Positions 1 to 61,017 of a DNA stretch of 61,017 nucleotides are shown here, in pieces. The translations under genes were made by a program, and so were the position numbers. The notes under the pieces are model-generated. The model saw only the letters and a program-made list of their open reading frames with translations, had not been told where the DNA came from and made no database searches. Location: the NCBI RefSeq assembly GCF_001428025.1, contig NZ_LMSC01000007.1:976714-1037730 (forward strand), in the 5' to 3' direction. This stretch comes from Phycicoccus sp. Soil748. GTDB lineage: Bacteria; Actinomycetota; Actinomycetes; Actinomycetales; Dermatophilaceae. Positions within the stretch are counted from its first letter, which is position 1. Each line of letters opens with the position of its first letter.

Positions 1-55
1 CCCACAGCTCCTGCTGCCGGCGGTGCCGGGTCTGCGCGAGCGGGGCGGTGGGCAT
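1..55 (-). CDS. Possible 5' end of a gene running off the left edge
   Basis: An ATG on the minus strand at 53-55 opens a frame that stays open to the window edge (18 codons, starting MPTAPLAQTRHRR). A GAGG lies almost on top of the start, so the ribosome binding site is poor. The divergent neighbour (the reductase at 181-903) leaves room for a start here. Too little is present to name a product; it may equally be non-coding. Confidence 0.25.
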   Translation of the reverse strand, partial: MPTAPLAQTRHRRQQELW

Positions 56-180
56 GCCTCAATCGTACAGGTGTTCGAACGCGAGGGGAAGCGCTGGTGA
101 AGCGAATACGCTTGCAGCGTAACGGGATCCATCCGACCTGCCGGGCATCGTGCAAGCCCACCAGCCTCACTGACCAGCGA

Positions 181-903
181 TCAGTGATCGACGCGCCAAC
201 GGCCGAGGACGGTGCCGTCCTCCTCGAGCAGCAGCATGGGCGTCAGCGCCACGTCGACGCCGGGTCCGGCAGTGATCCGGCCGGGCCCGCCTCCGACCAT
301 GGTGGGCGCCCAGGTCAGGTCGACCTCGTCCACCACGCCTGCCGCGAGCATCGCTCCGAAGAGCGAAGGGCCGCCCTCGGACAACATGGTGCGAAATCCT
401 CTGTCCTCCAACGCCGCTCGTGCTCCCACGAGGTCGACCTGTTCGACGCCGGTCACGATGACGTTGTCCGCACCGAGCACGGCCCGCGCGCGCTCGACTC
501 CCGCGTCGTCGGCCGCCTCGCAGGTCACGAGCAGGGCGCTGCCCCGGGGCGAGGTCGCGGCGACCTTCGGCGGGAGGTGGCCGCGGTTGCTCACCACGGC
601 GAGGACCGGGGCGTCGGGGTCCTCGTCGCGCAACGCGGGATACCCCTCGTCGCGCACCGTCCCGGCACCCACGACCACGACGTCGGCCAGCCGGCGCAGC
701 AGGGAGAAGACGGTGAAGTCGGCAGGCGTGTTGATGCTGCCCGAACGCCCGTCGGCGCCGGTGACGGAGCCGTCCAGTGACGACACGAAGTTGACGCGCA
801 GCCACGCGCGGTCACCCGGCACGGCGTACGCCTCGCGCAGGGCTGCCTCGTCGAGCACGGTGCCGGGAGCGGGGGAGCCGGTCTCGCTGAGCAGCAGGCG
901 CAT
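181..903 (-). CDS. Pyrimidine reductase family protein (RibD C-terminal / DHFR fold)
   Basis: 240 aa. The N-terminal part has the RibD-C signature: LRVNFVSSLDGSVTG followed by NTPADFTVFSLLRRLADVVV and GAGTVRDEGYP, the usual NADPH-binding and substrate loop region of 5-amino-6-(5-phosphoribosylamino)uracil reductase-like enzymes. A second conserved block (MLSEGGPSLFGAMLAAGVVDE, about residues 175-195) closes the fold. Stand-alone RibD-C proteins in actinobacteria often sit outside the riboflavin operon and their substrate is frequently unknown; no rib genes are nearby. It is divergent from zapE with only 32 bp between starts, so the two promoters must overlap. Fold assignment is firm, substrate is not. 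Confidence 0.85.
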   Translation of the reverse strand: MRLLLSETGSPAPGTVLDEAALREAYAVPGDRAWLRVNFVSSLDGSVTGADGRSGSINTPADFTVFSLLRRLADVVVVGAGTVRDEGYPALRDEDPDAPVLAVVSNRGHLPPKVAATSPRGSALLVTCEAADDAGVERARAVLGADNVIVTGVEQVDLVGARAALEDRGFRTMLSEGGPSLFGAMLAAGVVDEVDLTWAPTMVGGGPGRITAGPGVDVALTPMLLLEEDGTVLGRWRVDH

Positions 904-935
904 GGCGCGCAGTCTGCCTCACCTACGCTGCGTGC

Positions 936-1940
936 GTGGCTTCCCTCACCGACCGCTCGCCGAAGCTCGACCGCGACCGCCTCGTGCGCGACCTCGTGCC
1001 GCCGCCGCGCTTCGACGGGGAGCGCTTCTCCACCTACCGGCCGGACCCGTCCGAGCCCAGCCAGGCCGCGGCCGTCGAGCGGCTCGAGGAGTATGCAGCG
1101 GGGCTGCAGGGGGAGACCGGCGGCAAGGGGCTGTTCGGGCGGCGTCGCAAGCGGCCGCAGGCGGGGCGCGGCATCTACCTCGACGGCGGCTTCGGCGTCG
1201 GAAAGACCCACCTCCTCGCGAGCCTCTGGCACGAGGCGTCCGGGCCCAAGGCGTTCGGGACGTTCGTCGAGTACACCAACCTCGTCGGCGCACTGGGGTT
1301 CGCCCAGACCGTCGAGGCGTTGAGCGGTCACCAGCTGGTGTGCATCGACGAGTTCGAGCTGGACGACCCCGGCGACACGGTCCTCATGGCCACCCTGCTT
1401 GCGCGCCTCACGGAGGCGGGCGTGTCCCTCGCGGCCACGAGCAACACGTTGCCGGACGCGCTGGGGGAGGGCAGGTTCGCGGCGGAGGACTTCCTGCGCG
1501 AGATCCAGGCGCTGGCGTCACGGTTCGACGTCGTCACCGTGAACGGTCCCGACTACCGGCACCGTGACTTGCTCGAGAGCCCGGCTCCGCTCGAGGAGGC
1601 GGAGGTGCACGAGGCCACCGACCGTGACGGCGCGGTCCGTGACCACTTCGTCGACGTCACCCGCCACCTGTCCACCGTCCACCCCAGCCGCTACCGGGCG
1701 ATGCTCGACGGCGTGACGGCCGTGGGCTGGACGCACGTCCGGGCGGTGACGGACCAGGCGGTGGCCCTGCGGCTGGTCGTCCTCGCGGACCGCCTGTACG
1801 ACGAGGACATCCCCGTCTTCGCCAGCGGGCTGCCCCTCGGCGAGGTGTTCTCGCCGGAGATGCTCGCCGGCGGCTACCGCAAGAAGTACTACCGCGCGGT
1901 CTCGCGCCTCACAGCCCTCGCGCGCGGTGACGACCGGTGA
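936..1940 (+). CDS. zapE: Cell division protein ZapE / AFG1-family ATPase
   Basis: 334 aa, GTG start. Single AAA-type ATPase: Walker A GGFGVGKTH at about residues 83-91, Walker B LVCIDEFELDD at about 133-143, and the sensor region AATSNTLPDALGEGRF typical of ZapE/AFG1. In Proteobacteria ZapE contacts FtsZ at the constricting ring; the role in actinobacteria is less well studied. An insertion-like basic stretch (GRRRKRPQAGRG) precedes Walker A and is common in actinobacterial members. The frame ends 12 bp before the PPK2 gene, so the two are probably cotranscribed. Family identification is secure. Confidence 0.92.
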   Translation: MASLTDRSPKLDRDRLVRDLVPPPRFDGERFSTYRPDPSEPSQAAAVERLEEYAAGLQGETGGKGLFGRRRKRPQAGRGIYLDGGFGVGKTHLLASLWHEASGPKAFGTFVEYTNLVGALGFAQTVEALSGHQLVCIDEFELDDPGDTVLMATLLARLTEAGVSLAATSNTLPDALGEGRFAAEDFLREIQALASRFDVVTVNGPDYRHRDLLESPAPLEEAEVHEATDRDGAVRDHFVDVTRHLSTVHPSRYRAMLDGVTAVGWTHVRAVTDQAVALRLVVLADRLYDEDIPVFASGLPLGEVFSPEMLAGGYRKKYYRAVSRLTALARGDDR

Positions 1941-1952
1941 CAGGATGCGCCA

Positions 1953-2927
1953 ATGGCGAAGAAGGACAAGAAGTCCGGTAAGTCAGGCAGCTCCGGCAAG
2001 GGTGCGGCTGTGGCCGCCGCGACGAAGGCCGGCCGTGCGAAGAAGGCCAGCAAGCACCCCGACAGCAAGGCAGCCAAGGCGACCGCCCTGGCGCCGGTGT
2101 CCTTCAGCGACGCGCTGCGGGTGCGCGAGGGGTTCATCCTCGCGGAGTGCGACCCGGGGTCGACGCCGGCTTTCGACGGGGACAAGGCCGCTGGGCAGGA
2201 GGCGCTGGCAGCGCGGGCCGGCGAGATCGGCGAGTTCCAGGAGCGGCTCTACGCCGAGTCGAAGATGGACGGCCAGCGGTCGCTGCTGCTGATCGTGCAG
2301 GGCATGGACACCTCGGGCAAGGGCGGCATCATGCGCCACGTCGTCGGGGGGATGGACCCGCAGGGCGTGCGCTACACCTCGTTCAAGGCACCCTCGGCCG
2401 AGGAGCGCAGCCACCCGTTCCTGTGGCGCATCCGGAACGCCCTCCCTCACCCCGGCCAGGTCGGGGTCTTCGACCGCTCGCAGTACGAGGACGTCCTGGT
2501 CGTCCGGGTGCACGACCTCGTGCCCCGGTCGACGTGGTCGCGGCGCTACGCGCAGATCAACGCGTTCGAGGAGAAGGTCGTCGCCGACGGCACCACCGTC
2601 GTCAAGGTGATGATGCACATCTCCACCGACGAGCAGAAGGCGCGGCTCGCCCGGCGGCTCAAGCGCCCTGACAAGCAGTGGAAGTACAACCCGGGTGACG
2701 TCGACGAGCGGATGTCCTGGCCGCAGTACCAGGAGGCCTACCAGGCGGTGCTCGACCGGACGTCCACCGACGCGGCGCCCTGGTACGTCGTCCCGGCCGA
2801 CCGCAAGTGGTACGCCCGCCTGGCCGTGCAGAGCCTGGTCCTCGAGCACCTCGAGGCGATGGACCCGCAGTGGCCGGCCGTCGACTACGACGTCGCCGAG
2901 GAGCAGCAGCGCCTGCGCGCCACCTGA
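1953..2927 (+). CDS. ppk2: Polyphosphate kinase 2 family protein
   Basis: 324 aa. PPK2 enzymes transfer phosphate between polyphosphate and nucleotides in the cytoplasm. Visible motifs are the Walker A-like GMDTSGKGG (about residues 117-125), the GVFDRSQYEDVLVVRVH block carrying the Walker B Asp and lid Arg, and the C-terminal KQWKYNPGDVDERMSWPQYQ. The first ~45 residues are a Lys/Ala/Ser-rich tail (MAKKDKKSGKSG...) that is not part of the kinase core. It starts 12 bp after zapE. Whether it prefers AMP, ADP or GDP cannot be read from the sequence. Confidence 0.9.
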   Translation: MAKKDKKSGKSGSSGKGAAVAAATKAGRAKKASKHPDSKAAKATALAPVSFSDALRVREGFILAECDPGSTPAFDGDKAAGQEALAARAGEIGEFQERLYAESKMDGQRSLLLIVQGMDTSGKGGIMRHVVGGMDPQGVRYTSFKAPSAEERSHPFLWRIRNALPHPGQVGVFDRSQYEDVLVVRVHDLVPRSTWSRRYAQINAFEEKVVADGTTVVKVMMHISTDEQKARLARRLKRPDKQWKYNPGDVDERMSWPQYQEAYQAVLDRTSTDAAPWYVVPADRKWYARLAVQSLVLEHLEAMDPQWPAVDYDVAEEQQRLRAT

Positions 2928-3045
2928 CCCGTCCACGGGCGCGAGAGGCGGCGCGACGTCGGACCGATGAGTTCCGACCTGGTGGGCGGTCGGTAGGGGT
3001 GAGGCAGCAGCGCCTGCTGCTGCCCACGGACGAAAGGACCGGGAC

Positions 3046-3420
3046 ATGCTCCGCGACTCCAAGGCCTTCAGCGGGTTCTCGACCGACGACATCGAGGCAG
3101 CACGGGCGTTCTACGCCGGCGTGCTCGGGCTCGAGGTGACCGAGCAGATGGGGATCCTGACCCTGCACCTGGGCGGGGACCACCGCGCCATCGTGTACCC
3201 CAAGCCGGACCACCAGCCTGCCGGTTTCACCGTGCTCAACTTCCCCGTCGCCGACATCGAGAAGGCCGTCGACGAGCTCAGTGCTGCCGGGGTGCGGTTC
3301 GAGACCTACCCGGGGACGCCGATGGAGACCGACGCCAAGGGCATCTTCCGCGGCGGTGGCCCGCTGATCGCGTGGTTCACCGACCCGGCCGGCAACGTCC
3401 TGTCCGTCATCCAGGACTGA
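3046..3420 (+). CDS. VOC family (glyoxalase/bleomycin-resistance fold) protein
   Basis: 124 aa, one vicinal-oxygen-chelate unit: [21 protein letters not shown] at the start, a beta-rich core, and the closing [14 protein letters not shown]. Proteins of this type bind a metal and act as lyases, dioxygenases or antibiotic-binding proteins; this sequence does not say which. The start is preceded by GAAAGGACCGGGAC. A hairpin at 3417-3449, overlapping the stop codon, ends transcription from this gene and from the convergent gene to the right. Confidence 0.85.
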
Positions 3421-3449
3421 CCGCCACCCGCCGAGTGTGCGGCGGTCAG
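3417..3449. terminator. Bidirectional hairpin between convergent genes
   Basis: CTGACCGCC at 3417-3425 pairs perfectly with GGCGGTCAG at 3441-3449 (15-nt loop). It overlaps the stop codon of the VOC gene and the end of the minus-strand membrane protein gene, as expected for a shared terminator. Confidence 0.6.
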
Positions 3450-3802
3450 CGCTTGAGCCCCGGAGGTGGCTCGGCGAGGTACCCGAGACCCCACAGGAGC
3501 ACCCACGTGGCCAGCGCGCAGACGACGACGAGCACGATCCCGCCCGCGGCCATCGCGGCGCCCGAGGGCCGCTGGACCGGCGCGTGCCACACCTCGGTCT
3601 GTGGCCGCGGCGTCGGTGCGCCGAAGATCGCGCCGACGCACATGCCGAGGACGACGATGGGCAGCCCCATGTACAGGAGCGGGTCGGTGACGTCCTGGTA
3701 GCTGAGCCCCTTCATGGCGGCCGGCAGCAGGATGAGCAGGGCCGCGAGCACCGCGCCCATGAAGAGACCGATCGTGGCTCCCCGTCCGGGTTGACCTCTC
3801 AT
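3446..3802 (-). CDS. Small membrane protein of unknown function
   Basis: 118 aa with three hydrophobic segments: IGLFMGAVLAALLILLPAAM (about 11-30), LLYMGLPIVVLGMCVGAIFG (about 42-61) and GGIVLVVVCALATWVLLWGL (about 88-107), the last followed by a short Pro-rich tail. No family recognised. It is convergent with the VOC gene, sharing the hairpin at its 3' end, and lies downstream of the AidB-like gene on the same strand, 75 bp after that gene's stop codon. Confidence 0.65.
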   Translation of the reverse strand: MRGQPGRGATIGLFMGAVLAALLILLPAAMKGLSYQDVTDPLLYMGLPIVVLGMCVGAIFGAPTPRPQTEVWHAPVQRPSGAAMAAGGIVLVVVCALATWVLLWGLGYLAEPPPGLKR

Positions 3803-3877
3803 GCGGCGAGTATCGGGTCGCGCCCAGCGGGCTGTCGATCGTCCGTTCGTCGGTTGCGTCGAGCGGGCGACGTCGGT

Positions 3878-5524
3878 TCAGGCGGAGAACGCCCGCTCCA
3901 CGAGGGTCGCCGCGCTGTGCGCGCTGAGGCCGGCGTCGAGCGTCCCGAACGTCGACCCGTGGTCGCCTCCGAGCCGGCTCGCCACGAAGGCGTCGGACAC
4001 CACCCCTGGGGCGTGCCGCGCGAGGAGCGAAGCCTGCAGCGTCACCGCGAGCTGCTCCACCAGGCGCCGGGCGCCGGCCTGCGCCCGGGGGTCCGCCGCT
4101 CGTGCAAGGGCGTCAGGGAGCCGGTCGATCGCGGCGTCGAGGGTGGCGCCGTGCCCGCGGCCGAGCGCCACCTCCGCGAGGTAGGCCTCCACAGAGGCCG
4201 GCTCGCGCCCGACCGCGCGCAGCACGTCGAGGGCGTTGACGTTGCCGGAGCCCTCCCAGATCGAGTTGAGGGGCGCCTCGCGATAGAGCCGGGCCAGGCC
4301 GTTCTCCTCGACGTAGCCGTTGCCCCCCAGGCACTCCAGCGCCTCGGCCACCATCACCGGTGTCCGCTTGCAGACCCAGTACTTGCCGAGGGCCACGCCC
4401 AGGCGCGAGAACGCGGTGTCGCCCTCGTCGACGGCGTGGGCGAGTCGCAGCGCGAGCGTGGTGGCCGCCTCCGTCTCGAGCGCCAGGTCGGCGAGGACGT
4501 TCTGCATGAGCGGCTGGTCGACCAGCAGCGCGCCGAAGGCGGTGCGGTGCCGCGCGTGGTGGATGGCACGGAGCAGCGCGGCGCGCATCGTCGACGTCGA
4601 GCCCAGGACGCAGTCGAGCCGGGTGGCCGCGACCATGTCGAGGATGGTGCGGATGCCGCGGCCCTCGTCACCGACGCGGACGCCCCAGGTGCCGTCGAGC
4701 TCGACCTCCGACGAGGCGTTTGACCGGTTGCCGAGCTTGTCCTTGAGGCGTTGCAGGGCAAAGGAGTTGCGCGTCCCGTCGTCGAGGACCCGCGGCACGA
4801 GGAAGCAGCCGACTCCTGCATCGGTCTGGGCGAGGACGAGGAACGCGTCGCTCATGGGCGCCGAGCAGAACCACTTGTGGCCGGTGAGCCGGTAGGTGTC
4901 GCCACCCTCCAGCGGGCCGTCGGCCGCGGCGACGGCGCGCGTCGTGTTCGCGCGGACGTCGGAGCCGCCCTGCTTCTCGGTCATGCCCATCCCCGCGATA
5001 GCGCCCGCCTTGGCCGTGGCCGGGCGCAGCCCGAAGTCGTAGGTCCGCGAGGCGAGCCGGGGTACCCACGCGGACGCGAGCTCGGGGTTCGCCGCGAGCG
5101 CCGGCGCGGCGGCATACGTCATGGACACCGGGCACAGGTGGCCCTGCTCGACCTCGGACCACGTCGTGAAGCCGGCAGCGCGGCGTACGTGCGCGCCCGT
5201 GCCCCTCGGCCGTGTCCAGGGCTCGGCGGTCAGGCCACCCGCCACCGCCACCTCCATGAGGGAGTGCCAGGCGGGGTGGAACTCCACCTCGTCGAGGCGC
5301 TCACCGGCAGTGGAGTGGGTGCGCAGGACGGGCTCGTGGGTGTCCGCCTGCTCGGCCCAGCTGCGCGCCTGCGCCGAACCCGAGAGCGCACCCAGGTGCT
5401 CGACCTCGGCGTGTGCGGCGTCGTCGCCCCACCGCTGCAGCGCCTCGACGAGCGCGGGGTTGCTCGTCAGCGCGTTGTAGTCCGGGAGCGGCGGGGCCTG
5501 GTTGGTGACGGCGTGGGTGGGCAC
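3878..5524 (-). CDS. AidB-like acyl-CoA dehydrogenase
   Basis: 548 aa counted from the GTG at 5522-5524 (VPTHAVTNQAPPLPDYN); a longer frame runs upstream but would overlap the divergent YihY gene, and the N-terminal 'NQAPPLPDYN' block is the normal start of the AidB group. Features of the ACAD fold: GMGMTEKQGGSDVRANTT (flavin-proximal loop), GHKWFCSAPMSDAFLVLAQT, and ALECLGGNGYVEENGLARLYREAPLNSIWEGSGNVNALDVLR. The length is typical of AidB (about 540 aa) rather than short-chain dehydrogenases (about 380 aa). AidB binds FAD and DNA and is linked to alkylation damage response in E. coli; that role here is inference. Confidence 0.88.
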   Translation of the reverse strand: MPTHAVTNQAPPLPDYNALTSNPALVEALQRWGDDAAHAEVEHLGALSGSAQARSWAEQADTHEPVLRTHSTAGERLDEVEFHPAWHSLMEVAVAGGLTAEPWTRPRGTGAHVRRAAGFTTWSEVEQGHLCPVSMTYAAAPALAANPELASAWVPRLASRTYDFGLRPATAKAGAIAGMGMTEKQGGSDVRANTTRAVAAADGPLEGGDTYRLTGHKWFCSAPMSDAFLVLAQTDAGVGCFLVPRVLDDGTRNSFALQRLKDKLGNRSNASSEVELDGTWGVRVGDEGRGIRTILDMVAATRLDCVLGSTSTMRAALLRAIHHARHRTAFGALLVDQPLMQNVLADLALETEAATTLALRLAHAVDEGDTAFSRLGVALGKYWVCKRTPVMVAEALECLGGNGYVEENGLARLYREAPLNSIWEGSGNVNALDVLRAVGREPASVEAYLAEVALGRGHGATLDAAIDRLPDALARAADPRAQAGARRLVEQLAVTLQASLLARHAPGVVSDAFVASRLGGDHGSTFGTLDAGLSAHSAATLVERAFSA

Positions 5525-5555
5525 GGGGGCAGAGTATGCGGGATACCGTGGGCTG

Positions 5556-6719
5556 GTGAGTCTCAAGTCGCGGGTCCGTCGCGAGCTGGTGCGCATCCCC
5601 GGCGCCATGCCCGTCGCGCGGATGACCGTCGAGACGATCCGGGTCTGCCTGCGCTACCGCGTGACCGGCCTGGCATCCGAGGCGGGCTTCTTCATGCTGC
5701 TGTCGCTGCCGCCGTTGGTACTGGGGCTGTTCGGCGGCGTCGGCTACCTCGGCAAGTGGCTCGGCCAGAGCACCGTCGACGAGATCATCGTGGGCATCCA
5801 GACCTGGGCGGGGCGCTTCCTGACGCCCGGAGTCATCCAGAACACCCTGCTGCCCACGGTGCAGGACGTGTTCAAGGACGGGCGGTTCGACCTCATCTCC
5901 GTGGGCTTCTTGCTGTCGGTCTGGTCGGGGTCGCGCGCCCTCAACGTCTTCGTGGACACCATCTCGATCATGTACGGGCAGTCCGGCGTGCGCGGGATCG
6001 TGCGCACGCGGGCGCTCTCCCTCACGCTCTACTTCCTGTCGCTCGTGGTCGGCGTGGTCGTCATCCCGCTGGTCGTCATCGGACCGACGTGGCTCAAGGA
6101 CCTGCTGCCCAAGGAGATCGAGCTCCTCGCCTGGCTCTACTGGCCCGTGGTGACCATCGTGGCGGTGGCGAGCATCGCCACGTTGTTCCACATCTCCACC
6201 CCGCGTCGCACTCCCTGGGCGCGCGACGTGCCGGGAGCGGTGCTGACCCTCGTGCTGTGGTCGCTGTCCTCCTACGTCCTGCGTGGCACCGTCGCAGCCT
6301 CCCTGAAGGGCGGCACGTCGATCTACGGGCCACTCACGGCCCCGATCGTCCTGCTGATCTTCCTGTACGCCCTCGCCATCGCCGTGCTCATCGGTGCCGC
6401 GCTCAACGCCGGGATCCGCACCCTCTGGCCGGTCGAGGAGCGGCTGTCGCTGCGGGCCCGGGCGGTCGAGTGGGTCAAGGCGCGGCTGGCCGACCGCAGG
6501 GACGACCGGGCGCGCCCGGTGGATGCCCCGGTGCGGGCCCCGCTGCCTGCCGAGGACGGCTGGGACGGCCCGGGGCGGGACGGTCTCGCAGGCACGCTCG
6601 AGGAGCTCCGGGAGGAGGCGCGCAAGCCGCTGACGCCGGTCCCGGAGGGCTCGGAAGACGCCCAATTTGGAGAGGACGCGGGTGATCGGATAAGTTTCCT
6701 TCGCACGCGCAGCGGGTAG
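5556..6719 (+). CDS. YihY/virulence factor BrkB family membrane protein
   Basis: 387 aa from the GTG at 5556 (VSLKSRVRRELVRIPG). The family core is present: YRVTGLASEAGFFMLLSLPPL, the long amphipathic region around GVIQNTLLPTVQDVF, SVWSGSRALNVFVDTIS, and RTPWARDVPGAVLTLVLWSLSS, with about six transmembrane segments. The C-terminal ~80 residues are charged and Pro-rich and probably cytoplasmic. The start is 31 bp from the divergent AidB-like start. The family was once misnamed ribonuclease BN; function is unknown. Confidence 0.85.
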   Translation: MSLKSRVRRELVRIPGAMPVARMTVETIRVCLRYRVTGLASEAGFFMLLSLPPLVLGLFGGVGYLGKWLGQSTVDEIIVGIQTWAGRFLTPGVIQNTLLPTVQDVFKDGRFDLISVGFLLSVWSGSRALNVFVDTISIMYGQSGVRGIVRTRALSLTLYFLSLVVGVVVIPLVVIGPTWLKDLLPKEIELLAWLYWPVVTIVAVASIATLFHISTPRRTPWARDVPGAVLTLVLWSLSSYVLRGTVAASLKGGTSIYGPLTAPIVLLIFLYALAIAVLIGAALNAGIRTLWPVEERLSLRARAVEWVKARLADRRDDRARPVDAPVRAPLPAEDGWDGPGRDGLAGTLEELREEARKPLTPVPEGSEDAQFGEDAGDRISFLRTRSG

Positions 6720-6755
6720 CAACACCAGCCCGTTCGACACCAACGCGCGTGTAAT

Positions 6756-6828
6756 GCGGATGTAGCTCAGTTGGTAGAGCGCAACCTTGCCAAGGTTGAG
6801 GTCGCCGGTTCGAGCCCGGTCATCCGCT
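6756..6828 (+). tRNA. tRNA-Gly (GCC)
   Basis: 73 nt. Acceptor GCGGATG pairs with CATCCGC, discriminator T. Anticodon arm AACCTTGCCAAGGTT shows anticodon GCC; the T arm contains GGTTCGAGCCC. No CCA is encoded. First of three tRNA genes in a row. Confidence 0.95.
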
Positions 6829-6850
6829 CGGAGGGTTTGACCGCCTTCAC

Positions 6851-6921
6851 GGTGGAGTGGCCGAGAGGCGAGGCAGCGGCCTGCAAAGCCGCGTACACGG
6901 GTTCAAATCCCGTCTCCACCT
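6851..6921 (+). tRNA. tRNA-Cys (GCA)
   Basis: 71 nt. Acceptor GGTGGAG pairs with CTCCACC, discriminator T. The anticodon loop CTGCAAA gives GCA; T arm GGGTTCAAATCCC. No CCA is encoded. It lies 22 bp after tRNA-Gly. Confidence 0.95.
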
Positions 6922-6951
6922 CGACACGTACGAACCCGAAGCACCACCCTC

Positions 6952-7026
6952 GGGCGATTGGCGCAGTGGTAGCGCGCTTCCTTGACACGGAAGAGGTCAC
7001 TGGTTCAAACCCAGTATCGCCCACCA
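6952..7026 (+). tRNA. tRNA-Val (GAC), attachment site of the island
   Basis: 75 nt including an encoded CCA. Acceptor GGGCGAT pairs with ATCGCCC, discriminator A. The anticodon loop TTGACAC gives GAC. From the end of the 5' anticodon stem (6981) onwards the sequence is repeated exactly at 50712, so this intact gene is the attL-side copy and stays functional after integration. Confidence 0.96.
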
Positions 7027-7035
7027 GTACGAAAC
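6981..7035 (+). repeat. attL: left copy of the 55-bp direct repeat
   Basis: Identical over 55 bp to 50712-50766. It covers the anticodon loop, 3' anticodon stem, T arm, acceptor 3' strand and CCA of tRNA-Val plus 9 bp beyond. The bases immediately outside differ (C against G on the left, A against G on the right), which fixes the repeat limits. This is the classic footprint of tyrosine-recombinase integration at a tRNA 3' end. Confidence 0.93.
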
Positions 7036-7070
7036 AGCCCCTGACCAGCGGAAACGCAGATCAGGGGCTG
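7035..7070 (+). terminator. Terminator after tRNA-Val (left copy)
   Basis: CAGCCCCTGA at 7035-7044 pairs with TCAGGGGCTG at 7061-7070 (10-bp stem, 16-nt loop). A diverged copy follows the right att repeat at 50768-50799. Confidence 0.7.
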
Positions 7071-7095
7071 CTTCGTTGGGCCGCGTCAGGGACGC

Positions 7096-7119
7096 CTGCT
7101 TGACTAGCTGCTTGACTAA
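7096..7119 (+). repeat. Tandem 12-bp repeats inside the left end (putative arm sites)
   Basis: CTGCTTGACTAG (7096-7107) is followed directly by CTGCTTGACTAA (7108-7119), 60 bp inside attL. The same pair recurs inside the right end (50595-50618) and, degenerate, just outside it (50848-50871). The position and tandem form fit arm-type binding sites of a tyrosine integrase. Confidence 0.65.
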
Positions 7120-7403
7120 GAGGTCGCGTTTCGGCCCTCGTACCGGTCCCTGCACGTCCGCTGACGTGCGTGGACGTCCGACGGTGGGCCCGTCACTTCC
7201 CGCGCGGGGAAGAGGTCACTCGCCGTCATGGGTACGCCGCGGGATGGACCCTTCTGCGGTGCCTCTGCGCCGATCGTGTCGAAAATCAGGCGTCTGCTGC
7301 ACGGTTAGGTGACAGCGTGACCTGACCCGCGCTCTGGTTCCCTCCTGACATCGCGGATTGGGTCGAGCAACGCCGCAAGCTGAACCAGACACGAGAGCCA
7401 CGC

Positions 7404-7422
7404 GGCCGGGTCAACTGCCGGG
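7404..7422 (-). promoter_or_regulatory. Orphan copy of the island operator
   Basis: Read on the minus strand: CCCGGCAGTTGACCCGGCC, fitting CCCGG-N8-CCGG. The gene that should lie to its left is missing; only island-end sequence follows. Confidence 0.5.
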
Positions 7423-7472
7423 CCCGGATACGAGAACGCCATGGGAGGCGGTCCGGGTTCTGGGGATTCTGT

Positions 7473-8915
7473 TCAAGGATGGGTTCGGGCAAGGCCAGAC
7501 CCGAGGGCGGCGGTCGACAGTGCGACTACCGCAGCCGCGGTGAAGGCGGCGGAGAAGCCTGCGGCGCCGAGGTGGCCGGAGGCGGGGGTGGCGGTGGAGA
7601 CACCGATGGCGGTGAAGGTGGCGGTGCCGAGCGCGGCGCCGACTTGGGTGGCTGAGCCTGCGAGACCGGCTGCGAGGCCGGCGTGCGTGGCGGGGGCCGC
7701 GGAGGCGATGACCATGGTGGTGGGCGTGAAACTGAGGGCGACACCGATCGCGACTAGCAGGAGCCCGGGGAGGACGGCCACGGCATACCCGTTCCCTGCC
7801 GGCGCGTGGGCGAGCCACAGGTGGCCGGCTGCGAGAACCATGAGGCCGGCCACGAGGGTGCGCTGCGGGCCGAGGGCGCGAAGGATGCGCGGAAGCAGGG
7901 CGAGGGAAAACGCGAAGCCGGTCAGCGACGTGGGAAGCATCGCCAAGCCAGCCTCCCGTGGGGCCATGCCGAGGGCCTGCTGGAGGTAGAGGGCTACGAG
8001 GACGAAGGTGGAGGCTCGGGCTGCGCCGCCGAGGACAGCAAGGGCCACGCCGGTGCTCAGGGTTCTGGACGCGAAGAGCTCGAGGGGTACGAGCGGGTCG
8101 GGGGTGCGGCGTTCGACGGCCATGAAGATGGCGAGCAGGGCGGCGGAGGCGGCGAGGCTTGCCAGGACAGTCGGAGAGGTGAGGCCGCGTTCGGCGATGC
8201 CGAGTGCGCCGTGGACCAGGGCGATGACGGCTCCGGTGATGGCGGCGGCTCCGTGCCAGTCGAACCGGCGGCGGGTGCCGTGTGCTCCTTCGGGGAGGAC
8301 GTACGGGGCGAGGGTGACGGCGGCGACGGACACGGGCACGGTCACGAAGAAGACCGAGGACCAGCCGAAGGTGCCGACGAGTAGTCCGCCGGCCATGACG
8401 CCGGTGGCTCCGCCGAGTGCTGAGGCGGCGCCCCAGATGCTCATGGCGCGCGCTCGCGCGGTGCCGGGGTAGGTGAGCAGGAGCAGGGACATGGCGGCTG
8501 GGCTGAGTGCTGCGGCGCCGGCGCCTTGGATGATGCGACCGCCCATGAGGAGACCTGCGTTGGGGGCGAACGCGGCCAGGAGGCTGCCGACGGTGAAGAG
8601 CGCCGAGCCAGCGACGAACATGCGGCGCCGCCCGAACAGGTCAGCGGCACGCCCGGACAGGAGCAGCAGGCCGCCGAACGCGAGCACGTACGCGTTGACG
8701 ACCCAGGTGATGGCGGTGGGGCCCAGCCCCAGGGCGCCCTGGATGGAGGGCAGGGCCACGTTGACGATGGAGGTGTCGAGCATGACGACGAACTGCGCGG
8801 ACACCAGCAGCCCGAGGGCGACCCAGCGGCGTTGACCGGCACGCCGGTCTGCGGCGTTGATGGTCGTGCTGATGGGGTCTGCCGGGCGGGTGCTGGTCTC
8901 GAGGGTGGCGGACAC
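7473..8915 (-). CDS. MFS transporter, DHA2 (EmrB/QacA-like) family
   Basis: 480 aa with about 14 hydrophobic segments, the size of DHA2 proton-driven drug exporters. Motifs: ALGLLVSAQFVVMLDTSIVNVALPSI in TM1, WVVNAYVLAFGGLLLLSGRAADLFGRR (motif A with D/R), and GASGALGG-type motif C in the form WGAASALGGATGVMAGG. Upstream, 63 bp from the start, is a copy of the island operator, and TGGCTCCTT complements a good AAGGAGCCA binding site. It is the first of three MFS pumps in the island; the substrate is unknown. Confidence 0.9.
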   Translation of the reverse strand: MSATLETSTRPADPISTTINAADRRAGQRRWVALGLLVSAQFVVMLDTSIVNVALPSIQGALGLGPTAITWVVNAYVLAFGGLLLLSGRAADLFGRRRMFVAGSALFTVGSLLAAFAPNAGLLMGGRIIQGAGAAALSPAAMSLLLLTYPGTARARAMSIWGAASALGGATGVMAGGLLVGTFGWSSVFFVTVPVSVAAVTLAPYVLPEGAHGTRRRFDWHGAAAITGAVIALVHGALGIAERGLTSPTVLASLAASAALLAIFMAVERRTPDPLVPLELFASRTLSTGVALAVLGGAARASTFVLVALYLQQALGMAPREAGLAMLPTSLTGFAFSLALLPRILRALGPQRTLVAGLMVLAAGHLWLAHAPAGNGYAVAVLPGLLLVAIGVALSFTPTTMVIASAAPATHAGLAAGLAGSATQVGAALGTATFTAIGVSTATPASGHLGAAGFSAAFTAAAVVALSTAALGSGLARTHP

Positions 8916-8978
8916 TTCTGGCTCCTTGGGTGTGGCACGGGTTGTGGTGCATGTCCAAGGTGCCGCTGGGGCAGGGGT

Positions 8979-9004
8979 GTTCGCGCCGGTGAAATGGCCG
9001 GGTT
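8979..9004 (-). promoter_or_regulatory. Island operator upstream of the MFS gene at 7473-8915
   Basis: On the minus strand the core is CCCGGCCATTTCACCGGCG followed by CGAAC. It fits CCCGG-N8-CCGG-SGYGARC and lies 63 bp before the ATG. Confidence 0.75.
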
Positions 9005-9112
9005 ACGGGGCCCGGGCACGAAGCGCTCCTCCTGCCGCGTGAGCTGTCCTTGATGCGGACTGGCTCGCCTGAGCTGGCAGTGCGGACTGCTGACGTGGCG
9101 CGCGCCCGGTGA

Positions 9113-9805
9113 CTAGGGGGCCAGCATCCAGTCGATGGCTTGCTCGACGTGGATTGCGGTCGTGTCGTACAGCGGCACGGAGGCGTCGCCCGCTTCGACG
9201 AGCAGACCGATTTCGGTACAGCCGAGAATGATGCCTTCGGCGCCGCGCTGGGCCAGGTGGTCCATCACTTCGCGGTACCTGTCGCGTGAGGAGTCGAGGA
9301 CGACGTCTTGGCACAGTTCGTCGTAGATGATCCGGTGGACGTCGGCGCGTTCGGCGTCGTCGGGGGTGATGACGTCGAGACCTTGGTCGCGGAGGCGTCC
9401 GATGTAGAAGTCCTGCTCCATCGTGAACGCGGTCGCCAGGAGCGCGACCGTATGAAGCCCGTCGGCGCGAATGCGCGCCGCTGTGGCGTCGGCGATGTGT
9501 AGGAGGGGGATGTTCGTGGCTGCCTGAAGCTGGTCGGCGACCTTGTGCATGGTGTTGGTTGCGAGGATGAGTCCTTGCGCGCCGGCGCGTTCAAGTTCTT
9601 GGGCGGCGTCGACGAGCACTGTCGTGGTGCCGTCCCAGTTGCCGTCGTGCTGCATCGCGGCGACCGGTGCGAAGTCGACACTGTGGACCAGGAGGCGGGC
9701 TGAGTGCAGGCCGCCGAGCCGTACGGCGACGCCGTGGTTGAGCAGTCGGTAGTACTCGGCTGTGCTGGTCCAGCTCATTCCGCCCAGCACTCCCAGAAGT
9801 TTCAT
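9113..9805 (-). CDS. Aspartate/glutamate racemase family protein
   Basis: 230 aa from the ATG at 9803-9805 (MKLLGVLGGMSWTSTAEYY); the upstream extension has no family similarity, and GAGAGGAA precedes this ATG. Asp/Glu racemase signature: GVLGGMSW at the N terminus, the first catalytic-cysteine region reads ILATNTMHK (Thr in place of the Cys usually seen in CNTAH), and the second reads IILGCTEIGLLV with Cys. Replacement of the first cysteine is seen in RacX/YgeA-like members too, but makes full racemase activity doubtful. Downstream of the Cu-ATPase gene on the same strand. Confidence 0.8.
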   Translation of the reverse strand: MKLLGVLGGMSWTSTAEYYRLLNHGVAVRLGGLHSARLLVHSVDFAPVAAMQHDGNWDGTTTVLVDAAQELERAGAQGLILATNTMHKVADQLQAATNIPLLHIADATAARIRADGLHTVALLATAFTMEQDFYIGRLRDQGLDVITPDDAERADVHRIIYDELCQDVVLDSSRDRYREVMDHLAQRGAEGIILGCTEIGLLVEAGDASVPLYDTTAIHVEQAIDWMLAP

Positions 9806-9882
9806 GGCGTCATGTTCCTCTCGATGGTCGGGACCGGACAACGTCATCCGGTGGTTCGGTGTCTTCAGGTGCGTCTTGTCTG

Positions 9883-12800
9883 TCATTGGGCTCGGATGGT
9901 GAACGGGACGGTGATGACGTGCCCGTTCGCGACGCGGAACTGCGCCCAGGTCTGGTAGGTCCCGGCGGTGGGGAACTCGGCGTGGACGTCGAGCTCGGGG
10001 CCGAAGGTCTGCCCTGGCAGGGCGAAGACTGGGCGGCCGCGGGAGTCGGTGACCTCGGCGTGCTCGTGGGCGAATGTCTGCCCGTCTGCGCGCATGATGA
10101 CGATGTGGCCGGCGGCTGCGAGGTAGGGCTGGAGCTGGTTGATGGGTTCGCCCGTGGCGGCGTCGGTGAACGTGTAGTGAAGGTCGCTGCGTTGGCCGGG
10201 CCGGGGCTTACCTGCGAGGTCGACGCGGATGCCGTCGACGACGGCGGTACGCGACCCTTCGGACAGGGTGTCCGGGTTGGGGGCGATCCCTGCGACGGTG
10301 ATGACCTGGCGCTGGTGGATGTCGGCCATCTGGCCCTGCCGCCGGAACTCGGTGTTGATGATGAAGCGTCCTGGCGTGGGGAAGGTGACCTGGACGGCGA
10401 GCTGGCCCGGTCGTCCGGTCGGCTGAAGGTGGATGTGAGTGAAGGTGCCAAGGTCCGTCCGGGTGGCGATGAGGTGCATCCACGCCTGGTGGCTGCGGAT
10501 CAGGTCCTGCACCGGCTGGTCGGTGTGCGCGTCGAGCACGGTGACCGTTAGCTGGGTGGGGACTCCTGGCCGGGTGTTGGCGGGGAGGTCGACGCGCACA
10601 GCGACTCCGGCGTCAGCGGCGTCGACCGGGGGCACTTCGGCGGTCATCATGACGCTCATCGCGGGGCGCATTGGCATGCCGGTGCTTTGGGTCCAAGCCA
10701 GCTGGCCGTTCATCCCGTGTGCGGCGACGTCCATCCGGCTGAGGGCGGTCAAGCCTGCGCCGAGCGTGAGGGCGACGACGGCGACGCCAGCCAGGTAGGC
10801 GTACTGGCTGACACGGGCCCGCAGCGGCGGTCGCAGGATCTCGGCGACGGTGTCGGGGCGGGCGAAGCGGCGCAGCCGCAGCGCGTTGGTCAGGACGCTG
10901 ACGGAGCTCATCGCCATGGCGGCGCTGGCAAGCACGGGGTCCAGGCGCAGGTCGTGCCACCAGGACACGGCACCAGCGGCGACGGGGATGAGGAGCAGGT
11001 TGTAGCCGAACGCCCACCCAAGGCCCTGCTTCATGGTGGTGACGGTGCGCCGGGACAGGGCGATGGCGGAGACGATGCCGCGCAGGTCGCCGCCGACGAG
11101 GGTGATGTCGGAGGCTGCGATGGCAACGTCGGCGCCGGTGCCGATGGCGATGCCTACGTCGGCTGCGGACAGAGCCGCGGCGTCGTTGATCCCGTCGCCG
11201 GCCATGGCAACGACGTGACCTTGCTGCTGGAGCTCGCGGACCTTGGCGGCCTTGTCGGCCGGCAGGACTTCGGCGAGGACGTGCTCGATGCCGACCTGGC
11301 CGGCGATGGCGTTGGCGGTGGCGGCGTTGTCGCCGGTGAGCATCCACACCTGGGTGCCGAGGGCGCGCAGCTGGGCGATCGCCTGCGCGGATTCGGGCTT
11401 GACGGTGTCGGCCACGGTGAGCACACCGGCCGGCTTGGCGTCGATGGCGACGAACATCGGGGTGCGGCCGCGGGCGGCCTCATCGGTGGCGGCTCGGGTT
11501 AGGACGGTCACGTCGATGCCATGGGCATCCATCAGGGCTTGGTTGCCGACCAGCACGTGGTGACCACCGACCTTCCCGTCGATGCCGTGGCCGGGTACGG
11601 CGTCGAACGACTGCAGTGCCGGCAGCGTGAGCGCTCGGGTGGTGGCGGCGTCGACGATGGCTTCGCCGACGGGGTGCTCGCTGCCGGTCTCGGCGGCGGC
11701 GACCAGGGCCAGGACGGTGTTCTCGTCCCAGTCGCCGATGCTGGTGACGGAGGTAAGGACGGGCTTGCCGCGGGTAATGGTGCCGGTCTTGTCCAGGACG
11801 ACGGCGGTGACCCGGCGGGCGGTCTCGAGGGCGTCGCCGTTGCCGACGAGGATGCCGAGCTCGGCGGCGCGTCCGGTGCCGACCATGACTGCGGTCGGCG
11901 TTGCGAGCCCGAGGGCGCACGGGCAGGCGATGATGAGCACGGCGATAGTGCTTGTGATGGCGGTCGTCATCCCGCCGGGGCCGAACAGGGCCCATCCGGT
12001 GAACGTGGCTGCGGCGAGCAGAAGGACGATGGGCACGAACCAGGCGGAGACGCGGTCGGCAAGCTGCTGCATGGGGACCTTGGAACCTTGGGCGTCCTCG
12101 ACGAGTCGCACGATCTGGGCCAGGGCGGTGTCCTGCCCGACTGCGGTGACCTGCAGGACCATGGTGCCGGTGCGGTTGAGGGTGGCGCCGATGACCTGGT
12201 CGCCGACGGACTTGTCCACTGGCAGGCTTTCGCCAGTGAGCATGCTTTCGTCGACGGCGGATGCGCCGTCGGTGACGGTGCCGTCCACGGGCACCTTCTC
12301 ACCGGGTCGCACTCGCACGAGGTCGCCGACGACGACCTGCTCGACGGGAATGTCGACCTCGGTGCCGTCGCGCAGGACGCGGGCGGTCTTGGGGGCCAGG
12401 CCGACCAGGGCGGTGATCGCGGCGGCGGTGCGCTTCTTCGCCCGCCCCTCCATCCACCGGCCGGCCAGGACGAGGGCCAGGATGACCAGCGATGTCTCGA
12501 AGTACACGTGCAATGGCAAGCCCCACCGTTCGGCGGCGGCGGGCCACAGGGTGACGAACGCGCTGTACACGTAGGCGACACCGGTGCCCAGGGCGACGAG
12601 AGTGTTCATGTTCGTGGAGCGGTGCTTGGCGGCGGCCCACGCGGCGGCGTAGATCTCACGACCGGCCCAGAACTGGACGACGGTGGCCACAACGAGGATG
12701 GCTGGCATCAGCCAGTCCATGACGTCGAGATACAGCGGCACGTACATGAGCACCATCAGTCCCAGGCCGGTGGCGAGGGTGACCTGCCACTTGCGTTTGA

Positions 12801-13137
12801 GCGCGCTCAGGTGCGCGTCCCGGTCGTCGCGCTCCGGCTGCGTGGCGGCCGGCTTGTTCGCGTCGTCGTTCGCGTCGTGGTGGACGGTGGCGGTGTAGCC
12901 AGCCTTGGCGACCACTGCGGTCAGGTCCTCCAGTGCGATGTGCGCGGAGTTGAAGCGGACGGTGGCGACCTCCGTGGCGAGGTTGACCTGCGCGTGCACA
13001 CCTTCGAGCCGGTTCAGGGCCTTCTCCACCCGCCCGACGCAGGAGGCGCACGTCATGCCACCGATGTCCAGAGTGCAGCTGTCCAGCTGTTCGGTTCCGG
13101 TGGTGGCCTGTGCACTCGTGATGGCACTGGTGGTCAT
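9883..13137 (-). CDS. copA: Copper-type P1B ATPase with C-terminal extracytoplasmic extension (copy 1)
   Basis: 1084 aa from the ATG at 13135-13137, which has AGGAG 9 nt upstream (an earlier in-frame ATG at 13176 has no binding site). Order: HMA domain with GMTCASC at residues 27-33; membrane core; TGES; CPC in [13 protein letters not shown] (about 404); phosphorylation motif DKTGT (about 447); [16 protein letters not shown] (about 647); YN in GYNLLLIP and [10 protein letters not shown], the Cu(I)-binding residues of CopA. Unlike normal CopA (about 750-800 aa), a ninth hydrophobic segment ([20 protein letters not shown], about 776-796) and about 285 more residues follow, with [23 protein letters not shown] and FAHEHAE. 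A ninth segment would put this tail outside the cell. A near twin is at 36808-40083. Confidence 0.93.
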
Positions 13138-13196
13138 GGTGGGCTCCTGGGTCGGGCGGTACGACATGTGCTTCATGGTGGTTGAGGGGTGGCGGC

Positions 13197-13221
13197 GTCG
13201 AACCGGCGAAATGGCCGGGTT
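13197..13221 (-). promoter_or_regulatory. Island operator upstream of Cu-ATPase copy 1
   Basis: Minus strand core CCCGGCCATTTCGCCGGTT followed by CGAC; 59 bp before the chosen ATG. It lies between the ATPase and the GNAT gene, so the ATPase has its own promoter. Confidence 0.72.
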
Positions 13222-13236
13222 TCGGTGCGCGAGAGG

Positions 13237-13734
13237 TCAGGTCTGTGTAGCGAGGTCGGCGTAGGCGGACGGGGACCAGCCAGCGAGGACTTTGGGCCGC
13301 AGGGTTGCGCCGAGGCGGGCGTAAAACCGCTGGGCGTCAACGTTGTCGGGCTCCATGCCCCAGCGGATGATGAGCTGTTCCGGCGCTGCGAGGGCGGCGA
13401 GGGCGCCCATGAGCTGGCGGCCGGTGCCGCCGTCGCGGTGGCCGGGGCGGACGTACAGGTCGTCGAGGTTGATGACGTCGCCGCCGGTCCACAGGTGCAG
13501 CTGGCGGATGGCGGAGACGTAACCGATGGGTGCCTTGTCTCGTTCGGCGATGAGCACGATGACGTCGGGACGCGCGAGCAGGGTGCGCCACTGGTCCACG
13601 TCGACGTGGACGTGGGCGACCTGGTCCTCGTGGGCCGCGATTTCGCCGACCATGGTGGCGACCTCGGTGGCGTCGGCCTCGTTGGCTCGCCGCACTCGCA
13701 GTGCGGGACCCGTGGTGTAGCTCGTGGTGGTCAT
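13237..13734 (-). CDS. GNAT family N-acetyltransferase
   Basis: 165 aa. Acetyl-CoA binding block: INLDDLYVRPGHRDGGTGRQLMGAL (about residues 88-112, the R/Q-x-x-G-x-G/A turn being HRDGGTGR), preceded by IGYVSAIRQLHLW and followed by GMEPDNVDAQRFYARLG near the C terminus. The start has AAGGAGCACCCAG upstream. It is downstream of the ABC transporter genes on the same strand but separated from them by a hairpin at 13773-13810. The substrate is unknown; acetylation of an antibiotic or other small amine is one possibility. Confidence 0.88.
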   Translation of the reverse strand: MTTTSYTTGPALRVRRANEADATEVATMVGEIAAHEDQVAHVHVDVDQWRTLLARPDVIVLIAERDKAPIGYVSAIRQLHLWTGGDVINLDDLYVRPGHRDGGTGRQLMGALAALAAPEQLIIRWGMEPDNVDAQRFYARLGATLRPKVLAGWSPSAYADLATQT

Positions 13735-13772
13735 CTGGGTGCTCCTTTGTCGTGGTGCGGTTGGTGGGATGG

Positions 13773-13810
13773 CCGTGGCGCCGGCCCGCAGGGGTGGGCC
13801 GACGCCACGG
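13773..13810 (-). terminator. Hairpin after the ABC permease gene
   Basis: CCGTGGCG and GGCCC (13773-13787) pair with GGGCC and CGCCACGG (13796-13810), with small internal bulges. It sits just past the permease stop codon on the minus strand. Confidence 0.55.
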
Positions 13811-13812
13811 GG

Positions 13813-16350
13813 CTACTGGGTGGCGATGGCGGTGAGGACGTCGAGCTTGGCGGCGCGACGGGCCGGCACCAGTCCGGCCGCCAGGCCGGCCAGGACCGCG
13901 GTGGCGACCACCGCGATCAGCTGCACAGCCGGGACTCGGATCACGACGGGGTTGTCAGCGGCCAGTCCGGCCAGGGTTCCTGCGGCCAGAACGAGCCCGA
14001 GGGCGACTCCGGCGACGGCGGCGATGGCGGCGACCAGGACGGCTTCGGCACCTACCATGCGCCGCAGTTGCGCCCGGGTCATGCCGACCGCCCTCAGGAG
14101 CCCGATTTCGCGGGTCCGTTCGACGATGGACAACGCCAGCGTGTTCGTGATTCCGAGCAGGGCGATGAGGACGGCGAACCCGAGCAGCACGGTGATGAGG
14201 CTGATGACCTGCTCGGTGGCGGCGGCGCGCCCAGCGGCCGCTTCGCCCTGGTCGCGGATGGCCGCGTTGGGGAAGTCCGCGACCGCGGCCCGCAGCGCGA
14301 CGCGCGCCTGCTTGCCGTCTACGCCGTCCTTGAGGGCGACGTAGACGGTCGCGTCGACGTTCTCGCTGTAGTGGGTGGCGTACGTGCCCAGCGACAGGAC
14401 GTAGTTCGTCGACATTGCCTGCGCTGACCGGTCGTCCATGACACCGACGACCCGAAGCTGCTGCTGCCCGTCGCGGGGGAAAGTCATGGCGAGGGTGTCC
14501 CCTACGGCCAGCCCGCGCTCCTTGGCGACACTGTCGGCGATGACGACGCCGCCGTCCTGGAGCGCGGTGAGCGTTCCGTCGGTCATCGTCACCTTGGCGA
14601 CCTTGGGCAGGGTGTTCGGGTCGACTGCGGTCAGGGCGCTGGTGGTTCCTTGGTCGAGCCAGTGCCCGTACCGGGTGGTGGACGTGTCTGCGACCTGCGG
14701 AAGGTTCGCGACCCGCTGCCCCACCTCGGGGGACAGCCCACCGAGCATCTCCTCGCGACTGCTCTGCACCATCAGGTCGGCGGTGATGGCTTCACCGCCG
14801 GCGGCGGCGATGGCTTTGACGGAGGAGCCAATCACTGCGACGAAGGTGATGAGGGCGAGAGCCAAGGCCAGGGCCATGGCGGTGGACGCCGTCCGGCGCG
14901 GGTTGCGCACTGTCGCCTCGCGGGCCAGCTGCCCAGGCACACCTAGGCGGTTCAGTGGACGGCCCACGGACCTGGCCAGTCTCGGCGCGAGGACGGGCCC
15001 GAGCACGACCACCGCACCAAGGAGCAGGGCTGCCGCGGCACCGACCCCAGGCATGCTGCCAGTCGTTGCGGCGACCACCATGAGAGCGACTGCGATGGCG
15101 AACAGGACCAGACCGGTGATCAGGCGACCGCGCTTGGTGGTCGCGGGGGCAGGGTCCGAGGCGCGCATCGCCTGCACTGGGGCGACGCGGGCGGCGCGTC
15201 GGGCCGGGCCGACCGCTGCGAGCACGGTCAGGAGAGTTCCGGCGATGAGGCCGACGAGCAGGGTGCGGCCGGTGACGGTCAGGGCGCCGCCGGGGAGGGC
15301 GAGGCCGGCCGACTTGGCCAGGCCGCGAAGGCCGTATGCGGCGCCGACGCCGACAGCGGTGCCGCCCGCCGCGCCGGTCAGACCGACGAGAAGAGCTTCA
15401 CCGAGCACGGAGGTGAGCACCTGGCGACCGGTGGCCCCAGCGGCACGCAGCAGGGCGAGCTCGCGGGAGCGTTGGGTCAGGACGATGCCGAACGTGTTCG
15501 CGATGAGGAACGCTCCGACGACGAGGCCGGCACCGGCAAGGGCGAGCAGCACGATGCGCAGGTAGCTGATGGACTGCTTCGCGGCGTCGGCGCTGGCCGC
15601 TGCGGCGTCTTGGCCGCTGGTGACGGCGTACGTGATGCCGAGGGTGGCGGCCAGTCGGGTGCGAAGGTCGGGGACGTTCACATCGTCGGCGGCGATGGCT
15701 TCGATGGACGTGAGGCCGGTGCCGAGCCCGAGCAGTAACTGGGCGGTGTGCAGGTCGGTCAGCAGGACGTTGCTGTTTGGGAGCCCGTCGGCGTCACCGA
15801 TTTGGGTGAGCCCGACGACGCGCAGGGTGCGACTGGCGGTGGCGGACACGGTGATGCGGTCGCCGAGCGTGACGTGCTCGGCCTTCGCGGTGGCGACGTC
15901 GAGGACGACCTCGTCGGCGCCGGTGGGGGCATGCCCAGCGCGCAACGTGTAGGCGGTGAACGGTGAGCCGGCCCAGGTGCCGAGCAAGGTTGGGCCCTTC
16001 GGCGTCACTGTCTTGCCACGTACCTGGAGCTGGGCGGAACCGCCGGCGACGGCGCGCACCTTCGCGACACCGGCGGTGCCAGCGATGCGGTCGGTGAGGG
16101 TGGCGGGCAGCGGGTCGCGCTGCACCTCCACGCCCATGGCGGAGTCGAACCCGGCGGAGCTGCGGATGGTGAGGTCGACGCCGGCGGCGGCGGTGCGGAA
16201 CTGGTCGTCCAGGACTCGGCTGCTGGTGTCGGTCAGGACGAGGCCGCCGACGACGAAGGCGACACCGAGGGCGACGGCGACCCAGGTCAGGGCGAGGCGG
16301 GACCGGTGCGCGATGGCGTTGGACAAGGTCAGTCGCCACATGGTGGTCAC
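13813..16350 (-). CDS. ABC transporter permease, FtsX/MacB-like
   Basis: 845 aa, GTG start overlapping the stop of the ATPase gene (GTGA), so the two are translationally coupled. N-terminal membrane anchor (LTWVAVALGVAFVVGGLVLTDTSS), large extracytoplasmic domain, then two FtsX modules: LALAGAGLVVGAFLIANTFGIVLTQRSRELALLRAAGATGRQVL near 270-310 and LITVLLGFAVLIALLGITNTLALSIVERTREIGLLRAVGMTRAQL near 715-760. This duplicated layout is typical of actinobacterial lipoprotein or antimicrobial-peptide exporters. An ATG at 16341 is an alternative start. Cargo unknown. Confidence 0.9.
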   Translation of the reverse strand: MTTMWRLTLSNAIAHRSRLALTWVAVALGVAFVVGGLVLTDTSSRVLDDQFRTAAAGVDLTIRSSAGFDSAMGVEVQRDPLPATLTDRIAGTAGVAKVRAVAGGSAQLQVRGKTVTPKGPTLLGTWAGSPFTAYTLRAGHAPTGADEVVLDVATAKAEHVTLGDRITVSATASRTLRVVGLTQIGDADGLPNSNVLLTDLHTAQLLLGLGTGLTSIEAIAADDVNVPDLRTRLAATLGITYAVTSGQDAAAASADAAKQSISYLRIVLLALAGAGLVVGAFLIANTFGIVLTQRSRELALLRAAGATGRQVLTSVLGEALLVGLTGAAGGTAVGVGAAYGLRGLAKSAGLALPGGALTVTGRTLLVGLIAGTLLTVLAAVGPARRAARVAPVQAMRASDPAPATTKRGRLITGLVLFAIAVALMVVAATTGSMPGVGAAAALLLGAVVVLGPVLAPRLARSVGRPLNRLGVPGQLAREATVRNPRRTASTAMALALALALITFVAVIGSSVKAIAAAGGEAITADLMVQSSREEMLGGLSPEVGQRVANLPQVADTSTTRYGHWLDQGTTSALTAVDPNTLPKVAKVTMTDGTLTALQDGGVVIADSVAKERGLAVGDTLAMTFPRDGQQQLRVVGVMDDRSAQAMSTNYVLSLGTYATHYSENVDATVYVALKDGVDGKQARVALRAAVADFPNAAIRDQGEAAAGRAAATEQVISLITVLLGFAVLIALLGITNTLALSIVERTREIGLLRAVGMTRAQLRRMVGAEAVLVAAIAAVAGVALGLVLAAGTLAGLAADNPVVIRVPAVQLIAVVATAVLAGLAAGLVPARRAAKLDVLTAIATQ

Positions 16351-17132
16351 TTCCCGTCCGGGGTGTCGAGGTGGGCCGTGCGGGCCAGCACCGTCTCGGG
16401 GGTGGGGTTTGCGAGCTCGTCGACGACGCGGCCGTCGGCGAGGAAGACGACCTGGTCGGCGTACGACGCGGCGACGGGGTCGTGGGTGACCATGACGATG
16501 GTCTGCCCGTAGCTGCGGGTGGCGTCGCGCAGGAACCTCAGGAGGGCTGCGCCGGAGCGGGAGTCGAGGTTGCCGGTGGGTTCGTCGGCGAACACGATGT
16601 CGGGGCGGGCGATGAGGGCGCGGCCGACGGCGACCCGCTGCTGCTGTCCGCCGGACAGCTGGGCGGGGCGGTGGTTCAGGCGGGCGCCGAGGCCGAGCAT
16701 GGCGACCAGTTCGGCCTGCCAGGCAGGGTCGGGCTTCTTGCCGGCCAACGTCAAGGGCAGGGCGATGTTCTCGGCCGCGGTCAGCGCGGGGACGAGGTTG
16801 AACGACTGGAACACGAAGCCGAGCCGGTCTCGGCGCAGCAGGGTGCGGTCCCGCTCGGACAGTGCGCTCAGGTCGGTTCCGCCGAGCAGGACCTGGCCCG
16901 AGTCGATGCGGTCGAGTCCGGCGAGGGCGTGCACGAGGGTGGACTTGCCGGAACCGGATGGGCCCATGACGGCGGTGAACCGGCCGGCGGGGATGGCGAC
17001 GTTGGCGCCGTCGAGGGCGCGGACGGTGGCCTCGTCGCGGCCGTACGTCTTGACGACGTCGATGGCGCGGGCCGCGATGGTCGGGAAGGGGGCGGATGCG
17101 TGTTTGAAGCTGGTGGCGTGCAGAGTGGTCAT
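16347..17132 (-). CDS. ABC transporter ATP-binding protein (MacB/LolD type)
   Basis: 261 aa. Walker A GPSGSGKST at residues 57-65, Q-loop in LGFVFQSFNLVPALTAAENI, signature LSGGQQQRVAVGRAL, Walker B DIVFADEPTGNLD, and H-loop MVTHDPVAAS. The class is the one paired with FtsX-like permeases, and the permease follows with a 4-bp overlap. The start has GAAGGAACGAC upstream. No island operator is seen in the 36 bp between it and the next small gene upstream. Confidence 0.92.
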   Translation of the reverse strand: MTTLHATSFKHASAPFPTIAARAIDVVKTYGRDEATVRALDGANVAIPAGRFTAVMGPSGSGKSTLVHALAGLDRIDSGQVLLGGTDLSALSERDRTLLRRDRLGFVFQSFNLVPALTAAENIALPLTLAGKKPDPAWQAELVAMLGLGARLNHRPAQLSGGQQQRVAVGRALIARPDIVFADEPTGNLDSRSGAALLRFLRDATRSYGQTIVMVTHDPVAASYADQVVFLADGRVVDELANPTPETVLARTAHLDTPDGK

Positions 17133-17167
17133 GTCGTTCCTTCGGGTGTTTGTGGCCGTCGCAGACG

Positions 17168-17341
17168 TCAGCGCACGGACAGGAAGATGGGAGGGGTGGG
17201 GTGGAGGGACTCGACCGTGGCGCGGGCGCTGCGGCGGTCTGCCCGGTGGCGCGACAGCTCGTCCTTGGCGTGGTGGGCAGTGACCGCCGCCTTCAGGTGG
17301 CGTGCACGGGTGCGGGTCCTGTAGGTGCGCAGCGTGTTCAT
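17168..17341 (-). CDS. Small basic protein, 57 aa
   Basis: Short frame starting at the ATG 17339-17341 with GAAAGGACGCACCAACC upstream, a good binding site. The product is strongly basic (RTYRTRTRARHLKAAV, then SRHRADRRSAR) and ends in a hydrophobic tail PPIFLSVR. It lies directly upstream of the ABC ATPase gene on the same strand and is 36 bp from it, so it may be the first gene of that operon. No family recognised; the length and composition mean a chance frame cannot be ruled out. Confidence 0.45.
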   Translation of the reverse strand: MNTLRTYRTRTRARHLKAAVTAHHAKDELSRHRADRRSARATVESLHPTPPIFLSVR

Positions 17342-17426
17342 GGTTGGTGCGTCCTTTCGTGCTGCATGGGTCGGTTTGGGTCGTTGTCGGGCCGTGCTGT
17401 GTTGCTGGGGGCGTTGCGGGGTCGCG

Positions 17427-17457
17427 GCGGCGGGGGCTGGGGGGCTCGTCCCGCCGC
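17427..17457 (-). terminator. Hairpin downstream of the HMA gene at 17480-17713
   Basis: GCGGCGGG (17427-17434) pairs with CCCGCCGC (17450-17457), directly after the stop codon of the minus-strand chaperone gene. Confidence 0.45.
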
Positions 17458-17479
17458 TGCGGCCCGGTTAGGGGGTCGG

Positions 17480-17713
17480 TCAGGGGGCCAGGAGGTAGCC
17501 GGCCTCGTCGACGGCGGCGGCGATGTCGGCGCGGTCAACGGGCTGGGAGGCCGTGACCGTGACGGTGCCGGAGGCCACCTCGACGGTGACGGAGTCGACG
17601 CCAGCGACGGCGGAGATCTCGGCGGTGACGGCCCGCTCGCAGTGCGAGCAGGTCATGCCGTTCACCGTGAACGTGGTCGAGCCGATGAACGTGCGGGGGG
17701 TGCTGGACAGCAT
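17480..17713 (-). CDS. copZ: Heavy-metal-associated (CopZ-like) chaperone
   Basis: 77 aa from the ATG at 17711-17713, preceded by AAGGAGTTCAG. A single HMA domain: GSTTFTVNGMTCSHCERAVT with the CxxC metal-binding pair near residues 21-24, then the betaalphabeta pattern ending in AAVDEAGYLL. CopZ proteins hand Cu(I) to CopA. A longer upstream frame exists but is Arg/Pro-rich and crosses the operator. Divergent from the first LAL regulator, with the operator 57 bp upstream. Confidence 0.9.
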   Translation of the reverse strand: MLSSTPRTFIGSTTFTVNGMTCSHCERAVTAEISAVAGVDSVTVEVASGTVTVTASQPVDRADIAAAVDEAGYLLAP

Positions 17714-17770
17714 CTGAACTCCTTGATGGTGGTTGCGGTTCTGGTTACGAGAGTCGGCGAACATGGAGTT

Positions 17771-17796
17771 GTTCACGCCGGTAAAACCGCCGGGTT
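17771..17796 (-). promoter_or_regulatory. Island operator between copZ and LAL regulator 1
   Basis: Minus strand core CCCGGCGGTTTTACCGGCG followed by TGAAC; 57 bp before the chaperone start. The LuxR-type regulator gene starts 87 bp away on the other side. Confidence 0.72.
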
Positions 17797-17883
17797 CTCG
17801 CCGCAGCCCCGGGGCGCCCAGGTGTATTTGTGCTGGTGACGGGACCGATTGGCTCTCGCGATGTCCGCGCGGCTGGTTAGCAT

Positions 17884-20604
17884 TTGGGCGTGCTGGCTGG
17901 ACGGGGTGTGGAGCGCGCGGCAGTGACGCGCCTGCTCGAGTCGGCCCGGGATGGCCGCGGTGGGTCACTGGTGGTGCGTGGCGTCGCCGGGGCCGGGAAG
18001 TCGACTCTTCTGGCTGAGGCAGTGACGGACGCCGAAGACGTGATCGTGCTGCGTACGTCCGGGGTCGAGTCGGAGTCACCGCTGGCGTTTGCCGCGCTAC
18101 AGCGGCTGCTGTGGCCCGTCCGCTCCCGGATCGACGCCCTGCCCGTACCGCAGCAGACCGCGTTGCGAACTGCCTTGGGTGAGCGGGAGGGTGACGGCGA
18201 CCGGTTCCTGACGTTCATGGGCATCCTGAGCGTCCTGGCGGATGCGGCCGAGGAAGCCCCGGTCGTGGTCGTGGTCGACGATGCGCACTGGCTGGACGAC
18301 GCGTCCACCGCAGCCCTGCTGTTCACTGCCCGCCGAATCCAGGCCGAACGCGTCGCGCTGCTCTTCGCCGCCCGGGACGGTGACCCTCGCCGGTTCGACG
18401 CACCTGACCTGCCGACCCTGTCCTTGGCAGGGGTGTCCGGGCCCGATGCGGACGCCCTACTCGCCGGGACCGCAGGCCGCGTTGTCGAGGCGGCTGTGCG
18501 TGACCACCTGGTCGCTGCCACCGGCGGCAACCCCCTCGCCCTGGTCGAGCTCGGCGCAGCGCTCACCCCCGAGCAGCTCGCTGGCGCAGCACCGATGCCG
18601 TCGCCGTTGCCGCTCACCGATGGGGTTGAACGAGCGTTCCTGGACCGGTACCGGCGTCTGCCCGAGGCCGCGCAACAGCTGCTCCTGGTCGCGTGCGCCG
18701 ACGACACAGGACGGGTGAGCGTCATCCGCGGCGCCGCGGACCGACTCCACGCCGACGACGACGCCCTGGAAGAGGTTGAACGTGCCGGCCTGCTCAGCGT
18801 GACCGGCAGCCAGGTGGCCCTGTACCACCCGCTGGTTCGCTCGGCCGTCTACACAGCAGCGACCAGCGCCGGACGACGCGCCGCGCACCAAGCGTTGGCT
18901 GACGCCCTCGGCGACGACCCGGACCGACGGGCATGGCATCTGGCCGCCGCGACCGACCGCGCGGACGACAACGTCGTCGCCGCGCTCGACGCCGTCGCCG
19001 CTCGGGCTGCCGGACGAGGTGGGCACGAAGCTGCCGCAGCCGCGTGGGCTCGCGCAGCAGAGCTCACCAGCAGCAGTCCAGACCGCGGCCGTCGCCTGTA
19101 CCGGGCGGCGTCGTCGGCATGGCTGGGTGCGCATCCGCCGCAGGCAGCCGCCCTCGCGAACGCCGCCGACCCGCACATCGACGACCCGCACCTACGGGCG
19201 CAGCTCCTGACCCTGCAAGGGCAGATTGCGTGGAACACCCGTTCGTTGAACGACGGGTACGACTTCGTTCTGCAGGCCGCGGAAGTGGCCGACAGGGTTG
19301 ACCCTGCGATGGCGGCGCAGCTGGTGATGCTCGCCGCCGCCCTCGCCGCTTTCGGGGCGCATTCACCGCGCCAGCTGGACCAGGCCCTGTGGCACCGCGC
19401 CCCGGCGCCGGATGCTCCGGCGCACGGGTTGGCTGCGGCCGCGCTGCTGCGGGGGTTCCGCGGCGTTGCGGACGGCAACTGGGCGCTGGCAGCTGAGTCG
19501 ATTCGTGCCGCGTTCGAGCTGGTGGACGCCGACCCTGCTGACGACCACGTCCTGCAGCCGAACCTAGCCATTGCCGCGTTTCTCATCGACGACGACGAGA
19601 GCAGTCTGCGGCTGCACGACGAGCAGCTCACCATCGCTCGCAGGGATGGGGCGCTCACCATGGTCGAGCACGCCCTGACCCGAGGGTTCTGGTCGCAGGT
19701 CGCCACGGGCGCTTGGGCGAAGGCAGCCGCGGCCGCGGTGGAGGCGCTGCCGCTGGCAGCCAGCACCGGGCACGTTGGGATGACAGCGCTGCCCACCGTC
19801 GAAGTTGCGCTCATGGCCGCGCTGCGAGGCGAGGACACCGCTGAGGCGCTTCTGGAGACGGTGGCCCAGATTCGCCGCGCTCACCGGGTCGGCATCACCG
19901 ATGGCCTGGTCGTTGACCTGGTCCACTGGGCGTCGGCCTTGCGAGCCAGCGCCCACCCGGCGGTTGCTCTGCACCACTTCGAGCAGATGACGAACCCGCC
20001 GCTTCGTCGGATGGCGACCCTCGACGTGTTCGACGCGGCGGCCCGCGGCGACCGCCCCGACATCGTGCGTACCTGGCTCGCGGACATGGAAGCGTTCGCG
20101 GCCGGTGCCGGTGCCCCCGCTGCTTGCGCAGTGGTGGAGCACGGGTGGGCGCTGCTGGCGGACGGTGACGACGCGGAACGGCACTTCCGCGCTGCCTTGG
20201 CTGCGCACGCGTCGTCGGTGCGGATACCGGATCGGGCCAAGACCGAACTCGCGTTCGGTGAGTGGCTGCGCCGGGCTCGACGACGCGTGGACGCCCGAGA
20301 GCACCTGCGGTCGGCGGCCGCGCTGTTTGAGGAGCTCGGCGCCACCGCGTGGGCGGAACGAGCCGGGCAGGAGTTGCGCGCCTCCGGGGAGAAGGCCCGC
20401 CGGCGTGACGTGTCCACTGCCACCGCCCTGACTGCGCAGGAACGTCAGGTGGCCGCGCTGGTGCGGCAGGGCCTGTCGAACCGGGATGCGGCAGCTCGGC
20501 TGTTCGTCAGCCCTCGCACCGTCGACTTTCACCTGCGCAACGTGTTCACCAAGCTCGGCGTCGCTTCCCGAGCCGAGCTCATGGCCATGCCGCTGGAGGT
20601 GTGA
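17884..20604 (+). CDS. LuxR-family ATP-binding regulator (LAL type), copy 1
   Basis: 906 aa. N-terminal AAA/NACHT-like ATPase with P-loop GVAGAGKST at residues 33-41 and Walker B VVVVDDAHWLDD at about 128-139, a long TPR-like middle, and a C-terminal LuxR helix-turn-helix: LTAQERQVAALVRQGLSNRD then SPRTVDFHLRNVFTKLGV. LAL proteins (MalT-like) are activators that sense a small ligand. The start is not certain: TTG at 17884 or GTG at 17890, neither with a clear binding site, so a leaderless transcript is possible. It is divergent from a copZ gene across the island operator and about as long as the second LAL at 44318. Confidence 0.9.
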   Translation: MGVLAGRGVERAAVTRLLESARDGRGGSLVVRGVAGAGKSTLLAEAVTDAEDVIVLRTSGVESESPLAFAALQRLLWPVRSRIDALPVPQQTALRTALGEREGDGDRFLTFMGILSVLADAAEEAPVVVVVDDAHWLDDASTAALLFTARRIQAERVALLFAARDGDPRRFDAPDLPTLSLAGVSGPDADALLAGTAGRVVEAAVRDHLVAATGGNPLALVELGAALTPEQLAGAAPMPSPLPLTDGVERAFLDRYRRLPEAAQQLLLVACADDTGRVSVIRGAADRLHADDDALEEVERAGLLSVTGSQVALYHPLVRSAVYTAATSAGRRAAHQALADALGDDPDRRAWHLAAATDRADDNVVAALDAVAARAAGRGGHEAAAAAWARAAELTSSSPDRGRRLYRAASSAWLGAHPPQAAALANAADPHIDDPHLRAQLLTLQGQIAWNTRSLNDGYDFVLQAAEVADRVDPAMAAQLVMLAAALAAFGAHSPRQLDQALWHRAPAPDAPAHGLAAAALLRGFRGVADGNWALAAESIRAAFELVDADPADDHVLQPNLAIAAFLIDDDESSLRLHDEQLTIARRDGALTMVEHALTRGFWSQVATGAWAKAAAAAVEALPLAASTGHVGMTALPTVEVALMAALRGEDTAEALLETVAQIRRAHRVGITDGLVVDLVHWASALRASAHPAVALHHFEQMTNPPLRRMATLDVFDAAARGDRPDIVRTWLADMEAFAAGAGAPAACAVVEHGWALLADGDDAERHFRAALAAHASSVRIPDRAKTELAFGEWLRRARRRVDAREHLRSAAALFEELGATAWAERAGQELRASGEKARRRDVSTATALTAQERQVAALVRQGLSNRDAAARLFVSPRTVDFHLRNVFTKLGVASRAELMAMPLEV

Positions 20605-20637
20605 GAGCGCTGTGCGGTGATGGGGCCGCCATGGCGC

Positions 20638-20664
20638 AACCCGGCGATTCTGCCGGGGTGAAGC
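20638..20664 (+). promoter_or_regulatory. Island operator upstream of the flavin monooxygenase gene
   Basis: Core CCCGGCGATTCTGCCGGGG followed by TGAAGC; 51 bp before the ATG at 20716. A TAGCGT lies about 15 bp further on and could be the -10 element. Confidence 0.72.
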
Positions 20665-20715
20665 ATCGCCGGCAGTCCTAGCGTTCGGAGGCAACACCCG
20701 AACCAAGGAGCCACC

Positions 20716-21822
20716 ATGAACAACACGCCTACGGCCGGCCCGGCGCCGCTCGATGTCATTGTGGTCGGCGCCGGTCAGGCTGGCTTAGCCATCGGTCACT
20801 ACTTCGCTCAGGGTGGCCTGAGCTTCGTCCTGCTGGAGGCGGGTGGCGAGGTTGGCCATACGTGGCGGAACCGGTGGGACTCGTTGCGGCTGTTCTCTCC
20901 GGCGCAGTACGACTCGCTGCCGGGTATGCCGTTTCCTGCCCCGGCGGACAGTCACCCTTCCAAGGACGACGTGGCCGACTACCTGGCTTCCTATGCGGAA
21001 CGATTCGACCTTCCGGTGCGGTTGAACTCGCCGGTGCTGCGAACGCACCGCGAGCAGGACGGGAACTTCGTTGTAACCACGCCCTCCGGTGAGCTGCGTG
21101 CCCGGCAGGTGGTGGTGGCCACCGGCCCGTTCCAGACGCCCCGGGTGCCTGCTGCCGCGAGCGAGCTCGACCGGCAGGTGCAGCAGCTCCACAGCGCCGA
21201 CTATCGAAACCCCGGCCAGGTGCTCGGCACGCGTGTGCTTGTGGTCGGTGCTGCGAACTCCGGGCTCCAGATCGCGGACGAGCTCGCACCAACCCATACT
21301 GTGAGCGTCTCCGTCGGGTCCAAGCCGCTCGCCCTGCCGCATCGCATCGCGGGCAGGGACCTGTTCTTCTGGCTGACGAAGGTCGGCTTCTTCAAGGTGG
21401 CGGCGACCAGTCGCCTGGCTCGGCGGTTGCGCGCCCGCGGTGACCTGGTCATCGGCACCCGCAGCGCCGACCTGCGCAGGGCCGGTATCGGGTTCCGGAC
21501 CCGTCTGACCGGGTTCACCGGGGACGTCGCACAGTTCGCGGACGGCACCACAATGCGCGTGGATGCTGTCGTGTGGGCTACCGGGTTCGCGTCGGACTAC
21601 TCGTGGCTGGAGGTGCCCGGCGTCATCGTTGACCGGCAGGTCCGCCACCAGGACGGCGTGACCCAGGTTCCGGGGTTGTACTTCTTGGGGTTGCCGTGGC
21701 AGACGAGCCGGGGGTCGGCGTTGCTCGGGTTCGTCGGCGCTGACGCGGCCGCCCTGTCTGCGCGCATTGTCGGGGCTGTCCGGGCGGCGCAGGAGGCGCC
21801 GGCGGTCCACACGGCGTCCTGA
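20716..21822 (+). CDS. FAD-dependent monooxygenase (CzcO/YUC-like flavoprotein)
   Basis: 368 aa, with AAGGAGCCACC before the ATG. Two dinucleotide folds: FAD site DVIVVGAGQAGLAIGHYF (about residues 13-30) and NADP site VLVVGAANSGLQIADEL (about 173-189), plus the ATGF motif WATGFASDYSWL near 278-289. The TWRNRWDSLRLFSPAQYDSLPG block is typical of the CzcO-like group. The name CzcO comes from association with cation-diffusion genes; a true role in metal resistance is unproven. Probable reaction is NADPH-dependent oxygenation of a small lipophilic molecule. Preceded by the island operator. Confidence 0.88.
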   Translation: MNNTPTAGPAPLDVIVVGAGQAGLAIGHYFAQGGLSFVLLEAGGEVGHTWRNRWDSLRLFSPAQYDSLPGMPFPAPADSHPSKDDVADYLASYAERFDLPVRLNSPVLRTHREQDGNFVVTTPSGELRARQVVVATGPFQTPRVPAAASELDRQVQQLHSADYRNPGQVLGTRVLVVGAANSGLQIADELAPTHTVSVSVGSKPLALPHRIAGRDLFFWLTKVGFFKVAATSRLARRLRARGDLVIGTRSADLRRAGIGFRTRLTGFTGDVAQFADGTTMRVDAVVWATGFASDYSWLEVPGVIVDRQVRHQDGVTQVPGLYFLGLPWQTSRGSALLGFVGADAAALSARIVGAVRAAQEAPAVHTAS

Positions 21823-22077
21823 TCCAGGCCCCGCGGCAGCAGCGTTCGGGGCGCGCGGCCACACTTGACGGTGGCGTTGGTCACACGTTCGGCTGGTTCG
21901 CGCCGCGCGGCAGGGCTCCGTTCGACCCTGACATCGGGACCCCCCGTGCTCAATGGGTACAGCGACCCGGCTATGGCTGACAAGGTCGTGCACCTCGTCG
22001 GCAGTCAGCCTGGCAAGACGCTGCTGCGGCGAACGTCAGGGTGCTGGATACCGACCAGCGCCTTGCGAACATCCTGC
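21823..22077. other. Intergenic stretch without a recognisable gene
   Basis: Short open frames on both strands give no family match and no good ribosome binding site. It could hold gene remnants, since it abuts the broken chaperone gene. Confidence 0.4.
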
Positions 22078-22290
22078 TCAGGGGGCAGCTGTAGGGGCAC
22101 CCGGTGTAACAACGACGCTGACCTCGATCCCCCCGTCGATGGTCATGAGCTGGGAGGCGACGGCTCAGGCGCAGTGGTCGCAGGTCATCTCGACGACTTG
22201 GAAGGTCTGCGTCGAACGGGTCTCGCCGGTGCCGGTCGTTGCGGTCGATTCGCTGCTCGCGTCGCCGAAGGCGTCTGTGGTGGGGGTCAT
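22078..22290 (-). pseudogene. HMA chaperone gene broken by an internal TGA
   Basis: The frame starts at the ATG 22288-22290 with AAGGAGCACACCG upstream and reads through TFQVVEMTCDHCA, then TGA at 22165-22167, then AVASQLMTIDGGIEVSVVV in the same frame to a stop at 22078. Comparison with the intact chaperone at 36474 ([14 protein letters not shown]) shows the TGA in place of an Arg codon, consistent with a CGA to TGA change. The truncated product would be 41 aa and lack most of the fold, though it keeps the CxxC. It lies downstream of the hydrolase gene on the same strand. Confidence 0.8.
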
Positions 22291-22339
22291 CGGTGTGCTC
22301 CTTGCTGAGGCAGTGGGTTGGTTTGCTGTGAGCGTGCGG

Positions 22340-23689
22340 TCAAGGGGTGGTGTGCTCGCTGGCTGTCAGCGGATGGTTGGTGCGGACGGCGGTGACGACG
22401 TCGAGCACGGCCTGGCTGGTCTGGACGGCGTACTGCTTCTGCCCGAGCAGTCCTTGGTGGGTGGCTCCGTTGACGACGCGCCAGACGCTGTTGGTCGACA
22501 GGGTGGCGCTCCGCTTCTGGTCGGTCAGCCAGGACTCGGGGTGCTCGCCGGCGGTGAGAACGAACAGGGGCTTGTCGCCGAAGTCGTGCAGGGACGCGGC
22601 CTCCTGAACGATGGCGCCGCCGCGGAGGTACTCGTCGACGATGCTCTGCACGGTGTGCCCCTGGGCGATGTCGTACGCGAGCTGGTCCTCGTAGCGGCCG
22701 GGCAGGCTGCCCCGGGCTAGGCCGCCGTACAGCCGACCGAGCCCGACGGGGGCCGTCAGGGAGGTGAGGTTGGCGAACCGGCCGTACGCGTCGTCGGAGC
22801 TGTTGCCGGCGGCGGGGACGACGGGCATGGCCGGCTCGCTTGAGGCGGTGGAGTCCAGCAGGACTAGACCGGCGACCTCGTCGGGGTAGTGCGCGGCGAA
22901 GATGCGCACGTACAAGCCGCCGAAGGAGTGCCCAGCAAGCACGTAGGGGCCCGGGACGCCTGCGCTGTGCAGCAGCGTGTGAAGGTCGGTGGCGATCTGG
23001 GCGCCGTCTTGGGCGGCAGCGGAGGGTTCGCTGCCTCCGCGGCCGGCGCGGTCGTAGACGCACGTGCGTGTCCGGGCGGCTACGACCGGGGTGATGAGTC
23101 CCATGCTGGCCGACGTTCCGCCGGCGCCCGGCTCCAGGACGACGGTCGGGGCCCCCGAGCCGGTGCACTCGAGCCGCAGCTGGTGGCCGTCGACGGTGAC
23201 GAGGCGTCCGGCGGCCAGGTACGGGTTGGGCTCGCCGGCCGAGCGGACGACCTGCCAGACGCCGCCGACGGCGCACAGGGCGAGGATGGAGAACACGGCG
23301 TACAGCTGGACGCGTCCAGCGCGGCTGCGTAGGTCGTGGTGCATCCGGACCACCATCCACACCACGAGGCCGAGCAAAGCGGGTGGCCAGACCCAGCTCA
23401 GAACCCCGCGGGTCGACCCGAAGACGAGCAGCAGGAGCCCACCTGTGCCCATGAACACGGCGGGGACCGCAGCCCAGCGTTGCGGCTGGTCGGTGAGCCA
23501 CTGGGAGAGCCCGAGCAATGTCGCCCAGCCAATCGCGAAGCCGCACAGGACCGCCCCGGTGACAGCCGCCTCAGTGACCGGGACGAACGGGCAGAAGGTG
23601 AGGACCACCGCGGCGAGGACGCCTGTCGCGAGGGAGACGGCCACGACCCCGCCCATTCGACGGCGGGGCGTGGCGACGGTCGTGGTCAT
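22340..23689 (-). CDS. Membrane-anchored alpha/beta-hydrolase, copy 1
   Basis: 449 aa from the ATG at 23687-23689, which has GGAGAACGGT upstream. Residues 1 to about 145 hold four hydrophobic segments (VAVSLATGVLAAVVLTFCPF, AVLCGFAIGWATLLGLSQWL, AVPAVFMGTGGLLLLVFGST, WPPALLGLVVWMVVRM) and a fifth follows at LYAVFSILALCAVGGVWQVV. Then an alpha/beta-hydrolase domain: oxyanion region LEPGAGGTSAS, TCVYDRAGRGGSEPS, nucleophile elbow GHSFGG, an acid and a final His in VNGATHQGLLGQ. A close relative with the same layout is at 29888. The catalytic domain is probably extracytoplasmic. Downstream of the PadR-linked hydrolase on the same strand. Confidence 0.83.
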   Translation of the reverse strand: MTTTVATPRRRMGGVVAVSLATGVLAAVVLTFCPFVPVTEAAVTGAVLCGFAIGWATLLGLSQWLTDQPQRWAAVPAVFMGTGGLLLLVFGSTRGVLSWVWPPALLGLVVWMVVRMHHDLRSRAGRVQLYAVFSILALCAVGGVWQVVRSAGEPNPYLAAGRLVTVDGHQLRLECTGSGAPTVVLEPGAGGTSASMGLITPVVAARTRTCVYDRAGRGGSEPSAAAQDGAQIATDLHTLLHSAGVPGPYVLAGHSFGGLYVRIFAAHYPDEVAGLVLLDSTASSEPAMPVVPAAGNSSDDAYGRFANLTSLTAPVGLGRLYGGLARGSLPGRYEDQLAYDIAQGHTVQSIVDEYLRGGAIVQEAASLHDFGDKPLFVLTAGEHPESWLTDQKRSATLSTNSVWRVVNGATHQGLLGQKQYAVQTSQAVLDVVTAVRTNHPLTASEHTTP

Positions 23690-23751
23690 ACCGTTCTCCA
23701 GAGCTGAGGGTGAGGTGTGGACGCGTCGTCGCAGGAGCGGGGGTCGGCGAG

Positions 23752-24696
23752 TCATCTGATGGCGGTGTGTTCGGTGATCGCCTCGATCAGGCGCGGCCAC
23801 AGCGCGCGGGGTCGGTCATGGCCCATGTCCTCGACCAGCAAGAGTCGGGCGTTGGGAACCAGCTCGGCGGTTCGCCGACCGCCGCTGGGGTCGATGAGGG
23901 TGTCGTCGAGGCCGTGGATGACCAGGGTTGGCACATCGAGGGACGAGAGCGCCTGGGCGCGCGAGCCGTCCAGGATCATGGCGGCGAGCTGTCGGGGGAC
24001 GCCCGCGGGGTAGTACGCGCGGTCGTAGTTCGCGGCAGCGTGGGCCCGCAGCTGTGCTGCGTCACCGTAGCGACGCGAGGCCCACTCAAGTTCGCGCACG
24101 GCCGTGGCCACGTACCCGTCGCGGTCAGCTGGCCGGGAGGCGAACAGCACCTGCTGTGCCTCGGGCGTCGACTGCCCGTACTCCGGCTCGCCGGTCGAGG
24201 ACATCATCGACGTCAACGACAGCACCCGGCTAGGGAACTCGATCGCCATCCTCTGCGCGATCATGCCGCCCATCGAGGACCCGACCACGTGAGCACGGTC
24301 GATGCCGAGCTGGTCGAGCACGGCGATACCGTCGGCGGCCATGTCCCGCAACGAGTACGGCGCCATCGCGAGCGCGCGCTCGAAGTCGCCAGACGTCACC
24401 GCGGTGATGAGGTCGCCGAGGGAGACCGGGTGCTCGTCCAGCTTCGTCGAGAGGCCGCAGTCGCGGTTGTCGTAGCGGATGACGTAGCGGCCGCGGGCAG
24501 CGAGCATGCGGCAGAAGTCGGCGTCCCAACCGAGCAGTTGGGTTCCGAAGCCCATCACGAGCAGAACGGCCGGGTCGTCAGGGGCTCCGAAGGTCTCGTG
24601 CTCGATAGTGATGGGTTTGCTGCTGGTGTCGGTGAGCGCGACTGCTGGCTCGGTGCCCGTCGTGGTGTCTGGCGTCGTGGCCGCCTGGGGTGACAT
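23752..24696 (-). CDS. Cytoplasmic alpha/beta-hydrolase controlled with a PadR regulator
   Basis: 314 aa from the ATG at 24694-24696 (MSPQAATTPDTTTG), with GAGAGAGAC upstream. Alpha/beta-hydrolase core: LLVMGFGTQLLGWDADFC, VIRYDNRDCGLSTKL, nucleophile GSSMGGMIAQRMA, acid in HGLDDTLI, and catalytic His in VEDMGHDRP. The MGFGTQ.WD and NRDxGLS blocks recall the aclacinomycin methylesterase-like (RdmC) group, suggesting ester hydrolysis of a natural product, but that is inference. Divergent from the padR gene with a promoter and repeated ACATGT sequence between them. Confidence 0.85.
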   Translation of the reverse strand: MSPQAATTPDTTTGTEPAVALTDTSSKPITIEHETFGAPDDPAVLLVMGFGTQLLGWDADFCRMLAARGRYVIRYDNRDCGLSTKLDEHPVSLGDLITAVTSGDFERALAMAPYSLRDMAADGIAVLDQLGIDRAHVVGSSMGGMIAQRMAIEFPSRVLSLTSMMSSTGEPEYGQSTPEAQQVLFASRPADRDGYVATAVRELEWASRRYGDAAQLRAHAAANYDRAYYPAGVPRQLAAMILDGSRAQALSSLDVPTLVIHGLDDTLIDPSGGRRTAELVPNARLLLVEDMGHDRPRALWPRLIEAITEHTAIR

Positions 24697-24776
24697 GGCT
24701 GTCTCTCTCGTCGCGCGTCTGAGGTCAGGTGGGCCGGTACCGAGACAGGGGGATTGCGGCACCGGCCACATGACGA

Positions 24777-24804
24777 ACTTTACATGTCGTAATCGACCTG
24801 TCAA
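24777..24804 (-). promoter_or_regulatory. Promoter of the PadR-linked hydrolase with ACATGT repeats
   Basis: On the minus strand TTGACA (24799-24804) and TAAAGT (24777-24782) are 16 bp apart, a good sigma-70 type promoter. ACATGT palindromes at 24782-24787 and 24810-24815 bracket the -35 region; an AT-rich gap like this is typical of PadR operators. Confidence 0.55.
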
Positions 24805-24832
24805 TACATACATGTTCAGGTAGGGTGTGCTC

Positions 24833-25357
24833 ATGTCCTTGCGCTACGCGGTTCTTGGCCTGCTGGCCCGCCGTCCGTCCACCGGCTACGAGCTGACCCA
24901 GACCTTCGACCGGTCGCTGCGGACCTCATGGCACGCCCGGCACAGTCAGATCTATCCCGAGCTCGCCAAGCTCGAGGATGCCGACCTCGTGGAGGTTGTT
25001 GGGCATGGAGCCCGCCGGAGCAAGACCTACGCGATCACGGATGCCGGCCGTGCCGAGCTACGACAGTGGCTCGTCGAGGCGGAGCCTGACCGGTCCCAGC
25101 GCAGCGAGAGCGGGCTGCGCCTGTTCCTGACCCCGCTGCTGGACCCGGCCGACAGGCAGGCGACGTACCAGCGTGATCTCGTGCACGTCGACCAGGAGCT
25201 CGCCAGCCTCCAAGAGGTGCGAGCTGAGGTGCGAGCTGCGCCGGAGCCGGAGGCGTTCGCCCCGCAGGTCGAGCTCGGCATTCGGATCAACACGGTGCTG
25301 CGTGACTGGCTGCGCGAGCAGCTCCAGGCATCCGCCGGCGGCCCGGGCCATGACTGA
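24833..25357 (+). CDS. PadR family transcriptional regulator
   Basis: 174 aa from the ATG at 24833 (an in-frame GTG two codons earlier is less likely). N-terminal winged helix: SLRYAVLGLLARRPSTGYELTQTF and HSQIYPELAKLEDADLVEV, then a wing YAITDAGRAELRQWL, followed by a helical dimerisation domain (Vir/PadR C-terminal, about 90-170). PadR proteins usually repress a neighbouring gene until a phenolic or drug ligand binds. The divergent hydrolase is the natural target. Confidence 0.9.
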   Translation: MSLRYAVLGLLARRPSTGYELTQTFDRSLRTSWHARHSQIYPELAKLEDADLVEVVGHGARRSKTYAITDAGRAELRQWLVEAEPDRSQRSESGLRLFLTPLLDPADRQATYQRDLVHVDQELASLQEVRAEVRAAPEPEAFAPQVELGIRINTVLRDWLREQLQASAGGPGHD

Positions 25358-25463
25358 ACCCCGCCAGACCGGGGGTGTCCTGGGTCCGAGCGGACCGGTC
25401 CTGGACGGCTCAGCAACGACTCATCTCGGTCCTCTCGGGCCGCCCGAAGGAGAGGAGCCCGCG

Positions 25464-25808
25464 GTGACCAGGACGTACCGGGTTCAGGTGACCGGTCAGT
25501 TCACTGATCTGACCCCTGACGTCCGCGCCCAGCTTCGAGCCGAGCAGGCCGAGCATGATGTGTTCCTCGCGGCGTTCACGCCGGAGGGAACCTTCACGTA
25601 CACACCCACGCTGACCCGCTTCACCCTGCGCTACCTCCTCGAGGTCTCGGAGGATTCGGCCGCAGAAGCCGATGAGGCTGTCGGAGTGCACGGCGAACTT
25701 CTGGCGATGCTGTTCCTCGAGGCTCGGAGCATCACCCACAAGACGTTGACCACGACGGCAGTTTGCGTGGACGACGTCAAGACCAAGCGCCGACGCAACA
25801 AGCCATGA
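25464..25808 (+). CDS. DUF6204-like protein
   Basis: 114 aa from the GTG at 25464 (VTRTYRVQVTGQFTDL), with AAGGAGAGGAGCC upstream. The pattern VTGQFTDLTPDVRAQL, EHDVFLAAFTPEGTFTYTPTLTRFTLRYLLEV is that of the small uncharacterised family annotated as DUF6204. A longer frame upstream overlaps the padR gene and is not credible. It follows padR by about 106 bp on the same strand. Function unknown. Confidence 0.75.
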   Translation: MTRTYRVQVTGQFTDLTPDVRAQLRAEQAEHDVFLAAFTPEGTFTYTPTLTRFTLRYLLEVSEDSAAEADEAVGVHGELLAMLFLEARSITHKTLTTTAVCVDDVKTKRRRNKP

Positions 25809-25838
25809 CCTGAGTCGGACCTTGCGCGAGCGCCGCGA

Positions 25839-25879
25839 CCCACGCCCCCGGTTGGCGCAGTCCATCCGGGGGGCGTGGG
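25839..25879 (+). terminator. Hairpin after the DUF6204-like gene
   Basis: CCCACGCCCCC (25839-25849) pairs with the GGGGGGCGTGGG run ending at 25879, about 30 bp after the stop codon. Confidence 0.6.
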
Positions 25880-25993
25880 CACTGGGGCAGCTCCCTGCCG
25901 TGCGGAACACCTCCGCGGTTGGGTCGGCACGTGTACAGAGTTTCCGAGGGGACGTCCCGCTGGGGTTTCCGGATGCGTGAGCTGCAGCGTCCG

Positions 25994-26645
25994 TCAGCCC
26001 TGATGCGCCGGCCTAGGCAGGTGTCGGGGGCGTGGTGACAGCAGGTGCGCCATCACGTCGGGTCGCGCCACCAGAACGCTGATTTGCTCACAGGTGGTGT
26101 TCGACGCGGTGCCGCGGAGGCTGACGGCGGCGAGGTCGGCGCCTTGGTCCAGCAGCTTCGACAAGGTCCGGGCCTTCGCCTTGTTGACGTATGCGGCCAC
26201 GGGGGCGCCGTCGGTGTCGGCAGTGACGGCAACCGCGAACGGGTCGTGCTTGTTGCTCGGTTCGCGCTTGAGCCGGACCGCGGTCCCTGAGGAGAAGTCA
26301 CCTCGTCGGCAGGCTGCCTTGTGGTAGCTCTCGCCGCGCAGGTTGGAAACGTAGATTCCCGCTGGCGCCAGGCGCCAGGCGTCGGTCGGTCGGTCCGACG
26401 AGCATGCCGGTCGAGTCCTCGCACAGGCGCAGGACTTGGTCTCCGTCCTAGCGGTAGCGGATGAGGTGCAGGAGCGGCATGCCGCTGTCTGCGTCGATGA
26501 AGCGGTCTCGGTTGCCGTCGACCGGCACGTACCAGCGGGTCTGCTCGGACGCTGGCATGAACGGTGGCGGCTTCGCTCCTGCTCCCGCCTGGGCCGCGAC
26601 CGCCGGCTCGACCTGGCGTTTGCGAAACATGTCTTTCCACCCCAT
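25994..26645 (-). pseudogene. HIRAN-domain protein gene, broken twice
   Basis: The N-terminal part (26451-26645) starts MGWKDMFRKRQVEP and ends at a TAG (26448-26450); the same frame would continue DGDQVLRLCEDSTGMLVGPTDRRLAP. A 7-bp tandem duplication (GGCGCCA at 26364-26370 and 26371-26377) then shifts the frame. Removing one copy joins RRLAP to AGIYVSNLRGESYHK, the start of an evident HIRAN domain that continues VRLKREPSNKHDPFAVAV and AYVNKAKARTLSKLL to about 26040. HIRAN domains bind DNA 3' ends and are found in SWI/SNF enzymes and stand-alone bacterial proteins. Two independent lesions make this a dead gene. Confidence 0.75.
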
Positions 26646-26711
26646 GTTGCGAACCTACCCATCAGGGCAGCGTCGGGTCGTGGGAACGAGAAAGGCGAAG
26701 GGGGTGGTCGC

Positions 26712-26870
26712 CTACTCAACAACGTCAGAGCGGTCCAGTGGCCGAGGCACGAAGGAGAACGTCGCAAACGCGTCGAAGGAGTCCCGCCAGTTCTGCGACG
26801 CCGCCGAAGTCACTTGGTGCACGCCCAGGTCGACGGTGAGGCGGCCGGGGTCAACTTTGGCCGACCCAGG
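26712..26870 (-). pseudogene. Possible 3' fragment of an unidentified gene
   Basis: A minus-strand frame ends at a TAG at 26712 with protein-like composition (VDPGRLTVDLGVHQVTSAAS, then NWRDSFDAFATFSFVPRPL). Upstream it runs into the lipoprotein gene in another frame and has no start of its own. It looks like the tail of a gene lost by deletion; the family is not recognised. Confidence 0.3.
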
Positions 26871-26905
26871 CCGGTCAGCGCAGCACCACCCTTGGGGTGC
26901 GGGTG

Positions 26906-27640
26906 TCAGGACTTCGCGGCGGCAGCGACCTTGCTCATGCCGGCGCGGGCGACCTTCTCCATGTCGTCGCCGGGCATCGGGGTCAGGCCGGCGGCGGTGA
27001 AGGAGACGACGTTGTGCCCGACGGCGACGAACACGGCGTCGATGACGACTTCGATGCCTTCGGACTTGGCCTTGGCGCGGAACGCGAGGGTCTGGTCGCC
27101 CAGGTTCGGGAACGACAGGCCGGTCATGGTCATGGGCATGCGGTCGGCGCCGTCGACGACGGTCATCTTCGAACACTGGGTGAGGACCTTGGCGAGCCCT
27201 TCGACCTTGTCGCCCTGGTTGTCGTCGTCGAAGGAGGCGACCTCTTCCTCGAACTGGACCCCGAGCATGCCGCCCTGGGTGAACGACGCCTTCGCCTTGG
27301 TCTTCGCCTTGGTCTTCTTGCCGGAGGTGTCCATGTTGTCGAACAGCTTCTGGCACGACGCCGGCTCCACCGTGGACGTGTCGTCCTTGTCAGGCTCGGC
27401 CTCGGCCGCAGCCCACCCGGTCGGCATGTCGCCCACGGCCAGCAGCGCCGCCTTGACCTGCTTGGCGTTGAGCTTGTCACCGGCGCCCTTGGGCTTCGGG
27501 GCAGCCTTCGTCGTCTCCGCGACCTTGACGGCAGGCGACTCGGTGCCCACCGTCACGGCGCGCTCCGGCGCGCTCCCGCAAGCGGCCAACGAAAACGCGA
27601 GAAGGGCGAGGGGCAGGGCAAAGCGGATGGTGCGATTCAC
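26906..27640 (-). CDS. Secreted lipoprotein with PknH/sensor-like domain
   Basis: 244 aa, GTG start at 27638-27640 with GGAGGAACATCTC upstream. Signal peptide and lipobox: RTIRFALPLALLAFSLAAC, with the lipidated Cys at residue 21. A Thr/Lys/Pro-rich linker (30-55) is followed by a globular region starting LNAKQVKAALLAVGDMPTGW, which resembles the extracytoplasmic sensor-like lipoproteins of actinobacteria. Predicted to be anchored to the outer face of the membrane. No island operator upstream. Function unknown. Confidence 0.75.
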   Translation of the reverse strand: MNRTIRFALPLALLAFSLAACGSAPERAVTVGTESPAVKVAETTKAAPKPKGAGDKLNAKQVKAALLAVGDMPTGWAAAEAEPDKDDTSTVEPASCQKLFDNMDTSGKKTKAKTKAKASFTQGGMLGVQFEEEVASFDDDNQGDKVEGLAKVLTQCSKMTVVDGADRMPMTMTGLSFPNLGDQTLAFRAKAKSEGIEVVIDAVFVAVGHNVVSFTAAGLTPMPGDDMEKVARAGMSKVAAAAKS

Positions 27641-27907
27641 GAGATGTTCCTCCAGAACGGTGCGGGGTGCGCGTGCGGGCGCAGGGCCACCGTAGAGGTC
27701 GCGGCGGACACGGCGTTGACCGTTTTGAGGCTCCTGTGACTCAATCGAAATGGTTCGCACCCTTCGGGACAGTCTGCGCAGGGCTCGGGGTCCGCCAGCC
27801 CCTACTGCCGGGCCTGGCATGGACCCTGGGTGCGGCAGGGATGGGCGCGGTCGACATGCGACCGAGCTGCCCGCGACGGAGCGGCTTCTCCTCCGCCGGT
27901 GGTAGTG

Positions 27908-28234
27908 ATGTCCACGTTGCCGAGCTGGGTCGGTCGAAGCTTCGCCTGGCTGCTCGAGACCGGGCGAGCCCCGTTTCACTGGGTGAACTACGTCGGCTCG
28001 TGCGGTGGCGCGCTCGTGTTCAATCACGCCCGGTTGGGACGGCTGTGCGACCACACCATCGGCCACCTGGTTGCCAGCCTTGAGCGGGAGCCGGAGGCGC
28101 GGCTGGTGCGCGGGATGCCGTTCCCAACGAGCTGGGACCCGTACTTCGAACAGCACATGACGCTCGCCGATGTGTACGCCTATCGGCCGCTGCACTACGC
28201 ACACCATCGCAGGCTGCTGACGCTCGACCACTGA
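27908..28234 (+). CDS. Hypothetical protein, 108 aa
   Basis: Starts at the ATG 27908 (MSTLPSWVGRSFAWLLE); the longer upstream frame is Arg/Ser-rich and unlikely. The C-terminal half (RLVRGMPFPTSWDPYFEQHM, LADVYAYRPLHYAHHRRLLTL) resembles a recurrent small actinobacterial protein of unknown function with a PFPTxWDPYF motif and closely spaced His residues that may bind metal, as in DinB-type proteins; that link is tentative. The ribosome binding site is weak. It is the only rightward gene between the lipoprotein and the DJ-1 gene. Confidence 0.6.
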   Translation: MSTLPSWVGRSFAWLLETGRAPFHWVNYVGSCGGALVFNHARLGRLCDHTIGHLVASLEREPEARLVRGMPFPTSWDPYFEQHMTLADVYAYRPLHYAHHRRLLTLDH

Positions 28235-28306
28235 ACCCACGTGGACCGAGCGACCAGACCAGGGGCGCGTGCAGACACCCGCAGAGCTCTCGAGGGCGCG
28301 TGTCGC

Positions 28307-29671
28307 TCAGGTCCGGAGGGTGGCGCTCCGGCGGGTCTTGCGCAGCAGGGTGGGCAGCGCAGCCGCGCCGGTGGCCAGGGCCAGGCCCAGCGCAACCAGC
28401 AGCGGGAGGCGGACCTCGCCGCCGGTGTCGACCAGGCGCAGGTGGGCGGATGGGTAGTCGATCATCTTGGCGGCTGACACTGCGGTCGCCCGGCCCGAGT
28501 GCGAAGCCAGGTATTGCAGGGCGCCATCGAAACCGGGCGAGTTGCCGCCCGCGTGGATGGCATCAACGGGGACGTGGTGGCGGGTGGCCCATCCCTTGAG
28601 GGTGGGGTCGAGGGTGGTGCCGGCCGGTCCGGGGACGGCGAGCCTGGTCGGGGTGGGGTCGTCGCTCAGGGTGCTGGTGTGCAGGACCATTCCGTGCTTG
28701 GTGGTGACGGTGCCGGTGGCGCTGAGTGGGATGGGCCGGGCGGCATAGGACACGTCGTACACCTCGAAGCTGCTGGCGAGGTCGATTTCGCCAATGCCGT
28801 CGGTGAGGACGATGCCGAGGGTGGGCCTGCCCCAGGGGAGGAGGGCGTTCAGACCGACGGGGGCGTCGGTGCGGGCGAAGGACTGGGTGGGGATGTCGGG
28901 TGACTGGGTGAGAGACCAGTTGGGGTAGCCGACGAGGCGTCCGACGCGGGTGGCTTCGTCGGCCCCGGCGAGGTCGGCCATGACGCCTAGGGCTCCGGGG
29001 ATGCCGGAGGTGACGCCGGCTGTGGAGGTGATGGGGCCGTCCTGGACGAACCGTTTCCCGGCAACCCAGTTCACAGCCGGGTACTTCTTGGCGTAGGTGT
29101 GCAGCCGGGACCAGTGGGCGGTGGCGGTGCGTCCCTCGAGGAGGCCCGCTGCGGCGAGGATTTCGGCCCCGTTGCACACGCTGAGGATGCGCGCGCCAGC
29201 GCCCGCTTGGTCGGTGACCCAGGCGCGAAGTGGCGCTTCGGCTGGTCCGTCGGCGGTGGCGACGGCGGGTACGACGACCACGTCAGGGCGAGGTGTGCGG
29301 CCCGACGTGGTGTCGGCGAACGTGTACGTCGGCACGATGTAGGGCCCGCCCTGGGTCGGCTGCGCGGTGTGGGTGGCGGCGACTGTGTAGACGGCGAACT
29401 TCGGTGAGCTGGCAAAGACCTCGTAGGGGGCGAGGGCGTCGCTGCCGATGGTGCCGGACGCTCCGAGGACGACGGCGACCTTGATGGGGCCGTTCGACGA
29501 GGGCCGACTGGTCGGGGTGGGTCCGGTGGTGTGGGTGGGTGCCGGGGTGGTGGCCTGAGCCGTGGTGACCCACGCTCCGGAGGCGGCGAATCCGCCCATG
29601 GTCAGCAGCGCCAGCGCGCTGGAGACGGCGACGCGGAGGGCGCGGCGGGTGCGGCGGGTGCGGGTGGGCAT
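28307..29671 (-). CDS. Exported, membrane-anchored DJ-1/PfpI family protein
   Basis: 454 aa. N-terminal signal/anchor (RVAVSSALALLTMGGFAASG), Thr/Pro linker, then a DJ-1/PfpI domain: IKVAVVLGASGTIGSDALAPYEVF, PDVVVVPAV, and nucleophile elbow ILSVCNGAEILAAAGLL with Cys followed by the HW of ATAHWSRL. From about residue 280 a second, half DJ-1-like unit (TLGIVLTDGIGEIDLASSFEVYDV) lacks a nucleophile. A C-terminal segment LPLLVALGLALATGAAALPTLL plus Arg/Lys tail looks like a membrane anchor or sorting-like end. DJ-1 proteins outside the cytoplasm are unusual. Upstream is the membrane hydrolase at 29888, with a hairpin between. Confidence 0.83.
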   Translation of the reverse strand: MPTRTRRTRRALRVAVSSALALLTMGGFAASGAWVTTAQATTPAPTHTTGPTPTSRPSSNGPIKVAVVLGASGTIGSDALAPYEVFASSPKFAVYTVAATHTAQPTQGGPYIVPTYTFADTTSGRTPRPDVVVVPAVATADGPAEAPLRAWVTDQAGAGARILSVCNGAEILAAAGLLEGRTATAHWSRLHTYAKKYPAVNWVAGKRFVQDGPITSTAGVTSGIPGALGVMADLAGADEATRVGRLVGYPNWSLTQSPDIPTQSFARTDAPVGLNALLPWGRPTLGIVLTDGIGEIDLASSFEVYDVSYAARPIPLSATGTVTTKHGMVLHTSTLSDDPTPTRLAVPGPAGTTLDPTLKGWATRHHVPVDAIHAGGNSPGFDGALQYLASHSGRATAVSAAKMIDYPSAHLRLVDTGGEVRLPLLVALGLALATGAAALPTLLRKTRRSATLRT

Positions 29672-29737
29672 GGGAGTGGTTTCCGTTCGGGTCGGGTGCT
29701 GCTGCTGTCGCGTGGGATGGCGGTTGGCGGAGGGGTC

Positions 29738-29770
29738 CGGAGCGGCCCGCCAGTGGATCGCGGGCCGCTC
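29738..29770 (-). terminator. Hairpin between the membrane hydrolase and the exported DJ-1 gene
   Basis: GGAGCGGCCCGC (29738-29749) pairs perfectly with GCGGGCCGCTCC (29759-29770). It would end the hydrolase transcript or attenuate read-through into the DJ-1 gene, which then needs its own promoter; none is obvious. Confidence 0.6.
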
Positions 29771-29887
29771 CCCGGGCCGTCGCCACCGTGCAGGGGGTTT
29801 AGCGGCGGGGCCTCGGCGGTCACCTGGGAAGGGGGTTGCGGTGACCGGGAGCTCGGGTGCTGCGTGGTCGCTGACGCAGGGTTGGTG

Positions 29888-31261
29888 TCAGCGGGTGGGC
29901 AGCGGGCTGTGGGTGCGGACGGCTGCGAGCACGTCGGTGATGGCGGCGACGGCGTGAGTGGCCCCGGTCGGGTCGGTCAGGAGCCCGACGTGGGACTGGT
30001 TCTCCACCGTGTGCCTTGAGTTGGTTGACAGGGCTGCCATCTGGTCCTGCGCGGTGCCCCAGCCGGGCTTGGCGTCGACGTTGTCCTTCGCGGTCAGCAC
30101 GACCAGCGGGGTGTCGCCGAGCGTGGTCAGTGCCTGTGCCTGGCGGAACGCGACCGGGAGGGCGGCCTGTTCGGCGCGCTGGTTCGCCCACCCTCGGCCG
30201 CTGTTCGTGAACGTGGACACCTGCGCCCCGGCCTGCCCCGGCAAGGCGGGCGGCGTGGCAGCTGCGAGGACGTGGCCGATACCGGACCTGAACAGGGTCG
30301 GTGCGATGGCCAGGGCGCGCCGCATCACCTGGTACTCGCCGTTGAACGTCTTGACGAGCTCGACCTGGTGAGGGCTCGCGCTGTCGAGGAGGACGACACC
30401 AGCGACGTCGGAGGGGTACATGTGCGTGTACGTGAGGGCGTGGATGCCGCCGCTGGAGTGACCCGCCAGGACGAACGGACCGGGCTCGCCGGCAGCGGTC
30501 AGGAGCTTGTGCAGGTCGGTCGCGGCGGTTGTGGCGTCGGCCGGGTTGGAGGAGTCGTCGCTCCAGCCCTGACCGGCACGGTCGTACGTGCACACCCGTG
30601 ACGTGGCGGCAACGGCCGGCTGGATGCGGGCCCACAGCGGGGAAACCTCCCCGAGCCCGTTGAGCAGGACGACGGTCGGGGACCCGGTGCCGGTGCAGTT
30701 CAGGTGGAGGCGGTACCCGCCGACGTCGACGAGCTTACCCGGCATGGGCTCGGCTGCAGCGGTCGGGGACGGGGCGCTGGCTTGGTACAGGCCGCCCAGA
30801 CCGGCAAGGGCCATGGCGCTGGCAACTGGGTAGATGAACAGGCGCGACCGGCCGGGCATGGTGCGACGTGCCTGTCGCCAGACCCAGACGCCGAGGGCCA
30901 CCATGGCCGGCGCCCACACCCATGACAGTCGCGTCATGGTCGGCTCACCAGCGTTGATGGCTGCGACGACGACGCCGGAAGTAGCCATCACGGCGGCCGG
31001 GACGTACGCCCACCGTTGGGGTTGGGTCGTCCAACGTGTGGTGAGGAACGCGAGCATGGCCCACCCGGTCGCGAACGCGACCATGACGGCGCCGATGACG
31101 CGGGCCTCGGATGCGTCGGGGACGACCCCGACGATGAGGCCGACGGCGGCCAACGCACCGGTGGCCATGGACGCGAACGCGATGCGACCCATCGGGCCGA
31201 CCCGAGTGGCCGGCGACGTGGTCCCAACCGTTCTGGTGGTGGTTCGGACGGTGGTGGTCAT
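29888..31261 (-). CDS. Membrane-anchored alpha/beta-hydrolase, copy 2
   Basis: 457 aa. Same architecture as the gene at 22340: an N-terminal membrane block (IAFASMATGALAAVGLIVGV, AVMVAFATGWAMLAFLTTRW, YVPAAVMATSGVVVAAINAG, APAMVALGVWVWRQ), one more segment at VASAMALAGLGGLY, then a hydrolase domain with VVLLNGLGEVSPLW, TCTYDRAGQGWSDDS-type block, nucleophile GHSSGG and a late His in VENQSHVGLLTD. Recognisable similarity over the whole length points to duplication within the island lineage. Preceded by the island operator 68 bp upstream, and divergent from the HD gene. Confidence 0.85.
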   Translation of the reverse strand: MTTTVRTTTRTVGTTSPATRVGPMGRIAFASMATGALAAVGLIVGVVPDASEARVIGAVMVAFATGWAMLAFLTTRWTTQPQRWAYVPAAVMATSGVVVAAINAGEPTMTRLSWVWAPAMVALGVWVWRQARRTMPGRSRLFIYPVASAMALAGLGGLYQASAPSPTAAAEPMPGKLVDVGGYRLHLNCTGTGSPTVVLLNGLGEVSPLWARIQPAVAATSRVCTYDRAGQGWSDDSSNPADATTAATDLHKLLTAAGEPGPFVLAGHSSGGIHALTYTHMYPSDVAGVVLLDSASPHQVELVKTFNGEYQVMRRALAIAPTLFRSGIGHVLAAATPPALPGQAGAQVSTFTNSGRGWANQRAEQAALPVAFRQAQALTTLGDTPLVVLTAKDNVDAKPGWGTAQDQMAALSTNSRHTVENQSHVGLLTDPTGATHAVAAITDVLAAVRTHSPLPTR

Positions 31262-31329
31262 GACCTTTCCCCTTTCCTGGCCGTCCGGTGTGGACGGCCA
31301 CGGGCACCACGGTCGTGGTGAACGGATTT

Positions 31330-31356
31330 GCTCGCCCCGGTCACATGGCCGGGATT
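31330..31356 (-). promoter_or_regulatory. Island operator upstream of membrane hydrolase copy 2
   Basis: Minus strand core CCCGGCCATGTGACCGGGG followed by CGAGC, 68 bp before the start. One of two operators in this divergent gap, each in the orientation of its own gene. Confidence 0.78.
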
Positions 31357-31462
31357 GCGACCCCTTCGTGGTGCGTCATCGACGCTACGAACGGCGAGTT
31401 TCCGCCCGCTGTCCAGCGACTGTCCCCGCGGGCTGACCCACGCCATGACGTCGCACACGCAT

Positions 31463-31489
31463 AACCCGGTCACTTGACCGGGGCGAAGC
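31463..31489 (+). promoter_or_regulatory. Island operator upstream of the HD-domain gene
   Basis: Core CCCGGTCACTTGACCGGGG followed by CGAAGC, 77 bp before the ATG at 31567. This is the most symmetrical copy: CCGGTCA, two bases, then TGACCGG. Confidence 0.8.
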
Positions 31490-31566
31490 ACCCGCCGGTG
31501 GGGTCACTCTGAGGTGCACCCGCCGGAACACCCGCAGCAGGACATGCTGTGAGCAAGGAGACCCCG

Positions 31567-32331
31567 ATGAACACCCACACGACCGTCGGAACGCACACCT
31601 GGACGATGGGCACCGGCGGACGCCTCCAACCCGCCGACACTCGCCGCCTTCTCGTGGACGTCGCCCGTGCCCACGCCGGCAACGCCGTCGGACGGCTCAC
31701 CCTGCTGACGCATCTGAACTCGGGCCGGAACGCGTACGTGGACCCGGCCCGGCTCATCCCGCCGAACTCGGCACTGACCCGGGCAGCGACCGACGCCGCC
31801 ACCAAGGTCCTTCCCCCGCCCCTGCTCAACCACAGCTACCGCACCTACGTGTTCGGTCGCGCCATCGGCGAGCTCGAAGGAGTCGACGTCGACGTAGAAC
31901 TCCTGTTCGGCGCCGCCCTCCTGCACGACATCGGCCTGGTCACCGCGACCGGCCGCGACGACTTCACCCTCACCTCAGCACGCGCCGCCCTCGACGTCGC
32001 CGAGACCGTCGGCCTGTCCACCGCCGCCACCGACACCCTCCAGACCGCCATCACTCTGCACCACAGCCCCCGCGTCACCCTCGACGCCGGAGCGGTCGCC
32101 TACCTACTCGCCGCCGGAGCCGGTGCCGACGTCGCCGGTCTTCGCACCTGGCAGCTCCCCCCGAGCATCCTGACCGCCACTGTCCGAGACCACCCCCGCG
32201 ACGGGTTCAAGAAGTACTTCACCCAAGCCTGGGCCACCGAAGCAGCGCGCGTCCCCCAGGGCCGCGCCCGCTTCCTACGCCGCTACGGCGCGTTCAGCGC
32301 CGCCATCGCACTTGCCCCATTCGACGAGTGA
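31567..32331 (+). CDS. HD-domain hydrolase (cyanamide-hydratase-like group)
   Basis: 254 aa from the ATG at 31567, with AAGGAGACCCCG upstream. HD metal-site residues are in NHSYRTYVFG (first His) and FGAALLHDIGLV (HD pair), with TLHHS further on. The order HSxRxYxFG ... AALLHDIGL ... LxTAIxLHxS ... LPxxxxxxTVRDHPRDGFKKYF matches the group that includes fungal and bacterial cyanamide hydratases and many uncharacterised actinobacterial members, rather than nucleotide phosphohydrolases. The reaction here is not known. A decayed copy of its 3' end lies at 33117-33359. Confidence 0.8.
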   Translation: MNTHTTVGTHTWTMGTGGRLQPADTRRLLVDVARAHAGNAVGRLTLLTHLNSGRNAYVDPARLIPPNSALTRAATDAATKVLPPPLLNHSYRTYVFGRAIGELEGVDVDVELLFGAALLHDIGLVTATGRDDFTLTSARAALDVAETVGLSTAATDTLQTAITLHHSPRVTLDAGAVAYLLAAGAGADVAGLRTWQLPPSILTATVRDHPRDGFKKYFTQAWATEAARVPQGRARFLRRYGAFSAAIALAPFDE

Positions 32332-32368
32332 ACCCGCCCGACAACCAGCCCCCTGAAGGACCCTTCAG

Positions 32369-32395
32369 ATGAAGGTCATCGTCCAAAACCCGTAA
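32369..32395 (+). pseudogene. First codons of a second quinone-oxidoreductase gene
   Basis: Thirty-seven bp after the HD gene a short frame reads MKVIVQNP and stops. It matches the start of the intact oxidoreductase at 33403 (MKAIVQDHYGN), including the CAAGGACC/GAAGGACC-type leader. The rest of the gene is missing. Confidence 0.6.
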
Positions 32396-32444
32396 CCTTG
32401 GTGGCCCAGCGCAAACCCACACCCCAAGCGCGTGCGCGTTCACG

Positions 32445-32636
32445 TCACCACGTCATCACGCTGCCGCCGGTGGCCAGCACCAGGACCCGCATCGTGGGGG
32501 TCTCAACGTCACGGGCAGCTCGAACCTGCTGCCGGTCCCGCGGCTGGGAGAAGTCGCCGGCGTAGTACCCGTTGTGCGGGTGAACCCAGCGCTCCGACGT
32601 GCCCGATTCCTCTTCCACACTCATCCATCCAGCCAT
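32445..32636 (-). CDS. Doubtful small protein, 63 aa
   Basis: Minus-strand frame starting MAGWMSVEEESGTSERW at 32636 and ending TMRVLVLATGGSVMTW. Composition is protein-like (acidic start, aromatic middle), but the ribosome binding site (GGGGATGTG) is poor and no family is recognised. It may be a gene or a relic. Confidence 0.3.
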   Translation of the reverse strand: MAGWMSVEEESGTSERWVHPHNGYYAGDFSQPRDRQQVRAARDVETPTMRVLVLATGGSVMTW

Positions 32637-32860
32637 CGGTCTCACATCCCCTTGGTCAGTGCCAGCGACCCAGTGCGGGTCCTTGCACACCACCGTCAGG
32701 CACATCTCTTGCCGAGCCCTGTCCCTGCTCTTTCGCCAAGAACCCCCTCACGGCAGCCAACCCTCCCGGGCGCAGACCGCAGCGCCCAGGGGTGGACAGC
32801 GCGCGGACAGCGGTGCCCCGCATCGTGGGAGGCAGGTCCTACATCGGAGGTGATTGCCGA

Positions 32861-33118
32861 ATGCGGCAGCTCAACCTGTTCGTCGGCGGCATGGGCTGCC
32901 GAGGCTGCGTCCGCGAGGTCACAGCGCTGCTGCGCGACGTGCCCGGAGTCGAAACGGTCAGCGCAGACACGGCCCGCTCCGTCATCCGCCTGAGCGGAAC
33001 GATGCAACCCGACTCTGTCATTGCCGCCTTCAACGGCTCCACCTTCACCCCCACGCTGCTGCCCCCCACCCTCGAGTCAGATGCCGCCGAACACGACCGC
33101 GGGGCGACGACAGAGTGA
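32861..33118 (+). CDS. HMA-like metal-binding protein with GMGCRGC motif
   Basis: 85 aa from the ATG at 32861, with GGAGGTGAT 8 nt upstream, the best binding site in the island. Betaalphabeta pattern LNLFVGGMGCRGCVREVTAL with the CxxC at residues 13 and 16, then VPGVETVSADTARSVIRLSG. The change from GMTCxxC to GMGCRGC is unusual for CopZ and recalls other actinobacterial HMA variants. The last 20 residues form an acidic tail. It sits inside the duplicated HD/oxidoreductase segment. Confidence 0.8.
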   Translation: MRQLNLFVGGMGCRGCVREVTALLRDVPGVETVSADTARSVIRLSGTMQPDSVIAAFNGSTFTPTLLPPTLESDAAEHDRGATTE

Positions 33119-33359
33119 GGACAGACCGCCGACACGGCCCCGGGCGACGCTGGTCACACCTAGGTGTCCGCGCCCGGCAGCTACCCCGCGCACTCACCCA
33201 ACCGACTTCCCGCCACGACCGCGGCGGCAAGCTCAACAAGCACCACCCGCAGGCATGGGCGGATGAAACTGCATCGGTCCTCCGCGGCCGCCCCAGACTC
33301 CTACGCCACCACGGCGCGTTCAACTCGCCGCCATCGCACTCATCCAGCTCGACGAGTGA
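33117..33359 (+). pseudogene. Decayed 3' end of a second HD-domain gene
   Basis: In one frame RQLPRALTQPTSRHDRGGKL, then HHPQAWADETASVLRGRPRL and LRHHGAFN align with the HD protein's WQLPPSILTATVRDHPRDGF, TQAWATEAARVPQGRARFL and RRYGAFS. After a frameshift near 33325 the frame AAIALIQLDE-stop matches the authentic C terminus AAIALAPFDE. There is no 5' half. The intact oxidoreductase starts 44 bp later, as the remnant follows the intact HD gene. Confidence 0.75.
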
Positions 33360-33402
33360 CCCCGAACCACACACGCACACCCCACCCCGCAAGGACCCCG
33401 TC

Positions 33403-34368
33403 ATGAAAGCCATCGTCCAAGACCACTACGGCAACGCCACCTCGATCCGCTTCGACGACATCGACCGCCCACCCGTGCCCGACGACAAGGTCCTCGTCCA
33501 GGTCGTCGCCGCCGGCGTCGACCGCGGCGCCCTGCACTTCATGACCGGACAGCCCTACCTGATGCGCCTGGGCACCGGTCTACGCACGCCCCGGGTCCGC
33601 GTCCCCGGCGTCAGCTACGCCGGCCGCATCGAAGCAGTCGGGGCCAATGTGACCGGTTTCGCCGTCGGCGACGAGGTGTACGGAGCCGCCCGCGGCACCT
33701 ACGCCGAATACGTCCTCGCATCCCCGGACAAGATGGCGCACAAGCCCACCCAGCTCACGTCCGACCAAGCCGCCGTGCTGCCCTACGCGGCCTTCGCCGG
33801 CCTCCAAGCAGTTGCAGACCACGCCAAGGTCCAGCCCGGAGAACGCGTCCTGGTCATCGGCGGCACCGGAGCCGTCGGCAGCGTCGTCGTCCAAGCCGCC
33901 AAGGCAGCCGGCGCCGAGGTCACCGCAGTGACAGGCCCACACAACCAGGACGCCGCCACCGACCTGGGAGCCGACCACACCATCGACTACACGCAGGCCG
34001 ACTTCACCGACGGCACCCACACCTACGACGTCATCATCGACGTCTTCGGCCGCACCCCCACCCGAAAGCTGCGCCGCGCACTGACACCAAGCGGACGGCT
34101 CATCATCGCCGGCGGCGAAGGCGACCGCTGGATTGGCGGCATCCAACGTCAGCTTGGGGCCGTACTCCTCAACCCGTTCATCGGTCAGAGCCTGCGCATG
34201 TTCCTCGCCAAGGAAAACACCGCCACCCTCGAGCACATGAACGGCCTCATCGCCGCGGGGAAGGTCCAGCCGCCGCACACGCACACCTACCCCCTGGTCG
34301 ACGCGGCCAACGCCGTCCACGACCTTGAGGCGGCGGCAACACCGGGACGGCTCGTGCTCACCGTCTGA
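33403..34368 (+). CDS. Zinc-independent quinone oxidoreductase-like (MDR) protein
   Basis: 321 aa from the ATG at 33403, with GCAAGGACCCCGTC upstream. Medium-chain dehydrogenase/reductase: GroES-like N-terminal domain with VPGVSYAGRIEAVGANVTGF and GDEVYG, then a Rossmann fold with NADP motif VLVIGGTGAVGSVVVQAAKA. The structural and catalytic zinc ligands of alcohol dehydrogenases are absent, as in the QOR group. Such enzymes reduce quinones or enones with NADPH. It is paired with HD-domain remnants, so HD plus QOR was probably one operon. Confidence 0.88.
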   Translation: MKAIVQDHYGNATSIRFDDIDRPPVPDDKVLVQVVAAGVDRGALHFMTGQPYLMRLGTGLRTPRVRVPGVSYAGRIEAVGANVTGFAVGDEVYGAARGTYAEYVLASPDKMAHKPTQLTSDQAAVLPYAAFAGLQAVADHAKVQPGERVLVIGGTGAVGSVVVQAAKAAGAEVTAVTGPHNQDAATDLGADHTIDYTQADFTDGTHTYDVIIDVFGRTPTRKLRRALTPSGRLIIAGGEGDRWIGGIQRQLGAVLLNPFIGQSLRMFLAKENTATLEHMNGLIAAGKVQPPHTHTYPLVDAANAVHDLEAAATPGRLVLTV

Positions 34369-34406
34369 CTTACCCGCCACAGCCACCAACGCAATTGCCG
34401 CGAAGC

Positions 34407-34436
34407 CCCCGGGGCGGTGTCCACGCCGCCCCGGGG
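34407..34436 (+). terminator. Terminator after the oxidoreductase gene
   Basis: CCCCGGGGCGG (34407-34417) pairs perfectly with CCGCCCCGGGG (34426-34436), loop of 8 nt, 38 bp after the stop codon. Confidence 0.75.
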
Positions 34437-34559
34437 AGCCGCGCGTCCGGAACTGGCTGTCGCGGCTCGTGGGTGCAGAGGTCTATACGGAGACTGGTCA
34501 CGGCAGCGGGACCCTGACCGTGGTCGAGCCGGTATCGCCGCGCAACGAATGCGGGGCCC

Positions 34560-34586
34560 AATCCCGGCCGATGTGCCGGGGTGAGT
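34560..34586 (+). promoter_or_regulatory. Island operator, far upstream of the second MFS gene
   Basis: Core CCCGGCCGATGTGCCGGGG followed by TGAGT. Spacing is the standard 8 nt, but the distance to the next start (34878) is about 290 bp, much longer than the 51-84 bp seen elsewhere. Confidence 0.6.
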
Positions 34587-34714
34587 ACGCCCAGGTCGGA
34601 GAACAGTCGTCCATGCCCCACCGGTATCAGGCCACTAGCTCACCGGACGGAGCGAACGCCATGACACTGCTCGCGAGCTCGGCCGTGCACCAGCGCGACG
34701 TCATCGCAGGCTTG

Positions 34715-34741
34715 AACGGGTCAACTGCCCCGGGTCAGTTC
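34715..34741 (+). promoter_or_regulatory. Degenerate operator-like sequence
   Basis: ACGG-GTCAACTG-CCCCGGG keeps the inner TCAnnTG and shares its 8-bp centre with the orphan operator at 7404-7422, but the flanking CCGG is lost on both sides. It may be a weak site or a relic. Confidence 0.3.
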
Positions 34742-34877
34742 TGCTCTTCACCGCGCACTCCCTTGACGTGCCGGGTCACCCGAACCCTTCGACAGCGCCA
34801 GGACAGACCCAGGACAGGGCTCCCAAGAACGCTTGCCTCACAGCCACCGTCGGCTGTCTGACACGAAAGAGGCCCCC

Positions 34878-36338
34878 ATGTCTTCCACCCCACCCACCGC
34901 GGGGCGCCAGAGCAGCCGGCGCTGGCTGGCTCTCGGACTCATCGCCACCGCACAGTTCTTCGTCATCATGGACACGTCCATCATCGGAGTCGCCCTGCCC
35001 AAGATGCAGGCCGACCTCGGCTTCACCGCCCAGGGCTTGTCCTGGGTGTTCAACGCCTACGTCGTCGCCTTCGGCGGTCTACTGCTCCTCGGCGGCCGCC
35101 TCTCCGACCTGCTCGGTGCACGCCGCATTTTCTCCACCGGCTGGGCCGTCCTCGCCGCCGGCTCCCTCGTCGCGGGCCTGGCGCAGAACGGACCTGTGGA
35201 GCTCATCGGCCGCGTCGTCCAAGGGGCCGGGTCCGCACTCATCGCACCCGCCGCCCTGACGCTCCTGTTCACCACGTTCGGCGCCACCCCCAAGGAGCTC
35301 ACCAAGGCCCTGGCCCTCTACGGCGCCGCCGCACCCGCAGGTGGCACCGCCGGCGTGTTCCTCGGCGGAGTCCTGACGCAGTACGCGAGCTGGCCCTGGG
35401 TGTTCTTCATCAACATCCCCCTCGCAGCCGCCGTGCTCGCCCTCACCCCAGCGGTGATGCCAGCAGGGGCCCGCACCCGCGGGTCGCTCGACATCGCCGG
35501 CGCGGTCACCGTCACCGGCGGCCTGGGCGCGCTCGTGTTCGCCATCGTCCAGGCACCCCACAGCGGCTGGACCTCACCCACGACTGTGACAGCCGCACTG
35601 GCCGGAGTCGTTCTGCTTGCGCTGTTCGTGGTGCTGCAGGCGCGGCTGCGTCAGCCGCTGATGCGCCTGGGCATCTTCCGCGCCCCCAACCTCGCCGCAG
35701 CCAACGGCGCCCAGTTCCTGCTCGGGGCGGCATGGATTCCGATGTTCTTCTTCATCAACCTGTACCTGCAGCAGGTGCTCGGGCTCGGCGCGTTCGCCAG
35801 CGGCGCCGCCCTGCTGCCGCTGACCGTGACCATCATGGTCGGGATGGTCGTTGCCGCGCCCAAGCTCATCGCCCGGTTCGGACCCAAGACGATGACCGTC
35901 GCCGGCCTCGCCACGTTGGCCGCAGGACTGGTGTGGCTGTCCCTCATCCGCCCCGACGGCACCTTCCTCGTCGACGTTCTTCCCGCAACGCTGGTCACCG
36001 CCGCCGGCATGGCGATGGCGTTCATCCCCTCCCTCGGTCTGGCCCTGTCGTCGGCCGCGCCGCACGAGGGCGGCCTCGCCGCCGGCATCGTGAACACCAA
36101 CTACCAGGTCGGGTCAGCTCTCGGACTGGCCGGCATGACGGCGGTCGCTGCTGCGTTCGGCGGTACCGGCGCCGACGTCGCCTCCCTCACCGACGGGTTC
36201 TCCGCCGGACTGCTCGGAGCCGCCGCCATCGCCGCCACTGGGGCCGCCCTCACCGCCGCGTGGCTGCGCAACGCCTCGCCCGCCCATCAGGCCAGCGACG
36301 CCGCCTCCGCCGGCGAACCCGAGCACGCCTCCGCCTGA
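34878..36338 (+). CDS. MFS transporter, DHA2 family (second pump)
   Basis: 486 aa from the ATG at 34878 (MSSTPPTAGRQSSRRW), with GAAAGAGGCCCCC upstream; the longer frame adds 15 unconserved residues. Fourteen-segment exporter pattern: ALGLIATAQFFVIMDTSIIG, WVFNAYVVAFGGLLLLGGRL, SDLLGARR (motif A), and GAAAPAGGTAGVFLGG (motif C). Similar in order and motifs to the pump at 7473. A terminator separates it from the following copZ, so it can be transcribed alone. Confidence 0.9.
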   Translation: MSSTPPTAGRQSSRRWLALGLIATAQFFVIMDTSIIGVALPKMQADLGFTAQGLSWVFNAYVVAFGGLLLLGGRLSDLLGARRIFSTGWAVLAAGSLVAGLAQNGPVELIGRVVQGAGSALIAPAALTLLFTTFGATPKELTKALALYGAAAPAGGTAGVFLGGVLTQYASWPWVFFINIPLAAAVLALTPAVMPAGARTRGSLDIAGAVTVTGGLGALVFAIVQAPHSGWTSPTTVTAALAGVVLLALFVVLQARLRQPLMRLGIFRAPNLAAANGAQFLLGAAWIPMFFFINLYLQQVLGLGAFASGAALLPLTVTIMVGMVVAAPKLIARFGPKTMTVAGLATLAAGLVWLSLIRPDGTFLVDVLPATLVTAAGMAMAFIPSLGLALSSAAPHEGGLAAGIVNTNYQVGSALGLAGMTAVAAAFGGTGADVASLTDGFSAGLLGAAAIAATGAALTAAWLRNASPAHQASDAASAGEPEHASA

Positions 36339-36352
36339 CCCCCCAAGGCTCC

Positions 36353-36387
36353 GTGCCCCCGGCGAGCACCCACGCCGCCGGGGGCAC
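36353..36387 (+). terminator. Terminator after the second MFS gene
   Basis: GTGCCCCCGGCG (36353-36364) pairs perfectly with CGCCGGGGGCAC (36376-36387), loop of 11 nt, 15 bp after the stop codon. Confidence 0.75.
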
Positions 36388-36473
36388 GGCCCCCAACACA
36401 AGAACGCCAAGACCCGACAACCAAGAACCCACCCCACACCAGCACCCAACCCAACCCAAGGGAGATAAGCACC

Positions 36474-36686
36474 GTGAGCACCACCACCCAGACCTACACC
36501 GTCACCGGCATGACATGTGACCACTGCGCTCGCGCAGTTCGCGCCGAGGTCAGCGACATCGACGGCGTCACCGACGTCGACGTTGACGTCGTCCACGGCC
36601 AGGTCACCGTCACCAGCACCCAGGCCGTCCCGGTCGCGGCGCTGCGGTCCGCAGTCACCGAAGCCGGCTACACCCTGACCGCATGA
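36474..36686 (+). CDS. copZ: Heavy-metal-associated (CopZ-like) chaperone
   Basis: 70 aa, GTG start at 36474 with AAGGGAGATAAG upstream. HMA domain with [16 protein letters not shown] (CxxC at residues 15 and 18) and a full betaalphabeta fold ending [13 protein letters not shown]. It sits 121 bp upstream of the second Cu-ATPase gene on the same strand, the classical copZ-copA pair. It is the intact reference for the broken copy at 22078. Confidence 0.92.
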
Positions 36687-36807
36687 CAGCCGCCCGGCGG
36701 AGCCACCCCGTGCCCCGCCGGGCGACCTCATCCAAGCCGAGGCGTGTGCTGGCAAGGCCGTTCACTGCGCCCACCCGACCCTCTTTCGCACCGCCCCAGG
36801 AGAAGTA

Positions 36808-39800
36808 ATGACCCCCCAGACAACCACCGCCGCCGACCGCACCCTGGGCGCCGACGAAGCAACCCAGAGCGAGACATGCACCCTGCAAATCGGTGGCATG
36901 ACCTGCGCATCATGCGTGCGACGCATCGAGAAAGCTCTCACCAAGCTCGACGGCGTGACCTCAGCCCAAGTGAACCTCGCCACCGAGGTCGCCTCCGTCA
37001 CCTTCGCGTCGAACCTCGTTGGCGTGGAGCAGCTCACCGCCGTCGTCAGCCGTGCCGGCTACACCGCCACACCAACGCATGCAGCGACCCACGATCCGAC
37101 CACGCCGGTCGACACCACCGCCGCCGACGACAGCAGAGACCGAGAGCTCCGCCAGCTCAAACGCCGCTGGCAAGTCGCCCTCACCACCGGGCTAGGACTG
37201 ATGGTCCTGATGTACGTCCCGCTCTACATCGACACCATGGACTGGCTCATGCCCGTCATCTTCCTCATCACGACCGTGGTCCAGTTCTGGGCTGGCCGGA
37301 GCATCTACGCCTCAGCGTGGGCAGCGGCCAAGCACCGCAGCACAAACATGACCACCCTCGTGGCACTCGGGACCGGCGTCGCCTACGGCTACAGCACCTT
37401 CGTCACGCTCTGGCCGGGCCTGGCCGAGAGTTGGGGCCTGCCCCTGCACGTCTACTACGAGACGTCGTTGGTCATCATCGCCCTGGTCCTGGCCGGCAAG
37501 TGGATGGAGGCAAAAGCCAAACGGGCGACCGCAGCGGCCGTCAACGCCCTCCTCAGCCTTGCACCCCCAACCGCTCGAGTCGTCCGGGACGGCCACGAGC
37601 TCGACGTCCCACTCGAACAGGTCGTCGTCGGCGACACGGTCCGCATCCGGCCGGGAGAAAAGGTTCCCGTGGACGCGGTTGTCACCACTGGCAGCACCAC
37701 CGTGGACGAAAGCATGCTCACCGGCGAAAGTCTCCCGGTCGACAAGGAGCCCGGTGACACTGTCATCGGAGGCACCCTGAACACCACAGGTAGCGTGCTG
37801 GTACGCACCACCGCCGTCGGTGCCGACACCGCCCTGGCCCAGATTGTGCGGCTCGTCGAGGACGCCCAAGGCGCCAAAGTGCCCATGCAACGACTGGCCG
37901 ACGCCGTCTCCTCGTTCTTCGTGCCCGCCGTCATCGTCGCGGCCGCCCTCACCTTCGCAGGATGGGCGCTCTTCGGACCCGGCCAGGAAAACCTGACCAT
38001 GGCAATCACCACCACCATCGCCGTACTCATCATCGCCTGCCCCTGCGCGCTCGGCCTGGCCACTCCGACCGCCGTCATGGTCGGCACCGGCCGCGCCGCC
38101 GAACTCGGCATCCTCATCTCCAACGGCGAGGCACTCGAGCAGGCCAAGCGCGTCACCGCCGTGGTACTCGACAAGACCGGGACCATCACCCGCGGACGTC
38201 CAGCCCTGACCACGTTCACCGCCACCAACGGCTGGGACGACAACCAGCTGCTGTCCCTGGTCGCCGAGGCAGAGGCGGGCAGCGAGCACCCAGTTGCGCA
38301 GGCCATCGTGGCGCACGCCCGCGAGCTCGGCCTGCCCCTAGCCCAGCCGCAGTCGTTCGAGGCCGTCCCCGGACACGGCCTGCAGGCCGTCGTGGACGGA
38401 TTCACGCTCGGCATCGGCAACAAGGCGCTCATGGACCGGACGGGAGTCGACATCTCGACGCTCGAACCGGCTGCCGCCCGCGCAGCTGCCGCCGGTCAGA
38501 CACCGATGTACGTCGCCGTCAATGGCGAAGCCGCCGGCCTGGTCGCAGTCGCCGACACCGTCAAACCTGAGTCCGCGAAAGCTGTCGACCAGCTGCATGC
38601 GCTCGGGCTGGAGGTGTGGATGATCACCGGCGACAACACCCTCACGGCCCGAGCGGTCGCTGAGCAGGTCGGAATCACCCACGTCTTGGCCGACGTCCTC
38701 CCGGCGGACAAGGACGCGGCGGTCGCCCAGCTGCAGGCGCAGGGTCACGTCGTGGCCATGGCTGGCGACGGAATCAACGACGCAGCCGCGCTGGCCCGCT
38801 CCGACCTCGGCATCGCCATCGGCACAGGCGCCGACGTGGCCATCGCCGCCTCCGACATCACCCTCATGGGTGGAGATCTGCGCGGCATCGTCGCAGCGAT
38901 CGCCCTGTCGCGGCGCACCGTGAGCACCATGAAGCAGGGCTTGGTGTGGGCGTTCGGCTACAACGTCCTGCTCGTGCCGGTCGCGGCCGGGGCGCTCTAC
39001 GCCTTCGACGGGCTCCTGCTCGACCCGGTGCTGGCCTCAGCCGCGATGGTGATGAGCTCAATCAGCGTGCTGACGAACGCGCTGCGACTTCGGCGCTTCC
39101 GCCGACCGGCGTCGGCGCAGGAGATTCTGCACCCACCGCTGCGGTCGCGTGTGGGCCAGTACGCCTACCTCGCTGCCGTGGCAGTTCTGGCCTTGGCCAT
39201 CGGCAGCGCCCTGACGGGGGTGAGCCGGATGGACTTCGCCAAGCGCGGGATGAACGGCCTGCTCGCGTGGAACCAGTCCACGGGGATGCCGATGCGGCCG
39301 GCCATGAGCACCATGATGACCGCCGACGTCCCGCCCACCGAGGCGGCGCAGGCCGGCCTTGATGTGCGACTGTCCGTGCCAGCCAGTACACGACCCGGCG
39401 TCCCGACCCGGGTGACTGCCACGGCCGTCCAACACGGCACCGGCGACCCGGTGACCGACCTGACCTTGACCCACCAGGCGTGGATGCACCTGATCGCCGT
39501 GCGGGAAGACCTCGCCACCTTCGGCCACGTGCACCCGCAGCCCACCGGGCACCCTGGCGAGGTGGCCGTCGAGATGACCTTCCCGACACCGGGCCGGTAC
39601 ATCGTCAACATCGAGTTCCGCCGCCGCGGGCAAATGAGCGACGTGCACTTCCGCCAAGTCGTTACCGTGCCGGGGGTGCCGACCAGTCCTCGCGAGCCCG
39701 TCACCGTGAGCAGCCGTTCCGTGAACGTCCGGGGTACCAACGTCCAGCTCCTGGGCGAGGCGCGTGTGGACGGCAGCAGCGACCTGCACTTCCGGTTCTC

Positions 39801-40083
39801 CGACGCCAACACAGGCGCGCCGGTGACCGACCTGCAGCCCTACCTCGCCGCCGCGGGACACATCGTGGTCATCAACGCCGACGGTTCCTCGTTCGCCCAC
39901 GAGCACGCCGAAGTCGAGGACCAGCGCGGACGCCCTATGTTCGCCACACCAGGTCAGACCTTCGGGCCCTCGCTGAACGTTCACGCCACCTTCCCGGCCC
40001 CCGGCACCTATCGGCTCTGGGGTCAGTTCCGCCTCGCGAGCGGCGTCGTGATCACAGCACCGTTCACCGTGCAGGCCAAGTAG
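36808..40083 (+). CDS. copA: Copper-type P1B ATPase with C-terminal extracytoplasmic extension (copy 2)
   Basis: 1091 aa, ATG with CCAGGAGAAGTA upstream. Layout as in copy 1: HMA GMTCASC at residues 30-36; CPC in [13 protein letters not shown] (about 411); DKTGT (about 454); [16 protein letters not shown] (about 652); YN in GYNVLLVP and [13 protein letters not shown], the Cu(I) residues. Then a ninth hydrophobic segment ([20 protein letters not shown], about 783-802) and about 285 residues with [26 protein letters not shown] and FAHEHAE. The whole protein is very similar to copy 1, so the fusion predates the duplication. It lies in a copZ-copA pair without a nearby operator. A terminator follows at 40089-40132. 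Confidence 0.93.
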
Positions 40084-40088
40084 GCACA

Positions 40089-40132
40089 CCGCCCCGCCCG
40101 ACTCGCGTCCCTCACCGCGTCGGGCTGGGCGG
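40089..40132 (+). terminator. Hairpin after the second Cu-ATPase gene
   Basis: CCGCCCCGCCCGAC (40089-40102) pairs with GTCGGGCTGGGCGG (40119-40132) with one or two mismatches in the middle; it starts 6 bp after the stop codon. Confidence 0.6.
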
Positions 40133-40283
40133 ACCGGACCCCACCCATGCGACGAGCACCCCAGTCCGGCCGGAACGACCCTCGTGAGCCGACCCGCCCC
40201 CCACCAGAGACCGCTCCGCAGGCCGTTTGCCGTCAGCGCCCCCATGACGGCACCATGGGCACGACACGAGGTTGGGGTAATCG

Positions 40284-43200
40284 TTGCAGACGTTGCGTTT
40301 TAGGCTGCTGGGCTCGACCGACATGCTCGTCGACGACGAGTCCGTCAGCCTGCCCGGCGCAGCCGAACGTGCCCTGCTCGTCCTGCTGCTGCTGTCCCCG
40401 GGGCGCATCGTTCCCGCGACCACCCTCATCGACCGGTTGTGGTCCGAGTCCGCGCTCCCGGCCGACCCCGTCAACGCGTTACAGATCCGGGTGTCCAAAC
40501 TGCGCCGTGCCCTGCGGGACGTCGACCCGGACCTCATAACCCGCGAACGCACCGGCTACCGCATCAACGTGGACCCCTCCGCCATCGACGCCGAAGCGTT
40601 CGTCACCCAGCTGCGGCAGGCCCGAACGGCGGCCGCTCACGGCGACTACACGGCCCAGCACCTCCAGGCGTACGACGACGCCCTGGCCCTGTGGCGCGGG
40701 CAGGCCCTGGCCGACTTCGCCGAAGAGCACTGGGCTCTTGCCGAAGCTGCCCGACTGACCGAGCTGCGGCTCGCCGCCCTGTCCGAACGGGCCCAGGTCG
40801 CGTTGGGTCTGGGACGGCACCGGGAGGTAGTCACCGACCTGGAACCGGTCGTCGCGGCCGACCCCACCCTGGAGTCGCTGGCCGGGCAGCTGATGACGGC
40901 CCTGTACCGCAGCGGCCGCCAGGCCGACGCGCTCGAGGTGTACACCCGAACCAGGACCATGCTGGACGAGAACCTCGGACTTGAACCGTCCACCGCGCTG
41001 CGGTCCCTGCATGAGCGGGTCCTTCGCCAAGACCCGGCACTGGGTGGGGACGGGGACAGTGCCCTCCTCGCTCCAGCGCCCGTCATGGCCCCCACCCGCC
41101 AACGCCGCGACAGAGCACCCCAAGCACCAGGAACCCTGGCATTAACCCCCAAGCCGCTCATCGGCCGCGACGACCAGCTCAGCTCCCTCGATGCCCTGCT
41201 CACCGACCAGCGGCTGGTGTCCCTCGTCGGACCGGGCGGCGCCGGGAAGACCACTCTCGCCTTGGCCGCTGCCGCTGCCGCTGCCCACCAGTTCTCCCAC
41301 GGCGCCGTAGGCGTGCGGCTGGCACCAGTCAGCGACCCGGGCCAGGTCCCCGTCGCCTTCGCGGACGCGCTCGGCGTGCCGCTGGACGGAGGAGCCGCCG
41401 ACCGGGACATCCAGGACCGCCTCACCCGGTTCCTGACCAGTCGAAACCTGCTGCTCCTGGTCGACAACTGCGAACACGTCGTGGACGCAGCCGCCAGCGT
41501 CATCGAGGACATCCTGGCCCGCTGCCCCGACGTCACCGTCATCACCACCAGCCGCGAAGCACTCGCTGTCCCGGCCGAGCTGCAAGTCCTCGTCGGCCCG
41601 CTCGACACCGCACCGGAGAACGCCGGCCCCGACCAGGTCCTGACCTACCCCGCCAACCAGCTGTTCACCGAACGGGCCCGGATGGTGCGACCCGGCATGG
41701 TCCTCGACGAGCAAGACGCCCTCGCCGTCGCGCGAATCACCCGAGCGCTCGACGGGCTCCCGTTGGCTGTTGAGCTGGCCGCCGCCCGTATCGCGTCCAT
41801 GTCACCCACCGAGATAGCGGAACGTCTCAACCACCGGTTCGCCCTGCTCACCAGTGGTTCACGCACCGCCGAAACGCGCCAGCAGACGCTGCGCGCCACG
41901 GTCGACTGGAGCTACGCACTCCTCGAGCCCGGCGAGCAGGCGGTCTTCGACGGACTCTCGGTCTTCCGCGGCGGTTGGACCCTGGCCGCGGCCGAAGCCG
42001 TCCTGTCCGACGAAGGAATGGCCTACGGCGCCGTCCTGGACACCCTCGGCCGGCTGGTCGAACGGTCGCTGGTCGTCGTCGACCCAGGCCGCACCACCCG
42101 GTACCGGATGCTGGAGACGCTGCGCGAGTATGCCGCCGAACGACTCGAGGCCCGCAACGACGACATGACCCGGCGGCAACGGCACGCGGACTACTTCCGC
42201 CGGTTCACCCAAGACGCCGAGATGGACCTGCGCGGTCACGGCCAACGCGACGCACTGGTCCGTCTACGAGCCGAACAGCCCAACATCCGGGCCGCACTGG
42301 CGTGGCTCAGCTCGCCCGCCGGCGACATCGACGCGGCCCTGTCCATGGCAGGCGCGCTCGGCCTGTTCTGGCACTTCGGGCGTCACCTCGAAGGCCGCGA
42401 AGCCTTAGCTCGGCTCCTCGCACCCGGGACCGGGAGTGAGCAGGCCAAGGCCCACGCGCTGCAGGCGGTGTCCATCGTCGAACGCCCGCGCGCGTGCCTG
42501 GTCCATCCCAGCCCCCGCTGTGCCGAGACAGCCGAACAGAGCCTGACCCTGTTCGAAGACCTCGGCGACGCCTCACGTGCCGCCCTGTCGCAGGTGCTCC
42601 TGGCGGTGGAAGGAGTCACCGGCGCCCACCCCGAACGCAGCGGACAGCTTCTCCGGCACGCGCAGCACCAGTTCAGTGCCGACGACGACCCGTGGGGGCA
42701 GGCCGTCATCGGGTTCGTCCGGATGGAGACCGCCCTCAAGGCCGGCCACCAGGACGTCGCCATTCCCACCGGCAGGGCAGCAGCAGCCGCGTTCCGCGAG
42801 CTCGACGACCCCTGGGGGCTGTCCGCCATCCTGTACCACCTCGGATGGGGCCTGCGGCAGTTCGGCCGGTACCCCGAAGCCGCACGCACCCTCGAGGAAG
42901 CGATCGACGTGGCCACCAGCGCCGGCCTGTACAACACCGTCCAATGGGCGCTGGCCGACCTCGGCGTGACCCACCTGCACCAAGGACACCCGGGGCAGGC
43001 ACGGGACATGTTTGCCCGCGCCAGCGCCGCGTCCGAGCACATCGGCGACGGCGCCGGCACCGTCCTCGCCACCTACGGGCACGCGCTGATGGCTCAAGTC
43101 GACGGTGACTGGGCGCAGGCACGCCTCCAAAACACGACCGCCCTGGAAGGCTTCCGCACCCTCGGGACGCCCGTTCCCCAAGGGCTGGCACTCGCGGGCC

Positions 43201-43490
43201 TGGCGCGCTGCGACGAAGCCGACGGTGACCTCGACGCCGCCCAGGACGGCTACCGCGGAGTGCTGGACCTCAGCCACCAAGTGGGCGAGCCGTCCTTGAC
43301 CGCCACAGCCCTGGAAGGGTTGGCGCGGGTCGCATCGGCACTCGGCGACACACACAAGACCCAAACCCTGCTGACGCAGGCAGCCGACGTGCGGGAGACA
43401 CGCAGCAGGCCGGCGCCGCCGCACGAGCAGCGAGACCTCGCGCCCTTCCTGCAAGCTAGTGCGACGTCCGCGGCAGACAGGGCTCCGTAG
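40284..43490 (+). CDS. SARP/AfsR-type regulator: winged helix, BTAD, NB-ARC and TPR
   Basis: 1068 aa, TTG start at 40284. N-terminal OmpR-type winged helix (LRFRLLGSTDMLVDDESVSL to about residue 95, with RIVPATTLIDRLW), bacterial transcriptional activation domain (about 100-250), then an NB-ARC ATPase with P-loop VGPGGAGKTTLA at about 312-323, LLLVDNCEHV as Walker B, and GLPLAVELAAARI. The C-terminal half is TPR-like. Proteins of this kind activate secondary-metabolite or stress operons. It has no island operator upstream, unlike the genes around it, which would fit a regulator at the top of the hierarchy or one with separate targets. Confidence 0.9.
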   Translation: MQTLRFRLLGSTDMLVDDESVSLPGAAERALLVLLLLSPGRIVPATTLIDRLWSESALPADPVNALQIRVSKLRRALRDVDPDLITRERTGYRINVDPSAIDAEAFVTQLRQARTAAAHGDYTAQHLQAYDDALALWRGQALADFAEEHWALAEAARLTELRLAALSERAQVALGLGRHREVVTDLEPVVAADPTLESLAGQLMTALYRSGRQADALEVYTRTRTMLDENLGLEPSTALRSLHERVLRQDPALGGDGDSALLAPAPVMAPTRQRRDRAPQAPGTLALTPKPLIGRDDQLSSLDALLTDQRLVSLVGPGGAGKTTLALAAAAAAAHQFSHGAVGVRLAPVSDPGQVPVAFADALGVPLDGGAADRDIQDRLTRFLTSRNLLLLVDNCEHVVDAAASVIEDILARCPDVTVITTSREALAVPAELQVLVGPLDTAPENAGPDQVLTYPANQLFTERARMVRPGMVLDEQDALAVARITRALDGLPLAVELAAARIASMSPTEIAERLNHRFALLTSGSRTAETRQQTLRATVDWSYALLEPGEQAVFDGLSVFRGGWTLAAAEAVLSDEGMAYGAVLDTLGRLVERSLVVVDPGRTTRYRMLETLREYAAERLEARNDDMTRRQRHADYFRRFTQDAEMDLRGHGQRDALVRLRAEQPNIRAALAWLSSPAGDIDAALSMAGALGLFWHFGRHLEGREALARLLAPGTGSEQAKAHALQAVSIVERPRACLVHPSPRCAETAEQSLTLFEDLGDASRAALSQVLLAVEGVTGAHPERSGQLLRHAQHQFSADDDPWGQAVIGFVRMETALKAGHQDVAIPTGRAAAAAFRELDDPWGLSAILYHLGWGLRQFGRYPEAARTLEEAIDVATSAGLYNTVQWALADLGVTHLHQGHPGQARDMFARASAASEHIGDGAGTVLATYGHALMAQVDGDWAQARLQNTTALEGFRTLGTPVPQGLALAGLARCDEADGDLDAAQDGYRGVLDLSHQVGEPSLTATALEGLARVASALGDTHKTQTLLTQAADVRETRSRPAPPHEQRDLAPFLQASATSAADRAP

Positions 43491-43557
43491 AAGCCCGATG
43501 ACCCTGCAGATTCGGTCGCTCGGTAGCCCTGCTTCGACAACGATGGTTCGTGGATCG

Positions 43558-44190
43558 TCACACGGTGGGCTGCGGGTCGTACTGGATGTCCCTGCGCACC
43601 GTCCTGGCGCGGTCAACGCCGGCGAGCCGAGCCACGAGGTGCAGTGCCATGTCGATGCCGGCACTGACACCGGCGCTGGTGATGACGTCACCGTCGTCAA
43701 CGAACCTTTCCATGGGCTGCATCTGGATGGTGCGGTCCAGCGACGCCAGAAGTTCGAGGGACTCCCAGTGGGTGGTGGCTGGCCGACCGGTGAGCAGTCC
43801 AGCGGCGGCATACACGAGGGCACCGGTGCACACGCTGGTCATCAACGGGACGGACTCACGCTGCGCGCGAACCCAGGCCAGATGGTCAGGGTCTCGCATC
43901 AGGACCCGCGTGCCTTGCCCACCGGGGTGAATCAAGACCTGCATGTGCGGCGCGTCGGGGAACGAGTGGTGCGCGTCGAGGACTAGTCCCTTGGCGGCTC
44001 GGACCGGCGCGCCGTCACGGGACAAGAATGACACCGCCCAGCCGTCGTCCGGGTGGTTCAGGGTCCAGTTCGCCAGGACTTCCCACGGGCCGAAGGCATC
44101 GAGCTCTTCGACGCCGTCGAACAGCAGGATGCCGATGTGCCGCACGGCGGGTAGGTGGGCCGCGAGGGCAGAGGCGGTGGTGGAGGTCAT
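43558..44190 (-). CDS. DJ-1/PfpI family protein, isonitrile-hydratase-like
   Basis: 210 aa from the ATG at 44188-44190, with AAGGACCCAACC upstream. Pattern IGILLFDGVEELDAFGPWEVL with the conserved Glu, VLIHPGGQGTRVLM, and nucleophile elbow MTSVCTGALVYAAAGLL followed by ATTHW. This order matches the cyclohexyl-isocyanide (isonitrile) hydratase subgroup, in which the Cys attacks the isonitrile carbon. Whether it uses isonitriles or is a general glyoxalase/chaperone cannot be settled here. Divergent from LAL regulator 2 across an operator copy. Confidence 0.87.
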   Translation of the reverse strand: MTSTTASALAAHLPAVRHIGILLFDGVEELDAFGPWEVLANWTLNHPDDGWAVSFLSRDGAPVRAAKGLVLDAHHSFPDAPHMQVLIHPGGQGTRVLMRDPDHLAWVRAQRESVPLMTSVCTGALVYAAAGLLTGRPATTHWESLELLASLDRTIQMQPMERFVDDGDVITSAGVSAGIDMALHLVARLAGVDRARTVRRDIQYDPQPTV

Positions 44191-44254
44191 GGTTGGGTCC
44201 TTCAGGCTGGCGGGACGTTCTTGCGGATGGTTCACGATGCAGACATCGCGTGGG

Positions 44255-44281
44255 GTATCGCCCCGGTCAAAGTGCCGGGAT
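44255..44281 (-). promoter_or_regulatory. Island operator between the DJ-1 gene and LAL regulator 2
   Basis: Minus strand core CCCGGCACTTTGACCGGGG followed by CGATAC; 64 bp before the DJ-1 start and 36 bp before the GTG of the LAL gene, so it could also act on the regulator's own promoter. Confidence 0.75.
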
Positions 44282-44317
44282 GGTCCTCCCGACAAGCTGA
44301 GTGGGCGGTAGCGTCGG

Positions 44318-47071
44318 GTGGTGCTACACGGCCGTGAGCCCGAACGCGCGCATCTTGCCGCCCTCGTGGAACAGGCACGCGCGGGGAACGGTGCCGTCCT
44401 CGTCGTGCTGGGAGAGCCCGGTGTAGGCAAGACGGCCCTGCTGCGTGACCTGACCAATCCCCAGCAACCGTCGGGGGAGCGTGGGGACCTTCGAGTGCTG
44501 CGCACGGCCGGGGTCGAGTCCGAGTCGCCCCTGCCGTACGCCGCCCTGCACCGCCTGCTGCGTCCCGTCGCGGATTTCGACCCGTTGCCCGCTCCTCAGG
44601 CGCGGGCGCTGCGGGTCGCGTTCGGTCTCGAGGAGGGACCCACCGTCGAACCGTTCCTCGTGGGCGTCGCCACCCTGTCGGTGCTGACCAACGCAGCCGA
44701 ACCGGACCATCCGCTGTTGTGCGTGGTCGACGACGCGCACTGGCTCGACTCCGCGTCCGCGGACGCCCTGCTGTTCGCGGCCCGTCAGCTGTCTGCCGAC
44801 CCCGTTGCCATGGTCTTCGCCGCACGAACCGGCGAAACCGCTGGACGAGAGTTCACAGCGCCTGGGCTGCCCGTCCTGGAGATCCGCGGCCTCGGCGACA
44901 GGGCGGCCCGCCAGCTCCTCGACGAACGCGGCGGCGACGCGCTCCCTGGTGAAGTCGCGCAGCGCCTCGTCCGCGACACCGGCGGGAATCCCCTCGCCCT
45001 GCTGGAGCTGCCCACGGAGCTCAGCCCAGCGCAGCTGCAGGGCCAGGTGCCGCTACCCCGGCAGCTGGCGTTGACCGCCGGCGTCGAGCGCGCGTTCCTC
45101 GACCGGTGCCGCCGCCTGCCGCAACCGGTGCAGACACTGCTGCTGGTCGCCGCAGCCGACGCCACAGGCCGTGCAGCGACCGTCCGGCAGGCGGCCGCCA
45201 CTCTCGGCGTCGACGGGACCGCCTGGGCGGACGCCGAGCGGTCGACCCTGCTCAGCGTCTCCAGCGACACCGTGACCGTACGACACCCGCTGGTCCGTTC
45301 CGCTGTGTACCAAGCAGCCACCAGCTTCGAACAACGGCAGGTGCACCGCGCTCTCGCACAGGCGGTCGACGCGGACGACCCCGACCGGGCCACGTGGCAC
45401 CGCGCCGCAGCAGCCGACGGACCCGACGCCGCCGTCGCCGACGCCCTGGCCGACGTGGCGGTCCGGGCCGAACAGCGCGGCGGCCACGGTGCAGCAGCCG
45501 ACGCGTTCGAACGCTCAGCCGCCCTGACCGCAAAGGAACCGGACCGAGCCACCCGCCTGTTCGGCGCCGCCCGTACCGCATGGGCGGCCGGGCAGACGAT
45601 GCGCGCCCGCGCCCTCGCGGCGGCCGCCCGGGAACATGCGGTCGACCCGCTGCAGCGAGCCGACATCGACCGGCTCCGCGCCCGCATCGAGGTCAACGTC
45701 GGATCCGCCGTCGACAGCCACCGCATCTTCACCGTCGCGGCGCGCACCATCGCTCACCACGACACCGGTCGCGCCCTGGAGATGGCGTGCGCGGCCGCCC
45801 TGAACCGCGCATACGGCGCCGACAGCGGAGCCACCCTCGGTGCCGATGTCCTCACCGAGATGCTGGCACCAACCGTCACGGACACGCCACGCACCACCTG
45901 CCTGCGGCTGCTGCTGCGGACCCTGACCGCGACTGGAGACCAGGACTGGGCGAAAGTCATCCCCGCCCTCGAGCAATCACTCGAGGCTGGGCGCGAGGTG
46001 GAAGACCTGGACGTGATGGGCAATCTCGGCAACACCGCCTTGCACCTCGGGCACGACGAAGGCGCTCGCTTCTACTACTCGGCCATGGAGGCCGCCGCGC
46101 GCGAAGCCGGTGCCGGCATGGTCGTCATCTACGCCCTCGAACGGCTCATGTTCGCCCATCTGCCCACCGGACCATGGACGGCGGTTCGCAGCTCCGCCGA
46201 CGAAGCGCTCACCTTGGCACGCAGTGTCGGCCAGCCCACCCTGACTGCGGCACCGCTGGCCTGCCTGGCGTTGCTGGCGGCCCTGACCGGCAGCGACGAC
46301 GTCGACGACCGCCTTGCCGAGGTCGAGGACGTCGCCACCCGCCACCCGCTCGGCATCATGACCGGGCCGACCCACGACGTCACCCGGTGGGCCAAGGGCG
46401 CACGTGCCGCCGCCCAAGGCGACGCTGGAGGTGCACTGCACCACCTGTCGGGGATGCGGGTCCCGGCGCTGCATCGGTTCGCGTTCATCGACCGGCTCGA
46501 AAGTGCCGTCCGCGCCGGCGACACCAACCAAGCCCTGATCTGGGTCGAAGAGCTCGTCCCGTTCGCCACGGGCACCGGCCAGGCGTGGGCGGTCGGGGCC
46601 ACCAACCTTGGACGGGCCCTGACCGCGACCGACCCTGCCGACGCCGCGTCATCGTTCGAGCAAGCTGTGGGGCACTACCGCAGGGCTAACCGCCCATACG
46701 ACCTGGCACGAACCCAGCTGGCATACGGGGAGTTCCTACGCCGCACCAACCGCCGGGTCGACGCGCGCACCCACCTGCGGCCGGCACTGGAGACCTTCAC
46801 CGAGCTCGGCGCCAGCCCGCTGGTGGAGCGCGCCACCCAGGAGCTGCGCGCCTCGGGCGAGACTGCGCGCAAACGTGACCCGTCCACGCTGCTGGACCTG
46901 ACCCCGATGGAGCTCAAGGTCGCTCAGCTGGTCAGCACCGGCCTGTCGAACAAGGACGTCGCAGCCCAGTGCTGGGTGTCACCGCGCACGGTGGCGTTCC
47001 ACCTGCGCAACGTGTTCACCAAGGTCGGAGTCAGTTCCCGCACCGAGCTCGCCCAGCTCGACTTCAACTGA
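44318..47071 (+). CDS. LuxR-family ATP-binding regulator (LAL type), copy 2
   Basis: 917 aa, GTG start at 44318 (or 44321). Same build as the LAL at 17884: P-loop GEPGVGKTAL at about residues 28-37, VVDDAHWLDSASADALLF, long TPR-like middle, and LuxR helix-turn-helix LTPMELKVAQLVSTGLSNKD with SPRTVAFHLRNVFTKVGVSS at the C terminus. The recognition helices of the two proteins are nearly the same (SPRTVxFHLRNVFTKxGV), so they may bind the same operator. No clear ribosome binding site, as in copy 1. Confidence 0.9.
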   Translation: MVLHGREPERAHLAALVEQARAGNGAVLVVLGEPGVGKTALLRDLTNPQQPSGERGDLRVLRTAGVESESPLPYAALHRLLRPVADFDPLPAPQARALRVAFGLEEGPTVEPFLVGVATLSVLTNAAEPDHPLLCVVDDAHWLDSASADALLFAARQLSADPVAMVFAARTGETAGREFTAPGLPVLEIRGLGDRAARQLLDERGGDALPGEVAQRLVRDTGGNPLALLELPTELSPAQLQGQVPLPRQLALTAGVERAFLDRCRRLPQPVQTLLLVAAADATGRAATVRQAAATLGVDGTAWADAERSTLLSVSSDTVTVRHPLVRSAVYQAATSFEQRQVHRALAQAVDADDPDRATWHRAAAADGPDAAVADALADVAVRAEQRGGHGAAADAFERSAALTAKEPDRATRLFGAARTAWAAGQTMRARALAAAAREHAVDPLQRADIDRLRARIEVNVGSAVDSHRIFTVAARTIAHHDTGRALEMACAAALNRAYGADSGATLGADVLTEMLAPTVTDTPRTTCLRLLLRTLTATGDQDWAKVIPALEQSLEAGREVEDLDVMGNLGNTALHLGHDEGARFYYSAMEAAAREAGAGMVVIYALERLMFAHLPTGPWTAVRSSADEALTLARSVGQPTLTAAPLACLALLAALTGSDDVDDRLAEVEDVATRHPLGIMTGPTHDVTRWAKGARAAAQGDAGGALHHLSGMRVPALHRFAFIDRLESAVRAGDTNQALIWVEELVPFATGTGQAWAVGATNLGRALTATDPADAASSFEQAVGHYRRANRPYDLARTQLAYGEFLRRTNRRVDARTHLRPALETFTELGASPLVERATQELRASGETARKRDPSTLLDLTPMELKVAQLVSTGLSNKDVAAQCWVSPRTVAFHLRNVFTKVGVSSRTELAQLDFN

Positions 47072-47263
47072 ACGACCCTGGCACACAGCCGCGATGGGCA
47101 TCAGCCGGCTGAAGCACCGGCGAGTGGACGCAACGAACTGACGAAGGCAACTCGGGAGTCTCCCTGGTCGAACCGGCACCCGTGCTGACAATTGCCCCAG
47201 CCCAACAGTCACAACGGACTTCGGGTGTTGCCCAGGCTCGGGGAGCAGATCATCCTCGAGGGC

Positions 47264-48208
47264 ATGAACACCTACGACGTCCTCATCGTCGGTGGCGGCG
47301 CCGCCGGTCTGTCCGCGGCCCTCGTCCTGAGCCGCGCCCGCCGCACCGTCGTAGTCGTTGACTCCGGCGCCCCACGCAACGCCCCTGCCGCCCACATGCA
47401 CGGATACCTCTCCCGCGACGGCATGCCGCCCTCAGACCTGCTGAAGACGGGCCGCGCCGAGGTCACCGGGTACGGCGGAACTATCATCGCCGGCCGCGTG
47501 GACGAACTGGTTCGCGACGACGGAGGCGGTTTCACCGCCGTGCTCGGCGACGGTGACCAGATCCACGCTCGACGGGTCCTCGTCACTACCGGGTTGCGCG
47601 ACGAGCTGCCCGACGTTCCTGGTCTGCGGGACCGGTGGGCCAACGACGTCCTGCACTGCCCCTACTGCCACGGGTGGGAGGTCCGCGACCGCGCCGCAGG
47701 GGTCATCTGAAACGGCCCAGAGACCACCCGGTACGTCCAGATCGTCCGCCAGTGGATCCGCGACCTTGTCCTGTTCGCACCCAACGGGGCGCTCACCGCG
47801 CAAGACCGCGCCGAGCTGGCTGCCCGCGCCATCAGCCTCGTCGAAGGCCCCATCGACCGCCTCGTCGTCGAGGACGACGTCTTGTCCGGTGTCGCCATGG
47901 CTGACGGGTCGCTCATTCCCAGGCAGGTCGTGTTCGTCCCGCCTCACCTTGTCCCGCACAGCGAGCTGCTTGCCAGCCTTGGTGCCCAGCTCGACCAGGA
48001 CGGTTGGGTGACCACCGCGATGGCCGGAGCCACCACCGTTCCAGGCGTCTGGGTCGCCGGGAACGTCGCCAACCCGCGCGCACAGGTCATCACCGCAGCA
48101 GGCGAAGGGTCCGCGGCGGCCATCGCCATCAACGCCGACCTCGTCGACGAAGACGTCCGGGCGGCCGTCGACCAGGTCGGCGAGGGACTGGTGACCAACC
48201 CCGCCTGA
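47264..48208 (+). pseudogene. Thioredoxin-reductase-like flavoprotein gene with an internal TGA
   Basis: Reads MNTYDVLIVGGGAAGLSAAL (FAD site) and CPYCHGWEVRDRAAGVI, then TGA at 47708-47710 (codon 149), then in the same frame NGPETTRYVQIVRQWIRDLV to the end of a complete C-terminal domain (AGATTVPGVWVAGNVANPRA, typical of this family). Without the stop it would be 314 aa, a normal length. A GGA or similar codon probably became TGA. The CPYC pair lies about 15 residues before the stop. Two separate half-proteins could in principle still be made, since an ATG and GTG follow, but loss of function is more likely. Confidence 0.75.
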
Positions 48209-48360
48209 CCCACACGGCCAACCTCGACGGCCACCCGCCGCGTGCGGCCTCACAAAGCGCTGGGACCCAGGCAGGCGCCGCCGGACGCAGCGTCTCCGCA
48301 TACCTGCTCGCCCCGCCGGGCGCGTGACTCCTTGCGCCTCGGGGGCATCTGCCATTGCAC

Positions 48361-48386
48361 ACCCCGGCCATTTGACCGGCGCGAGC
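48361..48386 (+). promoter_or_regulatory. Island operator upstream of the third MFS gene
   Basis: Core CCCGGCCATTTGACCGGCG followed by CGAGC, 84 bp before the ATG at 48471. Very close to the copy before the first MFS gene. Confidence 0.78.
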
Positions 48387-48470
48387 CTGCGGCATTCAGA
48401 CGACGGTAGGCATCACCCCACCAACAGATCGCCCTGGTGGACCACAAGCCGAGACCGTCAAGGAGTTGTC

Positions 48471-50009
48471 ATGCACGCCAAGCTCACCGCCGAACCGGTC
48501 GCGGTTCACACCGTCACCGCCAGCACCCACCCTGCACCCAACGCCACAACTGCCACCACTCACCACGCACCCGCCCCTGCCACTACCCACCACGACCACA
48601 CCGACGGGCCCCGCAAGCCCTGGACCGTCCTGGCCCTCGCCCTCGCCGCGCAAATCCTCGTCGTCCTGGACATCTCCGTCGTCAACACGGCCCTGCCTTC
48701 CATCGGCCGCGACCTGCACCTGAACGGGTCCGACATGCAGTGGGTCGTCACCGCCTACCTGATGATGTCCGGCGGCGGGCTGCTGTTCGGCGGCCGCATC
48801 GCCGACCTGCTGTCCTGCAAGAAGGTGTTCCTGACCGGTCTGACCGTGTTCACCACCGCATCCATCGTCAGCGGATTCGCCAGCAGCGCAACCGAGCTCA
48901 TCGCCGCCCGCGCCGGCCAGGGCCTCGCCGCAGCCCTGATGACTCCCGCCGCGCTGTCGATCATCATGACCACGTACGCCGGCGCCCAGCGTCGTCTGGC
49001 CCTGACCCTGTGGGGCGCGGTCGGGTCCCTCGGCGTCGCCGCCGGAGTCCTGCTCGGCGGAGCCCTCACCACCTGGGCCGGCTGGCAGACCATCTTCTTC
49101 ATCAACGCCCCCATCGGCGCCGTCGCCCTGGTCGCCGGGCTCAAGATCATCCCCGTCGCCACCACCCCTGCCGTCACCCTCAAGCAGTTCGACGTGGCCG
49201 GCGCCACAACCGTCATCGGCAGCCTGGCCGCACTCATCTACGGCCTCGGTGCCACCGAGCAGCACGGCTGGCTCTCCGCCCGCGTCCTGGTCGCCTTCGC
49301 CACCTCAGCGGTCCTCGCCGTCGCGTTCAAGGTCCGGGAGAACAGAGCGGCCAACCCGCTGGTCCCGCCGCACACGTGGAAGGTCACGTCCCTCGTGTCC
49401 GGCACCACCGTCATGCTCGGCGTCAGCGGCATCCTGGTCGGAACCGTGTTCCTCGCATCCATCTTCGTCCAGAACGTCATGGGATTCTCGGCTATCCGCG
49501 CCGGGGTCGCGTTCGTCCCGTTCGCCCTGGCCATCACCGCCGGTACCGTCGTCGCCAGGCACGCCATGACGCACGGCACCCCGCGGGCCCTCGCCACAGT
49601 CGGACTGGTCATCTTGGCCGGCGGAGCCGTCCTGCTCACCCAGGCGTCCGCAGGGTCCAGCTTCGCCACCGGCATCCTGCCCGGCCTGGCCACCATCGGC
49701 ATCGGAGTCGGCATGGTCTTCGCCCCCGTCTCGGTCACCGCCATGGCTGGCATCCCGCCGCAGCACGCGGGGATGGCGTCCGGGTTCCTCATGACCGGGC
49801 ACGAAGTCGGCGCCGCCCTGGGCGTGGCCGTTCTTTCCGCCGTCGCCAGCACCGCCGGCAGCCTGGCCAGCATCGCCGGTGTCGTTGCTGGCTTCGACCG
49901 AGGGTTCCTCGCCGCAGCAGGCATCGCCCTCGTCCTGGCCGTGTTCGCGTACATGCGGATGCCCAGCCAGCGCGTCGAAGGTGGCGCCGGAATGCACATG
50001 CACCACTGA
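48471..50009 (+). CDS. MFS transporter, DHA2 family (third pump) with His-rich ends
   Basis: 512 aa, ATG with AAGGAGTTGTC upstream. About 14 hydrophobic segments; ALALAAQILVVLDISVVNTA, WVVTAYLMMSGGGLLFGGRI, ADLLSCKK (motif A variant), and WGAVGSLGVAAGVLLGG (motif C). Unlike the other two pumps it has a ~45-residue N-terminal tail rich in Thr, Pro and His (TTHHAPAPATTHHDHTDG) and ends in GMHMHH. These could bind metal ions and suit a metal-related regulon, though a role is unproven. It ends at the strong terminator at 50026. Confidence 0.9.
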   Translation: MHAKLTAEPVAVHTVTASTHPAPNATTATTHHAPAPATTHHDHTDGPRKPWTVLALALAAQILVVLDISVVNTALPSIGRDLHLNGSDMQWVVTAYLMMSGGGLLFGGRIADLLSCKKVFLTGLTVFTTASIVSGFASSATELIAARAGQGLAAALMTPAALSIIMTTYAGAQRRLALTLWGAVGSLGVAAGVLLGGALTTWAGWQTIFFINAPIGAVALVAGLKIIPVATTPAVTLKQFDVAGATTVIGSLAALIYGLGATEQHGWLSARVLVAFATSAVLAVAFKVRENRAANPLVPPHTWKVTSLVSGTTVMLGVSGILVGTVFLASIFVQNVMGFSAIRAGVAFVPFALAITAGTVVARHAMTHGTPRALATVGLVILAGGAVLLTQASAGSSFATGILPGLATIGIGVGMVFAPVSVTAMAGIPPQHAGMASGFLMTGHEVGAALGVAVLSAVASTAGSLASIAGVVAGFDRGFLAAAGIALVLAVFAYMRMPSQRVEGGAGMHMHH

Positions 50010-50025
50010 CGCAACCCCAGCGCAC

Positions 50026-50073
50026 CACGCTCGAGCGCTCGGACCCCACCAAGGGTCCGAGCGCTCGAGCGTG
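50026..50073 (+). terminator. Perfect 21-bp hairpin after the third MFS gene
   Basis: The arm 50026-50046 pairs without mismatch with 50053-50073 around a 6-nt loop (CACCAA). It begins 17 bp after the stop codon. Longer and more perfect than any other hairpin in the window. Confidence 0.8.
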
Positions 50074-50182
50074 TCTCGTCGTTCAAGCGCTCGTGACGAA
50101 GGGAAGGCCGCACCTCCAAGGTGGTGTCGAGGCAGGGAAATTCGCCCCGCAGGAGCCGCCCTGCGTGCCATACGCTCAGTGG

Positions 50183-50533
50183 ATGCAAGTACTGGGGATT
50201 TGCTTCGCCGGGACCTCCACCGCCCAACGCCCCTCGATGAGTGCCTTCGTCGGCGACGTTCTGGGCCTGCCCGTTCGAACCGTCGACGGCGTGGAAGCAG
50301 ACCTGTTCGCGCTCCCCGACGGAAGCTCGTTCGCGGTGGCCTCACCGGGTGGCATGGGAGACAGCGCCCGCTCGCTCGGGTTTCTCGTGGCAAGCCTGGA
50401 CGAAGCCATCGCCGAGCTGCACGCCGCTGGCGTGGCAACGGATGCACCCGCGGTGAACAGCAGGGAGCGGTACGTGCACTTCACCGCACCGGACGGCCAC
50501 CTGTACGAGCTGGTGGAACGCATCAACCACTGA
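50183..50533 (+). CDS. VOC family (glyoxalase-like) protein
   Basis: 116 aa from the ATG at 50183 (MQVLGICFAGTSTAQR). One VOC unit: MSAFVGDVLGLPVRTVDGVE, FALPDGSSFAVASPG, and YVHFTAPDGHLYELVERINH, the closing strand with Glu. The long open frame upstream overlaps the MFS gene and is a shadow. It is the last gene before the right end of the island. Substrate unknown. Confidence 0.8.
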   Translation: MQVLGICFAGTSTAQRPSMSAFVGDVLGLPVRTVDGVEADLFALPDGSSFAVASPGGMGDSARSLGFLVASLDEAIAELHAAGVATDAPAVNSRERYVHFTAPDGHLYELVERINH

Positions 50534-50594
50534 ACCTGACTTCGACGCTGTGGTGGTATCACCCCTCTCATGCTGAGCGAGCGGGGGAGCGGCG

Positions 50595-50618
50595 CTGCTT
50601 GACTAACTGCTTGACAAC
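50595..50618 (+). repeat. Tandem 12-bp repeats inside the right end (putative arm sites)
   Basis: CTGCTTGACTAA (50595-50606) followed directly by CTGCTTGACAAC (50607-50618), 93 bp inside attR and in the same orientation as the left pair at 7096-7119. Confidence 0.65.
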
Positions 50619-50711
50619 GGGAGCATGTCCGGGTGGATGCAGGCGCACATCGGGGGACTGGCTTCGTGCTCAGATGGACGTCCGGGCACGGTTGCGGACG
50701 GGTCGAGAATG

Positions 50712-50766
50712 CTTGACACGGAAGAGGTCACTGGTTCAAACCCAGTATCGCCCACCAGTACGAAAC
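50712..50766 (+). repeat. attR: right copy of the 55-bp direct repeat
   Basis: Exact copy of 6981-7035. It holds only the 3' half of tRNA-Val (from the anticodon loop to CCA), preceded by unrelated sequence (GGTCGAGAATG), so it cannot make a tRNA. Confidence 0.93.
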
Positions 50767-50767
50767 G

Positions 50768-50799
50768 GCCCCTGACCTGCGGAAACGCCGGTCAGGGGC
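50768..50799 (+). terminator. tRNA-Val terminator, right copy
   Basis: GCCCCTGACC (50768-50777) pairs with GGTCAGGGGC (50790-50799). It corresponds to the hairpin at 7035-7070, with several base differences, showing that the two sides have diverged or come from different tRNA-Val loci. Confidence 0.7.
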
Positions 50800-50847
50800 T
50801 TGTTCGTTGCCCGGGACCAGGGGCCGGATCTGACCTCTTCTCTGTTG

Positions 50848-50871
50848 GTGAATGACTAACTGAGTGACCAA
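50848..50871 (+). repeat. Degenerate 12-bp repeat pair outside the right att copy
   Basis: GTGAATGACTAA (50848-50859) and CTGAGTGACCAA (50860-50871) resemble CTGCTTGACTAA, lie 81 bp beyond attR, and occupy the position that the left pair has relative to attL. This is expected if a second, related element begins here. Confidence 0.5.
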
Positions 50872-51838
50872 GGCCCTCGCACTCACTCGCAGCGACGGTC
50901 CGGCGGGGTCCGTCGCGGTCCGCCGTCGTCCGTGGCTGGCTTGGGCGGCCTGCGTCGGGCGGTGGATCTTGGTTCGGCTCACTGCTGACTTCTTCCGTGG
51001 GCTGTGCGCATTCGGGCCGTGGTCGGGGGCTGCCTACCGCAGACTGTGGAGGCGGGGGAGGAGGACGTTCGAGCAGCGGCGTCGCTGGGAGCTGGTGCGG
51101 ACCGAGCTGTGGAGTGGGCGCCGGAACATTGCGGCGGCCGCGGCCTGGATGTTGGGCGGGGCCGTAGTGGTGCTGGTGCTGCCGGTCGGATCAGGCATGG
51201 TTCGAGGGTTCGTCGCCGGGACGCTGGCGACCAGCTGGGCGTGGATGGTCTTCGTGACGTCGTTGATCCGGACGTATCCGGTGACGATGGGGGAGTGGGG
51301 GGAGTCGTTCACGCGTGAGGTCCTCACCAGCCGGGAGTTCGGGTGGCCGTTCCTGGACGACGTCCCGATGGAGAAGCGCAACATCGATCACGTCGCGGTA
51401 AGTCCGCGCGCGGTGCTGGCGATGGAGACCAAGTTCGTAGGTGCGGGCCGGCAGTGGGCGACGGACCGCTATCGCGAGGTGGCGATGGATGGTGCCCGCT
51501 CGAGTGCCAGGTCCGTGCGATCGATCCTTCTCTCCCAGGGTTTCAAGGACGTACCCGTCGAGGCGGTGCTGATGATCTGGGGACCTGGCGCAGGACAGCT
51601 TGAGAACGACTGGGCGGTCCTGGATGGGGTCCACGTGGTCAGGGGTCTTGCCGCCGCGGATGAATGGCGTCGGCACTGCAACGACGGCGACATCAGCGCG
51701 GCCCGGGCAAAGGAGCTCCACGGGATCCTCAGGAGCCATCAGGCCATGCGTGATGCCCACGCCGGAGCCAAGACTCGTCCTGCTCACGCGAGCGCCGGCT
51801 GCTCGCGTCCGGGGCCGCCTCGCTCTAGGGAGAGCTGA
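50864..51838 (+). CDS. Membrane-associated NERD-domain protein
   Basis: 324 aa from the GTG at 50864; the start overlaps the 12-bp repeat and has no binding site, so the true start may be further in. Basic N terminus, two hydrophobic segments (NIAAAAAWMLGGAVVVLVLP and GFVAGTLATSWAWMVFVTSL, about 90-135), then a NERD domain: MGEWGESFTREVL, RNIDHVAVSPRAVLAMETKF, matching the PD-(D/E)XK-like core (DH...ExK). NERD proteins are nuclease-related and are common in defence islands. It ends 7 bp before the first GCGGCGGAATGAC repeat. Confidence 0.8.
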   Translation: MTKALALTRSDGPAGSVAVRRRPWLAWAACVGRWILVRLTADFFRGLCAFGPWSGAAYRRLWRRGRRTFEQRRRWELVRTELWSGRRNIAAAAAWMLGGAVVVLVLPVGSGMVRGFVAGTLATSWAWMVFVTSLIRTYPVTMGEWGESFTREVLTSREFGWPFLDDVPMEKRNIDHVAVSPRAVLAMETKFVGAGRQWATDRYREVAMDGARSSARSVRSILLSQGFKDVPVEAVLMIWGPGAGQLENDWAVLDGVHVVRGLAAADEWRRHCNDGDISAARAKELHGILRSHQAMRDAHAGAKTRPAHASAGCSRPGPPRSRES

Positions 51839-51845
51839 TGCAAAG

Positions 51846-51858
51846 GCGGCGGAATGAC
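51846..51858 (+). repeat. Module-boundary repeat a: GCGGCGGAATGAC
   Basis: Lies 7 bp after the NERD stop codon. The flanking AAGGCGG (51843-51849) pairs with CCGCCTT (51859-51865), so this copy can fold into a hairpin. Confidence 0.6.
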
Positions 51859-51941
51859 CCGCCTTCGTCGGCTGCCAACTGGCGTGCAGCCGCTCGGGGG
51901 CATTTGATTGTCCGCGCACATTGGGCTTGGCGGCCTCGCAC

Positions 51942-52295
51942 TCAAGCTCGACGACGCCCTCGGTTTGGTCGCACCTCGGAAACAAGAAGGACGAGCAAGA
52001 CGACGGCTGCAATACCCATACGCGCACCGATGTGCTCAAGCTGCACCCAAAGCCAAGTGAGGAGGCCGCCTCCGGCGAGGGCGTTGACACCAATCCACAC
52101 GAGGGACCTGGGACCGACGTCTGGCAATCCGTCCCAGTGAGCTCGCGCTAACCGCTTCAGAAGGCGCCAACCGTTCAGCAGGAGGATGCCGCCCACGAGC
52201 GCCAAAGCTGCCATTCCGGCAAGTTCTCCGAGAGACGGTGCACCCTCCATCCATCGAAGAGGTCCGCGGTACAGCGGGTTCGGAGGTGCAGTCAT
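51942..52295 (-). CDS. Small membrane protein of unknown function
   Basis: 117 aa with three hydrophobic stretches: LAGMAALALVGGILLLNGWR (about 25-45), VWIGVNALAGGGLLTWLWVQ (about 66-85) and MGIAAVVLLVLLVSEV (about 93-108), then a basic tail. No family recognised. Divergent from the next gene, within the module bounded by repeats a and b. Confidence 0.55.
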   Translation of the reverse strand: MTAPPNPLYRGPLRWMEGAPSLGELAGMAALALVGGILLLNGWRLLKRLARAHWDGLPDVGPRSLVWIGVNALAGGGLLTWLWVQLEHIGARMGIAAVVLLVLLVSEVRPNRGRRRA

Positions 52296-52431
52296 GCGGG
52301 CACGCTAGCCGTGGCCACTGACACTGCCTGCAGGCCCTTGGAGGCTCGAGCCGCGCCAACGCGGTGGTTAGACGCACGATATTGGGCTCGCATCTTGCCG
52401 CAGGGATCCTCTGTCAAGCTCCGAGCGCGGA

Positions 52432-53007
52432 ATGGTGCAGCATGGAGAGATGGCACCGGCTCCCGGCACGTATCGAGTCTCTGACGAATCTGGAGTCGCG
52501 TTCTCCGAGGCGCTGAATCTGTGGGTACCCCTCGCCTATGACTGGCTGATCAAGACCGCTCAGCGATACAACGGCTGGACCACATATCTCGAGTTGACCG
52601 AACACGTGCAGCAAACCTCGGGCGTCAGGACCCGGATGCTGATCGGAAACTGGAGCGGCAAGCTGTTGGAGCGAGTAGCACAGCTCGCCACCGACCGAGG
52701 CGAGGTGCCGCTGACATCGCTTTGTGTCCATCAGAACGGGACCATCGGCATCGGATATCTGCGCGCGCCGAAGTCAGTTGACGTCGATCCAGCAGCCGAC
52801 GTCGACGAGCTGGCTGCGGCTCACCGACTGCTCTGCTACAAGAAGTACGCATCCGATCTGCCTGCTGATGGGGGCAAGCCGGAGTTGACTCCAAAACTGG
52901 CTGAAGCCCGCTCACGACGGACGACCGCGAGTCGGCCTCCTCCGAAGCTTTGCCCCGTTCACTACATCGAACTCTCGATAACCGGCGTGTGCAGTCTCTG
53001 CGATTAG
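52432..53007 (+). CDS. Hypothetical protein with C-terminal Cys pairs
   Basis: 191 aa from the GTG at 52432 (or 185 aa from the ATG at 52450). Middle region WLIKTAQRYNGWTTYLELTE followed by GNWSGKLLERVAQLATDRGE and PLTSLCVHQNGTIGIGY looks like a small alpha/beta fold. The end, KLCPVHYIELSITGVCSLCD, has Cys/His spaced like half a zinc ribbon. No family recognised. Repeat b lies 28 bp after its stop. It could be a defence or DNA-binding accessory protein, but nothing in the sequence proves it. Confidence 0.65.
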   Translation: MVQHGEMAPAPGTYRVSDESGVAFSEALNLWVPLAYDWLIKTAQRYNGWTTYLELTEHVQQTSGVRTRMLIGNWSGKLLERVAQLATDRGEVPLTSLCVHQNGTIGIGYLRAPKSVDVDPAADVDELAAAHRLLCYKKYASDLPADGGKPELTPKLAEARSRRTTASRPPPKLCPVHYIELSITGVCSLCD

Positions 53008-53035
53008 CGTCGACATGGGCGCTTCAGCCCGCAAG

Positions 53036-53048
53036 GCGGCGGAATGAC
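53036..53048 (+). repeat. Module-boundary repeat b: GCGGCGGAATGAC
   Basis: Identical to repeat a, including the preceding AAG. Located between the Cys-rich hypothetical gene and the Arr-like gene. Confidence 0.6.
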
Positions 53049-53064
53049 GCATGACTCGCCACTG

Positions 53065-53463
53065 CTAGTACTTCCACCCGCTCGCCGCCTCTTCCTCGGT
53101 GATCGCTGGGGTTGTGTCGACCACAATCACGCGCGCCGATCGGCAACGAAAAGCGCGCATCCGTTCGGAGTACTCAAGGTCGCGCTCCAGCGTGTCATCA
53201 GGCTCCACCAAGGCAACGATGGGATCGCCCTCGATCCCCGAGTAGTAGGCATGCATCCAGGCAAACTTGGACCTAGTGGTTACGTAGACCCAATCGGCAG
53301 CTTCTGCAGGTGAGGATGCTCCGGGGTACATCAACGCGGTACTCGGCGAGGCTCCCGTAACCGATCTTGGGAGCAGAACGTCCCCGTGCTTCAGCGATGC
53401 CCGAGTTCCGTGCCAGTACCGGACCGGTCTGCCCGGTTTCCAGCTGCCTTCGCTGACGACCAT
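53065..53463 (-). CDS. Arr-like ADP-ribosyltransferase family protein
   Basis: 132 aa. The order RYWHGTRASLKHGDVLLP, VYVTTRSKFAWMHAYYSG, and VALVEPDDTLERDLEYSERM follows that of rifampin ADP-ribosyltransferase (Arr): FYHGTxAxLxxGDLL, VYFTxxxxxAxWxAEL, VEPTGxxExDPN. The H-Y-D/E type NAD-site residues seem to be kept in modified form. Arr proteins inactivate rifamycins, but the family also has stress and toxin-like members, so drug resistance is not proved. The start at 53463 has weak binding sequence. Confidence 0.55.
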   Translation of the reverse strand: MVVSEGSWKPGRPVRYWHGTRASLKHGDVLLPRSVTGASPSTALMYPGASSPAEAADWVYVTTRSKFAWMHAYYSGIEGDPIVALVEPDDTLERDLEYSERMRAFRCRSARVIVVDTTPAITEEEAASGWKY

Positions 53464-53539
53464 AGTGAGACGTTAGCGAAGCGGCGTTCGGCGCGGGCCA
53501 AATCCCAACTTGGGCGGTGAATGCAGCATGCCGTTCGGC

Positions 53540-54367
53540 TTAGCCGAAGCGCAGCACAAGAAGCCCAACGATGCGAACCACGAACTCAGCGTCACGCGTC
53601 TCGGGCGGGGGCCCATGGTGGGCGTCGCTGCGCTGGTTGCGAACAGATGCAATCCAGCGAACGATGGCGTCCACAGCGTCGGCCATAGGTGTATCGATTC
53701 CATCGAGCCAACCGGACTTCCGCGCCTGCTTCACCTGATCGCCGAGTTGGCCCCCCGCGTATCCGAGGTGCTCGAGCAACATCTGGAGTGCCGTCCCTGC
53801 ATCGGTGACGGCGTCCGCCGCGTTACCCGCGGAGAGTTCTTCAAGGGCCTCCCGAAGCTTGTCGTCCACGTGGCGAAGTGCTGGATTGTTCGAGACGAGT
53901 GCCGCGAGTGGTTTATCGATGAGCACGACTGCCCCGAGGTCCTCTCGGAGGATCCCCTCTCGTCCCCGGATTGCGAACTTTGTTTCCGAGAGAATCTCCT
54001 CGACCTCATTCAGGAACACCTCCTCTTCATGACGCTGCCAAGGCAGGCCGGGCAGTCGCGCGTAGCCGTCGGCCCAAGCCCCGACGGCATCCAGAGCAAG
54101 CGGGCACTCCTCGTGAATTATGAATGAGATGAGCTGGTCGAATGGTCGAGCTCGCACCTGCGGGTGGGGTTTGGCGGCACGGAGACTCAGGTCGCCACGC
54201 GCGCCCACCACGAGTTCGATGGCGATGTGGGCCATCTCCTCAGCCGCATTTGGGTATTGCCACTGAGACAGGGTCATCCTCGGCTGATTGCGCTCGACCG
54301 CTAGCGCAAGCTTGTGCCGGATCGGTTCTTCCAGCGGGTCGCGAAACATATAAGGGGCCATCGCCAT
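53540..54367 (-). CDS. Abi_C (HEPN-type) domain protein, abortive-infection-like
   Basis: 275 aa from the ATG at 54365-54367 (MAMAPYMFRDPLEEP). A longer frame reaches 54613 but crosses repeat c and is poor in coding bias. The C-terminal third (AVTDAGTALQMLLEHLGYAG, QVKQARKSGWLDGIDTPMAD, then VRNQRSDAHHG) is the Abi_C pattern; RNQRSDAHH carries the R-x4-6-H motif of HEPN ribonucleases. N-terminal part is unassigned. Such proteins kill or arrest infected cells by cutting RNA. Role is by family inference. Confidence 0.7.
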   Translation of the reverse strand: MAMAPYMFRDPLEEPIRHKLALAVERNQPRMTLSQWQYPNAAEEMAHIAIELVVGARGDLSLRAAKPHPQVRARPFDQLISFIIHEECPLALDAVGAWADGYARLPGLPWQRHEEEVFLNEVEEILSETKFAIRGREGILREDLGAVVLIDKPLAALVSNNPALRHVDDKLREALEELSAGNAADAVTDAGTALQMLLEHLGYAGGQLGDQVKQARKSGWLDGIDTPMADAVDAIVRWIASVRNQRSDAHHGPPPETRDAEFVVRIVGLLVLRFG

Positions 54368-54713
54368 GCCGGCTTGATCGACGGGACGGGCATCGGATGG
54401 GCGGCGCCTCACATATTGGCTGTATAGCGTCACGCGGCCCGGTCGTCGTTCGTCACTCAACGAGGTCGGGTCCTCCGCAGAACGTCGATCCGTTCGTCTG
54501 AACAAGTGCACGCGACTAAGTATGGGCGTGCGCGTGCACTCGGCCGTCGCGACGCGGCGGAATGACTCAGTATCTCGTGGCCACGGCCCGACGTTGGGTA
54601 TCGTTTCCGGCAAGCGGAACCATCAGTTCCTTCGTAGCCGATCGCTATCAGGCGTGAACCGCGTACCGGGCAGGATATGAGCCGGCCGAGTGCGACAAGT
54701 CGAGGACATCGAC
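54368..54713. other. Intergenic region with repeat c
   Basis: About 345 bp without a clear gene; it contains repeat c and the unlikely 5' extension of the Abi_C frame. Confidence 0.4.
54554..54566 (+). repeat. Module-boundary repeat c: GCGGCGGAATGAC
   Basis: Identical to repeats a and b over 13 bp, here preceded by GAC instead of AAG. Lies between the Abi_C gene and the small Cys-rich gene. Confidence 0.6.
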
Positions 54714-54935
54714 ATGTCGGAATGCTCCAAGATCCCCTATGGCAGCCGTGGCGCCGCATTGTTCGCTATGCGTGGCATAGGCCGCGCCTACCGTAGGCGC
54801 GGCCGAACCGGTCCGAGAGGCGCCTACTTCTGCAGTCCGTGTCGCTGTTGGCACCTGACCTCCAGCGCCGGGGTGCAGACGCCCCCGTGGGAGAGGAGCA
54901 GACGAGAAGCCACCGTTCCCACGCGCGGTCGATGA
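54714..54935 (+). CDS. Small zinc-finger-like protein
   Basis: 73 aa from the ATG at 54714 (MSECSKIPYGSRGAALFAMR). The pattern KIPYGSRGAALFAMRGIGRA ... GAYFCSPCRCWHLTSS is that of small actinobacterial/phage proteins with an Arg-rich helix and a CxxCxxWHLT end, which probably bind zinc and nucleic acid. Only one CxxC is complete, the other Cys being in SECSK. No clear binding site. Upstream of the recombinase gene, facing it. Confidence 0.55.
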   Translation: MSECSKIPYGSRGAALFAMRGIGRAYRRRGRTGPRGAYFCSPCRCWHLTSSAGVQTPPWERSRREATVPTRGR

Positions 54936-54968
54936 GTCGCGTTAGAGACCGTCCACGTCACAGGGCCC

Positions 54969-55883
54969 TCAGACGCCTGCGACGTAGGCGGTGAGGAAGT
55001 GAACGCCGTGGCGGTCGAGGTTGCCTCGGGCGCGGTCGTAGTGCTCTGTGGTCCTTGGGTCAGCGTGTCGGGCGAGGATCTGGGCGTCGCGTAGTGGGAC
55101 GCCGGCGTCCAGGGCGTTGGTGATGGCGGCGTGCCGTAGCGAGTGCGGGCTGATGTGACGCGGTATGCCAGCAGCCTTCGCGATCCGGGCGACCATGCGG
55201 TACGCGTCGCGCCGGTCGATGGGGTTACCTGTGAGCGGTCGCAGGATCAGCGGCCCTGTGGTGCGCTGCCCGCGGCACGCCTCGAGGACACGCAGCACGG
55301 GGACCGTGATGGGCATGGTGGCGGGCTTGTTGCCCTTGCCGACCAGGTGCAGCACGCGGTGGCCGCGCATGGTGTCGGCGTAGTCCTCGATCCGAACGGC
55401 TGCGGCTTCCGAGGCGCGGAGGGCGTTGATGCCGAGCAGGAACGCGAGGGCTCCGTGGTGGACGGTGATGGTCTGGGCCACTTGTAGGAACCTGATCAGC
55501 TCGAGCCGGTCCAGACCGTGGGTGCGGGACTCGTCGCGATGCACCTTCGGCAGCCGGGCGTACACGGCCGGGTCGGACCCGATCAGGCCATCAATGTGCG
55601 CGAACCGGAAGAACCCGCGGACCCCGTGCATCATCGTCACCACGGAGGAGTCCATCAGCCCACGGTCACTGAGCCCGCGGATGTACAGCTCGAGGTGGGC
55701 TCGCTGCACACCGGCCAGCGGGTCGAGGCCGTGGCCCTCGCACCAGGTGAACCACTCCCTGAGCTGATAGGCGTATAAGGCGTGAGTGTGCCCGGAGTAT
55801 CGGGCCAAGAAGGAGACCGCCGCGAGCTGGGCGGTCGACATCGACGCGGGCTGGAACGGCAGAAGGATCGTCGTATCGGACAT
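54969..55883 (-). CDS. Tyrosine recombinase/integrase (XerC/D-like)
   Basis: 304 aa, ATG at 55881-55883 with GAGGTGACGCC upstream. N-terminal SAM-like core-binding domain (residues ~15-110) and catalytic domain with all residues: Arg in LLGINALRASEAAAV, Lys in VGKGNKPATMPI, HxxR in SPHSLRHAAIT, His in LARHADPRTT, and the nucleophile Tyr in EHYDRARGNLDR. It is therefore probably active. It is the only recombinase in the window, lying 4.2 kb beyond attR and within the repeat-bounded module array, so it may serve either the island or the array, or be unrelated to both. Confidence 0.9.
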   Translation of the reverse strand: MSDTTILLPFQPASMSTAQLAAVSFLARYSGHTHALYAYQLREWFTWCEGHGLDPLAGVQRAHLELYIRGLSDRGLMDSSVVTMMHGVRGFFRFAHIDGLIGSDPAVYARLPKVHRDESRTHGLDRLELIRFLQVAQTITVHHGALAFLLGINALRASEAAAVRIEDYADTMRGHRVLHLVGKGNKPATMPITVPVLRVLEACRGQRTTGPLILRPLTGNPIDRRDAYRMVARIAKAAGIPRHISPHSLRHAAITNALDAGVPLRDAQILARHADPRTTEHYDRARGNLDRHGVHFLTAYVAGV

Positions 55884-56076
55884 GGCGTCACCTCATGCGG
55901 CGACCGAACACAGGCCAGACCCCGGCGCCGCCCTCGCGGCCAGGCACCCAGACGACCCCGACGGTAGACCCGTGCCGTGGCCGCGGCGCCAAAGGGCAAA
56001 TCCAGCAAACGACGCCTCCGCGGTGCGTAGACAACGTACGGTTCCCGGCGTGCAAGGGGGACCCGACGAGAAGGTC

Positions 56077-56928
56077 ATGCGGCTGCGGTACGCCGGCACC
56101 TGCCGAGTCTGTGGAGCCGGGATCCCGGAGAAGACTCAAGCGGTCTATGAACGACAGACCAAGACCGTCCGCTGCCTGAGCCACGACATGACGGTTCCGC
56201 CTGAATCCACCTCCGCCACGGATGCAGGTCCAGTCACCCTTGAAGGCGTGATGGAGGCGGGACCAGTCGCTAACGCGGTGGTTGAGCCTGGCACCGCCGG
56301 AGCATCAGCTCGTCGGGAGTTCGAGCGTCGCAAGGCCAAGCGTGAGCAGCGCATTCGAACCCAGCATCCGCGGATCGGAGGGTTCCTCCTGGCCATCTCC
56401 GAGGAGCGGCAGTCCACCACCGCTTGGGACACCGGTGCCCTCGGCGAAGAGAAACTCGGCAAAGGCTTGGACCGCTTGGCATGCGACACCATCAAACTGC
56501 TGCACGACCGACGCATCCCGAGGTCCAAGGCGAACATCGACCACATCGCCATGACCGCCAACGGCGTCTACGTCATCGACGCCAAGAAGTACCGCGGCCG
56601 CCCTCAGCTCAAGATCGAAGGCGGCATCCTGCGCCCCCGCGTAGAACGGCTGCTCGTCGGATCCCGCGACTGCACCAAGCTGGTGGACGGCGTGCTCAAA
56701 CAGGTCGACGTGGTCCGCGCAGCTCTTGCGGAGGACGTCCCGGTCCGAGGCGTGCTCTGCTTCGTCGAAGCGGACCGGCCCTTGATCGGAGGAGCCTTCA
56801 CCACGCGCGACGTCCAGGCGCTCTGGCCCAAGAAGCTCTACCCCCAGCTCCAGGCGGAAGGGCCACTGTCCGCGGAAGCCATGGACGACATCCACCGACA
56901 CCTGGCGAAGGCGCTGCCTGCCGCCTGA
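56077..56928 (+). CDS. NERD-domain protein with N-terminal zinc-finger
   Basis: 283 aa from the ATG at 56077 (MRLRYAGTCRVCGAGIP), preceded by GAGAAGGTC; a GTG at 56050 is an alternative. Residues 1-45 form a Cys cluster (GTCRVCG ... TVRCLSH) usual in this group (MRLRYAGxCRxCG). The NERD domain follows: WDTGALGEEKLGKGLDRLAC, ANIDHIAMTANGVYVIDAKKYRG with the D...ExK-like D-A-K core, and WPKKLYPQLQ near the end. Nuclease-related; commonly found beside defence genes. Repeat d starts 13 bp after the stop codon. Confidence 0.85.
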   Translation: MRLRYAGTCRVCGAGIPEKTQAVYERQTKTVRCLSHDMTVPPESTSATDAGPVTLEGVMEAGPVANAVVEPGTAGASARREFERRKAKREQRIRTQHPRIGGFLLAISEERQSTTAWDTGALGEEKLGKGLDRLACDTIKLLHDRRIPRSKANIDHIAMTANGVYVIDAKKYRGRPQLKIEGGILRPRVERLLVGSRDCTKLVDGVLKQVDVVRAALAEDVPVRGVLCFVEADRPLIGGAFTTRDVQALWPKKLYPQLQAEGPLSAEAMDDIHRHLAKALPAA

Positions 56929-56941
56929 AGGATCCCTAGTC

Positions 56942-56954
56942 GCGGCGGAAGGAC
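56942..56954 (+). repeat. Module-boundary repeat d: GCGGCGGAAGGAC
   Basis: One mismatch (T to G) to repeats a-c. Follows the stop of the NERD gene by 13 bp and precedes the pentapeptide-repeat gene. Confidence 0.5.
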
Positions 56955-57103
56955 TCACGTTCAGCGCGTGTCCCTCTTTCGAGGATCGACGGCAGATAGG
57001 GCGGTGGCTGCCGCACCGTCCAGGAGTGGCGTCCATTGTGAATCGCGTGCCGGCGCGGTACACCTGTGCGTAGGCGAATGCGCTTCTGAACGGCGGTCAC
57101 GCC

Positions 57104-58096
57104 TTGACTTGGTCTGGATGGCTTGTAGTGGGCGGTGCCGCCACAGCGATGGCGGTACTGCTGTTGTCACCGGCCCCGAAACGCCTTCAGGCGCTCCGCG
57201 ACCACAAGAGGGTTCAGCGCGCCAAGAATCATCTCCTCCGCCGACTGAGATCACGACGTCGACTGGTGTTGGCGTGCGGGTTCGTTTCATTGGCGGGAGT
57301 CCTCATCCTCGTGGTTTGGATTCTGCCCACGGCGCTGACCAAGCACCCCGTCATCCCAGACGCCGCCGATCGACACAAGGCCGCCGCCGATGCTCGGTCA
57401 GCATTGGTCGCGCTTCTCGTGGCGGCGGGTGCCGGCGGCACTCTTGCCTACACCGCCAGGTCATATCGACTCAATCGAGAGGGACACATCACCGAGCGAT
57501 ACACCAAGGCGGTTGAGCAACTCGGGCACGACACGTTGGCTGTCCGTCTTGGCGCCATGTACGCACTTGAGCGAATTGCCGTTGACTCCCACCGCGATCA
57601 CCAAACAGTGGTCGAGGTTCTCAGCGCCTTCATTCGGAAGACTGCGCCGGAACAAGCGAATGGTCGTCCGGTCGTCGCCCCGGATAGTGAAGCCGCCATG
57701 ACGATCCTCGGCAGGCTCCCTCGTCGTCATGATGTCAATCGGGCCAACCTTCCGGGCGCACACTTGGAAATGGCTGATCTCAGAGGCGCTTTCCTCAACG
57801 GCGCGAACCTTGCTGGCGCGAGCATGATCGGGGCCAAGCTGATCGGCGCCCACCTCAACGGTGCCGACTTGTCCGGCGCTTCCCTGGAAGAGGCGGACCT
57901 AACTGCCGCGTCCGTGAAGTGGGCGAACTTTTCAGGCGCCAACATGGCCGATGCAGACCTCACCCGCACCTCCGTTGAAGGCACGGATCTGTCCCCGGCC
58001 AGATCTCTGATCCAAACCCAAATCGACGCAGCGATCGGTGACTTCGCTACGCGCCTGCCCCTCGGAATTTCAAACCCATGGACGGGTGGGCGCTGA
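57104..58096 (+). CDS. Membrane protein with pentapeptide repeats
   Basis: 330 aa, TTG start at 57104. N-terminal segments (WLVVGGAATAMAVLLLSP; LVLACGFVSLAGVLILVVWI; SALVALLVAAGAGGTLAYTA) place the rest in the cytoplasm; ERYTKAVEQLGHDTLAVRLG follows, a block typical of actinobacterial pentapeptide proteins. The repeats from about residue 205 (VNRANLPGAHLEMADLRGAF, NGANLAGASMIGAKLIGAHL, NGADLSGASLEEADLTAASV) form a right-handed quadrilateral helix. Function unknown; cytoplasmic pentapeptide proteins such as MfpA mimic DNA, but membrane-anchored ones are different. Confidence 0.82.
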   Translation: MTWSGWLVVGGAATAMAVLLLSPAPKRLQALRDHKRVQRAKNHLLRRLRSRRRLVLACGFVSLAGVLILVVWILPTALTKHPVIPDAADRHKAAADARSALVALLVAAGAGGTLAYTARSYRLNREGHITERYTKAVEQLGHDTLAVRLGAMYALERIAVDSHRDHQTVVEVLSAFIRKTAPEQANGRPVVAPDSEAAMTILGRLPRRHDVNRANLPGAHLEMADLRGAFLNGANLAGASMIGAKLIGAHLNGADLSGASLEEADLTAASVKWANFSGANMADADLTRTSVEGTDLSPARSLIQTQIDAAIGDFATRLPLGISNPWTGGR

Positions 58097-58161
58097 AGTC
58101 AAGAGTTGGTCAAATTGGGCGCTTGCGAGAGTCGGAGTCTCGCCCTGGTTGCGCGCCTGAC

Positions 58162-58174
58162 GCGGCGAAATGAC
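58162..58174 (+). repeat. Module-boundary repeat e: GCGGCGAAATGAC
   Basis: One mismatch (G to A) to repeats a-c; between the pentapeptide gene and the PIN gene. Confidence 0.5.
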
Positions 58175-58339
58175 GCGCCTCGAGCACACGCCCGCCGCGG
58201 CATTGTCGGGACAGTCGGGTCGGGCCGACCGAGCAATTTCGCGGAGCTGTCGCACCGCGCGTGTCGATCGGACCCAGCGACCAGTTGGTCGTCGAACCTC
58301 AATCCGCGTGCATCGACACGCTGGGTCGCTTAGGTTGCG

Positions 58340-59200
58340 GTGGCCGTAGCTGAGGCCGTAGACGAGAGGAACTTGTTGATGCTGTTCAGTTCCGTGACAC
58401 CGTTGCCCAATACGGACCTGATGAATGTAATCAGGGTTCTCGAGACGCAGGCTCAAAGTCTCGCGAACCTTCAGGGAAGGGATGCCAGCGACAGGCTTTC
58501 TGCCTACCACAACTGGGCCTCACAAGGGTCGAGCCAGCTGCGGTACGTCGTTGATCTAGCTCAGGTTGAGCACCTCATTGACACGAGACGTCACGACTTT
58601 CTGTTCGACATGTTCGGCGGTCCACAAGCGCTGATCAACTACAGCATCTCCGCTGAGCAGGAAGACCGGGCACGTGTGTTCGCGGAGGCTCTCGACGGGC
58701 TCAGGGCTGTTGCAGAGAGTTGTGGTGCGATGCCGGAGGCCTTGTTCATCCCAGACACGAACATCTACCTTCACCAAGACGTATATTTTCACGAGTTGAA
58801 CTGGCACGAAATCGCAGGGACATCTGACGAGGTCCGAGTGCTTGTCCCGATGGCGGTAATGCGCGAGATCGATAAGGCCAAGCGCGCGCCTGGCAACAAG
58901 ACAGTCAGCTTCACGAATAGGGAAGCGATCCGAGATCGAGCACGCCTCGCCTCCAAGCGCATCCGGACGTCCTTCGAGAACCCCCAGAGCATTCCGGAGT
59001 TGGCGACGGGGGTAACGATGGAGCTGCTGATGGACCCCCGCGGTCACCGAGCAATCGAGGATTCGGACAGCGAGATCATCGACCGTGCGTTGGCGCTGCA
59101 GACTATGGCTGGTCGCAAGGTTTCAGTCGTCACTACTGACGGCAACATGCAGTTCGGCGCGCACGTCGCAGGTCTCGGCGCCATCCTGCTCCCCGGGTGA
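58340..59200 (+). CDS. PIN-domain protein with a long N-terminal region
   Basis: 286 aa from the GTG at 58340; ATG at 58379 (MLFSSVTPL) is an alternative. The C-terminal ~150 residues form a PIN ribonuclease fold: FIPDTNIYLHQ (first Asp), VPMAVMREIDKAKR (Glu), DSDSEIIDRALALQ (Asp), and VVTTDGNMQFGA (last Asp). All four acidic residues are kept. Residues 1-135 are helical and unassigned. VapC toxins are usually about 130 aa and paired with an antitoxin; here there is no partner and the protein is double that length, so it is more likely a defence or RNA-processing nuclease. Confidence 0.82.
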   Translation: MAVAEAVDERNLLMLFSSVTPLPNTDLMNVIRVLETQAQSLANLQGRDASDRLSAYHNWASQGSSQLRYVVDLAQVEHLIDTRRHDFLFDMFGGPQALINYSISAEQEDRARVFAEALDGLRAVAESCGAMPEALFIPDTNIYLHQDVYFHELNWHEIAGTSDEVRVLVPMAVMREIDKAKRAPGNKTVSFTNREAIRDRARLASKRIRTSFENPQSIPELATGVTMELLMDPRGHRAIEDSDSEIIDRALALQTMAGRKVSVVTTDGNMQFGAHVAGLGAILLPG

Positions 59201-59266
59201 GAAGCCTGGCGCTCGTCCGTATCCCAGATAGTCGGCCGACAAGCGCGGACCCGTAGCCGAGCGATC

Positions 59267-59279
59267 GCGGCGAAAGGAC
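59267..59279 (+). repeat. Module-boundary repeat f: GCGGCGAAAGGAC
   Basis: Two mismatches to repeats a-c. Its AAGGACG pairs with CGTCCTT just downstream (3-nt loop), and the outer CGGCG with a later CGCCG, so the copy lies in a strong imperfect hairpin. Confidence 0.5.
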
Positions 59280-59372
59280 GCTCCGTCCTTCGCTCGCCGA
59301 GGCCGCAGAACCGGGAGGTGGCTACAGGAGGCGTCGGCGGCCTATCCCTGCGCGCCACCCGAGTGGTTCCGC

Positions 59373-60653
59373 CTATCCCCTTAGGGCTCTAAGCGCCAAG
59401 GCGGCGCCCTCGCCGCCGATCGCGTAGCTCTCTTCATCACTGTCGAGAGACACTCCGATATCCAGCCTTCTCGACGCAAGTGATGCTTGGGCTCCCAGGA
59501 CATCGCGGGCGTCGCCCCGTGTCAGCGCGTCATCAACTTCTGCGATCACCCCCAAGAAGACCTCCAAGTCGCCACCAGGCATGCTTACCCGACTTCTTAC
59601 ACCGCGCGCCGTCAGCCCAGACTCCATCTCGATCGTCACTCGCGGGCGCCGATCCTCGGTCGAGCGGGCCCGTCTGCGCTTCAACACGTCCGGCGCCCAC
59701 CGCAGATAGGCGTCCTGATTCTCAGACAAGTCCGCCAAGCTGGCCCACGATCCAAGAAGACTGGCACCAGCCAGCCTTTCAGCTCTGATGTCAGGCTCGC
59801 TGCCGACATCGAGATCGCGATTGGCATCCAGGCCGCCGATGACATCGTCCACAATGAAATCGGGTTGCGTCTCTTCGGCTGCGTCCCCTGGGCCATCGCC
59901 GTCCCGTGAAAGTTCCAGCTCGAGGGCATTGGCATAGAAGGCCGAGGCGTTCATAACCGTGCTGATCGCGTAGCGCTCAGCTTGCGCGCCGCCAACGGAG
60001 ATGCCGTTCAGCTGCAGGCTCGCGTGTGCAAGCTGCTCGATGCTATGCCTGACTGACTTGGTGCCCTTGCTTTCGAGAAGGCTTAAGTGGCCGCCTGGAC
60101 TGCCCGGGAACGTCGTGACGGCAATGTAGTCGGGCCTGTTGTTTCCTCTCCGGCCAACTCCATGAGGGACTCCGTTGACGAGCACGTAGTTGTCATCCAG
60201 TGCAACGTCAACATCCACAAACTGCGTGACGGCGTGTGGCCCAAAACGTCTCGTCAAGTGGCTTTCCAGCACAGAGGTAGAAAAGCCGATACCCAGTTCC
60301 TCGCTTAGAACTCGCCGCTGATTGTGAGCCACACTGCGCCCCGCCTCCGATAGCCTGTAGCACGGTCGCGCCACGTGCAGGCGCGGCTCAAAGACCCCGA
60401 TGTACCGCCACTTCGCCCACTTGAGGTAGGCCTCATACACATCGGCTCGATACCGGGGCGCAGTCGCCTTCGCCAGATTGAGCAGTACGTCGGCAGGGCG
60501 TAGCGGCGTCAGCCGATTCAGCGCCGGGACGGGGACCAGCCCCCCACCACCTGGGGGCGCGCTGGCGTTGACGGCAGCGGCCAGAACGCGGGTGCTCTTG
60601 ACCTGCAAGTCGGGTCGGCTGTTCATGATCCGGATGGCCGTGAAGATATCCAT
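59373..60653 (-). CDS. Uncharacterised protein, possible PD-(D/E)XK-like core
   Basis: 426 aa from the ATG at 60651-60653 (MDIFTAIRIMNSRPDLQV); the frame stays open to 60731, which would add 26 residues. The centre reads RGNNRPDYIAVTTFPGSPGG then LSLLESKGTKSVRHSIEQLA, i.e. PD-x(n)-ESK, the pattern of the PD-(D/E)XK nuclease superfamily. The N-terminal region (VLLNLAKATAPRYRADVYEA) could be a winged helix. Acidic linker after 290. No named family. A nuclease in a defence setting is possible; the motif alone does not prove it. Confidence 0.6.
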   Translation of the reverse strand: MDIFTAIRIMNSRPDLQVKSTRVLAAAVNASAPPGGGGLVPVPALNRLTPLRPADVLLNLAKATAPRYRADVYEAYLKWAKWRYIGVFEPRLHVARPCYRLSEAGRSVAHNQRRVLSEELGIGFSTSVLESHLTRRFGPHAVTQFVDVDVALDDNYVLVNGVPHGVGRRGNNRPDYIAVTTFPGSPGGHLSLLESKGTKSVRHSIEQLAHASLQLNGISVGGAQAERYAISTVMNASAFYANALELELSRDGDGPGDAAEETQPDFIVDDVIGGLDANRDLDVGSEPDIRAERLAGASLLGSWASLADLSENQDAYLRWAPDVLKRRRARSTEDRRPRVTIEMESGLTARGVRSRVSMPGGDLEVFLGVIAEVDDALTRGDARDVLGAQASLASRRLDIGVSLDSDEESYAIGGEGAALALRALRG

Positions 60654-61017
60654 ACATCCCCCTGCTGATGCCGTGCTCACTGTAAATTTCGGTTTCACCC
60701 CGAACGGTTCGGCGGCAACGTTGCCAGCCAAGCCCCGCGGCCGCGTCGACTCTACGGGCGCGCAAGTCCAGGGAGGGCTAGATCCTGACCCAAGACTGCG
60801 GCGACTCTAGGCGAAATCGCGGCGAATGTGACGCTGGGTGATCGGATCGCTACGTGTGATCCACCTTGCCTAGCCATCACACCAGCCACCCTCGAAACTT
60901 GTTCCCTCGAGGCTCACGCTGGTAGGAAGGCGGCGGTCGCTTGGCGACTCGACATGAGTTGAGTCCAGCAGAGTGGTGTACGACGTGGTGACGGCCCGGG
61001 CGTAGACGCAGGTGCGG
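60654..61017. other. Right edge without a recognisable gene
   Basis: Contains the possible 5' extension of the preceding gene and degenerate repeat g. No frame longer than chance with a binding site was seen up to the window edge; a gene may begin further right. Confidence 0.4.
60819..60832 (+). repeat. Module-boundary repeat g (degenerate): GCGGCGAATGTGAC
   Basis: Keeps GCGGCGAA and TGAC but with one inserted base and a changed middle. It lies upstream of the minus-strand gene at 59373, about 1.55 kb after repeat f. Confidence 0.35.

Follow-up and report, generated by a model that had tools for sequence, protein, structure and literature searches.

Does the varied cargo of the genomic island in Phycicoccus sp. 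Soil748 obey a common transcriptional control, and which protein would exercise it? The question arises from the initial annotation of a 61,017-nt stretch, hereafter the window, in which nine copies of CCCGG-N8-CCGG, continued by SGYGARC, were noticed in front of transcription units and read as marking a single regulon. Judging from sequence comparison, we consider it highly likely that the motif serves as operator for a transcription activator of the LAL (large ATP-binding LuxR) type, which moves together with the genes it controls.

On both strands of the window, CCCGG-N8-CCGG occurs 17 times, at 12 distinct places, against 4.5 occurrences expected (sd 2.4), and none of 100 shuffles of the window reached this number. 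A weight matrix trained on 34 sites from other genomes, none of them from the island's own genome, matched the window exactly nine times, scoring 19.4 to 41.9, while all other positions stayed below 8; these are the nine copies originally claimed, all of which are real. In 20 simulated 61-kb sequences (first-order Markov), only three matches of at least 8 were found in total, the highest at 10.7. The orphan copy proposed at 7404 is not a site (matrix −10.6). Four of the window sites (13218, 34564, 20641 and 31466) are weaker, and their scores of 19 to 27 overlap the range of 10.1 to 26.4 of presumed-chance strict-pattern matches in 18 genomes; the latter come from a collection of 257 billion bases, however, and scores of 19 to 27 are not expected in a single 61-kb stretch. 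The full SGYGAR suffix is present in seven of the nine sites, the exceptions being GGCGAT at 44278 and TTCGAC at 13218. All nine are oriented toward the next gene, as the initial annotation had it. The consensus over 55 distinct sites, AWC-CCGG-CCATNTGA-CCGG-SGYGA, is asymmetric; the sites behind it, and behind the promoter description given below, were picked once their linkage to LAL genes was known and thus describe the motif without testing that linkage.

The operators and the genes behind them can be followed along the window. Codon-position GC served to call the genes, and Pfam and NCBIfam to identify them; the result bears out the target list first proposed. On the minus strand, AACCCGGCCATTTCACCGGCGCGAA (8980–9004; matrix 31.4) precedes a DHA2-like MFS pump gene (7473–8915, minus strand; below the NCBIfam cut-offs), the start codon lying 86 bases past the first C of CCGG. 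The copy with the degenerate TTCGAC suffix (13197–13221, minus strand, site 13218; matrix 19.8) stands before a copper P-type ATPase gene (9883–13176, minus strand); a genus-mate, G006, encodes an 89% identical Cu-ATPase with ATCCCGGCTAATTCACCGGGGCGAA at an equal distance. Between the gene for a CopZ-like copper chaperone with an HMA domain (copZ, 17480–17713, minus strand) and the divergent LAL gene 17884, AACCCGGCGGTTTTACCGGCGTGAA (17772–17796, minus strand, site 17793; matrix 29.4) is directed at copZ. The gene for an ArsO-like flavin monooxygenase (20716–21822, plus strand; below the NCBIfam cut-off) is preceded by AACCCGGCGATTCTGCCGGGGTGAA (20638–20662, plus strand, site 20641; matrix 23.8), a variant discussed below as a second dialect, and a homologue of this enzyme (58%) in G573 is likewise preceded by a site (L174). 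Further along, ATCCCGGCCATGTGACCGGGGCGAG (31331–31355, minus strand, site 31352; matrix 41.9) precedes an alpha/beta-hydrolase gene (29888–31261, minus strand), and AACCCGGTCACTTGACCGGGGCGAA (31463–31487, plus strand, site 31466; matrix 26.5) precedes the gene for an HD-domain protein that is distantly cyanamide-hydratase-like (31549–32331, plus strand). The operator ATCCCGGCCGATGTGCCGGGGTGAG (34561–34585, plus strand, site 34564; matrix 19.4), before the MFS pump gene 34833–36338 (plus strand), is unusually distant, with 314 bases to the likely start at about 34878, and shares 23 of its 25 bases with the operator of another gene in L088, so that its original target may have been replaced. The minus-strand operator ATCCCGGCACTTTGACCGGGGCGAT (44257–44281, site 44278; matrix 31.0), with the divergent LAL gene 44318 some 40 bases away, faces not that gene but a DJ-1/PfpI gene (43558–44193, minus strand), whose product has isonitrile hydratase InhA as its nearest solved structure. 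Finally, ACCCCGGCCATTTGACCGGCGCGAG (48361–48385, plus strand, site 48364; matrix 32.4) serves the MFS pump ORF 48324–50009 (plus strand), for which the likely start is at about 48471.

Most of the target families recur where the operator does. Altogether, 57 distinct sites were checked, nine in the window and 48 outside, the latter including five from the own genome and G006. A readable ORF follows 43 of the 48, five having none in the locus, and in 40 of these 43 cases it belongs to a gene family of the island: hydrolase (14), DJ-1 (7), 48324-type MFS (6), 7473-type MFS (5), HD (4), Cu-ATPase (2), flavin monooxygenase (1) and ADH (1). The check proposed at the outset, that the same families should stand behind the site elsewhere, thus came out largely in its favour. 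As to their role, the DJ-1 protein matches InhA at 1.4e-39 in an alignment that spans the VCTG motif with its cysteine, and the HD protein matches the cyanamide hydratase family at 2e-13, under the curated cut-off, and 6dka at 4e-7. Together with copper export and three pumps, these likenesses suggest protection from small compounds that are reactive or bind copper; that the compounds are isonitriles is conceivable but unlikely. The operator does not cover the whole cargo. In 15 other upstream regions of the island, including those of a second Cu-ATPase (36808), the SARP, ADH and ABC genes and others, even the closest match departs from the consensus at 8 to 10 positions, though an operator further upstream may serve some of these site-less genes.

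The surroundings of the palindrome are as regular as the palindrome itself. Measured from the first C of CCGG, a −10-like hexamer, xAnnnT, begins 38 bases (39 sites) or 39 bases (15 sites) further on, a fixed short distance kept in 54 of the 55 sites; the next best offset is found in two, with about 1.2 expected. With the hexamer's T placed at −7, the palindrome centre is predicted to fall at −42.5 or −43.5. The class-II activator LuxR binds with its centre near −42.5, on top of the −35 region, and the fixed spacing would place the island operator in the same position. The SGYGARC end of the motif is more than a tail: SGYGA occupies the place expected for a −35 element and is far from TTGACA, a divergence that fits an activator-dependent promoter.

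Which protein would read the operator? The window encodes two candidates with LAL architecture, that is, an N-terminal AAA ATPase domain and a C-terminal LuxR HTH: a protein of 917 aa (44318–47071, plus strand; AAA_16 and GerE; helix SPRTVAFHLRN), which we propose as the activator, and one of 906 aa (17884–20604, plus strand; likewise AAA_16 and GerE; helix SPRTVDFHLRN), a putative activator for the second dialect. A collection-wide scan with a strict DNA pattern yielded 66 loci. Among them, two Arthrobacter matches (L097 and L111) were rejected as operators, being longer palindromes followed by T runs and terminator-like by eye. In seven Aeromonas loci, an ABC_16347-like gene lies about 1 kb from the match, and these were taken as one conserved place. 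When island proteins were compared by tblastn with 71 loci (the 66 strict-pattern loci and five fetched regions), homologues of LAL 44318 were found in 16, of PadR in two and of SARP 40284 in none, for which reason SARP and PadR were discarded as regulators.

Two further lines of evidence connect the site with the LAL. In a protein-led search of 393 genomes of the class, with loci chosen by LAL protein and not by motif, the suffix-bearing motif was found within 1.5 kb in all five loci whose LAL reaches 46% identity or more (three of them from the own genome and one with only a partial LAL) and in none of the 27 loci whose LAL stays at 44% or below; six further LAL matches had no locus and stand outside these counts. 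A similar search covered 294 genomes of the family of Nocardioides sp. Root1257 (G583), 30 of which matched at E 1e-150; among the 30 of 34 matches examined, 18 of the 19 loci whose LAL carries the VAF helix hold a matrix match above 30, and in newly reached genomes nine of ten VAF loci have a site within 1.5 kb. One VAF LAL (L195) has no site within the 4.8 kb of its locus, the shortest of the VAF loci. Both searches scored the best two or three LAL candidates per genome. The own genome encodes three such LALs at E 1e-30, each at most about 100 bp from an operator. The families of G232 (three genomes) and G245 (eight genomes) added nothing; in the search of its own family, G245 yielded no match at E 1e-150, its match in the class search being partial.

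The second line starts from the DNA. Of the genomes reached with the strict pattern, 36 were kept for comparison of LALs and flanks, namely actinobacteria plus L062, with Aeromonas, other Proteobacteria, Bacteroidetes, Verrucomicrobia and others set aside. Eighteen of them encode a LAL of at least 52% identity; of these, 17 have an AWC-flanked site, against four of the 18 others (Fisher 2e-5), in which the best LAL reaches 49% (G596); the AWC flank was no part of the pattern that selected the genomes. Over 41 genomes, 50 AWC sites were counted and none with the reversed pattern; 45 of the 50 belong to the 20 genomes whose LAL exceeds 50%, one of which has no site. Of these 45, 41 are no more than 10 kb from the LAL gene, 22 no more than 150 bp, and four are on other contigs. 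Conversely, 16 of 23 LAL genes have an AWC site within 150 bp. Many of these sequences are related, so the counts are non-independent and the p-values are to be read as indicative. The 18 LAL-less genomes each hold a strict-pattern match by construction of the sample; with their flanks and their lower matrix scores (10.1–26.4, against 33.3–43.5 in LAL-bearing genomes, whose sites were among those used for training), these matches are taken as chance. The original suggestions of a palindrome for a dimer and of LAL proteins as the likely regulators are supported, and the 44318-type LAL is very probably the regulator of this operator. No forward-oriented site lies upstream of either LAL gene of the window, and autoactivation is therefore not evident.

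The two LALs of the window belong to two sister groups, and there are probably two operator dialects. LAL helices fall into the SPRTVAFHLRN class (44318 type), the SPRTVDFHLRN class (17884 type) and others, for instance S.HTVEWHLRK and SPRTIEAHLRN. The variant CYGGYGATTN3CCGG was found in nine of 13 VDF-type loci, in none of 23 VAF-type loci and in none of 26 with other LALs, although the pattern was written after inspection and the associated Fisher value of 8e-6 is post hoc; among the 13, L194 has an SRRTIDF helix, and among the VAF loci L141 comprises the N-terminal part of its LAL only, so that the helix is not seen there. The flavin monooxygenase site 20641, just after LAL 17884, is of this second dialect, which LAL 17884, with its different recognition helix, probably reads. 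The copZ site 17793 is intermediate and cannot be assigned to one LAL with confidence, since CCGGCGGTTTTGCCGG is present in two VAF loci (L208 and L210). When aligned to VraR, the alanine or aspartate by which the helices differ falls at the position of the NarL-type lysine. In NarL-type proteins, this lysine contacts DNA. We tentatively suggest, at rather less than even confidence, that two sister LAL activators read two dialects, set largely by this one helix position (Ala in SPRTVAFHLRN, Asp in SPRTVDFHLRN), and so form portable sub-circuits, in part insulated from each other, ahead of a single set of detoxification genes. If true, this would amount to a readable DNA-recognition code for LAL proteins.

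The operator is rare outside the island. In the 3.97-Mb genome (12 contigs), CCCGGN8CCGGSGYGAR occurs 12 times against once for the reversed control: seven times in the window, three times at C7:781.9–783.5k, once at C5:293411 and once on C9, the last not being recognized by the matrix. The initial annotation saw no copy in the chromosomal flank, and indeed neither the 19.3 kb of upstream chromosome (L054) nor L055 contains a match of at least 8, but the regulon is not confined to the window and reaches two further stations, C7:782k and C5:293k. Ten genus-mates hold one to four occurrences each, 23 in total; by the matrix, one of these loci scores 27.8 (in G006, before the Cu-ATPase), four score 8.4 to 13.4 and the rest less than 8. 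Among 198 genomes of the order, the strict form CCCGGNCANNTGACCGGSGYGA has six copies in the own genome and a single one elsewhere, in G023 (matrix 26.4). The predicted rarity elsewhere thus largely holds. The notion of a single regulon holds in part: nine units share the operator, but the term is overstated given the several island genes without an operator of their own and two LAL circuits that probably overlap. It should rather be said that nine cargo units plus two genome stations share a LAL operator.

Could the regulator be another protein altogether? A response regulator of the NarL/DosR/OsdR kind might be encoded elsewhere in the genome, with the LALs as mere neighbours of its operators. 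In its favour, LALs themselves have an HTH of the GerE/NarL type, the OsdR box AGGGCCGATCGGCCCT, as given in PMC5069765, has a core similar to the 12-bp core GGYCANNTGRCC of the operator, and in G006, where 24 of 34 candidates were scored, the matrix-positive site before the Cu-ATPase stands without any LAL at E 1e-60. The OsdR/DevR box was in fact the first candidate for the GGYC..GRCC core and was ruled out by flanks (CC..GG versus AGGG..CCCT) and distribution. A resident response regulator is also hard to reconcile with a high-scoring site in only one of ten genus-mates and a strict form in only one other genome of the order, with a site that tracks one LAL subtype across genomes, or with an operator core that varies with the LAL helix type, and we regard it as very unlikely. 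That the motif is a repeat element, or arises by chance from the high GC content, is more improbable by far: GC content is 69% and CCCGGN8CCGG alone is expected several times in the window, yet the simulated maximum remains far below all nine window scores, position and orientation before genes are consistent, the reversed pattern gives 0 against 50, and the targets are conserved across genomes.

The linkage itself is compatible with an activator or a repressor alike, and the sign of the LAL is predicted. A repressor, or a regulator of mixed action, would suit the place of the site, which covers part of the proposed −35 region and is about 40 bp away from the start of the LAL gene, and the LAL SCO6993 is reported to repress and to have short inverted repeats as its binding sites (PMC9628970). 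Against this, a −35 place filled by SGYGA, combined with a −10-like hexamer at fixed spacing, is the layout of an activator-dependent promoter. The centre near −42.5, the class-II position, argues in the same direction, and repression or mixed regulation is in our estimate unlikely.

We therefore favour activation by the LALs, which may work as follows. A dimer of the 44318-type LAL, through its SPRTVAFHLRN helix, would bind the 16-bp palindrome CCGGYCANNTGACCGG, presumably in dependence on ATP and a ligand that conveys the inducing signal. The palindrome appears to be fused to a weak promoter, with SGYGA at −35 and the xAnnnT hexamer at fixed spacing, so that the bound dimer, centred near −42.5, could recruit RNA polymerase as a class-II activator. 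The units switched on would comprise the efflux pumps, copper export, the DJ-1 hydratase-like enzyme, the hydrolase, the HD protein and the flavin monooxygenase, with the sister LAL 17884 (SPRTVDFHLRN) probably serving the second dialect (CCGGCGATT...), at least before the flavin monooxygenase. Nine units with one site, and the recurrence of that site beside one LAL subtype elsewhere, indicate that the island probably imports its own control circuit; its regulators and operators seem to have entered a genus whose ten other searched genomes are largely without the operator. More generally, a LAL subtype gains a sharp operator that can be searched for in genomes, along with a promoter geometry and a set of conserved targets; its regulon thereby becomes predictable and its ligand testable.

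Within the titles and abstract beginnings among the literature matches listed, with subscription papers mostly outside their scope, none describes this operator, but several known systems invite comparison. The lux box resembles it as a palindrome for a dimer with a LuxR HTH near −42.5, binding at the island sites being predicted; the island palindrome differs in being 16 bp long and CCGG-based, and no autoinducer-binding domain is among the Pfam matches of the LAL. OsdR and DevR likewise combine a GerE-type HTH with a palindromic box with a GGYC..GRCC core, as far as described in PMC5069765. Their operator, however, differs from the island consensus in flanks and core, the island targets are not the universal-stress/nitroreductase set, and no receiver domain is among the Pfam matches of the linked LAL. 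PimR (SARP-LAL) and MilO are, like the island LALs, actinobacterial cluster-linked regulators, but the operators reported for them are heptameric direct repeats (PimR; PMC5930380) and three TGTCN3CGGT direct repeats (MilO; PMC11784345). The island element is an inverted repeat and, with the absence of SARP 40284 homologues from the 71 loci, does not fit a SARP regulon. The LALs of the SCO6993/MalT type share the same large-protein plan, with an N-terminal AAA ATPase and a C-terminal LuxR HTH. SCO6993 (606 aa) is described as binding short inverted repeats for which a consensus could not be predicted, and the MalT boxes are quoted in the same source as GGA[TG]GA (PMC9628970). The conserved element of the island is a CCGG-N8-CCGG palindrome rather than a GGA[TG]GA box and, in contrast to both systems, this one palindrome is conserved over many units and genomes.

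The operator, a palindrome predicted from sequence to bind a large ATP-binding LuxR (LAL) regulator, recurs at a second station of the regulon in the same genome, approximately 200 kb from the island (positions 5300–11300 of locus L052, G000:C7:774000–793000), where three copies stand ahead of genes of the HD, hydrolase and MFS families; an ADH gene is close by. A reading frame at positions 1–1993 of this locus begins with LLTTKLFIPRP, a beginning that resembles that of a MalT-type LAL. Within the island itself, the operator is absent at the second Cu-ATPase and the AfsR/SARP-like regulator (BTAD, 1068 aa), which occupy window positions 36808–43490. At 34561–34878, a short reading frame with an MTLL start comes after the operator, and an MFS gene lies 314 bases beyond the operator. 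Given that a similar operator in another locus, L088, stands ahead of a different gene which likewise starts with MTLL, this segment may represent a remnant or a swapped target.

A related cluster, including genes for a Cu-ATPase (89%), a DJ-1 protein, an MFS protein and PadR, is found in a genus-mate (L056, G006:C6:675000–693000) and carries a single operator. A search of that genome, in which 24 of 34 candidates were scored, found no LAL of the type encoded at 44318, the proposed activator, and the site is an orphan operator. In G023, a member of the same order, locus L123 contains one match to the strict operator pattern (score 26.4), with a match to the weight matrix on the opposite strand (score 14.7). 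In two Arthrobacter loci (L097 and L111), the strict pattern also fits ATCACCCCGG..CCGGGGTGAT, a palindrome that resembles a terminator and has T runs after it, and such palindromes are a cause of false matches when scanning with this pattern.

Possible integration sites are tRNA-Ser(cga), within the island at 32485–32582, and the Gly-Cys-Val tRNA cluster on its left side (6756–7026). The right side includes a segment (50864–56928) with a GC content of 62%–67%, below that of the cargo, which encodes a tyrosine integrase (54969–55883) and contains two NERD-domain frames.

The DJ-1 protein gene (43558–44193) is divergent from the LAL gene at 44318. The arrangement of an operator followed by a DJ-1 gene is also present in seven other loci and, among solved structures, the nearest to the DJ-1 protein of the island is the isonitrile hydratase InhA.
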